Shown here: in pieces, positions 1 to 64,000 of the stretch | How the letters are laid out: every line of letters starts with the position of its first letter | How positions within the stretch are numbered: position 1 is the stretch's first letter | NCBI GenBank assembly: GCA_031213475.1 | Contig: JARUPZ010000034.1 | Span: 1,012,501 to 1,076,500, forward strand | Direction: 5' to 3' | DNA: 64,000 nt | DNA from: Nereocystis luetkeana | Taxonomy: Eukaryota > Sar > Phaeophyceae > Laminariales > Laminariaceae | Notes under the pieces: generated by a model | What the model saw: the letters and a program-made list of their open reading frames with translations, nothing else | Told to the model about the DNA's origin: nothing | Databases searched by the model: none | Program-made: the position numbers and the translations under genes

Positions 1-125
1 GAAAACCCGACATGCTCCGTCCCGGCATTGTAAGGATGCGAGGGTCTATGGTCATACGACTACGGCCATGCATGAGATCGAGTACATCTCTCCTATCGAG
101 TAACCCCCCCCCCCCCCCCCGCACT
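1..125 (+). repeat. Family D repeat, left module with poly-C tail
   Basis: This roughly 95-bp module runs from 'gacatgctccgtcccgg' through 'gggatgcgagggtctatggt' to 'ctcctatcgag' and ends in a 16-base C tract. The same module recurs at 15925-16010, 17345-17410, 29543-29625, 35638-35735 and, reversed, at 47938-48045. Each copy runs straight into a C-rich stretch. It has no coding capacity. It is probably one end of a non-autonomous element whose other end is the 'ctccgtctcgaaagggat' module seen at 5283, 15765, 29745, 32160, 35757 and 37808. Confidence 0.75.
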
Positions 126-324
126 TTTTGTCGGTCGAAACCCCCTTCCATCCCTCATTCCTTGTCCGTTGAAACTGCCTTCCCCCTTCCCTTTGTTCCC
201 CTAGAACATCCAATAATTCCCCCCCGTCACGTTTCAGTTGAAAATCCCCTTTTTCTCCCCCCGTTTGATTGACCCACCGCTCGAAGGTTGTGGGCATTCT
301 GAGCCAGGGTACCGCAACTAGGGC

Positions 325-639
325 CTACGTCATGGGCATTTCTACGGCGAAGACGGTTATCGGAGCCGGGGAAAAAGACCTCGAGGACGTGTACACTTGC
401 GGCCCTTTCGAGGAGCATCTCGGCCTGGGCGCAACGCCAACTAGCACTGGTCGCGGTGGTGGTACTGGTGGTCTCGGTGCTGCTGCTTTTGCTGGGACGG
501 GTGCTGCTGCTGGTATTGTTTCTGCGGAGACAGGTACTGTTGTTGCCGCTGCTACTCGGACCGCTGCTGCTTCCGCTTCTTCTGGGGCATATGTTGCTTC
601 TGGAGCAGCTGCTACTGCTTCTTCGTAGGCTGGGACAGG

Positions 640-693
<54 letters not shown>

Positions 694-740
694 GGCTGGT
701 AGCGGTGCAAGTCGCACTCGGTTTTCTCTTTGACGGCGTC
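325..740 (-). CDS. Possible terminal exon of an Ala/Pro-rich protein (unrecognised)
   Basis: I do not recognise this protein. One minus-strand frame reads a run of about 19 Ala, then an Ala/Pro/Glu-rich stretch with irregular, protein-like composition (PVPAYEEAVAAAPEATYAPE), and ends VFAVEMPMT at a stop near 325. Immediately upstream of the open stretch is an in-frame stop, with candidate AG acceptors near 735-740. If real, this is therefore a last exon rather than a whole gene. The Ala run is the CTG/CAG array at 638-693 read in one frame; the other minus frame reads it as Ser. Coding status rests only on composition and the clean stop. A repeat-generated spurious frame is a real alternative. 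Confidence 0.28.
638..693 (+). repeat. (CTG)n trinucleotide array
   Basis: About 18 uninterrupted CTG units, encoding poly-Ala, poly-Ser or poly-Gln on the minus strand depending on frame. Less pure GCT/TGC triplets extend from about 470 to 640. Confidence 0.95.
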
Positions 741-1399
741 GCGACGGTTTTCAGGCGCTGCTGCTCTAACGGCATTGCTCGGGACCGCATCCCTTTGTTT
801 ATACGCACTGTAGTTGCACCCACACCCCCAAAAACGACGTCGAGTGCGGAGGGGGAGGGGGGGGCGACGTACTCGCGGTCAAACTCTTGACGTCGAAGGA
901 AAGTCGAAAACAAGCACTTGAGTAGGGAAAAGTGTCGAAAAGGAAGTGACGAGGTCCACACCGGCCCCACCATGTTGGGGGGAGGGGATGCTGGGGTCGA
1001 GGATAAGAGAGGTGTCCGAACTGCAACATGGTGAACCCAAGGGGATGTACGACGCACGCGGTGCAGGCAGGCACCAAAGTGGTACTTGTCCTGTTGCACG
1101 CTATTCTATTCCGTTGACGGTTATCAGGAAGGAGCGCAATTATTCTCTTATGTTCGGTTCTCGATATGCCTTGGTTCTCGGTTGAGGTTTGGACCGCACG
1201 GATAGATGAGTTGGAAGGATTGATGACTTCCCCGCGCGCAATTTTTGGTGGTTCTTGAGTTCTGGTGCAAAAGGCTCTTCCTGGATTGTTGAACACACCG
1301 TATTTATCGTGTTTAGACCGATAGTCCTCGGCCCCAAGAGGGTTAGTAACCATCTCACACATCGGAACAGATCATCGATCCCCACTTCATGATACAGAT
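741..1399. other. No recognisable gene
   Basis: Mixed-composition sequence with a short G-rich patch near 850-870. The open frames here are long only because of the neighbouring triplet repeat. I see no splice-flanked exon or repeat-family member. Confidence 0.5.
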
Positions 1400-1620
1400 C
1401 GTTCAGGGCAGACATTTATATATATATGCCTGATATGTATGATCTGTATGATGTAGCTCATGTTTCCGGGTGGGAGCCGTGTAAATTGCATGATCTAGGA
1501 CATTTTTCCTAGGTTAGACCTTCTACACAGATTGTGCACAACGTTTCGTAACGGCGGGTTAGGATCTAGATGATATATCTGTAGGTTGTCTAGATCGTGA
1601 TCTTGCTCGGCGAGTGAATT
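1400..1620 (+). repeat. Family C GATC-rich dispersed repeat
   Basis: This copy carries the family landmarks in order: 'gatctgtatgatgtagctca', 'ccgggtgggagccgtgta', 'gcatgatctaggacat', 'ttgtgcacaacgtttc', 'ggcgggttaggatctagatg'. The same order appears at 12061, 16771, 19981, 48797, 55851 and 58741, and reversed at 47283. There is no coding potential. Short ATCTGTAGATGAT units inside it repeat imperfectly. Confidence 0.75.
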
Positions 1621-2689
1621 ATTTTCACTATCGCGACAAAACTACTACTCCCGGGTAAATTATTATTCCAAGTAGTGCAGTTAGACAGGAGACCATAGCT
1701 TTGTTGGAAGGTCAGCAGTGGGAGTCAAAAGTTGGCTTTGTTTGGAAACAAAGTTGCAGCCCGTCTGAGGTCCTGATTTTTTTTTCCTTGCGTTTTTGGG
1801 GGCTGCTCGGGAGTCGAGTGCTTCAAGTCGAGCAATGGGCGCGTCTCAGCGCCTGACTATCGATGGTGGTGTTGTTTTGACGTGATGCGCCGCACCACGT
1901 CCGAAGTTTTTACACCGGTATGTTGCGCGTACAGTGTCGTTTTTTAGTTGTTTGGGTTGGGATGGGGTGGGGTGGGGTGGGTTACGTTGGGTTGGGTTGG
2001 ATTGGATTAGAGTGGCCTGGGTTTGGTTTGGTTTCGGTTTCGGTTTCGGTTGATGGAAAACCGCCGGAGCTGGTAGTGAATCGCAATACTCGGGTTTCCA
2101 GTGGAGGGAAGGATGAACGGTTCTCCCATAACTTGAGTAATGCAGACGGTGCGTTAGTATTGATTTTTTTTCTCGATGAACATACGTGGCATAGGATGGG
2201 GGGTGGGGAGGCTGTTGGCCTGGGTTGGTCTGATGTCGGTTCGACCTAGCCCGATGTGGGTGGCGAACATGTCTTGGTGAATACCTGGTGAACATTTGAC
2301 ATGAACATTTCCTCCTGACCGTTGATCGACGCAGTCCTCTTTGGCTATATGAGGCATGCCAGGTATCGGCTTTCCTTTTGAGTGTTGATGGCTGCTCTGA
2401 AGCACGGCTGTGTTTTGCGCCAGATCCTGGGTTGGTTTGGATGTCGGTGTAGACCCCCATTATGAATGACGAACTTTGAGGTTTTCGACGTGCGTCCTCT
2501 TGTTTTGCTTTTTAATTGATCGACGCAATCCCCCTTGCCTAATGCAAATGTACGAGATGTCAGCCATCGCAGTCTCTATTGATTTGTTTGGTGACGCCAT
2601 GGAGGCGGGGCGTCAAGTCAAATACGTACTGTACAATTGTGGGGTAGATTATGGGTAATTTTCAAGGCGCTTCACGGGTCATGACTCGA
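1621..2689. other. Intergenic, with TTGGG-rich low-complexity patch
   Basis: From about 1926 to 2060 the sequence is GGGTT/GGGGT and GGTTTC low complexity. A long minus-strand frame (1846-2460) is just this simple sequence read as Pro/His/Thr. Nothing else is recognisable. Confidence 0.5.
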
Positions 2690-2815
2690 CCCGCGGGTCG
2701 GGCAGGGATTATTTTTACTCTCAAGCGCTGGGTCGGGTTGGGCCAGGTCTGGTCGGGTCACCCTTACCCGACCAGACCCGACCCGATTTGACCCGCAAGG
2801 TTCAACCAAGCCGGT
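2690..2815. repeat. GGGTC/GACCC low-complexity inverted block
   Basis: Runs of 'gggtcggg' are followed by 'cccgacccgac', so the block can fold on itself. Similar blocks occur at 19420-19590, 45640-45740 and 51225-51370, always with the GGGTCGGGT arm opposite a CCCGACCC arm. Confidence 0.7.
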
Positions 2816-4706
2816 AAGCAGTCCTGTTATTGTTGTTTCGTGTATATTTGGTAGGGGGGGCAGCAGGCGTACGTAGACGTTGTAGTGTCTGGAGGGACAT
2901 TACCGGTCAGCGTGCTCGATCGCCGCTGGCAGAGCGAGGAGCGGGGGAGCAGTCAGTCAGTCATTCGGTCAGTAAGTGAGTCAGTGCAATTGGTATTGGC
3001 ATGTTGCCACGATTGGACGAACCCGATTTTGATGCGCAGCTTAAGGTGTTTCTATTCGACCTCTCAGGGCTCAAGGCGCCGGGCGTTGATTGGCTAGAAG
3101 TCTATTCCTTAGGAGGAGGGGTCGGAAAACAGTGACGCAGGAGAGAGGAGGGTGTAGGTCAATGCGGTGGTGAGAGTTTTGGTCTGTGAGGGTGCTACAC
3201 GATGGTGTCGCGGCGCTGGACCTCAACCTCAAAGGGTTATGGCGCGGTCTGCGTAGTAAGAAGTGTTCAAGGACAAAAACGTTCCCTGTGAAAATGCTGA
3301 TTTTGGTACGTTTAATATGGTGTCTTTTATCTTGTTCTGTCGTACGTACGAGTACGGCAAAAAATGAAACAAAACTGCGGGATTATATTTATTTTATAGA
3401 ATTATGAATTACGTCGGCTGTGCGTTCGACTGATGATATAGTTGAACTTTGCAAGCTGCGTAATACGTCTCGTCTATACCCCATATTTACTGAATTTTAC
3501 AAGTTGTACGATAAGCCGTTAACGCGTGTGCTATATGTAATTCCTTGTTAGGGGTATAGGCCAGTGGCTCCCCTGGATGCTTCCTGGGTCAGCAGGACAA
3601 TTTACGTGATCACTCTACGCACTGATACTATATAATAACCCGAATAAGGGAGAGTAATATGACGTCGCAACATGTTGAAATGTTTTCATTTTACAAATAT
3701 TGATTGAGTGCTGTTGAGTTATTTGGTGGATGGAATCGTTTATTTCTAGCTGCCATGTGGCCGTCCTAGTGAGATGGTCGGTCGGGTCTGACGGTAGGAA
3801 GGAAGTTGCTAGTGAGACATGCGGCGGTTGTTGTTCTGGCGCTGTTTCTCCGAAATATTTGTAGAGCTTCGTCGGCGATGCGATGAGATGTGCAATGGAT
3901 ATTCTTGTTTTTGCACGGCCAAGGAGCGGGGTGGGTGTGCTTATCCCACCAGTGTGTGTACTCGTAACCAATTGTTGTATTGAAGGAGTTGGAACACCGC
4001 ATATCTTTCGGTCTCTGTTCAACACCCCCTCGTGCTGAAAATCTGCGAAAATCTGCGTGTGTTTTCTTTCCTGATTCGAGCACCTCATTTTTGATTGCGT
4101 TGTTGTGCAAGTCCTGGCAGTTTGTGTTTTTTGTTCCTGTATTGTTCATTCCGTGAATTAAGTCCCCTGCCCCCTCGTGGCCCTGCTGGTTGAAAGTTTC
4201 CCACGTATTCAGCGTTGTTCGGGAGGATGTCCGGGTCGACGTAGCGTAGTTACTCGCACACGGACCGTTTTTTTTTCTTGATACGTTATGCCTGGTGCAA
4301 TTTTATAGTAGTTTCTTGTCACGCAACAAAATTTAGAAAAACGTCGGCCAGCTATTCGCCTGGCTCTTTACAGTTACACAGCACGCACCACTGGGATCGG
4401 GGTCAGGCGGTGTGGTGTTCGCTGCTGTACGCTTCCCTGATATTTTCCAGTGGGCATAAGAAGAGGAAATAGGCGTACTGATTGTGTTTTGTTTTTCTCC
4501 GATTGTCCCCGTGCTTATTGTCCCCATCACCGATAACTTGTTGTTTCCCCTGCCCCGGGGTTCCATAAATGTCTCTGTGTTCGCACGTTTCTCTTGAAAG
4601 TTGCTAGCGCCTGATAACCACAAAAAAGGCACGATCGCGATTGCTTTTTTGTTCTGTCTCGTATCGTAAAACAGTCCGATTGTGGGTAGACTGTATACGA
4701 TCGATA
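2816..4706. other. No recognisable gene or repeat family
   Basis: Moderate-GC sequence with only short, compositionally random frames on both strands. No convincing splice sites flank an open stretch. Confidence 0.45.
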
Positions 4707-4926
4707 CTATTACGGGGGACCGTAGTTAATAGTGCCAAATATTGGTATTACGGGGGACCATAGTTAACAGGACCTATGGTATGCATAAAAACCTATATGT
4801 TTAACCATTTTTACTAGCAATATTTGGTCCTGTTAACTATGGCCCCCCGAAATAGTAAAAATGGTTACGTATATAGTTTTTTTATGTATACCATAGGTCC
4901 TATTAACTATGGCCCCCCGTAATACA
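4707..4926. mobile_element. Family A MITE, tandem/nested copies
   Basis: A near-complete family A unit starts 'attacgggggaccatag' at about 4747 and ends 'ggccccccg' near 4850. A 5' fragment precedes it (4709-4740) and a 3' half in the opposite orientation follows it (4855-4924). The terminal inverted repeat is about 28 bp, beginning ATTACGGGGG and continuing CCATAGTTAACAGGACC. The core contains TTTTTACTA and TATGGTAT. No ORF. Confidence 0.85.
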
Positions 4927-6999
4927 TGTTGAGCAGAGTAGACGGGAAGATAAAATGAGCGCGGTGCACCTGTTACCGGAAATTTGTTCCCCGACTACTC
5001 GTGGTAAGGTTTTTTTTTTTTCTAACCGAGAGGTCGAACTTCCCTCCTCCCTCTTGTGGCGATGGGCGCAACGAGCAGAAACGAAAAACAAAATAGTATG
5101 CCTTCTCCAGCATTCGGGAGCCGACGACATCTTCTTATCTTGTCATTGCGTAAAACTACTTTCGGGCTAGATCCTTGCGAGAACGCCACCATCGTCGTGA
5201 TCCTCGTCATCACAATACCGATACCACCCTCTGTACCACCGCTGCTCATTTCCCAATGCATCCATTTCAGGCGGTACCGCTCTTGGGTACGTGACGCTCT
5301 CCTCCCCGCTTCGTCTCGAAAGGGATGCGTGATCAATGGTCAAACAACTGAGGCAAGAAATAAAATGGGTACGCCCCCCCCCTCTCAACCTCCCCCCACC
5401 CCGTCGACAACGAAAGACGCCGGGAGACCACGGCTCGGCCCCTTGACTGACCGCCTCCCAACACTAAAACCAGAAGCACAAGACCGAGAGAGGTCTGGAC
5501 GTGCCCAACAAGACAGGTCCCCCAGCATATCGATGGCTGATTTTGAGAAAAAAACACGAAAGGTGATGTTTTTCAGCTTTTTTCATTTGAAATGAAATGC
5601 CACGGATCGTGATCTTTTGTCATACGCCAAAAAGTAACGAATCGCGGATTTTTTTTTCGTTCGTTAGGAAACGGCCTATTAATACCGGTGTATACAGTAG
5701 CAAATACTTTCATATTCTCGAAACCTTAGTTCCATACCTCAGGTGTTTCTAATGCACCCACCAACGTTTCGGCTCTCTGCTGTTGTTGTCTTTGTTGCTT
5801 TACTTTTTGTTCATGCGACGCTTTTTACGTGGGTTTGGCGTATTATATGTTCGCGTTTGTTTGCAATCCAGCCGTCCTGCCATAATAGCAACTATAAATA
5901 CCAGGTGCTGTATCTCTAGCTTGTACTGCTGGTTTGTAACAGCCATCCGTAGTCGGCACAACAACAAACAGCTTCCAAATTCGGCACTTGTGCTCGGGGT
6001 CAAAGATGCCGGGAGGCCGGTCTTCTTGAGGACGTCAAGACTATTTTAGCCTCAGAATACGAGTTAATGTGCAGAGAGGGGGGGTCGGTCAAGGGAGCAA
6101 ACCGCGATCTACTATGTATGTACTCGTGGCATCTTTGGCGTGGGAATGACATTGATCTTCTTCGATAGGCGGTATGGTGTCACAATTCTGTCGGCGCGGT
6201 GGCAACATGTCCATCTTATTTTTAATGCATAATAATAGTCGCAAAATAAACGCACTGTGAGGCTCCCTGCGCACGTCACTCGACTTTGCGTACGCACGAG
6301 ATGCGAGTAGCCGTTTCATTTCATTTCAATGTAAGACACGCAGCTAGCTCTACGCTGGCAACACACACCTGGTTGCTGTATTGGTGTATGGTGAGGAAGC
6401 TTTTACATACGATTGCAACGTGTTACGTAAGTGCTCGTTCTCAGTCAAGGCCCCCGCAAAAAAGCGTCATGTCTAAGCGCCGAACCTAGTGAAGCAACGT
6501 CATTCATCAGACATGCTGAACAGACGACATTTATGTACGTACGATTACAAGGTATGGTCGCGTACACACATACTCCGCAGTAGTTGGAGGTTATTTTTGA
6601 AAGAGCGAAAAATAATTTGTGCCCGCTCGTACCAATCCACCCGTCCATCCCCTTCCACGAAGCGATATAGTGTGGCATGCCGCGCATAAGCGCAAGCGAG
6701 GGAAGATACAACATACACAATTCAGAGGTTGGTACGCAGCTCCGGGAACGGCTCTCGACGAACTGATGCTCCACGTCTACCTCGTTGGCGTCTCTTGCCG
6801 AGGCAGACATATTTACTGTATACAGGCATTGGGGTGGATGTATAGGTACCTATCCTCATACAGACGGCGGGTATGATTTGTCGTTCTCTATTTCAGAATT
6901 GCCCTTCTTAATGCCTTGTACCCCCCAACATTTTTTGTGGGCATGTGCGGTGGTGGTAATGAATGGTAGTAATGTCGCCTGCTCATATCGAACACCACA
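4927..6999. other. Intergenic, with one family D right module
   Basis: At 5283-5370 lies a family D right module ('cgtctcgaaagggatgcgtg ... ggcaagaaataaaatg'), followed by a C-rich tract. The 179-aa plus-strand frame across it (5056-5595) runs through repeat sequence and lacks protein-like features, so I do not call a gene. The remainder shows nothing recognisable. Confidence 0.5.
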
Positions 7000-7476
7000 A
7001 ACAACATATTCGCCTGATTGAGAGCGTAGTATCTGATTGAGAGCGAGATTGCGCGATACGCTGTAGCCGGACTACCGCTGAGAGGTGGAGCTTGCTGTGT
7101 AGCTTGAATTGAAGGGCTAGCCCGTAGCTTCAAGCCGCTACCCTGGTCATCGTGTGGGAGTCTCTCGTTGTGGAGCTACAGCCGGGAGCAGAAGCTACAG
7201 TAGAGCCCACCGCCCGAGGCGAAACAAATTGAGGCAGGAATAGCCAATCTGGGGAAATCTAGCAACTTGTCTAGCTCCTAGCTGCAGCATCCGATGACGA
7301 TGACACGCATATGCTCGCGACGCTGCTGACGAAACCTTCAATTTGCGCCGCTTCTTGGAATAGCCCGTCCCCTACTTACCAAGAAATGGCAAGAGGCGTC
7401 TGGACCCGAAATTTCAATTTATTTGGCTCTCGCTCTCAATCAGATACTTCGCTCTCAATCAGGCGAATATGTTGTT
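7000..7476. mobile_element. Non-autonomous element with 48-bp terminal inverted repeats
   Basis: The left end (7000-7047) and the reverse complement of the right end (7429-7476) match over 48 bases with a single A/T difference. Each terminal repeat contains two direct copies of CTGATTGAGAGCG, separated by TAGTAT on the left and AAGTAT on the right. The roughly 380-bp interior has no transposase frame. Size and structure fit a MITE-like DNA transposon derivative. The family is not recognised, and target-site duplications are not obvious. Confidence 0.7.
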
Positions 7477-8249
7477 CACAGTCTTCGCCTTCCACACGCA
7501 TGTCGACGCGCGACTTCTACTGGAACATTCTGATATGGTTGACGGGGGGAAACGCCACGCGCTACAAATATACTGATGAAAAACCTGTTGTGGCATTCCA
7601 CGACGGAAAACAATGCGTGATCGATGATTGATGATGGTAACGCTACGTGCAATGACCCTCACAAACACTGCATACAATCTATAAGGGTCGTTGAGTCCAT
7701 ACCATCAGATTCGACGGGCGACAAATACACGACTCTGAAAATACAGTGCACAGTGACGGTTGCTGGTACGCAAGGACCATTGCAGCAAATGCATGTATGC
7801 CGGGCGCCAGGTACGTACGTTGAGACTATATCCTTCAATCATAGAGAACCGACGCACATCAGCCAACGTCCCGGAACCAAGCCGTCACCTACCTTACGAT
7901 ATGTACCTCCACCGTCGCCATCTCGGCAACGCCTCCGCAACAGAATACACAAAGGGTTAACCAATACCAATCAATGCGCAATCCACAAAATGTGCAAACC
8001 TTCATTGGAGCTATCATATAATGCCAACACACACCATACGTAAGAGAGCAGGCCCAGCATGCTGACATAAAAAAAAAGCATCGGCCGAAGCCCAACCGTT
8101 GCCAATCCAAACCTTCTTGACTGTGGAGCCGGATATGAACGACCAACTAATCGGACATTCTTCACCCCAGTATACCGCAAACGCGAAAAACATTTTTTTT
8201 TTAAATACCAAATGGAGCGCAAGATCCAAAATTGACCGCCACCAAAGAT
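7477..8249. other. No recognisable gene
   Basis: The plus-strand frame 7624-8043 has no splice signals or motifs. The long minus-strand frame entering from 8588 is coding-like only beyond 8250, where it belongs to the pheophytinase pseudogene. Confidence 0.45.
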
Positions 8250-8479
8250 CATCTCGACCATTTCTCGTTGGAAGCTTCTCCCCGGATAAACCCAGACGGC
8301 CGTACCGACCCATTCCACGGGCCCCCTCGCTTGTACGTCCGGCATCATGGCACCCTGCGGCACGACTCCCGTCCTACTGTAAGTCAGAAGGGGGCAAGGA
8401 AAACGAGGGGCTCGTGTGGTCGGCGGGGCTATGTACCGGTATACGCCTCGCTCGTTCCTTAAGGGAGGCTTTGCTCTCA

Positions 8480-9000
8480 TCCATGTTCTTTCCCATACCC
8501 TCACCCATCCCTTGTCTTGAATCTTGCCCTCAAATGTACCCTTGCTCTTATCCTTGGTCTCACCATAAACCCTGTCCCTTTCCCTCACTCACATCCTCGC
8601 CCTGACCAAGTTATCACCCACCACGCATATTAGCACCCTTACCCTTACCGTGTTAGGTGTTTCGTGGTGGGGGGGCGTGTCCTGAAGGAGATAATTATTG
8701 CGATGAAACGTGAAAGGAACGTCACAACACACAGAAGGGGAAAGCGGGGAGGGAGGGGGGGGGGGGGGGGGGGGGGGTCGGGGATAGTTGACACACGAGC
8801 ACAAGGAAAGAAGGAGTGAAAAAGAGGGGAGGAGGCTGTCCTGGCAATTTTTTGCCTCGGCGGTACCGTGGAAGGGAGGGAGAGTATCATCCTATGAACG
8901 AATGGAGGAGAAGGCAGGAAGAAAAAGGGAGGGATCGAAAAGGGGGGGAAAACTCTAAAGAGGCGCGGAGAGGGGGGGGGGCGGGGTAGGCAGGGGGATA
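8480..9000. repeat. Simple-sequence tracts inside the pseudogene
   Basis: Pyrimidine-rich CCCTT-type sequence occupies 8500-8640. A G run of nearly 30 bases lies at about 8754-8777, with further G runs to 9000. These fall in the positions of introns 6' and 7' of the pseudogene. The intact arm has comparable purine-rich simple sequence at 20410-20520. Confidence 0.7.
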
Positions 9001-10174
9001 ATTATCTCGCTGTCGAGCCGCAAATATCTAGAAGCCGCAACTCCAGCCATTTTCAAGAGGCAGAAGCAGCTTCATTGCATCGTGTAGATAAAGCAGCTCA
9101 AGGTGTAGATGTGAAGAAACGTCCCAAGAGTTGAAAAAAAAAGATAGGAATGCGCGAAAAATGCTGGTGTTGAACTCCCGAGTGTGAAAAATATGCGGAC
9201 TCCGCCTGAAATGGTTGTGTTGGTCGCCACAATGATGGTGACGATGAGGGCCAATTTTTAAGCTCTCTCCGGCAAAACACTTCGTAAAATATCTTGACGT
9301 AGGGCTAACGCGCAACAGTTATACCCTCCCCGCCCAACTCGCGCGCTCACAGAAACGTATTTCCCCGTTCCCCCTGCCATGCAGCCCCAGCGAAAACACC
9401 TCGTTTTTTTTGTCGCGCATTGGCTGGTTAATTGGTTTCAGCACTCCCATAGACCGTCGGTTTCATTGCTTCGACTTATCTCGCCCGTTCCTACTAATAC
9501 ATACCTGGTACAACCTCCCGCAAACAAAAAAAAAAGGTCCCTCTCTCAGCGTCAAGGCCAAATTTAGAAGAAGGGTTAAGGTTTCAGTGGGAGGTTCTTG
9601 ACGGCGCCGGTGGCGTGATCCCCTGGTATATAGCAGGGTATTTGCTGCCTCTGTCGCTTTGAGCAGTGCCCCCCAACGGGAACGTCCCAGGGGCTCTCAT
9701 TCCCGCAGATCAAAACCAGGGGCATCTCAAGGCGGTCGCTCGTGTCCTCGAACCTGCTATTCACACTTGTCGGAGGACAACATGAGAAACCGCATGCATG
9801 CCCGAACAAGCAACACCATAATATTTACAGGGGGAGCACAGCGACGCGGGGGGGAATCTGAGTGTTTTGCTCGTGCGTACGAAAATATTTGGCCAATCAG
9901 ATGAATGTGAGTCCCGTGGTCGGCCATACGTGCGCCTGTGTGGCGTGAAAAACAGCAGCAGCAGTACCGAAGGAATACCTCCCCGAGCTTGACGAGGGTT
10001 GCCGATCGATATATTGGGATGTGTCCGAGGAGGAGCCTCTCCGTCTCTATGCCTCTGAGCGCCGATGCATGCTGCAATAGGGGATAGTGGGTGCATTGAC
10101 TATTATTTTCTGGGGCTCCTTCGTGTTTGTGTATGTTCCTCTCTCCGGGGGTTTATGCCTCCAAATACCTATTT

Positions 10175-10299
10175 ATTACGGGGGACCATAGTTAATAGGA
10201 CCTATGGTATAAATAAAAACCGAACAGGTATACATTTAGCCATTTTTACTACTATTAATAACATTGTTTGGTCCTATTAACTATGGCCCCCCGCAATAG
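10175..10299 (+). mobile_element. Family A MITE
   Basis: A full-length copy from 'ttacgggggaccatagttaa' to 'ctatggccccccgcaatag', lying in the region of the pheophytinase pseudogene between exons 1' and 6'. The interior is slightly longer than in other copies because of an extra TATTAATA stretch. Confidence 0.9.
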
Positions 10300-11150
10300 T
10301 TTATGCCACGTGGTATGTTTTTTTAGGCCAATTTATTGTGCTAAAAAACCTGCCGGCAGATGAAATCATATCCAAGCCCCACCCCAGATTTTACCACCGA
10401 CAATCCTACCACACCAGAGATACTTGTAGTAGTAGCCCATCCACGTTGCGTGATAGCAGTGCCATATAGAGTGTCTCCGCCAACGCATATCGCTCAGAGC
10501 ACGCCCCTCCCCCTCTCTTGACGTAATACGAGCTGGTTCCAAAGACAGCCAGAAATTTGCGGCTTCGCACGTTGGCACTTTCTTTCGTCATCATTCCTGC
10601 TGTATATACTCCTGTCTGCTGTCAAAAACACCTGAACAGCCTACCAACCTAAGGATCCCTTCTCCCAGATTGTTAAAGGTCCTCCTGCTGTCTGTAGTTT
10701 ATACAGTACCTGGTAGTTTCCTTTTTTGTGTGTGTTTGCGGTGGGCGACTGATCGATGCTTGTCTGCTCTGAGAGGAATACGGTTGGTGCGATGTTCTGA
10801 TGTTCTGATAAATCTATAAAGACGTCGATTTTGAATTTTGAAGAAAACCTCAACAAGATCGTAGGAGATCATGAAGGCGAGGAAAGAACCACACACCAGC
10901 TGAGCGCGTCCTTCCTTCGCCTCTTCGCTCGAACACCTAAGATACTCGGCAGGTGTCGGCGTACCTTCAGGTCCTGGCTGGCTGTAGAGCGATAGACGAG
11001 GACGGGCTTCGACTATAAATAGAGATTTGGTGGTGCGACAAGGTGCGAGGAGGATATTTATTTTGATAATTTTTTCGTGCAACGAGCCTTTGGTCGAACA
11101 TGGTGGAGTTTGAAAGGCGTGGGTGCAGAGTCAACAGCGGTAGAGGCCGC

Positions 11151-11388
11151 CGAGGACAGCAACAACCCACGTTCGTACTACTGTTGATGCAACGATGGAC
11201 TGTGGCGGACGGCTGGGCCGCTATATATGCTTCACCGTCATATTCTGGCTGCTGCTGTGTCGTGTTCGCTGGTGTTGCGGCCTATCCTCAATCCCCTATT
11301 CCCTATGCTGTATGCCATCTTGAAAAAAATGGAAACCCTTTTCTCCAAGTTCGACCCTTCAAGCGAGCATGTTCCCGAGAGCAAAAGC
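11151..11388. promoter_or_regulatory. Spacer between head-to-head gene copies; candidate promoter region
   Basis: This short interval separates the start of the intact plus-strand pheophytinase gene from the start of its inverted relic. It is the axis of the duplication. Any promoter of the intact gene, and formerly of the relic, must lie at least partly here. I cannot identify core promoter elements with confidence. A 'ctatatatgc' at 11221-11230 is the only TATA-like string. Confidence 0.35.
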
Positions 11389-14300
11389 ATGGTGGTGAAG
11401 CACAGCAGTCCATCCCGTCCGTGGAAGTCCACGGCTGCATCGGCCGTAGTATGCACGTATGCTGCTGTCATTGTCGGCTGCTGCTACTGCTGCTGTCTCT
11501 CCACGCACGCCTTTCAAACTCCACCATGTTCAACAAACACCCTCAAACGAGGCTCGTTGCACCCAAAATCTCCTCCTGGTACCACCATCGCCAGTCGAAG
11601 CCCGTCCTCCTCCGTCGCTCTACAGCCCTCCGGGACCCCTGAGGCTACGCCGACGTCAGCTGGGGACATTAGGCGTTCGACAGAAGAAAGTCAGGAAGGA
11701 TCCGCTCCGGTATGTGGTTCGTGCTCGCCTTCATGATCTCCCCGATCTTGTTGCGGTTTTTCAAAATCGATATAAAAGGCTCCACCACCATCACCAAATG
11801 CCGTACGAGTCGTCGTATTTTGATTTCTGCACGCACGAGAGTAAGCAAGCAGCTCCCCCGGAACGACTCCAGGGTCAACAGTCAACAGGGTCAACAGGAG
11901 CAGATATCGAAGGATGTCCAGTGGCCCTGTGTGCATAGACTACACAGTGTATTCCTCTCTCATTGTGGAGATACATTTCTGATTTCTGTTTCACGTCGTA
12001 CTTTCGCAACAGGTATGAAGGTCCCCTGCAACATTAACATTTACGTACATGTCACTAACCGGACAGATCATCTACAGATCATCTACAGATCATTCCCGCT
12101 TCATCATCTACTGCTGTAGATCTATCAGGGCAGATACACTCCTGATCTGCGTGATATAGCTCATGTTGGAGAGGATAACCTGCAAGATCTATATATACAA
12201 CACTTTTCTCTAGTTGGGCCTGTACGTTTCTTGAGTTGGTCGGTACTGCCGCTCAGATCGTGCACAGCACCTCGTTTCGGGAGTTTAGGATCTGTAGATG
12301 ATCTATGATACAGGTAGGCAGATAGATCAGATAGATCGTGATCTATCTGTCCGATGTGTGCAACGTTTCCTTGCAACAAACCTCGCTCGTCGCTACACGT
12401 ACGCAAGTGTCTCGTGCCTCGTACAGGACCCCTCCGGCCAATTTCTGTTTTATACGTCGGATCAGACCCAACCCGACCCCAACACCAACATCATCAGCCC
12501 TAAGCCTCTCCTTAATCCCAATCGTTTTGGTGTATTTTTTCCAGAACAAAACGGCCTGTCGAAAGGCCAGCCTCGACCAACCAGGCAGTGATATTGCACG
12601 AATTTTCTCTGCAAGATGGTGTTGCAGTTACGGCAGTACTGTACCTCTCTTCGATACCAGGTGGTGGCCATCATATCACTCTATTTTACTGCATGTTGTA
12701 CTAGAAACGTGGGTTGCAGTTATTCACTGATGTGCCCACCTTTGGGGATACAGCACTTGGAATGAGGCCGGGATGAGTCTTGCAGTACGTGGTATTAATA
12801 GATACTCTCGTACCTGGTATATCGAGGCTAATAGGTTCTGAGTTCCACGGCGGTCATACTTTGTCCCCCCCAAGCAAGGCTGTGGTCTCCCGTGCTCGAG
12901 ACGGTTACAGTGCAATAGGACGCCTAAAAAAGAAGCAGGAAAACCGGTACATTTTTATTCATTTCTTATTCTGAGAATGGGCGCTTCCTGCACTAACTTC
13001 ACTTTACAGACTCCCCAAGTTCTTATTTTCCTCTGTAAATATCAGTATGTTTTTCTTTTTTGCTCGTTTTCTTTGTGGGTTGAGTACTGAAATGTAGCCG
13101 CTGACTGTCTTTGCTAAATCGTCCTATGTGGCCCTGACACTACCATCCTGGGAGGTCGCGGATCTGTCAACTTCCAAACCATACATCCCGTAGCGCATGC
13201 GTTCGATTTATCGACGGACAGAGTGAGTGGTTTAATGTGAAGAACACACATACGCATCTTGCGGAAGATGAGCTTCGACGGAATTTTCGATCTCCCTCAA
13301 AGCTGAGGTGTTTTTTTTTATCTTTTATACGTACCTGGTATTCAAATATGGGCTACATGCACGGTGTTGCCATCTTGGCCAGTTCTTCAAGCCGGTAGCA
13401 CGAATCAAGACCCGAACCATACAAATCCCTCGCGACAAGCAGACTTGTGCGCAAGAGCCGTGTATGTCTCACCCAGCACACAATATCCACCGTAGAGTTT
13501 GCAGATCAGATAACCCAGCAATATTTATATCACACTCTGGCTGTCAATGTAAGGACCGTTTAAACGTTACTATGAATGCCAAACGATCCTTATACTACGG
13601 CCCCAATATTTTTGTCCAGGGTGGCATCTACTGTATATGTAGATGTGTGTATATATATGTCTGCCGCGAAATGTCTACATCATGAAAAGGGGATACGATC
13701 TGTCCAATATGTGAACATTTCTAAAGGGATTAGCTCGCCGACCGATTGTTTTTCGAACCGATCCAGGAGAGCGGAATGTGGCAGTGGCGGAATGGGTGGG
13801 AGGTCCACTTCGAGCACGCGCGTCGGGAGGGGGCACCGCCTCTTCTCCTCCTCCCGGGGTTCGGGGTTGGAACGTTTCACTTCAGGAGGAACATGCAAGA
13901 GGTTTGAAGTCACAGTTCATTGATAGCGACTATGATACGCACAGCCGTTTCATTTTATATAGCGGTGCCGTTCGGTTGTGCTCCGCACGTGCTTTTATGG
14001 CGGTGTTGATGTTGGTGGTGGTCGTGGTGGTGTTGTTGGTGGTGTTGGTGATGGTACCGGTGTTGTCGCTGTCGTTGCCTGTTCGTTGTTGGTGTTGCTT
14101 GTGGTTGTGCTGTTGGTGGTGGTTTTGTGGTGGTGTTGTTGATGTTGACGGTGGTGCTGCTGCTGCTGTTGTTGTTGGTGTTGCTGCTGCTGCTACTGCT
14201 GCTGATGATGATGATATTGTTGTTGGTGGTGCTGGTGATAGGAATCGCAGCCGACCTCGACGGGCGCGCGCTCTTTTCATTGTTGGCGCGCAGCTGTCCA

Positions 14301-17300
14301 AGACCCACGACGTTTACGCTCTCGACTTCCTCGGACAAGGCAAGAGTTGGCCAACCAGAGCACCTAGCCGAGACGACGGCCTGTGCTACAGCGTCGACAC
14401 CTGGACGGAGCAGGTAAATAATTGCTCGCAAGGATATACTGTGGGGTACCCAGGTACCTACCCGGTGTACCTACCGGAGTATGAAGGGGTGCACGTGGAC
14501 AAAAACCCGACACATCCCTTTTTTCTTTTGAGACCCAGACAGAGGGGTATACTCAAACCAAGCAAAACTATTTTAAGAAAAAAAAACTTTTTTCGTGACT
14601 TCCGTTCAGAAACCCCACCCCACTGGTTCGTTTTTTATTTTGACCTGTTTAGGATCGTGGTGCCGTTTTTTCTTTTTTCTCGTCGCTCACCCCTATGGCA
14701 TGAGCGACGTAATAACGTGCGGTACCCGCCTACCTCAGAGTAGATACCCTGCTAAACACTAAACACTCCCTTGTATAAGGGGGTTCAGGCTAAAATTGTC
14801 GACTTTGACCACCTTGATATTCCAATAGCTCCGATTCCATCGATACTCCTTCCGACTACTCCATAGCCCCCAAACATCTCCCAACAAGTCCGACTACCCC
14901 CCGACAACTACAAGTCCGATCGTCGACCTCTTAACAGGTGCTGGCGTTCATAGAAGAAGTTATCGGGCAGCCCGCCTACGTCGCGGGAAACTCTCTCGGC
15001 GGTTTCATCGGGACCAACCTCGCCGCGAAGCACCCGCGCTCCGTCCTGGGTTTAGCCCTCATGAACGCCACCCCTTTTTGGGCCTTTCGAAAACCTACCT
15101 CGAAAGGGGACGAAGTTGGTGTGCAGGCGGGGAGGGGGACCGGTGGCACCGCTTCTACCGTATTGGGCGGGTCTGTGACGAGAGAGGGGGGAGTTCCAGG
15201 AGGCGACATGATGGGCGTTTCTGTGACGGGAGAGGGGGGAGTTCCAGCAGAGGGAGGCGGGGATTGGTTGAAATGGGACGGGATTTTGCCGGCCCCGGAC
15301 GGCTTGTTCCGGTTCGGGGCTTGGTATTTCGACCGCATGAGGGATCCCCGGACCGTGAAGAGCATGCTGGGAGCCGTCTACAGTAACGCCGGTAAGGGTC
15401 GGGGCCCGCGGGGGGGAAGGGGAGGCGTACTCATTTGTTGCTTGCCTTAGTCATTTGGCCATTCACTAGGCATCCCTTTCGAGACGGAGCACCGTTTCTG
15501 CCCTTATCAGAGACACCTCCAACAGTCGGGCACTTCTTTCTGGTTGGGTAGGTCGTCGGCCCTCCTGTATCACCTGTGCACAGTCTCAATAGTCTAAAAC
15601 GCAGCATCTTATTTTTGCGGCGGGTGCCTGGTATGAGCCGCAAGGGCACCGCGTGGCATGCTGCCGTATTTAAACCCGATATTTCACCTACCAACGAAAA
15701 CCCAACAACGTCGAAACAAACGTGACCAGCGCCCAAAAGTTGGAGGTTTCTCTTGTAGGAGTAGGAACGGTGCTCCGTCTCTTAAGGGATGTGTGGTCCA
15801 TGATATAATAACTTGAGGCAAGAAACAGATGAGTACCCCCCCCTCCCCCTCTCCTCCTCCGTTCTCAGCACAAGGGCATCAGTCAACGGGCGCGACGGTC
15901 CTTATTTTGCCGATTTACTTTTAGCGACGTGCTCCGTCCCGGCATTGTAGGGATGCGAGGGTCTATGGCCATACGACTGCGGCCAATGCATGAGCATGAG
16001 TACACCCCCCCCCCCCTCTCCTCGTCCCCTCTCAGCACAAGGGCATCAGTCAACGGGCGCCACCGTCCTCAGGCGCCACCGATTTTCCTATAGCCTACTC
16101 TTATGGTGAAAATAACAAAAAAAAATACTACCTACGAGGCGTTTTACGGTGGCGCTGCATCTTTTTAGGACTGCAGTCCCGTTTTAGGGGAAACCAGTCG
16201 AATTCTGAGTAGTGTGTCCCCAAAACGGGGTTGCAGTCTTAAAAGGGTGAGGGTGCTTCGTTTGAGGAACTTAAGAACCTCACCGAGTTCCCGGCTTTGA
16301 GATAAAGTGATAACCTTAACCCGATGAAACTCCCCGTGGCCTGTTAACAGTAGATACATCACGAATCATATCGCAAAAAACTGTCTGTATTCCACCGATA
16401 TTTCCCTATCGCAGCACGCCTCCATTCACTTGATGATGGTTGACCCTTTTGGCGTTTTTGCGCTAACCTGCCATTGCCGTCTCTCCGAGTTTAGCCATCC
16501 CCGTCCCGTCGCACGTACGCTTTGCTCGAGGTGGGCAACCTCTCACGCACTGGACAGACCACGATCAACGTTCCATCAAATAATACTGGTCCCATGTTTT
16601 TACCGTAATGAAATGTTGAGCAAAGAGCCGTACTATGCAGATCCCATCCGGCAATCATGATCTACAATGGATGTTGTTGTCACATATTAACCCGGAATGC
16701 GTCTGCCCCCAAACGACTGGACCATGCAATAGGGATCCGATCTGTCCTATGTGCTGCAACCTTCCTCACACCCGACATGTCATCTACAGATCATTCCCAC
16801 AGTTCATGATATACCTGATAGGTCTTTCAGGGAAGATAGATAGATCTACAGTATGCCTGATCTGTATGATCTACAATAGCTCAAGTTGCCGGGTGGGAGT
16901 CGAATAATCCACACTATCTAGGGCATGTCTCCTGGAATGGATCTGCAACTGTTGATGTCCTGCACAACGTATCAGAATGGCAGGTTGGGATCTAGATGAT
17001 ATCTGTAGATGATATATCTGTACCTGGCAGATGATGTTTCTGTCCGACGTGCGTATCCTCCCTTTCACGAGGGATTTTGCTCCTGACGACCCCTCCATTC
17101 CACACACACCCCCATCACCCACCTTCATGTGCAACTCCTTCGGTAATTCCCTTTCGACATGGTGCACACTGATCAAACGTCCAAACTGACGCCACCTTTA
17201 TATGCAAATATGTATCTGTTCCACCGGCAAACTATGAAGACAACGATCGGAGAGGAGGTGGTGTCCCAGATCATCGCTGCCACGGATCGACGTCCCAGCG

Positions 17301-20300
17301 ACAGTTGTTTTTTTCTGTCGGCGCCTTGATCCTTCCCCCCCCACTAAGGCCATTCATTAGATCGAATACATCTCTCCTATCGAGTACACCCCCCCCCCCC
17401 CCCCCCGCCCTCTGCCACATCATGTGCAACTCCTTTTATTCTGCTCTTTCGGACGTTCTACTGATCACACGGGAAAAACTACGGCATGTACTCCTCGTAT
17501 TTTATATACCCATGCCACCGGGAATTATGAAGACGCGATCGGAGAGGAGGTGGTGTCGGAGATAATCGCGGCTACGGATCGAGGTCCCAGCAACCACGAC
17601 TACGGCGTGGGGGGGCACGAGGCGTTCACCAGCATTGTCTTCGCTCCCAAGGTGTGGAAACCCTCGCCTACAGCCCGTCGTTGACGCGCCGCAAGGTCCG
17701 GAGGCATCACCTAAAGTTTTTTTTCTGTGTATTGATACCATTTTCCTCTTTGCTGTGTATTGGTTGTACCACTGCTTTCATCTGTGTACAGTATTGATGC
17801 CAACACCTACAGTTTCTGCGTATTGATATGTGGTATGTAGCAATGATTTCGTTTCTGTTTTTCTTTTCATACAAGAATCAACTTTTTTCTCATTACTTTG
17901 TTTGGGGGGGGAGGGGTGATATCTACCTCGAACTCTAACCCCAACCGATTCCCCTGACCCTCGATACTGGTTACACCTCGAGGAGCGCCGCCAGAGGCCG
18001 TCACCGAAGGTGTTTTTGTTTGCTAGTATGTGTCAGTCACAGTTGTCGGAAAACATGTGGGGGAGCTACCGTAGCTAGCAATATATCTACTCAAGTATAG
18101 ATCAGGGTTAAATATGCGAGAAAAACAAATGACACGGGGTCGGGTACTCAAAAACCACGTGAAAACGAAGGTTCAAACCTAAAACCAAGTGGAAATAAAC
18201 GGCCAAAGAGTTGCTACCTGGTGTTTTCTCGATTGGTCCAGTGACCACAGCCCTCCGGTTTTGTTTCTTGTTCTGACTTCTAGGGTGTTTGGTTCGGTTG
18301 CTTCTTCTCTTATTTTCTTCATGTACGCCCAAACAAAACTGCAAAGGTATCCATGAAACTACTGGTACCACCTTGCACAGCTCGGCATACCGACGTATAT
18401 TTTTCGGGCATGCTCTCTGTCGCTCAGCCGTAGCCCTCGATTGGGTTTCCGCCCGCCGACAGGTTTCGATGAAGTTCGAGGACATGATCGACCGCCTTGA
18501 GATGCCGCTGGTTTTGATTTACGGGAAGGAGGACCCCTGGGTCGTTCCGCTTTGGGGTCACCGAATAAAGCGACAGAGGCCGGAGACCCTCTACTACCAG
18601 GTGATCGAGAGTGGAGTTCAACTCAGGCGTTTCTCGCACAATTCGACCGTCATATTTTTCTACTTTGGCTCTTTCTTGGGGGCGTATATACGTATAATAG
18701 CTCCACATAATTCCGGCACAATCATTGCGGTGGGAAAATGTGAAGATCCTTCCTCGCCCCCTTCCCCCCCCACCCCCACCCCCTCCTGACCCCCTTCCCT
18801 CCCTGGTCATGCTCATGAAATTTTCATCTCATCTCACCTCCCCTGTTATTCGCTTCGGCGAGAATATGCGAAGATTCCCCCCACCCCCCCCTCCCCCTTC
18901 CCCCTCCTTGGTGCTTCCTTTCGTCCTCGCCTTCCCTCCCTCATGATCATGTGACGATTGCACCCACCCCTCTTTGCACCCCCCTCCCCCTTCATCGCTG
19001 AGGTGAAAGCAAGCGAAAATTATTCCCCTACCCCCCCTACTTCCCGCCTCACTACCTCCCCACCGTCCCTTCCTTGCGCTCATGTCATGATTACCCCCCC
19101 GGTCCCGTTTCCCCCTCTCTATTTTCATATTTTCCCTGGTGTGCCTTTGGTACGTGTCTAACTTTCTATCGCGATAGGTGTCCCCCTCAGGGCATAGCCC
19201 CCACCACGAAACGCCCAACACGGTGAACTCCCTTCTTGCTGGTTGGTTGGAGTACGCGAGAAGTGGAGGGGCGCCGCCGCTGTCGAAGGACGGACAAATT
19301 CTACAGATGGCTGTAAGATACGAACACTATCCCCCCCCCCCGACTTCATCCTTTCACCACCGCTGATATCATCCAACACTATTGCCAAACAGTTTCCCCC
19401 TAAAATAACCAAGGCTTTTCAAGGGTCGGGTGGAACTTTCCGGGCCAGGTAGGGTCGGATCGGGTCGGGAAGGGGTGACCCGATCCGATCCGTAAGAAAT
19501 TGAACATCTCCTGACCCAACCCGACCCAACCCGGCCCGTGAGATTTCAAAATGTTCCTGACCCGAACCCCAGGACGGGTCATGACCCGTAAGGAACCCTG
19601 ATTACCTGGTATATCGTGATAACTTTGTTTCGACCTCAACCGTTCGGGAGGCGTATGGTACTATATGGCATTTTTTATTATTTAGTTCGCTAAACCGACG
19701 AGGGCTACGGCATGAAAAGCGCGCAGCAGTACAGCAGTAGTGCAGGTGTCGTCACCATGCTCCTTGTGGGGGGTACAGTTCCTTACACCGCAGTACGGAC
19801 CCCCCACCCCCCCCTACCTACCCCAGCAGCTCGGGCTGCTTCACACCGCTCTGTCCTAATATACAAGGACAGTTTGTGTATTATTAGTTAGTATAAACGG
19901 CCCTTACAAAACAGGACAGAATGGTATGGCCGGTGTTACACTATAATCGAGGTGTTTTGTTTCGGCAGCGTGTCACCCCATCGGACAGATCACCTAACAG
20001 ATAATTCCCAACTCACGGTCTAGATCCTTCAGGGTAGATAGGTTCCTGATCTGTAGGATCCGGCTCATTTCCTGCTGTTGTTGCCGGGTGGGAGCCGTAT
20101 AGTTCGCATGATTTACCACGTGTTCCCTGGGTTGGATGTGGATCTATTCAGATCCTGCACAACGTCTCAGAGGTGGAGGTAAGCTTAAGGGAAAGAACTA
20201 TTACGGGGGACCATAGTTAACAGGACCTATGGTACACATAAAAACCTATATGTTTAACCATTTTTACTAACAATATTTGGTCCTGTTAACTATGGCCCCC

Positions 20301-20778
20301 CGTAATATTACGGGGGGCCAAAATTAATAGGACCTATGGTATACATAAAAACCTATGTATTGACCATTTTTACTAACAATATTTGGTTCTATTAAGTATG
20401 GTGCCCCGTAGTAGGATGTGGGTAAGGGTATGGGTACGGGTAAGGCCAAGAGAGAAGGTAAGGGAAGGGGTATGGGCGAGGGGAAAAGGTGAAACGGGAG
20501 ACGTTAACGGTAAGGGGTGCACGGCGCCAGCTGTAACCTCCGTATGAGCACGGCCTCACTTAAGACGTGAGCGAGATGTCCACTGAAGCATACCCCTGCC
20601 GCTCACGCAAGCCCGTCGTCTGCCTTTTCCCCCTTCTGATGCGCAGGAGGAGACCGGGGTCGTTGCGCGGGCGACCATGGTGCCGGACGCACGGCCGAGG
20701 GGGCCTTTAGAATGGGTTGATACGGCTGTCTGGGGTTTGACCGGTGGAGGCGTTTCCATGTCGAAGCGGTCGGGATGA
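11389..20778 (+). CDS. PPH: Pheophytinase (alpha/beta hydrolase, chlorophyll breakdown), 8 exons
   Basis: The family hydrolyses the phytyl ester of pheophytin in plastids. Exons: 11389-11709, 13767-13901, 14294-14413, 14938-15391, 17533-17651, 18463-18600, 19178-19312, 20647-20778. All introns are GT-AG, phases agree throughout, and the product is 517 aa. Residues 16-37 are hydrophobic and are followed by THAF (Ala41-Phe42), the stramenopile signal-peptide/transit-peptide junction. LLLLPGFGVGTFHF (133-146) is the oxyanion loop region and DFLGQG (163-168) follows. SVDTWTEQV (185-193) matches the pheophytinase-specific segment. The nucleophile is Ser211 in AGNSLGGF, NATPFW is at 235-240, the acid is Asp407 in KEDPW, and the base is His435 in SGHSPHHE. 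I chose the start at 11389 because it places the signal peptide at the N-terminus; in-frame upstream ATGs exist. Oddities are a roughly 55-residue Gly-rich insertion in the lid (about 246-300) and an unfamiliar C-terminal tail (exon 8). Exon 2 lies in a short frame and is supported by homology (WQWRNGWEVHFEH). Confidence 0.88.
12061..12365 (+). repeat. Family C repeat in PPH intron 1
   Basis: It contains 'gacagatcatctacagatca', 'ctgatctgcgtgatatagct', 'cagatcgtgcacagcacctc' and 'tagatcgtgatctatctgtc'. The central GGGTGGGAGCCG block is degenerate in this copy. Confidence 0.7.
13998..14245 (+). repeat. GTT/GGT/GCT simple sequence in PPH intron 2
   Basis: About 250 bp of imperfect GTT, GGT and GCT triplets lies immediately upstream of the exon 3 acceptor. 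It produces long spurious Val/Leu and Asn/Thr frames on both strands and acts as a U-rich tract before the 3' splice site. Confidence 0.85.
15435..16010. repeat. Cluster of family D modules in PPH intron 4
   Basis: A right module in reverse orientation (about 15435-15500) is followed by a right module in forward orientation (about 15765-15835) and a left module (15925-16000), each ending in C-rich sequence. A sequence 'agcacaagggcatcagtcaa' occurs twice (15858 and 16033), so part of the cluster is itself duplicated. Confidence 0.75.
16163..16250. mobile_element. Family B hairpin MITE in PPH intron 4
   Basis: Arms 'aggactgcagtcccgtttt' and 'ccaaaacggggttgcagtct' fold back on each other around a short loop. 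This is a diverged member of the family whose better copies are at 26888, 49276 and 56827. Confidence 0.85.
16771..17050 (+). repeat. Family C repeat in PPH intron 4
   Basis: A nearly complete copy from 'tcatctacagatcattccca' through 'gccgggtgggagtcg' and 'cctgcacaacgtatcagaat' to 'gatgatatctgtagatga'. A variant of the 9-mer (TACCTGGCA) interrupts the last part at about 17020. Confidence 0.8.
17124..17306 (+). pseudogene. Broken tandem duplicate of PPH exon 5 and its upstream intron
   Basis: Sequence from 'catgtgcaactccttc' to 'cgtcccagcgaca' parallels 17417-17610, which contains the functional exon 5. The exon part reads 'gatcggagaggaggtggtgt' in both. This copy has one extra base just after its AG acceptor, which shifts the frame relative to exon 4. 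Its 3' half is missing: after 'cccagcgaca' the sequence changes and leads into a family D module. It cannot substitute for exon 5 as it stands. Confidence 0.8.
17336..17410 (+). repeat. Family D left module with poly-C
   Basis: 'tagatcgaatacatctctcc' plus 'tatcgagtac' and 16 Cs. It lies exactly where the duplicated exon 5 copy breaks off, suggesting its insertion or mobilisation accompanied the duplication. Confidence 0.75.
19420..19590. repeat. GGGTCGGGT / ACCCGACCC block in PPH intron 7
   Basis: Low-complexity pentamer-like runs on one strand (19430-19475) are followed by complementary runs (19500-19580), giving a potential foldback. Confidence 0.7.
19981..20190 (+). repeat. Family C repeat in PPH intron 7
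   Basis: Copy with 'cggacagatcacctaacaga', 'ttgccgggtgggagccgta', 'tagttcgcatgattt' and 'agatcctgcacaacgtct'. Confidence 0.8.
20199..20412 (+). mobile_element. Two family A MITEs in direct tandem
   Basis: Unit 1 (20199-20306) and unit 2 (20307-20412) abut head to tail at 'ccccccgtaat|attacgggg'. Unit 2 is more diverged. Both lie in PPH intron 7. Confidence 0.9.
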
Positions 20779-22118
20779 TAGATCGTTGCGGTGCATCTTA
20801 ATATTTTATTTTGTGTTTGTGTGGTTTTGTATTCCTGTATTTTTACCGGTTTTACCGGGGGTTTTTCTCGTTTTGCGGTTGTTTTTGGCGTGGGCGATTG
20901 TTGTTTGGATTGTTATGGCTCCAGTCACGGAATCATGGATTGGTACGGGTTGAGCTTCGGACGATACTATTTTGTTTCCCGCCAGTATGCTTGGGTAAGT
21001 CCTGTGTTTTTTTTTCTTGTGAAAATCGAACTCAAGCTCTCACGAAGGATTCTGAATGCATGATGCATGAATATTGAACTGGTATTGGTGTGCTATCGGT
21101 GATGATGAGTCATTTTTTTTTCGCGAATGCGGTGTTGGGAAGCTATGGTGTGGAGGCATACAACAGAAGAAGCCAGGCGCCAGTTTTTATCGAGGGAGTG
21201 TTGACGTGCGTCGACTCTGTGAGCGGATATGGCCTCAATGCTTATATTTGTACCTGGTAAGCGTTTTTATGTAGCAATACTATTCTACTATTATAGCCAT
21301 CGCCGTGCTACCACGATCAATCACCGCCGGTTTTTTTGCATGGGGGCGTTGATGGTGTGTCCACTCTACCTATGATAGGAGGAAAGTATCAATGCGCATA
21401 CAAATGATAGATGAATATTGGACAATATGCTGCACGGACTGATCTGGACTGCTCCTGGTATCGTTTTTACTGTAATGTGATTGTGTTACAACAATGGCTT
21501 CTCTATACCAGGTAGTGCCTATATGCGCCATCCAACAATACCGGCACTATAGCGGCAAGCAGCACTATAGTGATCATCACACTATCAAACTGGTGAATAT
21601 GAGCTGTTCCAACCGATTTCACGGGCACCATAGTAATAGCGGGCAGCCGGCACTATTCAACCAGCACTATATGAGGGACCACTACCGTACTTCTTTCTTT
21701 TTTTTGTTATCTTCCTTGGAGATCTGGGTAAAAAAAGCTTACGCCCAACACACTTTCTTATTTGTGTACCGGTTCTAGTCCATCTGTAGGACACAGACTT
21801 TAACATGACACTCCGCCAGTGTACATGCCATGAACTTGCCGGGCCTCTTTGGTCGACCCCTTTTAGGTTCGATCAAGATGGAGGTAGGGATAGCCACCCA
21901 GGAATCAACAGCTCATTTTGCTCTGTCTTTTACCTGGGTAGTGCGAGATTTGCCTGCGCCTGTTCCAATTTTTATTTCTGCATTTACTCTCCTATGACTC
22001 TCCAGTGAAGGGACCCTGCTAGAAGAGTAGCGGCGATGGGTCTCCACCTGCCGTCAGAAAAAAGGCGCACTCGCTAAATAAACCCTTTTGCGTACTTATT
22101 ATCCTACTGTTATATGGA
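20779..22118. other. No recognisable gene; ACTATAG-type scattered repeats
   Basis: Downstream of PPH the open frames (20744-21274) are hydrophobic but T-rich and lack splice context. At 21520-21690 there are many 'gcactatag', 'cagcactata' and 'ggcactat' strings resembling the minisatellites at 23640-23830 and 37012-37300. Confidence 0.5.
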
Positions 22119-22232
22119 ATACCTTGGGCTGGGTAATCGATCGGTATTTTACCCCTATAAGCTCAGTAGGTAACACCTTCACATTTGACGTCGTCCAGGT
22201 CACGGGTTCGAACCCCACATCGAACGTTTCTT
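22119..22232 (+). mobile_element. tRNA-derived SINE-like copy
   Basis: It contains an RNA polymerase III A-box-like string (TAAGCTCAGTAGG) and, about 35 bases later, a good B box (GGGTTCGAACCCC). It is preceded by the family-specific head 'ccttgggctgggtaatcgat'. The D arm cannot form a proper tRNA stem, so this is not a functional tRNA. A second, 3'-truncated copy lies at 22391 and a diverged one at about 45095. Confidence 0.7.
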
Positions 22233-22390
22233 TTACAGAAACGCTTGCGCGTGCACACCTAAAAAAACACATCTCCCTGGTTCCCCAGGTATTGAAACGA
22301 AGCGGGTAGGTCAGCGTACGGATGTACCAGGTATACGGTTCCGACGCCCCAAAGACCCCGCCGTTCAAAGGGGGGGAGAGTGTTATAAGG

Positions 22391-22456
22391 ATTACCTTGG
22401 GCTGGGTAATCGATCGGTCTTTTACCCCTATAGCTCAGTAGGTAACACCTTCACAC
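22391..22456 (+). mobile_element. Truncated SINE-like copy (A box only)
   Basis: It matches the first 66 bases of the copy at 22119, with a cleaner A box (TAGCTCAGTAGG). The match ends just before TACCTGGTA at 22457, and the B box is absent. Confidence 0.7.
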
Positions 22457-22465
22457 TACCTGGTA

Positions 22466-24168
22466 TGTGAGAAAAAACGCACCGTCATTAAGGCAGCATC
22501 CTGCGCGGACATGCATTAAATTCTGGTAAGTTTTCATGTGTTTTACGGAAGACGGTGACTAAGCGGTGTTCAATGGCAACCCTGTCACCACAACCAACGC
22601 GTAGTTGTTGCCCATGGGCGAACGGTAATCATTCAGAAGAAACGCCAGGGGATATTGTTGTATATTTCGTTTGGTGAATGGCACGATAACCACTTCTCCT
22701 ATTTTTTCGTCGCTTGGGTCGGCTTGAGTGTAATTTGTGCTGTGGATTTGCCTCGGCTTGCTGGGGGGCTTGCTATTGAAGAACGATCATCTGGCGTATA
22801 CATATGTTCCACGCGGCAGTAGTATCCAATCCGTTAATATCCCGTGGACTAGATAAGAGTACAAACATACAGGAGGTCTTGACTGTCGGCAGAAGAGCAG
22901 AAAAGCGAGCGGTCTGTCTTCTTTCTGGGATGCGACGAATTTGGATGCTGTTGTTGGACGGACTATATCAATAGGCAGGCATGGCTGATATTATGTGGTT
23001 GATGGGACAGGGGCGATGCGGCTGGAACTGCACCCCTCACGCTCGTCATGGCTTGAGTGTGTTCGCTGCATACGAAGTACTTACTGTTGAGAGGTGGCGC
23101 TGCAGCAGTGTACGATATATATGACGAGTAAACGAGTATTTACGCATTTTTTACCGACTATGATATTATAGTGCGATGATTACGTGAGATTGAGGATAGA
23201 GCTTGCATGGTCTACAGAAGAAATACTGTACATTACAAGGAGTATTGTTTTCCGAGCAATCTCAAATCATATATACGCAGTAGGCCTATCATTAGTTAGT
23301 GGCATTCCCGAATGCTGCTTTGAGTTGATTCCGTGACTTCAAACCCCACGGTCGCGTGGATATATTTATTTATTTTAAATAAGAAAATTGATTCGAATCA
23401 CCTGCTGAGAGCGCGTGGCGTGGATAGGCGGAATTCGACGCGAGTCGCCGAGGGAAGAAAGGGCTGAAGTCTTCTCGCGATAAAAATGCCTTCCAAGGCA
23501 CGAATCGTAGTGGGAGGGGGGAGGAGGGCCTGCTATTACTCAATGATCCCGGATCTGAATTACGACTATATTGAATATTAATATTATAGGACCGAGAGAG
23601 AAGAAGAACGAAGATAATGAACGGAAAAATATAAATCGTGGTGCCCTCTATAATGCCGGTTGAGTATAGTGCCGGCTGCCCGCTATACTTGCATTGTAGT
23701 GCCTGTGAAAGCGCTTGGCACTGATTGAATCAACTATTAATAGTAGTCTGGCAGTGTGCGGAGTATAGTGCCGGTTGCCCGTACAGTGCCGGTTTTGTTG
23801 GCTGGCGCATACCGGCAGGCACAATATACAGAGGGACTATTAATTCTATTATCACTACTATTATTAATAATAATACAATCAAAACTGCGTTGTGCGTATG
23901 TATATAGCATACATACGCCCGTTGGGATCCATCTACGTACCGCCGCATGAATCATGTGATGATGATGATGTGATGGTGATCATGATCGATCGGGTGAAAC
24001 AAACTGCGGAGCAACTCGATGCCCTAAAAATAACATTTGAATAGTACCTGGTACGTAGTTCCACGCGGCGGGCAGGTTAACTAACTAACTACAACCTACA
24101 GAGCAATAAGCAACCAATACTGCCTCGCTTCTAGCGATACCCACGTACCAGGACCAAGGTACATATAT
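22466..24168. other. No recognisable gene; TATAGTGCCGG minisatellite
   Basis: At 23640-23830 'tatagtgccggttgcc'-like units recur five or six times, interrupted by unrelated sequence. The rest is unique, moderately AT-rich sequence without coding features. Confidence 0.45.
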
Positions 24169-24976
24169 ATGCATGATACGTCTCATCCTCCTAAGATTCT
24201 GGGCGGGGAGTTGGACGAGGTGGATCTGATTGGGCAAATACTTGGGCGAAACGGCAAGCTAAATGCATTTCACCCCATTGGCAAAAAAACTCCGAATTTA
24301 TTCCGAACAGCTCGTTTGGCGTCGTCATTAGTTTCGCAGATAGATGCCGGAACTAGCACCGCACACAACCAAAACACAGCGGCGATCGGATCCCCGGCAG
24401 CAAGCAGAGGGCACAGCACAACAGGGGCAAAGCACCACTACGGCGCGATCGGAAGAGGTTGGTCAACGCAATCGTTCCATCCCCTCTGGGCCTGGTCAGA
24501 TCCCCGGGGCCGTTCGTGACAGCGGCTCTGCGCGGTTCTTCTTTCAGAACAAGAACCACAGAAAAAGTCATCATCCACCGGTCCACCGGCAATTTGGAAG
24601 TGGTTGGTCGTTTTCGAAAAATTATCTGCGGTTGCCGGGCGGAAGGGAGAGCTCGGTTGCTTGGTGGTTCTTCTACGGATCTACGGCGTCTGGTCTTCTT
24701 CAACTCTTGGGTGCTGGAGCGAGGAGGGTCGGGCGAGACTTGAAGAGGCAGAGGGACGTACACGAGACAGGGCCGGATCTCAACTTTTCCGTCCCGAGGT
24801 CGGCTGCCTGGCCTCTCTTTTCGGGGATCCCCGCCCGTCGGCACCCCGCCGGACATTCGAATTTCGAAAAAAACGGCTCCCGTTGCACGCCGGCGACAAC
24901 CCATTCATTTTCTGCACCAACACCATCATCAATCATCATCATCATCATCAGGCCTTATCGTTCAGATCAAGCCTAA
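24169..24976. other. GC-rich open region, coding status unresolved
   Basis: Plus-strand frames of 116 aa (24169-24519) and 210 aa (24344-24976) and a minus-strand frame of 183 aa (24353-24904) all overlap here. The segment is GC-rich compared with its flanks, like the exons elsewhere in the window. None shows a motif I recognise, and the 3' end runs into a CAT microsatellite (24925-24950). It could hold an exon or a decayed gene fragment; the strand cannot be decided by eye. Confidence 0.3.
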
Positions 24977-25108
24977 CCGGCATCATGCTGGAGGGCAGCA
25001 GGTGGGTGCTCGCTCGCTCGCTCGCTTGATGTTGTAGCTGGTGGTTGGTGGTGGTGGCGTTGTGACGTTGGTGGTGGTTTTGGCTGTTTGCTATGCCACC
25101 GGCTTGCG

Positions 25109-25345
25109 TCATGTGAGTCGAAGCCACAGCGTGTTTGCCTTGGGTAGAGTGTGTGTTGCATTGGCATGCGTGTGTGTAAAACGCTTGTTGTCCATCATGC
25201 ATGGGTACGCAGGCATATGGTAGGACTCGCACAACAAGTCGAAGCCACCCTCGTGTTCGCTCGTTAGAATGTGTGCTGCATGTCATGTATGTGTGTGAAA
25301 CTCTTGTTCATGTGTTGCTGTCCATCGTGCGTGGGTACGCCGGCG
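25109..25345 (+). repeat. Diverged tandem duplication, unit about 120 bp
   Basis: The first unit (25109-25225) and second unit (25233-25345) share 'gtcgaagccac', 'gtgtgttgcat' or 'gtgtgctgcat', 'ttgttgtccatcatgcatgg' or 'ttgctgtccatcgtgcgtgg', and 'gggtacgc'. Confidence 0.7.
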
Positions 25346-26105
25346 GCATGGCAGGACGGTAGGATCGTAATTCTCTCTCGGAAGCCGTGTCTCTCGTACC
25401 GAACCAACCAGACACCCGCCACGAGTGCCTCGTACCTCATACCTGGTGCCTCATCCCGGCACCGGTACCTTTTCCCGAGCATACATACGCACAACAAGCA
25501 AAGGTGGCCCGCCCAGCCTGGCTTAGACTGTGGCGTTACCTGGCCCAGCCTGGCCGTCCGTTCGTTAGTTTTCGGTTTTTCTGTGCCTGGTAAAGTTTGA
25601 ATGTGTAGTTTTCGAGACGAGATTGTTCTGGCCCGTGTTGGCTTGGCATTTAGTCGTAGTTGGTTCGATCGGGTATCCCCCGTGAGGTCCGTACGGCAGG
25701 GTGGCTCAGCGGCGCCTGCTATCGATTCGACAGTTCAACGTTTTACTCTTGGGGATACGCCGATCGATTGATTTGGCATGATGATGGTATCATACGTTCC
25801 AGCTGGCATGTGTATGTTGTGTGTGGTGTATGTGCCCTCGTAGACAGAACATTTCTGAAATTTGAAAAGTAGGAAGAGGGTCATCGCATGTTGATTCGAA
25901 GTGTGTGTTGTTTGAAGCACTGGTCGGTACGTGCAATGCGCAGAGAGAGCCGTGTCGGGATTCGAGATAGATTTCGTCTATTTGCTACCTGGTACTACAG
26001 TATTTTCTGCGTGTACTCCGCACGTGCATACTGCCTGTACACACACCCACAACCAGTTTTCTATGTGAGCAATAAAGTTCGGTATATATTCTACAACACC
26101 GCACC
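25346..26105. other. No recognisable gene
   Basis: Short frames only. A tRNA-like string at about 25690-25740 lacks proper A/B box spacing. Confidence 0.45.
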
Positions 26106-26131
26106 CTCCGCTCTGCTGCTGCTGCTACTGC

Positions 26132-26177
<46 letters not shown>

Positions 26178-26179
26178 GC

Positions 26180-26217
<38 letters not shown>

Positions 26218-26221
26218 TTGC

Positions 26222-26252
<31 letters not shown>

Positions 26253-26280
26253 GCTGTTGTTGTTGCTGCTGCTGCTGTTG
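26106..26280 (+). repeat. (GTT/GCT)n trinucleotide array, about 170 bp
   Basis: GTT units interrupted by occasional GCT and GAT, ending in five GCT units. One minus-strand frame would read about 50 Gln, the others Asn or Thr. No splice context marks it as an exon. Confidence 0.9.
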
Positions 26281-26887
26281 CCCCCCCGCAACGTGACCTT
26301 TCCACACACACATACATATGGCATGCACGCCTTGACAACAGTACGAAGGGCACTACTACTAGCGGATCGAAGAAGGCCGACGAGAGCGACCAAATATCTA
26401 CTACTACTGCGGAAGCTGCTGCAGCGGGGGACAACACCAGCAGCGTCGTCCCCACCAACAAGGTGCGACTAATATATGCAAACGACCGCACAACAGTAAT
26501 CACAGTACTGTAGCACGGCAGTGCCGACATAATTGTGACAGAAGCAGCAACAAACCGATCGGTGCACTCGTAGTCAATCGCGTGAAATTGAAACTGAAAG
26601 AATTGTTCCGCCGATCATCCGCCCTCAACCGAACTCCACCAGAGGATCCCGAAATCTATCAAGCTACGAGTACAGCAGTAGTGCAGTACTCCCCGAAGAA
26701 TAATCATATTCTCCAAGCCCTCCTTCTTTCAGCAGACTCCAGGCCTCCCGGCGTGTGTACTCGTACGTGTAATAATTAATAGTCGTACGAGAAGCGTTGT
26801 TGAGGTCAGAGGTCTGGATCAACAACAAAAAATGTAATCAGATCTTCCAGCCAACACGCGAGGCCCTCATAAAGATACAGGTATTAA
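26281..26887. other. No recognisable gene
   Basis: Only short frames; nothing further recognised. Confidence 0.4.
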
Positions 26888-26975
26888 CCCCTTTAGAACC
26901 GCAGTCCCGTTTTGGGGACAAACTACTTGAAATTTGAGTATTTAGTCCCAAAAACGGGACTGCGGTTCTAAAAGC
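26888..26975. mobile_element. Family B hairpin MITE
   Basis: 'agaaccgcagtcccgttttg' and 'caaaaacgggactgcggttc' form a near-perfect inverted repeat around 'ggacaaactacttgaaattt'. There is no room for coding sequence. Confidence 0.92.
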
Positions 26976-27990
26976 AGTGTACGCTCGTGTAACATGTTCA
27001 GCAGCAAGCAGCAGCACATCTATCGGGCAAACAACTGCAGTACTACAACATTGTTACAGTATTAATACGAGTGTAGTATTAGCAGCGAAGGGTATAGCAT
27101 AGCAGTGGTACTGTAGTAGTCTGGTCCTCCAGTAATCTACTGGCACAGCAACACACCAAGTGCATGTTATACGTGCAACAACACAGACAGACAGACATCC
27201 GCAATCAACCACCGGTGACAGCAATACTGATATACTCACATATTTACCAGGTATGTATGTGCAGCAGCAAATAACAAGCAGCAGCAAGCAGAGAGGAGAT
27301 ACAATGATGCACCAGATAACGGTTGTGCTCGTTTTACGTATAATTATGTAGTCTACGTGTATGTGCAAGGATCATACCGGTCAATGAGGATCAAGTAAGT
27401 ATACAAGTATACGTGCGGTGTATCTGGTACAAAAAGCAAAACAGTTTTCTCCCGCGTAAAAAAGCTTTTCTGCGTTCTTTGTATTATTTGGAAGTAAATG
27501 CGGTTGTTCATACGTACTGCTACCTGTTGCATTATAATAAAATCAACATGAAATAAACCCTACCAGGTATTTAAAAGTATGCAGTCAACCAGGGGCACCT
27601 TATACCACGCCATGTCCAAAAGGTCACTGCGGGTAATATAACGACTGCTGCACAACCCTCCTATGATTAATATTAATAATGCGCGTTTCCGGTATATTGC
27701 AACGTCATAACTGGAAATAAGTAGGGAAAAAATGGAATAAAATCAATCACGGGGTGAAGATCAACCATTTTTTTGTGAGGATTCGAATCAACCATGGGAT
27801 ACAATCAATCACGGAGTATTGTCGACCGTATGGTTTGTAGTTGTCCCACCCAAGCTTGAGAGTGCATCACCGGGGCATCGTTCGCTGCTACTATCACAAA
27901 CTTTACAGTGTACAAATATCAACAACACTACGCACTACTGCTGCCGTTGTTGTTCTGCCTAATGCTATGCTACTACTACTGCAGTAATAC
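26976..27990. other. No recognisable gene
   Basis: AT-leaning sequence with CAG/CTA-rich short motifs and two TACC(A/T)GGTA copies. Nothing coding. Confidence 0.45.
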
Positions 27991-28099
27991 TATTACGGGG
28001 GGCCATAGTTAACAGGACCTATGGTATACTTAAAAACCTATATGTTTAACCATTTTTACTAACAATATTTGGTCCTGTTAACTATGGCCCCCCGTAATA
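27991..28099 (+). mobile_element. Family A MITE, full length
   Basis: One of the cleanest copies, from 'attacggggggccatag' to 'ctatggccccccgtaat', flanked by TA on both sides. Its 3' half is included in the 599-bp tandem duplication, so a half copy reappears at 28648-28698. Confidence 0.92.
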
Positions 28100-29246
28100 C
28101 TACCTGGTATTAAATAGTATTAGTATTACTACACCACTATTATTGTGGTTGTTGACGGCAATGTTTTATGCTCTGTTGTTGACGGCATGCCTTTAGTCCT
28201 GCTAGCAATAACAAGGCAGATGGTTCACCTGACTAACCTACCTGCTCATGCCTTTTTTGTTTTTGGCCCTCTCATCGGCAACCGATCCAAAAAAGCTACC
28301 GCAGTGTTGGAACCGGTACAAGAGAGTATTCACCCATTAGCTTGTTCGCTCTGGAAATCATTCCCAGCACACCCTCACCCCTCGTCCTGACCCCTTACGC
28401 CCTCCACCCCGCCCCATTTTAACCCTTGCCTCTCGCTCAATCCCAGCTCTCACCCCCCCCCCTCCCCCCGAGTCCCTGGTATATATAGGTTGGGTTGGCG
28501 TCGGTTGGCGGCGACGCTGTAAAACACGCCTCTCACTGCGTGAGCTAGACAGCCAGGGTATATATATATATACCTGGTATATAAATATATCGGTTACCAC
28601 TGCTGGCGGTCGAGTTAGATCATTTTTGTGCGGGGAGAACCTTTACTACCATTTTTACTAACAATATTTGGTCCTGTTAACTATGGCCCCCCGTAATACT
28701 ACCTGGTATTAAATAGTATTAGTATTACTACACCACTATTATTGTGGTTGTTGACGGCAATGTTTTATGCTCTGTTGTTGACGGCATGCCTTTAGTCCTG
28801 CTAGCAATAACAAGGCAGATGGTTCACCTGACTAACCTACCTGCTCATGCCTTTTTTGTTTTTGGCCCTCTCATCGGCAACCGATCCAAAAAAGCTACCG
28901 CAGTGTTGGAACCGGTACAAGAGAGTATTCACCCATTAGCTTGTTCGCTCTGGAAATCATTCCCAGCACACCCTCACCCCTCGTCCTGACCCCTTACGCC
29001 CTCCACCCCGCCCCATTTTAACCCTTGCCTCTCGCTCAATCCCAGCTCTCACCCCCCCCCCTCCCCCCGAGTCCCTGGTATATATAGGTTGGGTTGGCGT
29101 CGGTTGGCGGCGACGCTGTAAAACACGCCTCTCACTGCGTGAGCTAGACAGCCAGGGTATATATATATATACCTGGTATATAAATATATCGGTTACCACT
29201 GCTGGCGGTCGAGTTAGATCATTTTTGTGCGGGGAGAACCTTTACT
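28049..29246 (+). repeat. Perfect 599-bp tandem duplication
   Basis: 28049-28647 and 28648-29246 read identically by eye, including a TA microsatellite and a C run. The junction cuts a family A MITE in half, with only the three bases ACC shared at the breakpoint. It contains duplicated 81-aa and 80-aa frames on the two strands, neither of which looks like a gene. Confidence 0.9.
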
Positions 29247-29542
29247 CCGCACTAGGGGGATGATCGTACCAAGAAGTGTGTATATGGCGAGGCACCCATG
29301 AGGCAGTTACATAGCAAACTCATTGCTGTCTCTGGAAGTGGCCACACCAGAAATCAAATCAATTCATTGATGCTGTCATCCTTATGCAAGAAAATCCGCC
29401 TCTAAAGCGGTTCTTATCCTCCCAGCGATTTGCTCTCTGATGCTGTTGATTGGGATGCAGCTCACCCTTCACGCGACTCGCCCAACACCTCACGGTGCTT
29501 CGCGCTTGGTGCAAAAGCAATGTCTGCCTGGTCGGTGAAAAC
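28440..29542 (+). repeat. Dispersed repeat related to 35205-35640
   Basis: The order 'taggttgggttggcgtcggt', 'gtgagctagacagcca', 'gagaacctttactccgcact', 'attgctgtctctggaagtgg', 'atgcgactcgcc'-like and 'gtctgcctggtcggt' is shared with 35205-35640. There it also leads directly into a family D left module. The unit is therefore part of a longer element, about 700-1,000 bp, with family D as its 3' portion. Confidence 0.75.
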
Positions 29543-29800
29543 CTGACGTGCTCCGTCCCGGTATTGTAGGGATGCGAGGGTCTATGGGCATACGACTACG
29601 GTAATGCATGATAATGAGTACAACCCCTCCCCTCCCCCCGAGCCTAACCATAAACCCCCCTCCCCCCCCCTGTCAGTCCTACCCCTTACGCCCCCCGTTG
29701 GAGATGTATCTACTAATATTAGGGGTAGAAACGAGGCTACGTCTCGAAAGGGATGCGTGATCAATGGTCAAATGTCTAAGGCAAGCAACAAATGAGTACG
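29543..29800 (+). repeat. Family D element with both modules
   Basis: Left module at 29543-29625, C-rich spacer at 29626-29740, right module at about 29745-29796 ending 'aggcaagcaacaaatgagta'. The ATG in that end is repeat-borne and should not be taken as the start of the next gene. Confidence 0.8.
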
Positions 29801-29938
29801 CTTCCCCTAAAAAGAATACAAAAACTAACCCTAGCCCTTACCCCCCCCCTCAATTTTAATCTTTTACTTCACACCCCCCACACCCCCGATTCGAGCATAC
29901 CCGTTGACTTTCCCCCCGCCACTAATCAAACCCAGCAG

Positions 29939-32900
29939 GAACGAGATGTAGCCACTGTCGCGCAAGGTGTCGGACAAGGTTCCGGATGTGAGAGCGAACA
30001 CTTTTTCAGTGATAGTGATAGCGACAGTGATGAGAACGATGACAGCGATGACGATGATGATGCTGATGGTGAAGACGGTGGACAGGAGGGCAGAGTTAAG
30101 TCATCTCCCGGGACGGCGACAGGAATATCGTCGTCGCCGGAGGAGGAGGAAGAGGCAAAGGAGGAGGAGGAGGAGGAGGAGGAGGAGGAGGAGGAGGAAA
30201 TGAGAGAGCAGCAACAAAGCTTGACGGTTGAATCCGGAAAGATATCGATCGCGCCGCAATCGGATGATGTCGGGAGGAAGAAGCCGGAGTCGGCGCAACC
30301 GGTGTCGGTTTGGGATGACAAAGGAGGGGGGAACGAAGGGGGGGAGGCGGGAAGAGGGGAGAAGGAAGAGGGAGGGGAGGATGCAGGAGGAGAAAAGGGA
30401 AGGGGAGGGTGGGGGGGAGGACGAGGAGAAGAAGAGGAAATAAGGGAGGGAGTAGGAGGGAGCGATGAAGGAAAGAAGACAGAGGAAGGGGGAGAGGGGG
30501 AAAGAAAGGAGGGAGGAGGTACGGAGAAGATAGGAGGAGAGAAGGTCGAGGGAACAGAAGAAGTCAAGGAGGGAGGAGAGGAGGTCATAGCAGGGGGGGA
30601 GGGAGGGGGGAAGGAGAGGGGGGAGGAAGAGGAGGAGGAGTGCCCCACCAGGCTTGCCATGATGCATCTGTACGGTACCCCCCCTCAGTCCGACGATGAG
30701 GGTGGAGGCTGCGGGGGCGGAGGAGGTGAGGGTAGGGGTGGGCGGTGGACGTGGGGGGTAAAGATGGGGGTTGCGGTCGGGGGAGGTGGGAGTGGAGACG
30801 CCACTAAAACTATTCCAGTTCGTGGGGAAATTACACGATTTGCGAAAACATCGCGTTTGATGTTATCACTGCTCGTGGCATATTATTTAGTCTGTTAAAA
30901 TAATATCATGCAATAGGATATGATATAATATAATATCATGTCACCCTGTCATATCATATCGAACCGTACCATATATCTCGTGCTTACCAGTATGGATATG
31001 ATGACGACTCCCGACTCTTCTCCTTCCTCCGCTGTTAAGATTTGACATTTGCATAAAATTGACTATTATATATTCCATGTTATACAATACAATATCATAT
31101 CATATCACATCATACCGCATAATATTATGTCACATGATATCATACCATATATTATCATATAACATAATAATATCATATCATATCATATCATACCATATCA
31201 TATAAACTCTCCTTTCTCCTCCTCCTCCTTGAAGGTATATCGTTCGACGGGATGACGTTTCAAGATGTCCAGGAACCACCCACCGGGGAGGCCGGGAGGG
31301 CGTTTCAAGACGTCCTGGAATCACTCCCCGAGCCGGAAGAGGTTGGAGGAGCTGGGTCTCTCCTGGAGTATGTGCAGCGCACCCAGCCTTCGGTAGCGGT
31401 GTCGTCATCATTGTCCTCGACAGCATCAGCAGCGGCAGCAACCACGACAGGTGGACAAGAAGACATAAAGCAAAAGGATGGAAGGCGGATTTTTTCGGGG
31501 CACACTGCGCTAGAGGTCATGGTGAGCGATGTTGTAGAGCATTTATTCTGTACAGCCAGGTACCGCTCTGTTCGTGTATGCGAGAACCGTCTGGGTACTC
31601 ACATGATCACACAAACGATCCCCGAATTCACGGGCGACAGAGCGCTGTTGTTTTATTATGTTTGGCCGTCCCGCAAATGTGCAGAGCTCGAACATGATGA
31701 GGTGCAGTATTTACAGTAGTATTTTGCTGCTCTCTGCCCAGCAGGTTGCTCCAATGCTATACCGGCTATACCTATCGCACGTGCGTAATAAAAACGGTGC
31801 GCCTGTCCCCGTGTAGTAGGTGAAAAAACAACCTACTATTGATACCGGAATAGGATAGTGCCGTAATGGCAGTACTTGCGAAGAAAAAGGGTGTCTCCGA
31901 TGTCTGAGAACTAAGAACCCCTCGAAGCAAAGCATCCCCATATGGCCGAACCTTCGTCCCTCCTTGGACTTCTCCCAAGGAAACATCGTCATCGTAGCCC
32001 CTCCTCTATCCTACAGTACGAGATGGTTGGTGGCCACAGGCGGCGAAATAGGAAGCGGATAACAAGAGCGAAACGTTTTGTATGGAATGTTAATATCGTA
32101 CGTGGAAACAACCCAAGGAGCGCCTAACTGTTGGAGGTGTCTCTATGAGGGGCAGGAACGGTGCTCCGTCTCGAAAGGGATACCGCCAATAGTCAACTGA
32201 CTAAGTCAAGCACTGAATGAGCACGCCCTTCCCCCGCTCCCCTCCCCGCCCCCCTCCCCCCGCCCCAACTTTCGTCCCTCCTCCTCCCCCTCCCCCACCC
32301 CCCCCCTCCCACCCTCCCCCCTCCCGCTCCCCACCTCTCTTTTTGGTCCGGTGGGCGGATGCTGGTCTCAATCTTCTCCTTTCACCGTATGTTGTAATAA
32401 CTCGAGAGCACAGACCAAGTACAGGTGCACTAAGGAGCACAAGCAGATGCCGCTAAGAGGAGAGGTCGGACAAGCGCCGTTAAACGCCTGCCACGGTGTA
32501 GCCGCGCTGGACAGCAGCGGCAAGACCATCGTGACCCCGGTGTTCCCGAATGGGGTTTATATATTCCGCCCGGACATGGAGATGCCGAGGGTCGACAAGC
32601 CCTTCCTGAGCCCACGATCGGTGAGATGTCAGTCGGATTTGGTGCTGGAGCAGTTTGAGCGATTTGGCGAATTACAATAGTAGACACTATGGTTGGAGTG
32701 TCTATGGTAGAGTTGCCAGGGACTACCAATATGCCCCGAAAATATATTGTATGGAGGTCTTGCATGTGCTAGGGTGTTTGCGGATATTTTTGATTGAAAC
32801 CAATTCGATTTTGTTTCTTGTGGTTGCCACTTTTAGCCTTCTTATTCTCGGGGTTGGATTAATTCTCAGGAAGCTTCCATGGGTTGGGGTCATTTTTTGA

Positions 32901-35900
32901 ATATCACGGGGGACCATAGTTAACAGGACCTATGGTATACATAAAAACCTGTATGTTTAACCATTTTTGCTAACAATTTTTGGTCCTGTTAAGTATGGCC
33001 CCCCGTAATAGGAACCAGACCACAAGGAAGAAACCCCGAAAAAAAAAATGATTCTTCCCAGTTTTTTCGCAAACGCCGCAATATTGAATCTAAACGATAT
33101 TCACAATTGGGGGCAGGGTGATAATCTGACTAGCGAAAGCAGTGAGTGAGAGGGGTTGGAGTGGTTAGGAGTAGCGTGCGCTCGACACGTGCGGGTGATT
33201 CCTATCATGTACCCTGCATCTGGTATGCCAGTAACATATTCTAGTATGTTCTAATACGAGCCTTAGATGCCTGGCCCCTTGTATCATACCAGGTAGGTAC
33301 CAGGTACAAGGTGTGTGTTGATTAGAGTACGCTCTGCCAATGCGGGCGATTTCTATCATTTTAGTTCAGAGGTTCACCGTAGACCTTACGGTATCCCCCG
33401 TTATCTATGTCACATATTTCGAGTAGAATATTAATTTAAGATGTTTTGTACATAGCCTTCTAGTGGATAAATGTATACCTGGTACAGCCTCGACGATTTT
33501 CCCCGTTTTTCATACTGTATCCTACTCCGTACACGTAAATAATGCTGTAATACATACCTCCAGTTTGCTAAACTTTAGCCTATATGTTCATCATGCTGTA
33601 CAGTTGCAGCCTCTACGTCATTTCCTATATGTTACCCTAGATGTAAATTCATTCCCTTCCGAAATCCCGAAATCCCGCTGTAAATGTCAGCGTACTATTT
33701 CTCGGTATTAATAGTGCCGTACGAGCCTTTACGCCAACCCCGTTTCCATACTTTATCCTACTGTTCTGCGTTCAGTTACGATTGCAGTGCTTGTAGTCTA
33801 TACGGCATTCTCTGTTTTCCATGCTGCATCCTACCGTGTACGCGAAGTATGGTAAAACAATCTTGGTGGGTGGTATCGCAAAACTTGAAGAACAGCGATC
33901 GGGAGGGACCGCGAGGGTGTGGCATCAACCAGGAATGGTATTAAACCGGACCATAGTAAATAGGACCAAATGTTGTTAGTAAAAATGGGAAAATATACAG
34001 GTTTTTGTGTGTACCGTAGGTCCTATTAACTATGATCCCCCCGTAATAGTTACCGCAATTCAGGGCTGTGACGTACCCGTAATTACCGATTTTAGCTGGA
34101 AAGTGAAAAGCATTGCCGAGCCCGTTACCGTTACCTGAAAAACCTCAAGGATTTTTAAGGCGGGGGAGTTCATCCATACCATCCCCGTTCAAGGAAAATC
34201 ATCGAAACCCCTATCGAACACCCAAGAGCCTCTGTTGTGTGTCACCTGCGCTAGTCAGTCTCGCTACGAGAGAACTAGAAACACACAATACTAACGGCGT
34301 TTCTGGCACGGAAGTGGTGTGCGATTTTTCAGTGTCTAATAAAAAAAAAACACGTGAATTGAGCTTTTTGAGTGAAAAAAACGTACGTTGTACCGTATTT
34401 TTCGAAATTATTTGGTTTCAGTGTGGAATCGACTTGTAGGGTCTAGCTTTACTGAATAGTGACCGTACTCAGCCAGTTCTTCGAATATTTTGCGCAAACT
34501 CTTGCTACAGACATGCCTTGGAGTACCTGTCGTTCGTTCCGCAAAACGAATAGGCCACGGAAACACCTGGTTATTATTGACCTTTTTTGAGGTTGTTGGC
34601 CGGGACCCGACTTTTCCGCTATATAGCGCCATCCCTAAACCCTTGACAGCAAGAAAACGGGCTTCGCCACCCCTTTCCGCTGTTTATTGCAGGCAGTACC
34701 ATACCTGGTACTAAATATGTGACAGTCGAGTAGCTTTGGAGTCGTGGCGGGCCAAATTTTGGGGCATCTTGATTGAACCAGTCTGTAGAGCTATTCGGGT
34801 TCCAATAACCTAGAAAAGGCGTAAAAATGACGCGTTTATTTATTTTATGAGCTCCCTCCTATGCTGCCTTTCCTTCCGGTGCCGAAGCAACGGCAGTGCC
34901 GGTACTCCGATAGCTATAACCTTCTCCACTGCCCCCCGCCCTTGTTCATAAAAAACACGCCCCCGGTGACAAAAAGAGCACAAGTCCAATAAAACATGAC
35001 ATTTATCACCCGGGTGTGGTCGGATACCACCCCACCGCAGGAAACCATCTCGGGTTACAGGAAAAGCAAAACCCTAAATAATTACCACCCGGATGTTTTC
35101 TGAGACCAGATACGGTACTCCGATAGCCGCACTACCCCCCCTCGCCGCCATCATTTCCCGCTCACAAGTGCCTAAGAAGGGCGATGTGAAAAATCATGTT
35201 TTTTTGTCATAGAACTTCCCCCCCTCCCCCCCTATTTTGTATAGGTTGGGTCGGCGTCGGTTGGCAACGACACTGTATAACATGCCGTTCACTACGCGAG
35301 CTAGACAACCAGAGTGCCGTTTTTTGTTTTTTTGGCGGTCGCCCAAAGCTGGTTGTCGAGTTCGATAATTTGTGCGAGGTAAAGAACCTTTACTCCACAC
35401 AAGGGAGTTGATCGTATCACGTAGTGTTCAAGGCAAGGCACCCACATAGTACTCCCATTGCTGTCTCTGGAAGTGCCTACACCGGAAATTAAATTACCTC
35501 AGTAACGCTGTCATCCCTATGCAAGTCCGCCTCACAAGCAGTTCTTAGTAGGATGCTGCTCACCCTTCATGCGACTCGCCAGACACTTTACGGCGCGTCG
35601 CGCTTGGTGCAAGCAATGTCTGCCTGGTCGGTTAAAACCCGACGTGCTCCGTTCCGGCATTGTAGGGATGCGAGGGTCTATGGTCATACGACTACGGCCA
35701 TGCATGACATCGAGTACATCTCTCCTATCGAGTGCCCCCCCCTCCCCCCCCCCTATGCTCCGTCTCGAATAGCATGCGTGGCGGTCAAACCACTAACGGC
35801 AAGCAACAAATGAATGCGTCCCCTCTCTCCTACTTCTGATACCCTATCCACGATAAATGTAGGGGCAGCCAAATCGCCAAACTCTATTTTACCTGGTAAC

Positions 35901-37573
35901 AACAGCTAAAAAAGTCAGCAGTGTCCGTCCCTCCCCCCCCCCTCCCCCCGCCGTTCCACCATCAAGGCCTGCTCACCAGCGTCAAACCCCGAGGAAAAAG
36001 GTGGACCACTCTGACCGAAAATAACCCCCCAGTGGCGCGTACTTACCCTGCAGCGGTAGCACCTAACTTTTCTGAGGCTCCTCACTCGATTATAGTATAG
36101 GAGCTCTATACCTCACCCCAGGACTAATTTTGAGAAAAAAAGCTAATATTTACGCAGCATCCCGGTGAATAATCCGGAAGTCTATGCTGGGTGCTGGTAC
36201 CCGCATTACATGCCAAATAACACACACCCTCAGACGCTTAATAATGCTGGTTTTCTCGGCAACACGGGAGTGCAAACACCGAGTGACGCGTTTAGGGAAT
36301 GATGTCGACGAGAAATTCCCAACACCCGCCCTCTCGTCGGGTGCGCCCCTTAAGGCATGTTTGGAGAAAATCCGTTCGGATTTTTTTCCTAGGGGGTGTG
36401 TTGTTTTGTCACCTGGGTATTATACGATATATCACGAATAATATTGTAAAACGCTGATGGGTTGTGTGTTAAGGCATGTTTGGAGAAAATCGGTTCGGAT
36501 TTTTTTCGTAGGGGGTGTGTTGTTTTGTCACCTGGGTATTATACGATATATCACGAATAATATTGTAAAACGCTGATGGGTTGTGGAGTCCTGCCACGTC
36601 CTAAATATTTTTGCCTAAAAGTGCTATCCCAATATTATTATTATTTCTCTTGCCATCCGACAATGTGCAGCACGATCTTGGATCACTCATAACTTCCCCG
36701 AAAGAAGAAAACCTCGGACACAAAAGGAAACCCATGCACCAAGTCTACCTCCCTTCCGTGCCAACTTTCAGCTTGTCTACTCTATTTGCTGTATTTGCTC
36801 CTTCCTTCTCATTACGTTCTATCCTTAAATCCTAAACTGCATCCAAGCTCCATCCCCACGCCATCGGTGTGGGTCTGTCGTCCCTCCCTCCCCTGTTCCT
36901 TCTTCCTTCTTGGCAGTCCCTGAGCTGACGCTTGAACCTCGACACCCTCCTCGAAATGGCGACCTGAGTGGTCACCGAGACGAATCAATCGTAGCACAAC
37001 TCTACAAGAGCCACTATTATGCCAGTAGGCCTTATAATGGCAATAGGCACCATGATGGTAGTAGGCACTATAATGGTAATATACATTATTATGTCAATAG
37101 CCACTATAATGTCAATATACCAGGTACACGATAATGTCAATAGGCACTATATTGTCAATAGGTGCCACAATGTCAACTGACACTATAATACCAACAGGCA
37201 CTATAATGTCAACAGGCCCTGCAATGTCAGCAGGCACTACCATGGTATTAGGCACTACCATGGCCTTAGGCACTATAATGGCAATATCAAGCGGTGGATT
37301 TACCGGCAATACTGGTTGGTACCGGTAGCAATTTGTTCGACCGCCTAAACTATGATACCTGGTACTAGAGAGGGGTGCAGTAGGTACAACAGTAGTTGCA
37401 GTAGGTACAGCGGTAGTTGCAGTGGGTACAGCAGTGGGGGCGGTGCCCCTTTTCAGGTTTTGATGAAGCCGGAGATCCTTGATCCTATCGTAGAAAATGT
37501 AAAGCCGGAGATCCGCGCCGTCCGCCCTGAAATCCCCGAAACAGCGGATCTCCGAAGAGTACGCCTTCTCTGA
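29939..37573 (+). CDS. Acidic low-complexity protein, four exons, 5' end missing
   Basis: I do not recognise this protein. Proposed exons: 29939-30725, 31235-31521, 32447-32620 and 37457-37573, all with GT-AG borders and matching phases (phase 1 at the first junction, 0 at the others), giving 454 aa. The first exon follows 'cactaatcaaacccagcag', a plausible branch point and acceptor, and has no early ATG, so an upstream exon is missing. It encodes a Ser-Asp/Glu acidic stretch, a run of Glu, and long Gly/Glu/Lys low complexity. Exon 2 has two FQDV repeats (MTFQDVQE, RAFQDVLE) and LLEYVQRTQP. Exon 3 reads VFPNGVYIFRPDMEMPRVDK. Exon 4 has three KPEI/RPEI-type repeats after a strong 'ccccttttcag' acceptor and ends at TGA. 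The composition suggests a nuclear or disordered protein, but that is inference. Joining exon 3 to exon 4 across 4.8 kb of repeats is the weakest step. Confidence 0.5.
30895..31210 (+). repeat. ATATC/ATCAT-type satellite in intron
   Basis: Irregular repeats of 'atatcat', 'atcatacc' and 'acaatatc' fill most of the intron between exons 1 and 2 of the acidic-protein gene. Strongly AT-rich against GC-rich flanking exons. Confidence 0.85.
32147..32345 (+). repeat. Family D right module plus C-rich tract
   Basis: 'gctccgtctcgaaaggga' to 'actgaatgagcacgcc' is followed by about 120 bases of CCCTCCC low complexity, just upstream of exon 3 of the acidic-protein gene. Confidence 0.75.
32904..33010 (+). 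mobile_element. Family A MITE in intron
   Basis: Complete copy, starting 'atcacgggggaccatag' and ending 'gtatggccccccgtaata'. Confidence 0.9.
33011..33938. other. Intron sequence with degenerate duplications
   Basis: A segment ending 'gcgggtgattcctatcat' (33170-33215) recurs as 'gcgggcgatttctatcat' (33325-33362). From 33480 to 33850 strings such as 'tcctactccgtacacg' and 'tcctaccgtgtacgcg' recur irregularly. Confidence 0.5.
33939..34049 (-). mobile_element. Family A MITE, reverse orientation
   Basis: Starts 'attaaaccggaccatagtaa' and ends 'ctatgatccccccgtaatag'. More diverged than the copies at 28.0 and 32.9 kb. Confidence 0.85.
34050..35204. other. Intron/intergenic, nothing recognised
   Basis: No exon-like stretch with splice sites and no repeat-family member was seen. 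Confidence 0.4.
35205..35816 (+). repeat. Dispersed repeat plus complete family D element
   Basis: 35205-35640 parallels 28440-29542, and 35638-35816 holds the family D left module, a short C spacer and the right module. The two loci together define the composite element. This copy has shorter spacers. Confidence 0.8.
36351..36586 (+). repeat. 119-bp tandem duplication
   Basis: 36351-36469 and 36470-36586 differ at about two positions ('ccgttcgg'/'cggttcgg' and 'cctaggg'/'cgtaggg'). It lies in the last intron of the acidic-protein gene. Confidence 0.92.
37012..37300 (+). repeat. CACTATAATG minisatellite
   Basis: About a dozen imperfect units of roughly 15-21 bp around 'gcactataatgtcaata', ending in 'ggcactaccatgg' variants. 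Just upstream of the proposed last exon of the acidic-protein gene. Confidence 0.85.
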
Positions 37574-37794
37574 ACGACCTCCCGCGATAGTAAGGCGTGC
37601 CTGACGCTATGAAGCATCCACCAGCGCGAGTTCTTAGTGGAAGTAAGGCATGCCTTATCGTGATGAATCCCCTTGAGCGCGAGTTGCTGCCGAGAGCTAC
37701 GTTGAAATACTTGAGCAACTCCCGCCCCGTCCTTCTGGTACTTCTTTTGCCAGAGGCCACCAAGCCTGGTTGCCATAAATTCGCGAGGAAAAAT

Positions 37795-39040
37795 CGCCCC
37801 GTCCCCGCGGCGCTCCGTCTCGAAAGGGATGTGTGGCCAATGGTAAGAAACAATGCCTAGGGCAAGAAATAGATGCGCGCGCCCCTTTCTTTCCCGCCCT
37901 CCCCCCCGCAAAATGCCTGCATATCAGTGCCTTTCAATGCTGACCCGACAGAGGAAGCATCAATCCCTCTCGTCTTTCCCCCCCTAAATTCTTGCTCATT
38001 ATAGTGCCTGTCAATATTGATCCTGACATCTAAAACATCAATAGCTCTCCACCCTTCCCCTCCCCGCAAATGTCTGCATATCAGCCCCCCCATCTAAAAC
38101 GCCAATCATTCTCTACCCCCCACCCCCCAAATTTCATTTTTATCCTCTTAAAGTACTCCTTAGGCTTTGATCTAACCGCTTAAACGCTAACCACCCCCCC
38201 TCCCCACCTCTCCAAACAAACAAACAAAAACGCCTACATATCAGTACCCCTTCGACAATAGCGGTTGCCGCCGCCAAGAGCCCACGATGCTCGTTCTCGA
38301 CATGTCTCCAGCGCGGCGGAGAGATGCATGACCCCCACATACCCGGAAGACGGCGTAGGGGCCTCGAATCTCCCCGCTGCGCATGGCCATGTCGAGGACG
38401 ACAACCGTGGCTGTTTCAGTTGATGCCGCAGAGGCACTGATAAGGAGGCACTGCTGTAGGGGGGGGAGGGGTGATTGGCGACTCAATAATGGCGGTCGGG
38501 TTTGGTCTTTGGGGTACCGGGTATGAGGAGTGTGGTCAGGGGGCGGAAGAGTAATTGACGATTCCGCTGTCGTATCAATCCTGAGAATCTGCTTCGTAAG
38601 CAGGCAGTTGCGGGATGGGTGGGAGGGGTAGAGTGATTGGTGTTTTTGATGTCAGATCAACATTGGCAGGAACCGATGAGCAAGCACGTAGGAGGGGGGG
38701 GAAAAGGTGCGCAACGCACCTGTCGGATGAAACCTGAGGTGCACCGGCAAGCAGGTGTTTTTCGGCCGGGTGGGGGGGGGGGGAGAATGAATGTCGTTTT
38801 AGATGGCATGAAGTTTACGGCGACTCAACTGGGTACCTCGCCGATTGGGTGCCATAAATGCTTGTCAGCGCCTATCAATCGTAGTCCTACAGCGCTCCTA
38901 TTTATCTCCACCCGTCACCCCAAACAAAACCCTACTCCCCTGTGCCTGTCTATACAATCCGACAGCTAACACGCCTATCATCCCTCCCTCGCCCCCCCCA
39001 AACAAATGCCTGCTTATCAGTGCCCCGCTGGCATTTATCA
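37795..39040. repeat. Family D right module and degenerate satellite with an inversion
   Basis: After a right module (37808-37875), units containing 'tgcctgcatatcagtgcc' and 'gacatctaaaacatcaat' with C-rich spacers repeat to about 38270. They appear reversed at 38400-38690 ('gaggcactgataagg', 'gagtgattggtgtttttgat') and forward again at 38830-39030 ('aatgcctgcttatcagtgcc'). It ends about 120 bp before the proposed start of the Gly-rich gene. Confidence 0.65.
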
Positions 39041-39155
39041 CCCATGCGCTAAACAGCTTCCTCCGCTCACCCTGGACGCCCCGCGAGACGAAGGGACGCA
39101 AGGCTCCTGCCCTGACCTCTTCCCTCCCACGAGCGACGCTCATGCAAGGGGGGCG

Positions 39156-42100
39156 ATGTCAGAACTAGACCCCAACAGCGCGTACCATGACACCCGGGGT
39201 ACGGCGGGCCCCCCGTGTTTTCTCGGAGATGGGTTCAAGGGGAGTACTGGCGGTGGCTGTCACGGAGGCTACGGTGGGGACTATGGAGGCGGCCTCGAAG
39301 GACCCATGGAAGCAGCTACTGCGGGTGCGCTGGGTTCGAACCTCCCCCCCCCCGGGCTTGTGGGGCTCCCATCTAATCTGCTGGGGATGAATTTGAACAC
39401 TAACGTCGTTCACGGTCGTGAGGAAGCCGCCTACTTTGATGGCGGGGCTATCCCCACCACCGCTGCTGCTGCTGCTGCTGCTGCGGGCGGCGGCGGCGGC
39501 GGCGGGGGCTACGGTGCGTTGTCCACGCTGGCCGGTCCTTCGGGACTGGACCGCATGTCAGCCGCCCATGAGATCACCAAGAGTTATCCTGCTGCTGCCG
39601 CCGCCGCTGTGGCTAGTGAAAGCAACATCAGCAGCAGCAGCAACAACAACCACCGTTTCGGTCCTAGCAGCGTTGCAGTCGGCGGTGGCCTCTCGGGGCT
39701 AGACCGGAAAATCGCCACAGAAATAGGAGAACCGAGCCTCCTGAGGAGGTTCGGTGACACTAACGCAAGGGTCGGCCGCCGTTACGACGCGACAATCGGG
39801 AGGGTCGGGGAGCGCCCTCACCCCCGTCCCCTTGACTTGAACAACTCGAACGGGAGTGCCACCATTTCCGGTGGCGTGGGGTTGGACACCGGAATCGGCT
39901 CAAACGGACAGGGTCACGTTACCGCGATTGCCCCCCACTCCGGGGCCACCGCTGGCCGCATGTTCAACCTCATAAGCCCCCACGACAACGACCAGCTGGG
40001 AGATGGAACGATGGGCGAACGGGAGAAAGGTTCCGTGAGGGGAACTCGCGGCGGGAGGAACGGTGGCCCAGCGGTTGGTGTTGATGTTGGTGGCGGTGGC
40101 GGCGGCGGTGGGTTTGGTGGTGGTGGTGGTGGTGGTGGGGGTGGTGGTGGCGGCGGCGGCGGCAGGGCCGGCGCTTATTTCGCCGACGGGGTGCCTGGGG
40201 TCGCGGCAACCGAGGGAAGTGCGGCCGCCTCTGTTATGCGCGGGAGTGTGAACGGGACGGCGACTTCGTACAGTGGCGGTGATGGCGGTGGTGGCGGTGG
40301 TGACGGTGCTGTTGGTGTGTTTGGTGGCGGTCGTGGTCGGTTCGGGTTTGGTGGTGGTGGTGGTGGTGGTCTTGGGGGTGGTGGTGGGGGTGGGTTCGGT
40401 GAGGGGGATGGGTGTGGCTTTGGTGCTAGAGGTGGTGTTGGTGGTGGTGGTAGTGGGTTTGGGGGTGGTGGAGGCGGTGCTGAGTTCGCTGGTGGAGCGT
40501 TTGAGGTCGGAGCCACTTGGGGAGGATATGCCTCGTCTGATGCGCAGCACGGATACGCCAACGGGAGGGCGACTGCCTACGGTGACAGCGGTGGCGGTGG
40601 TGTTGCCAGGGGCTTTGGTGGCGGTGGTGTTGGTTTTGGGGTTGGTGGTGGAGTTAATGATGGAGGTGGGTTCGGTGGTGGGGGTGGGGGTTTGTTTGGG
40701 GGTGGGGGTGGGGGCGGGGGCGGGTTTGGGGGTTTCTTTGGTGGTGGTGGTGGTGGTGGTGGTGGTAGTGGTTTCGTAGATGGTTGTGGTGGCGGTGACG
40801 TTACAAAGATGAAAGAGTCCAGCACGTTCCTCTCGACGGGGACCAAGCAACATTCACCCAAGTTCGGCCGCGGGAGCTCGGGGCCCGCCGACAAACCAGC
40901 ACAGGAGTTATTGGGATGGGGAGGGAGGGAAGGAGAGGGAAGGGTGGGCGGCAGGCGTGAGGCTTCCCTCGTGCCACAGGTCTCCGACGCTCTCGATATC
41001 CCCCCCCTGGATCTCAACGATTCAGCTTACGGGAGGGCGGTACCTCCGGAGGCTGCAGCTCTCGCGGGAAATGCTCCTGTCGCAGCGATGGCGGCCGGTC
41101 AGCCCCCTCCGTCCAACGTGAACGTTTCTGGTCACTTAACGCTTCCATCGGGAGGGTGCAGCGATGCTTTTTCGACGTCGGGCATGGGTCTTCGGCAGGT
41201 AAGCAGGGATGGCGGGCGGAGGGGCGAGGTAGTTGTGAAAGGGACTACATGTCGTTGAATTAGAGTGTTGCTTTTTCGGTCAGGCTGTACGAGGCGGCTT
41301 TTCCCCGACTTGAAACATTGTGTCGGTGTGAAATCCAGGTGCCCGTGATGCGACGGTGTTCTCGTCCGTTGTCCTCGCGTTTCGTACTGGTATGCATGAC
41401 GGGCTAGGATCTAGCTTCGTCGTTGTTGTTGATGCTGGTCGTCGAGACGCCGATAAATCATACCAGGACTTGAACTCGCTGAAAAATAGGTCAACAGAGA
41501 GAGCAAATCGCTAACCAGTACGCATACTCGGTAGGGAGAAAGATGGGGCAAAAGAGAGTAACCAGAAGCAAGATGGATGGAGGCACAATAAACAACATGA
41601 GGCAAGCTCAGAGGGAAGCACGAAAAACAACAACGAGAACAGAAAATCATAAGGAGGACAGTAAGCAAAGGCGTAAACCCGAATCACGGGGAATGTAGCC
41701 AGGCAAGGATTTTTTATCTAGTAGCGTCTCCCCCCTAGCTAGTTATGCTTACTGGCTGTGACCGCCCTAATTTTCGCGTTTGGAGCGTGTTTTAATGACA
41801 GCCCGGTTTCCACCGATGCGTTGATCGCTACCAGTACACAGCAGTGTTGGAGTCAGCGAAACGCCACGAGACATAACTAGACGCGTGATAAACAATCAAG
41901 TGCGTTCCGACTCGCTCGTTGGCAATATCTCCCCCCCACTCCCGCATTTGTTTGGGAAAATGTGCGTAGCTCTACGAGAAAAAGGTCAAGGACGTCGTAG
42001 CGTGTAGTACTCAATCAGGATGAGCATCTCTCCTTCCGCCAGCAACCCTCAAATCGTTCTATTACGGGGGCCATAGTTAACAGGACCAAATATTGTTAGT

Positions 42101-43673
42101 AAAAATGGTCAAACATTTAGGTTTTTATGTGTACCATAGGTCCTGTTAACTATGGTCCCCCGTGATAGCAGGCCCTTGTCGTTATCGGCCTTTACGACAA
42201 TTTGCATGCCCAACGCTACGGAAGCGCCCGAATACTCCAAAACCCAAGCACCACGAGCGGCCGACCCCCCCCTTCCCCCCCCCCCTCCTTGCTTACCTTC
42301 GCCGCCCTCAATCACCCCCCCTACCATCTTCCGATGCCCAGCAACCCGCCACCTTAAGCTCTGGGGCCGCTACTAACCCTATGGCTGCGGGAGGAAGTGA
42401 CCCCGTCAACTGGACTGCGGCGCTCGACCTCGGCTTCCTGTCGTCCCCCGACGACCAGCAACAACAGCACCACGACCAGCAAGAGCACCACCACCAGCAC
42501 CAGAAGCAGCAGCAGCAGCAACAGCAGCAGCAACAGCACCAAGACGAGGGACACGTATTAGCAGCAGCAGCAACAGCAAGTTCACCGGGAAACGCCAGTA
42601 CAGCCGGGGGAACTGGAGGGGGAGGCGATGGCTGTGGTCCCTTGGGAGCGTCAATGCTGCCGCCTGTCTACGAGGGGAGTGCTATAGCTGGATCCGCGCG
42701 GGGTTCGCAAGAGAGTGGAGATGGCGATGTGAGCGAGGGCAATGATGGCGACGATGATGTCTTCGAGTGGGGAGAGTCCCTGGATCTGATGTTTGGAGGT
42801 GTACACGAGGCAGACGCGAGCGAGAGGGCTGGTGAGGTCGAGAACGATGACGATGGTGGCTTGGAGTGGGGGGAAGCCATGCATGCGCGGTTCGGGTATG
42901 CGTACGAGAGAGAGGCGAGTGCGGGAACGGGGGTGAGAGGAGATGTGGTGGTGGCAGCCGGCGACGGCGGGGGCGGCGGTGGGGCGCGAGTAGCGTTGGC
43001 GATGAGGCTCCCTGTGCGAGATGAGGTCGAGTGGGGGGCATCTCTGAACGCGCTATTCTCCGCCAGGGAGGGACAGGAGGAGGGGGAAGAGGTGGTGGAT
43101 GCCGAGGAAGAAGACGGTGCGATGAGGCTCCCCGTGCGAGATGAGGTTGACTGGGGGGTCTCTCTGAACGCGCTATTCTCTGCCGGAGAGAGACAGGAGG
43201 AGGAAGAGGAGGAGGAGGAGGAGGAGGAGGAGTTGGAAGAGGTGGAGGAGGTGGAGGAAGACGATGAGGAAGATGAGTTGCAGGAGGTGGAGGAGCAGGA
43301 GGAGGAGAGAGAAGACGCTGGCCTTTTCGGTGTGCCGCTGTCACCGTCCGCTCCCCCGACTCCATGGTTCTACCCCATTCGTTCCACCATCGCGCTGAAC
43401 GCGGTGACCAGCCGCGCCCAGCGTCTTCTGCGGTGGCCCACGGGAACGGCGGTGAGGTCGTCAGCGGTGGCTGCCGGTGTGGCGGGGTTGAGCGGCGACA
43501 GCACACCCGCTAACCAGGAGAAACTCGCGTTCGTAACCAAGGGGCCCAAGGGCCCCCAGGGCTTTGGTGGAAGCTGGAGGAGCTGCCCGGAAGTCACTCC
43601 CTACTGGGAGGACGGCGGAGGCGGGGAGGGGGGGGGGCTTCGTCTGACTCGGTGGACGTCTCGCTGTGTCTGA
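39156..43673 (+). CDS. Large Gly-rich protein with acidic Trp motifs, two exons
   Basis: I do not recognise this protein. Exon 1: 39156-41198; intron 41199-42341 (GTAAGC...CCCAG); exon 2: 42342-43673. Both junctions are phase 0 and the product is about 1,124 aa. The start MSELDPNSAYHD was chosen because the upstream in-frame ATG at 39006 lies in satellite sequence; an upstream exon is possible. Exon 1 has Ala runs, Ser/Asn runs and several hundred residues of GGGG(F/Y/V)G low complexity, plus PLDLN(D/N)S twice. Exon 2 starts with a Gln/His-rich stretch. It then has five related motifs centred on Trp705, 824, 857, 912 and 952, of the form E-W-G-x-S-L-x-x-L-F (for example EVEWGASLNALF), a Glu-rich run, and a conserved-looking C-terminus (TPWFYPIRSTIALNAVTSRAQ). 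The acidic/aromatic motifs resemble transcriptional activation segments. That is an inference, and no DNA-binding domain was seen. Confidence 0.65.
42061..42168 (-). mobile_element. Family A MITE in the intron of the Gly-rich gene
   Basis: Starts 'attacgggggccatagttaa' and ends 'ctatggtcccccgtgatag'. It sits about 170 bp upstream of the exon 2 acceptor. Confidence 0.9.
43000..43200 (+). repeat. In-frame tandem duplication (period about 120 bp) in coding exon
   Basis: 43000-43081 and 43119-43200 both read 'gcgatgaggctccc', 'gtgcgagatgaggt', 'tctctgaacgcgctattctc' and 'gacaggagg'. The protein repeat is MRLPVRDEV(E/D)WG, then SLNALFSA. Most differences are silent or conservative. Confidence 0.85.
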
Positions 43674-44699
43674 TGGCCTGGCCTATGTAAGGTCGATGTC
43701 GGCGTGTTCGTCCGTCCGTTCCCGCTACTGCCGCGAGCACTCAGTTGCCGCTGTGAGCGCGTGCGTCGCGTACGTAACGTGTGCGGCGTGTGTAGCGTCT
43801 ACATATCGTTTGTGCGTACAAGTGGGCGTATGAAGGACGATCGCTTTTGCTACGATGGCGGTTTTCCCTAATTCGCCTAAACAAAACACGTACCCAGCAG
43901 TGTTGTTCTGAAAACGCTAGAAACACGTCTTTGGAGTAATGAAGCACGCTTTTTGATGAACCAAGCACGCTGCTTGATATACGAGATACGTTTTGATGGA
44001 CGAAACACGCCTTTTGATGGACCGAAAAAGTGACCGACCAGTCAAAGCCAGGAGGGCGATGTGCGCAGGAGAATCGTTAAAAATATTGGCGTCAGGCAGG
44101 GAGGAAGGGCAGAGGGGGGGGGAAGTCGTTGAGCGCCAAATGCGCACAAACGCCTTTTGATTGGAGTTGTAGAACCTATCCGAGAGCCGCCCATTGCAGA
44201 AAGGCGTTACGGTAGAGCCCTACTGTAGAAAACGGAGGACGAGGAGTGGCGGGTAGATTCATCGGCTTTGTTGCTGCGCTGCTCTGTTTGCTCTTTTTTG
44301 CTGTTTTTGTCGTGCTGCTGTGTGTTCATGCCTCCATTTGTCTTCCGTGGAACAATAAATTCGACGGAATTTGAGGTGCCCTGTCGAGCGGGGGGGTCAC
44401 ACGCCTCTCGTCCAATCGCAATTGCAGGCTTTTATGGGAGCTATGTGATGGATGTTGTGTGCTTATGGGGAAAAACTTCAGACTTGGGAAGGGTTAACTG
44501 AAAGCAAAGACTCACTACGTACTGTTGTTGGTGCCGTACCAGCTGTTTCGACTTGGAAGTTGTTGTCGCTAGGCGCGAGCGCAGGGGGCGATGGGCAGCA
44601 GCTGTTTGCGGAGATATAATACATACATATTTGCATGATAAATGGAACGTCATGGGCCCTGCTAGAGGAACCCTCGTTCCATCGCTCGCTTTTGACCGC
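43674..44699. other. No recognisable gene; short degenerate repeats
   Basis: At 43918-44030 'acacgccttttgatgga'-like units recur four or five times. A T-rich leader-like frame at 44268-44501 has no support. Confidence 0.45.
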
Positions 44700-45185
44700 A
44701 GAGTTGATTTGGTAAGAGCTGCTGCTGTTGGGTGTTCCGCGCGGAAGCTTGTTGGTGAAGTGCATGCCGGGCAAGCTGCCATAGCTAACCTTTACCAGAT
44801 ACCATCCAAGTGCACCATCTAACCCTAAACGTGTACGTCACCGTCGTGAGGCGTGCGTGCAGTGGCAATGGAGCAGCGACGCAGTGCGATTTACCCTTGT
44901 CGAGGAAAAGTTTCACTGGGCGTCTTCAACCCGAAGAGTTTATGTAAGAGCGAGCTGCTAGTCTTGCGTGTTTCTTTTGGGCGTGTGTTGGTGGAGTGCA
45001 CAAGAGCTACGGCTGTGGCGTGTTTTTCGCGGGGCCTTGCTAGCGGAGTGCATGCGAGGCAACGTGGCGTCAGCGCTGTACGGCTGACTATTGCAAGGCT
45101 TACCCTTGGCTGGGCAATCGGGCGACATTTTACCTCGGTAGCTAAGTAGGTTTTACTAGACCTTGTCACGTAAACCCCCAAAGGC
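44700..45185 (+). repeat. Duplicated segment with diverged SINE-like copy
   Basis: 44715-44790 and 45000-45070 share 'agagct.c.gctgt', 'gcgcgg..gcttg' and 'gtgcatgc' spaced alike. At 45095-45185 the SINE head 'cccttggctgggcaatcg' is followed by an A box variant (TAGCTAAGTAGG) and a decayed B box. Confidence 0.6.
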
Positions 45186-45640
45186 ACCGCTAAGGTATGG
45201 ACGCAAGGGGAAGTTTTACTCCGTCTATCCTCTGTATTGTCTTTGCGCGTCTTTCTCCCAGCCGTAACTCAGATCCGGGGTCACATAGCAGGCACCCCCC
45301 CCCCCCCCCCAATCCCCGCTATATCCGGTGCGCGCCTTCATTTTTTGTCGCGAGAAGGCACCGATGTAATGGGCAGAGGCGGTGTGGGACGGGGTTGCCG
45401 CAGTGCGAGAGTGCGATGGTCCCTTTTTTTGAAGAAAAATCGCACTTGACGCCCAGACATATGGATGGGTGAGCGGCATAGGGCGGGCGGCCTTGTTGTG
45501 CGAAGAGGAGAGGAGTGGAGGGAACGGGGGATGGAAGCATTGGAATAAATCCTGTTTGGGGAAGGCTCCCTCCCATCTTTCTCGCCTTCAGATGCAGGGT
45601 TTACATCAAAGCAGGAATTTTTCGGGGGACTTCACGGGCC
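45186..45640. other. No recognisable gene; C15 tract
   Basis: A run of Cs at 45296-45311 and unremarkable flanks. The short frames on both strands lack features. Confidence 0.45.
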
Positions 45641-45954
45641 ATTATTCGACGGGTTAGGGAATTTGTGAAATCTCTCGGGTCGAGTCGGATCAGGAGGTTT
45701 TCAAACTCTCGCGGGTCGGGTTGGGTTGCTACGGTCAAAAGTGGCCAGGTGAGGGGGGGGGGGGCTTGGCAACCACGGCTGTTGAGCTTTTAGACCTTCC
45801 GCTAACGATGGGGAAGGTACTTATAATGTTTGCTAGCGTAACTTTTAGCTTTCTTGTTTTTTATGTTATTTTGGGTTTATCTTCCTACACGTGAGGGATC
45901 CAGGTTTGAGCTGGATATTGTCGGGGGACAATTGCATAATAACGTTAATAATAT

Positions 45955-46330
45955 CAACAAAAATACAATGAGGATATCAACAACATCATCATTGCCATCA
46001 GCATCAACATCAGCCGTCAGCATCATTCACATGTTCATTTTCGTCGTCCTTCTCACCATCATCGTCAACATCAATAACATTGTCAGCACCATCCTTATCA
46101 TCACCAAACTGTCTGTATCATCACCATCATCGCCACCACAACCACCATGACCAACATACCCATTGTCACAATCATCGTCAGTATGGACAGTGTCAGTACC
46201 ATCAAGATCATTATTACCGTCGTCCTTTCCCGTCATCAACATCAACATTTCAATTATCCTCGCCGTCAACATTATGATCGTCACCACCATCACCATCAAT
46301 CTCACCAAGCATGTTCATCCTCGACAGCAC
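45955..46330 (+). repeat. CATCAN/CACCAT degenerate microsatellite
   Basis: Roughly 370 bp dominated by 'catcaacatc', 'catcatc' and 'accaccat'. It produces spurious His, Ile and Asp frames. Preceded at 45640-45740 by a GGGTC-type block. Confidence 0.85.
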
Positions 46331-46619
46331 AACAGTGTATCCACTGCGCTTTCCGAACGACACTCCCAGTTGGATCATGACGCAACGAACAGCCCGTATA
46401 CCATTGGTATTGCACCTACCGAGCAGTGTCGGTGGCTAATTGCAGGCTACCCTGGTACTTCTATTCTGTACTACTGGGACACAGCTGTGCTCACTGCAAA
46501 GGTCAACCAACATCTACCGATATATTCCTTCGAAATCTTTGCTCAACTGTTCCACTCGTTAGGTGTTTGCAAAATACTCGGTACCATCCTTCTGTACTTC
46601 GTATGTACCGTGACATAGA
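46331..46619. other. No recognisable gene
   Basis: The 151-aa plus-strand frame that ends here begins inside the microsatellite and has no other support. Confidence 0.4.
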
Positions 46620-46960
46620 TGCACTCACTGCGTAGCTCAACAGCTACTAATAGATTAACTGAAAAATAACTGCGTTCGACAGTTTCTCTCCGCTGGCCAG
46701 CTGAACCAAATGCTTACGAGCTCGACAGCTTCGCTCAATGCCTATAGCTCAACGACTTTTAGCTGGACAACCTATTAATAGCTTAACAGCCACCTATGAA
46801 CTCGCAACCTTCGCTAAACAGCTTCACTCAGCGCTCAGACTAGCTCAATAGCTACTATTCACGCAGAACCTTTGCTCAATGACGTCGCTCAACGGCTGTA
46901 TGATAACTCATCAGCTTCGCTCAACGGCATTTAGGCCAACGGCTTTAAAATTGAAAACAT
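46620..46960 (+). repeat. Degenerate minisatellite around CAGCTTCGCTCAACGGC
   Basis: Units such as 'agctcaacagct', 'cagcttcgctcaatgcct' and 'tagctcaacgactttt' recur with 15-25 bp spacing over 340 bp. Confidence 0.7.
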
Positions 46961-47282
46961 TCGCCCCTTGCTCGATCAATCAATACTCTACGCCAAGCGT
47001 CCCAAAAGGTAATGATACGAAAAAGCCAAAACAAAAACAGCAAAACACGAGCCTCGCTACACACCAAAAAAAAAACGCAAACACATAAGTACCAGGTACC
47101 AGGTATAAAAAAATATAGCCAGGGATACCAGGTATCGAGAAAAGGAAATCACGTGAAAAAACAAAAAAAAACACACGCACACACAATACACATACACACC
47201 CTGCAATTGAAGGTAATCCGATTGTATCCACGCTACGGACAAGCCGTGGGCATAGGTGTCTACGACTTAACGCCTCGGGCAG
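46961..47282. other. Unique sequence with three TACCAGGTA copies
   Basis: A-rich. Two copies of the 9-mer overlap at 47090-47105 by sharing TA, and another lies at 47126. Confidence 0.5.
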
Positions 47283-47525
47283 ATGATATATAGAGTATCT
47301 ACTGCTGTAGATTGTGACCTGCCGCTATCAGATGATTGTTCAGGATCTGTATAGTACGGACCCAACTCAGGGAGCATGTCCTAGACCATGTAGGTTATAC
47401 GGCTCCCGTCTGGCGACATGAGCTAGCTCATACAGATCAGAAACTAATCTGCCCTGAAATACCTAGATCATGATATATCTGTAAAAGATCTGTAGATGAT
47501 CTATCTGCAGATGATATGTCCGACG
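47283..47525 (-). repeat. Family C repeat, reverse orientation
   Basis: Reads 'gagcatgtcctagaccatgt', 'ggctcccgtctggcgacatg', then 'agctagctcatacagatcag' and 'agatcatgatatatctg', the reverse complement of the usual landmark order. Confidence 0.75.
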
Positions 47526-47937
47526 TGTCTGTTCTTCCATCCCCCGGTACTCGCCTAGTTTCCGGTACACTGCTTGTCCCCCCCCCTGTTGAACGGAAAT
47601 TCGGGGGTTTCGAATCCTGGAAGGGATTTTTTCGGCGTCATACAAAATCCGTCGCGGAAAGCCCCCTCCTCTTACCCCCTCTAGCCTTGCTTCAGTTATC
47701 TCCGTGCTGGTGGGGGGGGGGGGGATTTATGCTCGAGGAAAAACGCAGTTTGACCCCTTGTTGGACCGCCCCTATACTATAAAACTACTATAGTAAGGCC
47801 AAAATAAGCCTTGATAAGCCCAAAAAAACAGTCTCCCGCCTAATAGCGTATCTGCAGGGAAGCCTCCCGGGACCTGAAAGGGGCAAAAGCTATGCTATGC
47901 CTGAGGTGGATAAGGCCAGGGGATTGGCGATTCGTGG
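47526..47937. other. No recognisable gene
   Basis: The 88-aa plus-strand frame at 47516-47782 contains a G run and has no splice context. Confidence 0.4.
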
Positions 47938-48045
47938 ACGCGGGGGGAAGGGGGTGTACCCGATAGGAGAGATGTACTCGATCTCATGCATGGCCGTAGT
48001 GGCATGGGGCCGGGAGGGGGGGGGGGGGGGGGGGGGGGGCAGCGG
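47938..48045 (-). repeat. Family D left module, reverse, with G tract
   Basis: 'cccgataggagagatgtact', 'cgatctcatgcatggccgta'. Here the homopolymer G run (about 48009-48039) sits on the other side of the module, next to 'catggggccgg', so this copy is rearranged. Confidence 0.7.
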
Positions 48046-48796
48046 ATGTTTCTGGCTCCAACCATTGGCGTTTTGTCAAGTACAGTAGTATAGCCCTACG
48101 AGTGGGAAATAGCCTGACAAGAACATGATACGGCTCACTTTTTGGGAAGACGCCTAAAGAAACTGGGCTAAGAACTCGCGTTGAACGGCGAGCGCTGCAC
48201 AAAAGCCTACGTACGGGTACACAACAAACAGCGTACGCTCGACGTTGTCTGAGGATGGTGCCACAAAAAGGTTTTCTAGTTATTTGCTCAGAGTAGGCGT
48301 CTTTTCTTGGGGAGGCCATACCGGATACCTGGTGCAGCATGCAGCATCAGCCTCGTCAAGCTCTCCGGGCTGGCTGCGACCCCCCTCTTTTATGACATGG
48401 CAAGAGCTAGCCTAACCAAGACAGGAAACAGCCATGGCAAAAACAAAACTAGCCATGGGCAAGTACTACTTGTAGCCCGGACAAGGAATGGCCACCACAG
48501 CGGACAGCCACGACACGAGCTGGCCATAGCACCCACAAGCAAGCTAACATACTCGCCGAGACAGGGTAGTACCGCGACGGCAGGGGCTAGCCCCGGGGAG
48601 CAATGGCCATGATGGGAACTATTAATAGCAACGAGGAGAAACAGCAACGACAAGAACTAACCATACCAGCAGCAGCTAAGCCACGGCAACAAGCAATAGT
48701 AACCAACACGAAAGGACAATGGCAGCACCGGCCGCATGAAGCCGCCGGGGCTCTGGTACTGCTGGGTTTTCCGCCGAGTCGCCACACCCCGGAACA
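48046..48796. other. AGCCATGG-type degenerate repeats, no gene
   Basis: 48430-48740 has frequent 'agccatggc', 'tggccac', 'agccacgac' and 'aacaaga' strings. Frames on both strands follow this composition. Confidence 0.5.
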
Positions 48797-49060
48797 AATA
48801 ATCGATTCCCACTCCACGATCTAGATCTTCCAGGGGCAGACCAATTCCCGACCTTGTACCATGCTTCAGCTCATCTTGCCGGGCCGGTTGGGACCGGCAT
48901 AGTCCGCGTGACCTAGCCTAGCGCACTTCTCCTGGGTCGGATCTGTACTGTTATGACAACCTCTCACAACGGAAGGCGGGGAACAAGATCATCTACCTGT
49001 AGATCATCAGCCGCAGACAGATCAGATAGATCATGACCTGTACGTACGAGGTGTGGGTTT
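48797..49060 (+). repeat. Family C repeat
   Basis: 'cgattcccactccacgatct', 'ccgggccggttgggaccggc', 'cgtgacctagcctagcgcac', 'gatcatctacctgtagatca'. Confidence 0.75.
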
Positions 49061-49144
49061 CCCACCACCGTGCACAAGGAAATTGTACGGCACGTCCGCA
49101 GCGACAAATACACCGCCCGTCCTTCTGTACCCTCACAATACCGT

Positions 49145-49240
49145 ACACCACACCACCTGGGATAGATACCACACCCCCTGGGATATATCACACACACCCT
49201 GGGATATATTAACACACACCCTAGGATAATTATCCGACCC
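49145..49240 (+). repeat. CCTGGGATA minisatellite
   Basis: Four units of about 23 bp: 'cacctgggatagatacca', 'ccccctgggatatatcac', 'accctgggatatattaac', 'accctaggataattatc'. Confidence 0.9.
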
Positions 49241-49275
49241 GATGTCCTCCAAAACAGGTATCAAGGCAACCTGAA

Positions 49276-49364
49276 CCCTTTTAGGACCGCAGTCCCGTTT
49301 GGGAGCAAATTACTTGAAATTTAAGTGGTTTGTCCCCCAAACGGGACTGCAGTTCCAAAAGGGT
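49276..49364. mobile_element. Family B hairpin MITE
   Basis: Arms 'aggaccgcagtcccgtttgg' and 'caaacgggactgcagttcc', with a conserved 'tacttgaaattta' loop side. Confidence 0.92.
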
Positions 49365-50399
49365 CAAGGGGCACACACAACGAAAATGGCGATCATGGAA
49401 ACGCCAGTAAACGTATGTACGTAGGCGTTTTTTTGCACTATTCCCGTTGTCGAGAAAATCAGCTCTAGTCTCAGTGACATTCATCGGAGGTGGTGTGCTA
49501 CAGTATCGCTAGCGCGCGGGCAGCGCCCGACGCACTCCGCGTCATTTTGGTCGCAAGTCTATAATCAAGCCAAAGGAGTTGTAAACCAATCGACCCTTCC
49601 TTGCACGATTGACGGGAGGAGCAAGTATAATCCCTCCGTTTTCCGCCAACAAGCAGGCCCTCTCGTATCACTGTCAAACGCGCTATGTCCCGTAGTTGCT
49701 TGATGATCCCCTGTCCGAACGCGATCTGCTAGCGACCGAATCGACGACAATTTTGGTTGATATCAATTCGTCCACGAGCGGCGCGAGAAGCCCAGAGCAG
49801 TGCGGGTAGCACTATGCCGCCCCCCCCCCGTGCCGCACCACTCCTAGCGCAGTCACTCGTACACCAATTTTTATCACCCCCCAATCACGAGTTGACCCTT
49901 GCGGTAATGATCACATTTCACTGTCAACGTTTCCCTCGGAAGTCCCGAGAGGGTTTCAACTGCTGCTGTAGAACGGCAGCGCTATGCTAAATATCTTAGG
50001 AGACCCCTCATGTAGGTTTCCCCATGAAAGTTCGGGTCAAGAGTGCTTGGCCGTTCCAACCACAAAGCGACGGAGCCCCCGGCCAGCGAGGACCCACGCA
50101 CTTCCGAGCCCAAGGGCTCGCCTCCCCGCTATCTCGCCCTCAAAACCCGCCCACCCTGCACTAAAAAAAACGCCTGTCCTGTACTTGAAACCCCAACTAG
50201 CCCGCACTTGGAAAAAATGCCTATGTCGCACTTGTAAATATGTTTACCCTCACCTGGAACACGCCTGTCTACACGTAAATGTATACGTAAGCAACAGGTA
50301 AGCAGGCAAAACGACTCCTGGAAACACCCACCTACAGTTACATACTGTAGTACGTCAAGATCAACAAGTAACCGTCTCAAGTGCGATACGATACCGGCA
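49365..50399. other. No recognisable gene
   Basis: Moderately GC-rich around 49740-50150, but frames on both strands are short and lack motifs or splice borders. Confidence 0.4.
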
Positions 50400-50760
50400 A
50401 ACGAAAAATCGATACCGTTTCGTTAGTCGACACATCGAAGATTATCGTTCAGTATAAGCATGAAAAAAGAGGGAATGCCAGGGGATGAGGACAAAACGCG
50501 CTCGATATTAATATCATACCAGTACGATATAGCACACAAGTTCGGTGTTTAGGTTTCTCGAATACTGATATTTCGATATTTCGAAAAATCGATATTTCTA
50601 CTCACAGAAAAGCGGTAATCCGATATGTCGAAAGTTCGGTATTTCACATACCGAAAAGCGATAATCCGATACTTCTATTCATTGAAAACCGATACTGCGA
50701 TGTATTCCAAACTTTGATATTTCGATCTGTCGAAAATTCGTATGTTTCCGACAGCCAAAA
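50400..50760. repeat. Degenerate TCGAAAATCGATATTTC repeats
   Basis: About 360 bp of 'gatatttcga', 'aaaatcgatatt', 'ccgaaaagcg' and 'taatccgata' strings that are partly self-complementary. Confidence 0.75.
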
Positions 50761-50784
50761 CTAAGATATACGCAACGAAAGTCG

Positions 50785-52802
50785 TTACGCATCTCGCTCC
50801 CAGGCGCCGCCTGCTACCGACTGCCCATAACCAGCTTTCCCGTTGTCCTTGGGCGGTGCCGCCTTACCCCACGCGTTGACTGTGACTGGGGTGGCATCAC
50901 CGCTCCCTCGAGGTTGATGAGCCTGCAGATCAGGCAGATTGTAGGGGGATATGGCACATGAGAGGCGAGTGTTGGGCGGGCAGGGGGGCGGGTGGCACTG
51001 CAGCACGCACGTTCTATGGGAAATGAATGCCACCTGCAGCAAGGTGTTTCCGACCACGCCGCTAAAAAAATCAAAATGAGGTGCGAGTAGTACGTTAAAG
51101 CCAAAACTATAAGCCCCACTAGCATCTTCATCTACACCATAGCACTATAATAATCACAATCACTGCTCTCACCATCGCTATAGTCACCTTCAACATCATC
51201 ACGCTACGCCCTACAAAAACAACACGTCAAAACAGGTCAAGGCACCACGGGTCGGGTCAAACCTCGCGGGTCAGGGCGGGTTGGGTCGGATCGGGTAGTG
51301 ACCAAACCCGACCCGTGAGCGCTAGAAAACCTCCTCTGAACCGACGCGACCCGACCCGTGAGATTTCAAAATCTGGCGATATACTAGCGTATTTTTTAGT
51401 ACAGGGGGCGTTCAGTCAAGGGCCAAATCGGTATTTTACTAGGGCCGTTAATCGGATCCGACTCACCCAACTGATCGGAGCATTCCACATCGGAATCGGA
51501 ATCCGTAAATATGGACGATGTTATATATTTCCGGCTAAACATCGGTAAAACATCGTCCCGATTGGCATATGACTCAAGTTAGAATTCAAGTCATATTTGT
51601 CGAAGAACAAGGTTTCACGCAAACGCCGGAATTCCCTCATGTATCGGGCATCGTCTGCGCCTATGCAGAAGCAATCTTTTAAATGTCGGCAGAAAACAGC
51701 CAATCCACAGTCCTATTTTTTTGGGGTGCAGTCCCGTTTTGTGGGCAAAGTACTCAAGAGTTTGACCAGTATGTCCCCAAAACGGGACTGCAGTTTGTTC
51801 TCTAAAGGTTAATCGAATACACCACACTGTTGTTATTAATAGTGCAGGTGGGCGGTCAGTCAAGCGGTCAAATCACGGTCTCCTATGTTTCATCGATACA
51901 GCGGCGCACTCAACCAACTCACCCACCCCGTCCACTCTCACCCCGCCCACCCTTCCATGCACAAACTCTTACCCCAACCGAACCCGACCTAGCCGAACCC
52001 AACCCAACCCAACCCAGCCCAGCCCAACTTACTCATATCTCGCTGCGACCACGACCAAGGCGAACCCACCCGCTCAGCCCATACAGCCTACCCACCCATC
52101 CATGGGCTGCCGCACCACAGCACAACCCAACTTGACCCAACTTAGCTCAGCCCAACCCGTCCCAACCAAGCCAAACCCAACCCGACCCAAACCAACCCAA
52201 CCGAGTAGGTTTAGCAATCTGGGAGAACGGATCTTTAGGGATGTTTTTGACTCGAAAAATGTGTCGCGTGGTCTGCACTTCGGAATCGTCGTCCGCAACT
52301 GAGAAATTTCCTGGTTCGATGCAAACGCGGCACAGCCGCGTTTATGGCGAGTTTAAGCCCGTTTTGGATGCGGCTGAGGTTTGGGGTCAGGGTTAGGGTT
52401 AGAGTCAGGGGTTGGGTTGGGTCTTCGCCCGTACCTTGATCCCAACAGGAACCAAAACGCCTGAACAGCATACCAACCTAAAGGCCCCTTCTCCAAGATT
52501 GTTAAAGGTCCTCACCCAACCCAACCCAACCCGGCCCAACCGAACCGAACTCAACCTAACCCAACTCAACCCAACCCGGCCCAACCGAACCGAACCGAAT
52601 CAAACCGAACCGAACCGAACTCAACTCAACTCAAACTCAACTCAAGACACAAACCTTCCAACCCCAACCTGACGGGCAGTCTTACCGTTCTTGTTCTTCT
52701 TTGTCGGACGTAAAGGGACGCCGCAACGAAGAGCACGATGAACACGGCGAACGCAATCCACGCGATCTGTTTCGTTTGGCTCACGGCCGCGGACACCGGC
52801 GC
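50785..52802 (-). CDS. C-terminal exons of a single-pass membrane protein
   Basis: I do not recognise the protein. Exon 52802-52686 follows a strong pyrimidine tract and 'gctgcag' acceptor and ends at a GTAAGA donor. It encodes QTKQIAWIAFAVFIV then LFVAASLYVRQRRTRT: a roughly 20-residue transmembrane segment followed by a basic, presumably cytosolic, stretch. The best in-phase next exon is 50922-50785 (acceptor 'gatctgcag'), encoding a polar Gly/Ala/Pro/Lys tail (SGDATPVTVNAWGKAAPP) ending GGAWERDA and a stop. An alternative acceptor at about 51032 would lengthen it. Upstream exons are not identified; the candidate start exon at 58196 may or may not belong to it. The intron holds repeats, including a family B element. 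Confidence is moderate for the membrane exon and lower for the join. Confidence 0.5.
51225..51370. repeat. GGGTCGGGT/CCCGACCC block
   Basis: 'gggtcgggtcaaacc' and 'gggttgggtcggatcgggta' are followed by 'aaacccgacccgtgag' and 'cgcgacccgacccgtgag'. Same type as 2690 and 19420. Confidence 0.75.
51719..51808. mobile_element. Family B hairpin MITE
   Basis: Arms 'gtgcagtcccgttttgtggg' and 'tccccaaaacgggactgcag'. The loop side is diverged ('agtactcaagagtttgacca'). Confidence 0.9.
51960..52645. repeat. AACCC/GAACC low-complexity tracts
   Basis: Two C-strand tracts (51960-52210 and 52505-52645) of 'acccaacccaaccc', 'aaccgaaccgaac' and 'aactcaactcaa' flank a TTAGGG-like GGGTT stretch (52375-52420). 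Not arranged as a telomere array. Confidence 0.75.
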
Positions 52803-53984
52803 CTGCAGCGAGCGAGAGGAGAGCGAGGGGAATATTTACAAAAAGCAAAAAAAAAAAACACTTAGCCTGAAACATCAAATGGCGTGGTCGAAATTCATTT
52901 TTGCAAGCCGTTTTGTGATATTTCGATTGCGCGGACTACGGGCTATGTTTGTTGTTAGTGCTGCCTACCTATCAGACACCGTTGATTTCGCACAGACTTG
53001 CAATCGGTCATATCATAGATCAGCGCTCGTTTTGTCTCAACAGCTGTAAGGGTGCTGGAGTCAAACCCTATTATATTTTTTCGGAAGGCTTTCCCTCGAC
53101 CAGAATATCATCCGAAAACACGCCTCCTTTGTTCGGTATCGGCCAACCTTTACCGTTCTGGAGGAATCAGCACCTTATCCACGGTATATTTGTCCCATCG
53201 GTCAAGTGCCACAGTTACACGTCCCGCAGGTTACATGGGTCGCTTTAAATATGATGTGTGTACAGAGTCATTCTACGGTGGAGATACCACCTTTAGGGTT
53301 TCCACACGACGCGTGCTGCGACAGGGGAGAGGGGTCGCAATGAGAGCCATTCTACGGTAGAAGTACCCCCATTTTTTTTGTAGACTCCTACCTCGGCCTT
53401 AAGGGAGCTCCATACCTCAACCCAAAAAAAGATTGTGAGAACAGCTGAAGGTGCGACCTGATGGACAATCCCAACGCCCAAGTTTGTCGCGAAAATAAAC
53501 GTAAAAAAAACTCTACAATAGGTGTATGCCAATAACACCGGGGTTAAAGAGGTATATTTCGGACGAATAGGGTGCACGTGTCTACACGGGGATGATCTAC
53601 TCGTACACGATCTGAGTGATCTATTATACATCTACAGGGTGTGGTCATGTTATCGCGTGTGTGGCCAGGTTGGCAAGCACACTGCACATCCTCTTGTATC
53701 TGATACGGTCGGTGCCATGGTACAGCACCGCTACGCCATCAGTGTAGCCCTTCCCTTTGGCCGTAGTAAAACAAAGTCGCTCGCTCACCAACAACCCCAG
53801 AAGAAGAACCGCTAACAGAGCCTCCGCCATGGCTCAATTATAGCGTACCCTCCTCGAGGGCACTCCTCTTCCCTCGACCTTTCGCGAAAACACACACCCG
53901 TTCCCCCGCACGATTGCGGCACGAAAAAAAGCGCTCAACTCAGTTTCGCTCCTGTCAGCTCCGCTCCGCTCCTCTCCGCCCACT
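52803..53984. other. No recognisable gene
   Basis: Plus-strand frames 52738-53049 and 53052-53360 are shadows or random. A string 'tttttcggaaggctttccct' at about 53082 recurs near 55590 and at the very end of the window, hinting at another low-copy repeat. Confidence 0.4.
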
Positions 53985-54120
53985 CCGATCCTCTCCGATT
54001 CTCTCCGATTCTCTCGGATTCTCTCGGATTCTCTCGGATTCTCTCGGATTCTCTCCGATTTCTCTCCGATCCCGTCTTCGATTCTCTCCGATCTTCCCCA
54101 CTCCACTCCACTCCACTCCA
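53985..54120 (+). repeat. 10-bp minisatellite CTCTCGGATT
   Basis: About eight units of 'ctctcggatt' or 'ctctccgatt', with the C/G variant units at the edges and pure units in the middle. Followed by four 'ccact' repeats. Confidence 0.92.
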
Positions 54121-54529
54121 CTAGGCGTAGGCGAACGACCCACTCCCCCCCCCTCCCAGGACCGCTGCCGTTTTTTGCCCTAGTCAGAAAAAAAAGATGC
54201 CGATACTCTGCTGTAACACTGTAACAGGTGGGCAAACGAGGCAAAGGGGGGCGAGCCAGGCGTTACTACAGCGATCACCTCGACGAAAAAAAGGGAGCAC
54301 CGCGGCAACTACTGTGTTGTGTCGTTAGGGTCCATCTTAACGGGGACTTATTATTTTTTTCAGTTCGTTTTTTTGTTTTTTTTTCTAATCTGATTTGCAT
54401 CTAATTGGCCGAAGAGAGAACGACCAAGCAGGCAAATTAGAAACATTGAATTTGAGTGAAAAGTCTTTTGGGACTTTTTTCGTGTGATTTTTTTAGTTTC
54501 AATTTGGAATTGGGAGTTCCTCGGTCTTG
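54121..54529. other. No recognisable gene
   Basis: Mixed and T-rich sequence between the 10-bp minisatellite and the GC-rich island. Confidence 0.4.
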
Positions 54530-55060
54530 ACGTAGCATGTTCATGGTGGGTCAACACCCTCGGTGGAGTCTGGGGCGATTCTTGGCCTCTTCGGTGACCA
54601 CGATCGAGGCGATAAAACGCAAACCTCAACGAGAGGTGACCGGAGCAATAGCCGCGCCCACGCCCACACACCATAGCACATCGTACCCCGGCGGTGGCGC
54701 CTCAAAAGTAATCATGGCGGCCGCAATCTCAATTTTTCGGCCTGCTCGATTGGCCGACAATCGCGTCGAAAACCGAGCAAACGAGCAAAAAAACGGGGGA
54801 TACGCTCGAGACCTCGATAGCTGCATCACCGCTGCTGTTCCGCACGTGGCGCTTGAGGGCTTCCTCCGCCCACCCAAGACACCATGAGAGTGATAGCTTC
54901 CTATCCTGCGCGACCAAAAAGAAAAAGAGGCTGGCGGCGGCGCGCACGCGGCAGCGCAAACCTTCGCTCTCGTCTACGCTCCTCGCTGTTTGTCGGCGGG
55001 GCGTTGTGTGACGCGGTGCGTTTACTCCGAACCATTTTTTTATTGACAATTAATACGCCG
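54530..55060. other. GC-rich island with overlapping frames, strand unresolved
   Basis: Plus-strand 116-aa frame (54537-54887) and minus-strand frames (54626-54877, 54729-55049) overlap. The minus strand offers an acceptor 'gtcgcgcag' at about 54905, followed by LGWAEEALKRHVRNSSGDAA. The plus strand offers GGYARDLDSCITAAVPHVAL. The composition contrasts with the AT-rich flanks, as at known exons here. Probably at least one exon or a promoter region; I cannot choose. Confidence 0.3.
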
Positions 55061-55157
55061 TTCCCCGGTAGGACACAAACACGTTTTTTTTTTCTTTCCG
55101 AAATCAAATTAAAATTCATCGAAATTAAAAGTTTATTTCCAAATAGCGTTCCCCGTT

Positions 55158-55252
55158 AACCCCTTTAGCACCGCGCTCCCATATGTGGGGATAATTCGCT
55201 CTAATTATAGGTAGTTTGTCCCCAAAACGGGACTGGGGTCCTAAAAGGGTTA
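55158..55252. mobile_element. Family B hairpin MITE with TTAA ends
   Basis: Bounded by 'ttaacccctttagcaccg' and 'ggggtcctaaaagggttaa'. The left arm has diverged ('gctcccatatgtgggg') while the right arm is conserved. Confidence 0.9.
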
Positions 55253-55850
55253 AGATGGGCCCTCAGACCTCAATGAAAAAACGGAGCGCGCGGCAGCGGC
55301 TTGTGTGGCCTCGTGGGGCGGGCACAGCAATCGGAGACAAATATGGCGTGTTACCATAGGAGATAGGGGGATACCTGTTCAATATGATGCATCGTGGGTT
55401 CCGATTACTATTGCCCCCCCTGTTGATGTGTGGCTTAATCGCCACCCGACTGGAAACAATAAGCCGTCAAGGCCAGCCAAGAGCGTTGAGTGTGCTCAGG
55501 GTAGGGTGCGATAGTTTTTCGGCGTTTTTGGTAGCTTTCTCGGTGACGACTTCGTGCTTAGTGCTAAAACTCGAACGTTTTGTGTTTCAGGAAGGCTCTC
55601 GCCACCAGATCTTTCCGAAAACACCTTGCTATTCGGTTCACGTTCGGAATTAGCAACCTTCCCCTTGAGGAAAAAAAAACGAGCGCTGAAAAAACGATCG
55701 CACCTACCTCTGTGGGGACTGAACGCTCTTTGCGGAGGTCCACACTACGTGTACAGTGACGCCTCTTGCCATCTTAGTTCCGACAATTTTTCCAGGCGGT
55801 CGGGGTTAAGGGTAGGAGTACGCTTGCAAAATCCAAGTTTTTCAGACTAC
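55253..55850. other. No recognisable gene
   Basis: The plus-strand frames 55384-55653 and 55554-56114 have no supporting motif; the latter runs into family C. Confidence 0.4.
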
Positions 55851-56010
55851 CGACAGATCATCTACGGTTCTAATCTACAGATCATCTGCAGATCATTCTC
55901 ACTTCAAGATATAGATATTCCGGGGCTGGTGGATAGATATACCTGGTACGTGGTTTGTATGATCTACCTCGTGTTGACGGGTGGGAACAATCTTCTACCA
56001 GGGCCATCGC
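55851..56010 (+). repeat. Family C repeat, partial
   Basis: 'accgacagatcatctacggt', 'acagatcatctgcagatcat', 'tgtatgatctacctcgtg', 'gacgggtgggaacaa'. A TACCTGGTA sits inside at 55940. Confidence 0.7.
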
Positions 56011-56519
56011 AGTATCCCCCGCAGCTTTGCATAGACAAAGTCCTCGACCTCACGGTGCCGTCGTTATTTCAACATCATAGCAGGGTGCATGTGATCCATC
56101 GCATACGTAGTTGAACAATAGTGTACATCTGGTAATGCCTGGTAAAATGCCTGGTGGGCGGATATAGTATGCACCTTCTTGATTGAGCACGTGGGCCGTA
56201 CACATTATTGTGCCACAGGAACAGGTACTATTGAACGAGATAAGATACACCTGGTACCCTGGGTACCTGCTACATGAGAGGTACGTCGTGTGTTGAACTT
56301 TACGTCGTTGATCTGCCGACGCTTACATACTAGGATGCAGGATAGGCCCGACAAAAATAAAGGCCTAATCTGAGCCAAGCCTTAGGCCCCCAGTGCGACC
56401 CCTACCTTGCATAACCTTGAACGTATAATATGCTATTATATCGGATTCAGTGCACCGCTCGCCGCGGAGTACATTTTCTCAGCACATTTTATTAATGCCT
56501 AATGTTCTTGCTAGCTTGT
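56011..56519. other. No recognisable gene; CCTGGTA-rich
   Basis: Several one-base variants of the 9-mer lie close together at 56127-56160 and 56251-56275. Confidence 0.4.
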
Positions 56520-56629
56520 TAATGCGGGAGACCATAGTAAACAGGACCAAATATTGTTGGAAAAAATAAGTAAATATATAGATATTTGTGTGTACCATAG
56601 GTCCTATTTACTATGGCCCCCTGTAATAG
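56520..56629 (-). mobile_element. Family A MITE
   Basis: Starts 'aatgcgggagaccatagtaa' and ends 'ctatggccccctgtaatag'. Confidence 0.88.
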
Positions 56630-56826
56630 TTGCCTTTTTTCACATGTGGGCCTATCTACTGCTGTACCCTACATGCTACCAAGTACCTGCTACCTGCCAC
56701 CTGGTTCGTAAGTACGTACTGGTACGTACGTACCTGGTGCACAATTATATAGTCGCGCCACAGGTCGGCAACCCCCACTCTTTCCGGAAATGTAAGGACC
56801 ATTTTGACATGCGTATTGCTGACTAT

Positions 56827-56922
56827 TAACCCTTTTAGAGCCGCAGTCCCGATGTGGGGACAAAGTACTTGAAATTTGAGTGGATTGTCCCCAAAATGAG
56901 ACTGCAGTTCTGAAAGGGTTAA
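56827..56922. mobile_element. Family B hairpin MITE, full length with TTAA ends
   Basis: 'ttaacccttttagagccgca' at one end and 'tgcagttctgaaagggttaa' at the other; the element is palindromic through its whole length. Confidence 0.93.
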
Positions 56923-57119
56923 TACGACTTACGAACACGTTCCAATATTTCCGTGTATGGTGGTTCATGCGTCTCGTTCTGTATTGCCTCTTCATACTTG
57001 TTGACTACCGCTGCGGGCGGGAAGGGTCGACGCCTGTGACCACGGCTTGTCCAGAAGATCGCTGAGGGTAAAACCTCCTGAGTGTGTTTCTTTTTTCCAT
57101 CCCATTTTGTGTATATTAG

Positions 57120-57665
57120 GGGTGTTTACCCGACGAGTACCCACCCGTCTTAAATGGGTACCTGCCAACTTTGGGGGAAAAATACCCGGGTATATACCCG
57201 TTTAACTGCGGCTACCCGTGTCACACCCGGGTATCCGTCTAAGAGCCGGGTACCCGAGCGCACGGGGCACGAATACTCGGCGAGTATGGAGTGTTACCCG
57301 CGTCCATGATAAGTATGAGCTATTGATAGCCGGGTCATACTCGCGAGTACCCGGGAAATTGGGAAAGGAGTAAAACCTCTATTAATAGCGAGGTGTGATA
57401 TGTGAGGCATGAGACAGCATTTTCGCTTTGAAGAGGGCTTGTTCGAGAATATATGCACCAAATACTATTAATACCCAGCGGACGTGATTTAGGGGATGAT
57501 AAGTTGCCACCGCTGGGACTTCCAAGGTAAATCAACGGGTACCCGGGTACTCGGGCCCCAAAATACTGAGCGAGTATGAAGTACTACTCATACTCGTGAT
57601 GGGTATTATTCGTAGCGAGACGGGAAATACTCGCGAGTACCCGGGTAATTGGCAAAGAGGTAACA
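57120..57665. repeat. GTACCCGGGTA palindromic repeat region
   Basis: Dense 'tacccgggta', 'gggtacccg' and 'gcgagtacccggg' strings. 57265-57370 and 57560-57665 are a diverged direct duplication ('gcgagtatg.agt', 'tactcgcgagtacccggg', 'aattgg.aaag'). Confidence 0.8.
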
Positions 57666-58023
57666 CACCTCGGACAGATAATCGATTCTCCCACAGTTCA
57701 TGAACTTAGGCCACTTCTTATGCAGTCTGAAAGTAGGATTGAAAAAGGCGGTTTCCGATCGGTTATTTTTCCGACTGGATTGCGACTAGCTACCCTTCTT
57801 ATCGTCCGTCGGATCGAATATACAGTTTTAAAAGTTTTTGTGTGTTTTTCTGGAGACCAGGAGACGCTTGATGTAAGTGAGTGGGTGTAGCTTGACCACT
57901 GATGTGGCACCGAGAAAAAAGGGTAGGGTAGACGGAAGTCGGTTCCAAGTTGCTTCGCCGTAATGCCGGTGGGATCAGAGAGGTCTTCATCCTCCAGCAC
58001 CACCTGCGCCCAACCACACATAC
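57666..58023. other. Region 3' of the candidate start exon
   Basis: A minus-strand stretch QVVLEDEDLSDPTGITAKQL follows a 'ggcgcag' acceptor at about 58002. It is an alternative exon to the one called at 58024-58196. No further support. Confidence 0.3.
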
Positions 58024-58196
58024 ATGCTGATGTCTCGCTCCTCCCTCGAGCAGCGTGTGAGCTTCACACGCGGGGCGCTCTCCTCCATCTCGTCCTCGAG
58101 GCCATCAAGACGCTGGGTTTCTTCGACAGTCGCCAAAGCTACAGCCAGCGCAGCAGTTGGCAAAAGGTCATCATCGATACCGCACACTGCGGCCAT
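58024..58196 (-). CDS. Candidate first exon of a minus-strand gene
   Basis: I do not recognise it. From an ATG at 58196 it reads MAAVCGIDDDLLPTAALAVA, then TVEETQRLDGLEDEMEESAP and SREERDIS, and meets a consensus GTATGT donor at 58023, leaving phase 2. The Glu/Asp/Lys/Leu content and the heptad-like LATVEETQRLDGLEDEMEE would suit a helical or coiled segment. The following exon is not identified. It may be the 5' end of the membrane-protein gene whose last exons lie at 52802-50785, but 5 kb of unresolved sequence separates them. Confidence 0.35.
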
Positions 58197-58614
58197 CGGG
58201 TGCTGTCACGTGCTGCTGACGGACTTAGATGAGGAGATATCACGCTGACTCGAGCCGAGCAGCAGCAGAAGTGACAGCAGCCAAGCCAGCGTCGCCGATG
58301 TTGTGGTGTAGGGTTGTGTCGTATGTCGTGTTGTTGTGTGGGTGTGTGATACTCGTACGAGTATGCGGCTGGACTTTCTAACATTTCCGACGCACGAATC
58401 CGACTGACGAGTTGGATCGGAAATATCAGTTTTTTCGACTGTCTGGTCTAGTTGGAAATCATAATCGTTTTTTTTTATTGAAAAGGCGCTTTTTCAACTG
58501 CATAAGATTGCCATTTTTTGTCTCCAGTTTCAATCCTAGTTTCCGACTGCATAAGAAGTGGCCTTATACAGCCAGTAGATATTTCAAGGCAGATTTATTC
58601 TCGATAGTGTACTA
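58197..58614. other. No recognisable gene
   Basis: GT-rich 58300-58350, then unique sequence. Could contain the upstream region of the minus-strand candidate exon. Confidence 0.4.
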
Positions 58615-58739
58615 TCACGGGGGATCATAGTACATAAGACGAAATATTTTGTTGGTAAAAAAATGCAGAAATAAACTGTTTTGTGTCTACCGCAGGTCCT
58701 ATTTACTACCAGGTACCAGGTATGGTCCTCCGTAATATT
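58615..58739 (-). mobile_element. Family A MITE carrying a CCAGGTACCAGGTA insertion
   Basis: Starts 'tatcacgggggatcatagta' and ends 'tggtcctccgtaatatt'. Where other copies read 'ctatttactatgg', this one reads 'ctatttacta', the 14-bp insert, then 'tgg'. The extra 14 bases are exactly two CCAGGTA units after a TA. Confidence 0.9.
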
Positions 58740-58740
58740 A

Positions 58741-59200
58741 TTTAAATAGCATCTACGTATCTCATACCTGGTACGTAAAAGTAGCTCATTTTTTCGGGTG
58801 GGAGCCGCATAATGTGCATAATCGCAATTTTGTCTCCCCTATTTCAGAAAATAAAGAATTATCGTGCTACATTTCGAGGGGCTTCTAAAAGGGTTACTGC
58901 CGTAACAACCTTCCAGATTGTGTACCCTGGGTACGCTCGAAATATGGTCGGTGAAGTCGCCTTGCACTGATGAATTGAAACCAGTGTGTGTGGCACTGAT
59001 GCCGGTGGGCTGGCCTGGCACATACCGGGCTTAAAGCGGAACCAACTGCTGTTGCACAGGCATTGTCCTGGGTTGGATCTGCACTACTATGCAGCTCTCG
59101 CTAAACATCTCGCTACGGCAGGAGATAACTACAGCAGTACATGATCTATCTGTAGGTCATCTATAGTACCGGTACATAGATAGATAGATCATTATCTGCC
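58741..59200 (+). repeat. Family C repeat, expanded
   Basis: 'agtagctcattttttcgggt', 'gggagccgcataatgtgcat', then about 180 bp of unrelated sequence, then 'tgtcctgggttggatctgca' and 'gatctatctgtaggtcatc'. The gap suggests an insertion into the repeat at about 58840-59060. Confidence 0.65.
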
Positions 59201-59275
59201 CGAGCTGCACCAGGTACCAATCACACCCTCGATGGTATGGTATACACCTGATATATGCCCGGTCTAATGGTAGCA

Positions 59276-59350
59276 TAGGGACTGCAGTCCCGTTTTGGGG
59301 ACAAATTACTTGGAATTGGAGTAGTTTGTCCCCAAAGCGGGACTGCTGCA
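59276..59350. mobile_element. Family B hairpin MITE
   Basis: 'gactgcagtcccgttttggg' and 'cccaaagcgggactgctgca', with the conserved 'aaattacttggaattggagt' centre. Confidence 0.9.
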
Positions 59351-59619
59351 GTTGTTCTAGATGTCAAAGAGCTGGAAATGTAAAAGTGATCGTACGAAAA
59401 AACAAGAAAAAAAACTGCTGTCAGCAAAAAAAGCGCGAATGGCTCGTATACTTCATTCTTCTGCTTTGACGAGGGGGCTGGGGGTCATTCCTAGAGCTAC
59501 GAGTGAAGCTTTCCAGGAACAACTCCTAGCTGCTAGGCCAACACAAGAGCAGCAGCAAGCAGCACGAGGCGCTGCTGCTCTGTTCTGCCCAGGCTGCTCC
59601 AGCCCTGTCAAGTATTTTT

Positions 59620-59732
59620 TATTGCGGGGGACCATCGTAGTAAATAGGACCAAATGTTTTGGGAAAAAATAGCTAAATATATAGGTTTTTGAGTATACCG
59701 TAGGTCCTGTTTAATATGGTCCCACGTAATAG
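59620..59732 (-). mobile_element. Family A MITE
   Basis: Starts 'ttattgcgggggaccatcgt' and ends 'tatggtcccacgtaatag'. It forms the end of a 103-aa plus-strand frame (59361-59672) that I therefore do not call. Confidence 0.88.
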
Positions 59733-60045
59733 CGTGGTAGCATGACATCAAATGATATCCGGTGCCGTGATACGCGCGGACACACATATATTGAGCAAAA
59801 ACGTACTCCTGCTGTGATGATGTGATGAACCTATGCCTACCTGGTATGAAATACCAGGTATCGTCGAAATGGCATCCTATTTTATATCCCTCCAGGACGA
59901 CCTATAAGAAACGCTTGGTACTCATATTGATGTCCAAACGCTTCTTATATTTCCGTCCAGAACGAGTCAAACGTGAGTGGAAGAAAAAAAAACGAAGTTA
60001 TTAATACTATTAATAGTAGTTTGGACTGGAACTGCAAACATCTTT

Positions 60046-60123
60046 TATAACAGCAGTCCCGTTTTGAGGACATATCATTCAAATTACAAGTAGTTTGTCC
60101 CCGGACAACACTGCAGTCTTATT
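60046..60123. mobile_element. Family B hairpin MITE, degraded
   Basis: Left arm 'cagcagtcccgttttgagga' is clear. The right arm 'gtttgtccccggacaacact' has decayed. Confidence 0.8.
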
Positions 60124-60251
60124 GACAGGGTTTTAATCGGCAAATAAATTTCAATTTCAATTTCAATTTTTGGAGGACGATGTCCAGGAATAATGGCTTG
60201 AACAGTACCTGGTACAGGTTTTGGGCGGAGCGAGATAGCGATGAACCAACA

Positions 60252-60275
60252 GCAGCAGCAGCAGCAGCAGCAGCT
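60252..60275 (+). repeat. (CAG)8 array
   Basis: Short pure CAG run with no exon context. Confidence 0.9.
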
Positions 60276-62204
60276 CTAAGCTCTACGTACTGGGGTTCGT
60301 GCTAAAGGGACCAGGAATTGTGGCTAGCGTAGGCAGAACCTGTCAGAAACCATGTACAAGAGGGTCCAGGTTCCAGGTCTTCCATAATTCTTCGTGCTGT
60401 ACGTACTGAGGTGCTGCCGCTGTTTCGCTCAGTCAGCGAGGCAAATAGGCTAGGACCGCGGTTTGACCCCTTGACTGACCGATACTGAACACTTATATCA
60501 GTATGAAAAGTCAAAATAGGTCCATGACGCGTCAACAACAGGCCCGTCTACTACTACTCTGTACGAAGTACCTTTGGTCAGAGGCTCCGGGGTAATTTCG
60601 TATTTTCCTCTCACCTACGGATTGTGTACGACAAGTCTCCCCAGCTTTGTGTGCCTTGCCCACTCGCAGCTAGCCTTGCCGGCTGTATAGCACCAGACGC
60701 TACAGAGCTCACGCGCAGCAACGCAGTACAGATAGAGCAGAATCACGGTGCCAGATCGACAAGTCAAGGTGAGCTCAGCGATGATAAACACTGATTTATT
60801 GCTTCGGTTGGTTCTGTCGAGCAACACAAGAAAACTGACAACTTCTACGTACCAAAAAAAAACGAAGATCCCGTTCAAGAAGCGCCAACTTTCATTGGAA
60901 ACCTTCTGGACGTTTTGGCGGATCACGGATCGCAGATCGTTCACACACATATCATTCCTACAAGGCGTACGTACAAGACATACAACACGATATCAGTATC
61001 AGTGCGTTGTTTTGCACACCTAAGATGGAGCACGGCTTGACCTTTCCCCCTCCCCTCGGCGGTCACGGGGTCGAGAACCCCATCTCACGTCATCGTTGCT
61101 TTTGTTGTGCGCGCGATTTTGGCGCGATTGCTCCTGGTGTACTATTTTCTCGTTCCTGTTAGAGTAGGGATGATGAGATCAAGGTCGGATAATTACATCA
61201 TCAATCAGCATATTATATCAGAGCCGCTCAAATGGGCCAGTATACCTGTAGCAAACAGCTGTAATCTACAGTAGTAGGGGCGTACAGTAGGGGCGTACAG
61301 TAGTATACCGCGGAGATAACCCCCCCCCCTGTGCCCCTGTGTGATGAATTTAATCACCTACCAGGTATATATACTTTTGCCACGTACCAGGTACAAAACA
61401 AAAACGGCGGTTTTGGGAACATGACGTCGAGATCTTTCCGTATAATAGGCACACACACACGTTGCTCGTCGTTTTCACTCTCTTTCTCCTCGAAACCCTC
61501 TCCTCCCCGTTGTCATGAAAACGTGTTTTCAAATTCATCCGAGCGAGAATAGGGGTCACCTTTTTTTGCGTGTCGCACGGACGGATGTATGTATGATGTT
61601 GTATGATACGCGGCGGTGTGGGTGTAGTATAAAAACGGCCGCCTGAACACGTCTGCACACAACAGCACGCAGGTGGTCTCGGTTGACGGCTGTGCACGAC
61701 CTTTCTTTGCCGGTGATGCCTTTTCTCGTCTGCGCAAACCACGACTGACTACCGTCTCACTGGCTTTTGAGCTGATGATGTGGCGTTCGGTTCGACACCA
61801 CTATACACTATACTACTATTATTATATACTACTATTAATACTGACACTACGACGTACTGACACCACGACTATACTACTACTGCAGTCAGCAGAACTCCAA
61901 TTTTACGGCGATTTGTTTCCACATTTATTTGATAGAATCTACAAGGATGGTGGGATGCGATATGACGGACAAATAAATGTGGCCCTATGTACGTGCGTAC
62001 CTGGTATGTACCCCAAGGTATGTATATATATCTCATCGGATCAGTGTATATAATGTATTAAAACAGTTGCCGTTGAGGATATAATGTTGTGCACTAAGAG
62101 CTACGATATAATACCTATACCAGGGTATTCGGTACTGCAGCAGCAGCCGCCGCTTGCTGTAGATCGCACTGATTCAACGCGAGTGGATGGTACTGTAACT
62201 CCAC
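60276..62204. other. No recognisable gene
   Basis: Contains four TACC(A/T)GGTA copies, a small 'ggggcgtacagta' duplication (61277-61304) and short CTA-rich simple sequence (61800-61880). The frames at 60748-61023 and 61350-61742 show no motifs or splice borders. Confidence 0.4.
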
Positions 62205-62830
62205 CACATATATATATATATATACACATATATTATCAGCGCTCGAACCTCCCATCTCATTAATTATTGTGCTTGCCTTCCGACAATATAGAGTAGACGC
62301 CATATTCCAACATGATAAACCGAATATCCTTCGGTAAATCAGCAGTATTCCTCATACGCTTCTCTGCCAGCCGTTTAACCTCCCGTGGAAGATCGAGGAT
62401 CCTAGTTAGATCGGGGGACCATATTAAATATGCCCAAATAAAATAATATCAACAACAAAACACATCTATTATCTCCAGGAGGATCGAAGAAAATAAAACG
62501 TCCGTGATTCCTCTTCCCAGCAAATAAATATCCCTCGAGTCCGGGGCCGCCGCGCTCGTCGGTGGCGCGAGAGACTCCGAGTCACGGGAGAACGCCCGTC
62601 GGAGCCCGGCGAGCGCGACCCTCGAGGAAAGCGGTCGAAAATAAAGCAAGCACGAAGGAAAGGAAGCGAAGGCGTCCGGAGTCCCAGCCAAAAACTTCAA
62701 TTCAAGATCGGAACTGGGAGGGCTTCGCGCTCACAGCGGCCGAGAATGACAATATACTTCGTATATAATAGTTGTACACATATATATATATATATTGGCG
62801 CTCGAACCTCTCATCCATAGAAGATCGAGG
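62205..62830. repeat. Duplicated segment around a GC-rich core
   Basis: A TA microsatellite, 'gcgctcgaacctc' and 'gaagatcgaggatccta' occur at both 62209-62401 and 62779-62836. The first copy is followed by a half family A element ('gggggaccatattaaatatg'). Between them, 62531-62760 is GC-rich with short frames on both strands that could be an exon but have no recognised motif. Confidence 0.6.
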
Positions 62831-62834
62831 ATCC

Positions 62835-63085
62835 TATTACGGGGGGCCATAGTTAACAGGACCAAATATTGTTAGTAAAAATGGTTAAATATATAGGTTT
62901 TTATGTGTACCATAGGTCTTGTTAACTATGGTCCCCCGTAATATTAATAATTTAGATCGGGGGGGGCCATATTAAATATGCCCAAATAATACTGTTATTA
63001 ATAGTAAAAATAATAGGGGAATATGTAGGCTTTTTTTTGTGTGTGCCGTAGGTCCTATCTATGTGCTATGGTCCCGCGTATTAGA
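62835..63085 (-). mobile_element. Two adjacent family A MITEs
   Basis: A clean copy (62835-62943) is followed by a diverged one (about 62955-63085, 'ggggggccatattaaatatg' to 'gtgctatggtcccgcgtatt'). The second resembles the half copy at 62411, suggesting a subfamily with ATTAAATATGCCCAAAT ends. Confidence 0.85.
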
Positions 63086-63310
63086 ACAAACAGAGTTTTG
63101 CTACGTAGATTGTGAAACGGGCACGCACGCGCGATCTGCTCTCTCCGCTTGTTTGTCCGATGTTGAAAACTCAACAAAAAAAGGCACAGCGATCAGCTCT
63201 TTCATAACACGTCTTGCGCGATATCAGTCCAGACTGCACTACTCACAGTATATAGTAGTAATAGAAAAAAGGGCGGGAGGACAACTAGATATATATGTAT
63301 TGATTGGTCC

Positions 63311-63385
63311 TTTTAGCATTCAGTGCAGTCCCGTTTTGGGGGCAAACCGTTCAAAAGCTAAGCAATTTCTCCCGAAAACATGATT
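63311..63385. mobile_element. Family B hairpin MITE, degraded
   Basis: 'cagtgcagtcccgttttggg' on the left; the right arm is mostly lost. Confidence 0.75.
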
Positions 63386-64000
63386 TCCTTAAAATTTACT
63401 TTAAAGGGTTTGGGAGAACTGCGATCATGCCGCTGAGGACAACAACAACAACAGCAACAACAGCGAAAACCATAAAATCGGGAAGCGGGTATTATAGTGA
63501 CGCGTTCTACGGTGTGGTAGAGGTAGCACATTTCTGCTCAAATGCAATCTGAATGACGGGGTTCTTAACCTAATATCGTTGGAATGCAGATCTTGTTTCG
63601 AAAAATGACGTCTTGTATACCTGAGCCATATATATGATGAGTTTTTTTATCGGCATGTTTTTTGAGTTTCGCTGAAGTCAGTTTTCGGGTGAGGTATGGA
63701 CCCTCTCATGTATGTGAGGAGCCTCAGAAAATTTAGGGTAAGCCTCTATCATCGTAGAACGCCTCTAGTAGTCTAGACTTCGATCTGTTTTTCGTTTAAT
63801 GATCTCGCCGATGGAAAATGCTTAACCTTCGCCTTAAACGACGATAGCGTTATACTTATTGGTATAACTTCTCGCACAGGAGGGGTGAAATACCGTTTTT
63901 GAGCGCTTGTTTTCTCCACAACAACGAACGGTAAATAAATATAAAAGTAATAAAAAGGGTGCCAAAAAAGTTGAACGCTATATTTTCGGAAGGCTCTCGA
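63386..64000. other. No recognisable gene at window end
   Basis: 'gaggagcctcagaaaattta' at about 63716 is the reverse complement of similar sequence at 36075 ('ttttctgaggctcctcac'), pointing to another dispersed repeat. The window ends in 'tttcggaaggctctcga', shared with about 55590 and 53085. Confidence 0.4.

Follow-up and report, generated by a model that had tools for sequence, protein, structure and literature searches.

TACCWGGTA, an abundant palindrome in the genome of Nereocystis luetkeana, is probably a footprint left on excision of a TA-targeting transposon

What could have placed 37 exact copies of one 9-nt palindrome, TACCWGGTA, between positions 9502 and 62006 of a 64-kb window (the whole stretch of N. 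luetkeana DNA analysed here)? An earlier note put the over-representation at about 70-fold, and the counts bear this out: 100 dinucleotide shuffles of the window gave a mean of 0.37 copies and a maximum of 3, and when the 9-nt odd palindromes in the window were ranked, TACCNGGTA came first with 38 occurrences, followed by ATATNATAT with 11. The 465-Mb genome holds 182,395 copies, compared with 1,744 matches to a reversed-pattern control (∼105-fold). Those copies have A or T at the centre; an S centre was found 10,882 times (reversed control for S, 1,899), an excess equal to 5.0% of the W excess, and the core is self-complementary save for this one central mismatch position. One-mismatch variants showed an excess of 74 beside 105 exact motifs. 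These mutated forms, together with the S-centre excess, indicate that the copies are inherited and of some age.

The sites in the window were called by exact match, with no strand assigned to the palindromic motif. Putative scars of the form TACCTGGTA lie at 9502..9510, 10707..10715, 12811..12819, 13332..13340, 19603..19611, 21251..21259, 22457..22465, 24045..24053, 25986..25994, 33476..33484, 34702..34710, 35890..35898, 37356..37364, 55940..55948, 58765..58773, 59838..59846, 60206..60214 and 61998..62006. Four more fall in a 599-bp tandem duplication, at 28101..28109 (adjoining a TTACGG MITE) and 28571..28579 in copy 1 and at 28700..28708 and 29170..29178 in copy 2; because the pairs 28101/28700 and 28571/29170 are not independent, the window contains at most 35 independent sites. 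The form TACCAGGTA occurs at 21506..21514, 22325..22333, 27245..27253, 27561..27569, 33287..33295, 33298..33306 (11 bp from the 33287 scar), 37118..37126 (within an 18-bp tandem array), 47126..47134, 59852..59860 (14 bp from the 59838 scar), 61359..61367 and 61385..61393. Two double scars, TACCAGGTACCAGGTA, complete the set, at 47090..47105 (matches at 47090 and 47097 with a common TA) and at 58707..58722 (matches at 58707 and 58714, in a copy of a dispersed repeat and at a single TA of it); both fit the earlier description of tandem copies that overlap by a shared TA. Apart from the duplicated pairs, tandem or close neighbours and a single match of 16 bases that links 33298 with 59852, the flanks of the window motifs are unrelated, in agreement with the view that the copies do not belong to one repeat family. 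The reported absence of copies from 37.4-47.0 kb corresponds to a gap from 37364 to 47090, for which the Poisson probability of so long a gap is 0.004, uncorrected for its having been picked as the longest. Spacings of 8-30 bp were seen 4 times in the window (0.47 expected). Local hopping was considered and rejected: the first 100 sites on C1 were spaced close to a Poisson expectation, and strong clustering was confined to tandems at exactly 7 bp (8 observed, 0.04 expected). Rfam (gathering cut-off) and tRNA scans of the window gave no match.

If the motif is an insertion, some paralogous sequences should have an empty site. Of the 108 motifs in a 280.8-kb sample, 20 could be compared with a paralogue whose alignment spanned the site, and at nine of these the paralogue was cleanly 7 bp shorter, compared with 6 of the 307 control sites that were testable among 1,079 other TA-N5-TA words (Fisher p-value 7e-9). 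Merging related sites left a clean empty paralogue in 6 of 14 groups (p-value 2e-6); 11 of the 20 testable sites had no clean empty copy. Among the six control positives, two differ from the motif by one change and another overlaps one of its sites. The alignments show that the inserted unit is CCWGG plus a duplicated TA, 7 bp in all, at a TA, and these clean insertions bear out a TA target that is duplicated on both sides. The series TA, TACCAGGTA, TACCAGGTACCTGGTA occurs within a single array (L012), whose sites at 8820 and 8827, both among the nine positives, are 14 bp shorter in the paralogue. The double at 58707 lies outside the nine, its alignments (E-values of 1e-5 and 4e-5) being below the test's threshold, and has two aligned paralogues that are 14 bp shorter and read CTATGG without the insert; one is in L015 and the other is at 62834-62946 of the window, where a ∼105-bp TTACGG-type palindromic MITE copy with its flanking TAs occupies 62835..62943.

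The target itself carries a signature. At 96 isolated sites, position 7 outward from the TA was A or T in 162 of 192 flanks (background 52%, z = 8.9), symmetrically on both sides of the motif. Tandem motifs were found 15,917 times genome-wide, compared with 2 for the control. Of these, 6,378 (4,522 + 1,856) have unlike centres, which plain duplication would not yield, and 9,539 have like centres, a surplus of 3,161. We conclude that the tandems look mainly like serial reinsertions and that some doubles, given the same-centre surplus, are probably duplications. The A-over-T preference at −3 of isolated sites (1.54) runs in the same direction as the 4,522:1,856 asymmetry. Existing scars are thus favoured targets for new insertions. 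A target matrix, partly circular in that tandem flanks were included, weighted scar TAs only ∼2.7 times as heavily as the average TA, which seems too small to account for the number of doubles. At least 118 stretches with doubles were found in prokaryote contigs; among the 99 doubles of the 80 loci that were read, 78 had like centres, and they look like ordinary short tandem repeats. IMG/VR, searched with the triple motif as a test of a viral source, gave no match.

Two related words behave in the same way. TACWGTA, which we take to be a Sleeping Beauty-type scar, occurs 162,074 times (control, 54,742), with a clean empty paralogue at 6 of 16 testable sites compared with 6 of 213 controls. The word TATTAATA occurs 93,112 times (control, 10,689), some of these in simple repeats, with a clean empty paralogue at 3 of 18 testable sites (one of the three in a trinucleotide repeat) compared with 11 of 761. 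Its flanks have C at −1, A at −2 and T at −3 (74 sites less 8 that lie in simple repeats, leaving 66) and resemble those of 56 distinct element ends of the TTACGG type; the TTACGG element is 4,272 bp and its MITEs are abundant. At homologous TAs in L012 we observed an empty site, a 105-bp TTACGG MITE (8399-8505) and TATTAATA (8790 and 8852), so that the empty, occupied and excised states of this class are all visible, with a TTACGG-ended MITE as the occupant. Four near-identical copies of the 4.27-kb element lack TACCWGGTA, too few to conclude from. Summed over the three classes, the excess is ∼370,000, or one scar per 1.3 kb, part of the TATTAATA count being in simple repeats.

On these observations, TACCWGGTA is very likely to be what a cut-and-paste transposon with a TA target leaves behind on excision, although searches of the sample found no parent element. 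The empty paralogous sites and the two sister classes lend strong support to the transposon-footprint reading offered in the earlier note. Such an element would insert at a TA and duplicate it. On its later excision the staggered cuts would fall a few bases in from either end, so that each side of the break would retain, as an overhang, a TA with the last four or five bases of the element (CCWG or CCWGG). Pairing between the two overhangs would be complete apart from a central mismatch, A:A or T:T, and filling, ligation, and repair or replication would yield TA-CCAGG-TA or TA-CCTGG-TA; resolution of the mismatch either way would give the W at the motif centre. Excisions would have piled up over a long time, with doubles and triples building up as existing scars served as good new targets. 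In this scheme the offset of the cut, the route of annealing and the parent element are inferred, and an identical product would come from a 4-nt overhang that paired over 3.

The Sleeping Beauty scar is TAC(A/T)GTA, likewise a palindrome with a central A/T. Like Sleeping Beauty and Tc1/mariner footprints, the present motif combines a duplicated TA, a palindrome and a central A/T. According to one account, Sleeping Beauty targets and duplicates TA and is cut in a staggered manner inside its tip, so that a 3-nt overhang is repeated in the scar (PMC7827188), whereas the core here is 5 nt. For Stowaway MITEs and plant mariner-like elements, a target duplication of 2 bp is described along with footprints that contain bases from the ends of the element (PMC4561436); those footprints are small insertions or deletions, whereas here one scar dominates and is visible as a genome word. 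Passer, of the pogo superfamily, shares the TA duplication, with footprints of 0-4 bp (PMC9976928) compared with 5 here. The 5-nt core therefore exceeds the cores of at most 4 nt in these descriptions of Sleeping Beauty and Passer. Ectocarpus, also a brown alga, has Tc1/mariner (TcMar) families in which MITEs are abundant, among them an autonomous TcMar-2_Ec32 (4.4 kb) and its 217-bp MITE (PMC12477816), and by description these resemble the TTACGG element and its MITEs; the main text of that account lacks the words footprint, MITE and palindrom. Unlike in Tc1/mariner, the scars here far outnumber the resident copies that the sample would allow, by a rough estimate. None of the papers searched contains TACCWGGTA, and no CCWGG scar is described in the titles and abstract openings that were listed. 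The earlier statement that no described nuclear element matches is partly right: within these searches it applies to the CCWGG scar, but the logic of Sleeping Beauty excision does match.

We looked for the parent element by several routes, but neither the 280.8-kb sample nor the small number of transposase loci examined yielded an element ending in CCWG or CCWGG. Half-site clustering in the sample gave no recurrent continuation past duplicated loci among the matches listed (14 of 1,844 pairs; 40 of 91). Neither scans for TA-flanked inverted repeats (70 of 88 matches in one scan) nor split alignments screened for large insertions at TA gave an element with such ends among the matches listed. 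Occupied homologous sites were found for TATTAATA only and never for TACCWGGTA. We take Passer to belong to the transposase group modelled by PF03184 (DDE_1), which has 46 matches in the genome at E-values up to 1, none of them linked to TACCWGGTA. Thirteen of the 46 loci were fetched (L031-L043, two identical), and the ends recognised in eight (L031, L033 and L035-L040) begin with CAG or TTACGG and not with CCWG(G); L042 and L043 share 4,857 bases without a difference, and their comparison gave no element boundary. PF13358 gave 30 candidates, none at an E-value of 0.001, and PF01359 gave two weak matches, neither over the cut-off. The best parent candidate, L013:5457-6456, was rejected for having other ends: one end of six further copies, with unrelated flanks, reads CAGGGATGCG, and the element itself sits within a TACCTGGTA with an 8-bp duplication, CCTGGTAC. 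By end sequence and duplication length we presume it to be hAT-like.

Failure of the sample searches to find a parent would also be expected if no transposon had ever occupied the sites and an enzyme added CCWGG plus TA directly at TA; one way would be to cut motifs already present and then copy or ligate short oligonucleotides. The preference for motif TAs and the confinement of strong clustering to exact 7-bp spacing are in keeping with such a self-propagating micro-insertion. However, two sister scars exist, one with its transposon visible at homologous sites, the mismatch logic accounts for W, and we know of no enzyme that would make such insertions. We therefore regard this explanation as improbable; of the form in which the earlier note proposed it, favoured insertion at existing scars stands, whereas autonomous propagation is not needed. 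A functional palindromic binding site under selection (a transcription factor, chromatin or methylation motif, for instance a CCWGG site of the Dcm/EcoRII type), also proposed in that note, would suit the palindrome and its symmetric flank preference. It fails to explain the clean 7-bp presence or absence between repeat copies, and the very large copy number, the nearly random spacing of the first 100 sites apart from tandems and a centre that accepts both A and T and seldom C or G all count against it, which makes it very unlikely.

Many scars and no resident elements among the matches listed could also reflect programmed or somatic DNA elimination, with long elements sitting at TAs in another life stage, lineage or individual and removed before the sequenced stage. 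The assembled genome would then be a cleaned version from which the parents are absent through elimination and not through rarity. Internal eliminated sequences of Paramecium have TA boundaries and are excised precisely to a single TA, unlike the 5-nt core and two TAs that remain here. To our knowledge no nuclear dimorphism has been described in brown algae, which counts against elimination; moreover, the mutations found in the scars mark them as inherited and of some age, and the sister scars are explained by ordinary TA transposons. Genome-scale removal of germline inserts does occur in Paramecium (PMC3464196), but we consider both such a removal here and a cleaned assembly very unlikely. 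Local duplication, replication slippage or chance composition would be consistent with the same-centre surplus among tandems; this is the least credible source of the motif, given that single motifs occur where the paralogue has no CCWGG, that unlike-centre doubles are common and that the excess over the reversed control is 105-fold.

If TACCWGGTA is a transposon excision footprint, a transposon lineage has jumped in and out of this genome ∼180,000 times, with few or no resident copies found. Repeat annotation counts elements, so most of the activity of such a lineage would be missed. A palindromic scar of 5 nt would also suggest cleavage at an offset other than those described for Sleeping Beauty and Passer. 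Scars can be counted, dated and assigned to an element by target-site signature, as for TATTAATA, and counting them would allow the traffic of DNA transposons to be measured in further genomes.

The palindrome TACCWGGTA occurs 37 times in the window against 0.37 expected from dinucleotide shuffles, with T at the centre on the + strand in 22 copies and A in 15. The strong over-representation reported in the earlier note thus stands, and it extends to the 465,085,209-bp assembly, where the count is far above control (182,395 versus 1,744 for the reversed pattern); S-centred versions (C or G) number 10,882 versus 1,899 genome-wide. Four of the 37 motifs lie inside a 599-bp tandem duplication, and therefore no more than 35 window sites are independent. 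Elsewhere the flanking sequences show no relationship, apart from those of close neighbours and a single 16-base match. The duplication itself spans window positions 28049-29246, with two scars in each copy. The EsV-1-7 repeat is also greatly expanded in this genome (150 scored matches among 1,710 candidates, compared with none in 14 control genomes), and PMC12477816 describes the domain as having proliferated in brown algae; we accordingly regard the source as a brown alga.

Comparison of repeat copies established that TACCWGGTA is an insertion at TA. In a sample of 280,831 bases (the window plus 20 stretches of 10 kb each, together with six short loci chosen for holding the motif), a paralogue could be aligned across the site for 20 of 108 motifs. 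At nine of these 20 testable sites the paralogue had a clean 7-bp gap, while 8 had a same-motif copy and 13 some other alignment, each site being entered in every class met, so that the three counts overlap. Such a gap was found at only 6 of 307 testable sites from 1,079 other TA-N5-TA words (Fisher p 7e-9). Of these six control positives, two (TACGAGGTA and TACCTGATA) differ from the motif by a single change and another overlaps one of the motif sites. Independence among the nine positive sites is incomplete, four coming from a single array in locus L012; when related sites were merged, 6 of 14 groups were positive (p 2e-6), namely L003, the L012 array, L013, L016, L023 and L026, the empty copy at L016 having TG where TA was expected. 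A double motif at window position 58707 is a clean 14-bp insertion relative to two copies among the matches listed in a looser search. These presence/absence data support the proposal of the earlier note that the motif is a footprint, CCWGG between duplicated TAs.

Short gaps between repeat copies were also scanned without bias; the 205 gap positions included TA-bounded inserts of 5 bp (TACTG, 3; TACAG, 2), 6 bp (TATTAA, 2) and 7 bp (TACCTGG, 2; TACCAGG, 2). The over-represented words TACWGTA (162,074 versus 54,742 genome-wide) and TATTAATA (93,112 versus 10,689) behave like scars left when members of other transposon families are excised. A clean empty paralogue was found at 6 of 16 testable TACWGTA sites versus 6 of 213 controls, and at 3 of 18 TATTAATA sites (one of the three within a trinucleotide repeat) versus 11 of 761. 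For TATTAATA the element is identified: matches to the DDE_1 transposase family (PF03184) led to one of 4,272 bp, whose ends are TA|TTACGG, at L035:1730-6001, with further copies in L036, L037 and L038. This element has been recently active: pairwise identity among the four copies is 99.5-99.98%, except for one pair at 98.0%, whose alignment extends into flanking repeats. The left end is TGACGG in one of the four copies and the right flank is not TA in two. A MITE of ∼105 bp with similar ends is abundant. Joining of two TTA overhangs over two bases would give TATTAATA, whose preference for C, A and T at positions 1 to 3 (66 of 74 sites, with 8 in simple repeats excluded) resembles the flanks of 56 distinct TTACGG element ends. 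Homologous TAs in L012 occur in three states: empty, MITE-occupied (8399-8505) and carrying TATTAATA (8790, 8852). CAG-ended elements, which would leave TACWGTA on excision, are present at L031/L033 (one end recognised in each) and L039/L040. Therefore, interpretation as a scar is demonstrated for TATTAATA and supported for TACWGTA. The word TAGGWCCTA is also enriched in the sample (e.g., window 4853-4921), but the strong conservation of its flanks suggests an internal segment of the TTACGG MITE family.

For TACCWGGTA, the 118 half-sites in 282,054 bases (two counted twice owing to overlap) showed no recurrent continuation, duplicated loci aside, and no CCWG(G)-ended element was present among the TA-flanked inverted repeats listed, including 70 of 88 filtered candidates; element ends were recognised in only 8 of the 46 PF03184 matches. 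If at most one recognisable copy occurs in 280.8 kb, a rough Poisson estimate places the parent family below roughly 8,000 copies, against 182,395 scars. This gap is far smaller for the TTACGG class, with ∼82,000 excess scars and perhaps 46,000 elements as scaled from the 56 ends. A 1-kb element bounded by TACCTGGTA-like ends (L013:5457-6456) was rejected as the parent because CAGGGATGCG was read at one end in each of six further copies; its end has 40 near-identical scored matches among 173 candidates in the genome, counting the element itself. It sits within TACCTGGTA with an 8-bp duplication and, judged by its hAT-like features, is probably a hAT-type element that landed inside an existing scar. 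Near a DDE_1 match, L041:4061-4180 contains a hairpin-like stretch followed by tRNA-like sequence.

At 96 isolated TACCWGGTA sites, the seventh position outward from TA is A or T in 162 of 192 flanks (background 52%, z 8.9), and T is rare at position 1. An integration complex would be expected to leave a symmetric preference of this kind. Although a binding site might produce a similar pattern, that explanation leaves the insertions at TA unaccounted for. Two CAG-ended elements (L039:1102-1116 and L033 ∼1216-1226) directly adjoin CCAGGTA, which hints that pre-existing scars may also draw in other TA elements.

Repeated insertion at one place is suggested by the L012 array, where a single position reads TA, TACCAGGTA or TACCAGGTACCTGGTA depending on the copy. 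Genome-wide, the 16-letter double motif occurs 15,917 times versus 2 for control, with 4,522 A-then-T, 1,856 T-then-A and 9,539 like-centre doubles. If insertions were independent and sequential, with a target preference, like- and unlike-centre doubles would be equally numerous, and a preference for A at position -3 would place A-then-T in excess. The flank matrix of the 96 isolated sites favours A over T at -3 by 1.54 and the observed ratio of A-then-T to T-then-A is 2.44, a consistency check and not a blind test, as the asymmetry was seen before the prediction was derived. Like-centre doubles outnumber unlike ones by 3,161, about one-fifth of all doubles, a surplus that we ascribe to ordinary 7-bp duplication.

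By the same logic as for TATTAATA, the core could arise from CCWGG overhangs or from CCWG overhangs annealed across three bases. Either would leave one central A:A or T:T mismatch to be fixed as A or T, which would explain why W is almost strict and the palindrome exact. The S-centred excess over control is 5.0% of the W-centred excess, and in the sample the excess is 105 for exact motifs and 74 for one-mismatch forms (∼0.08 changes per site); these variants point to scars of mixed, not only recent, age. No paper in the literature searched contained the string TACCWGGTA, and no title or abstract opening among those listed described such a scar. Footprints left by the excision of TA transposons are a known kind of phenomenon; a core of 5 nt, the number of scars and their large surplus over elements appear to us to be new.
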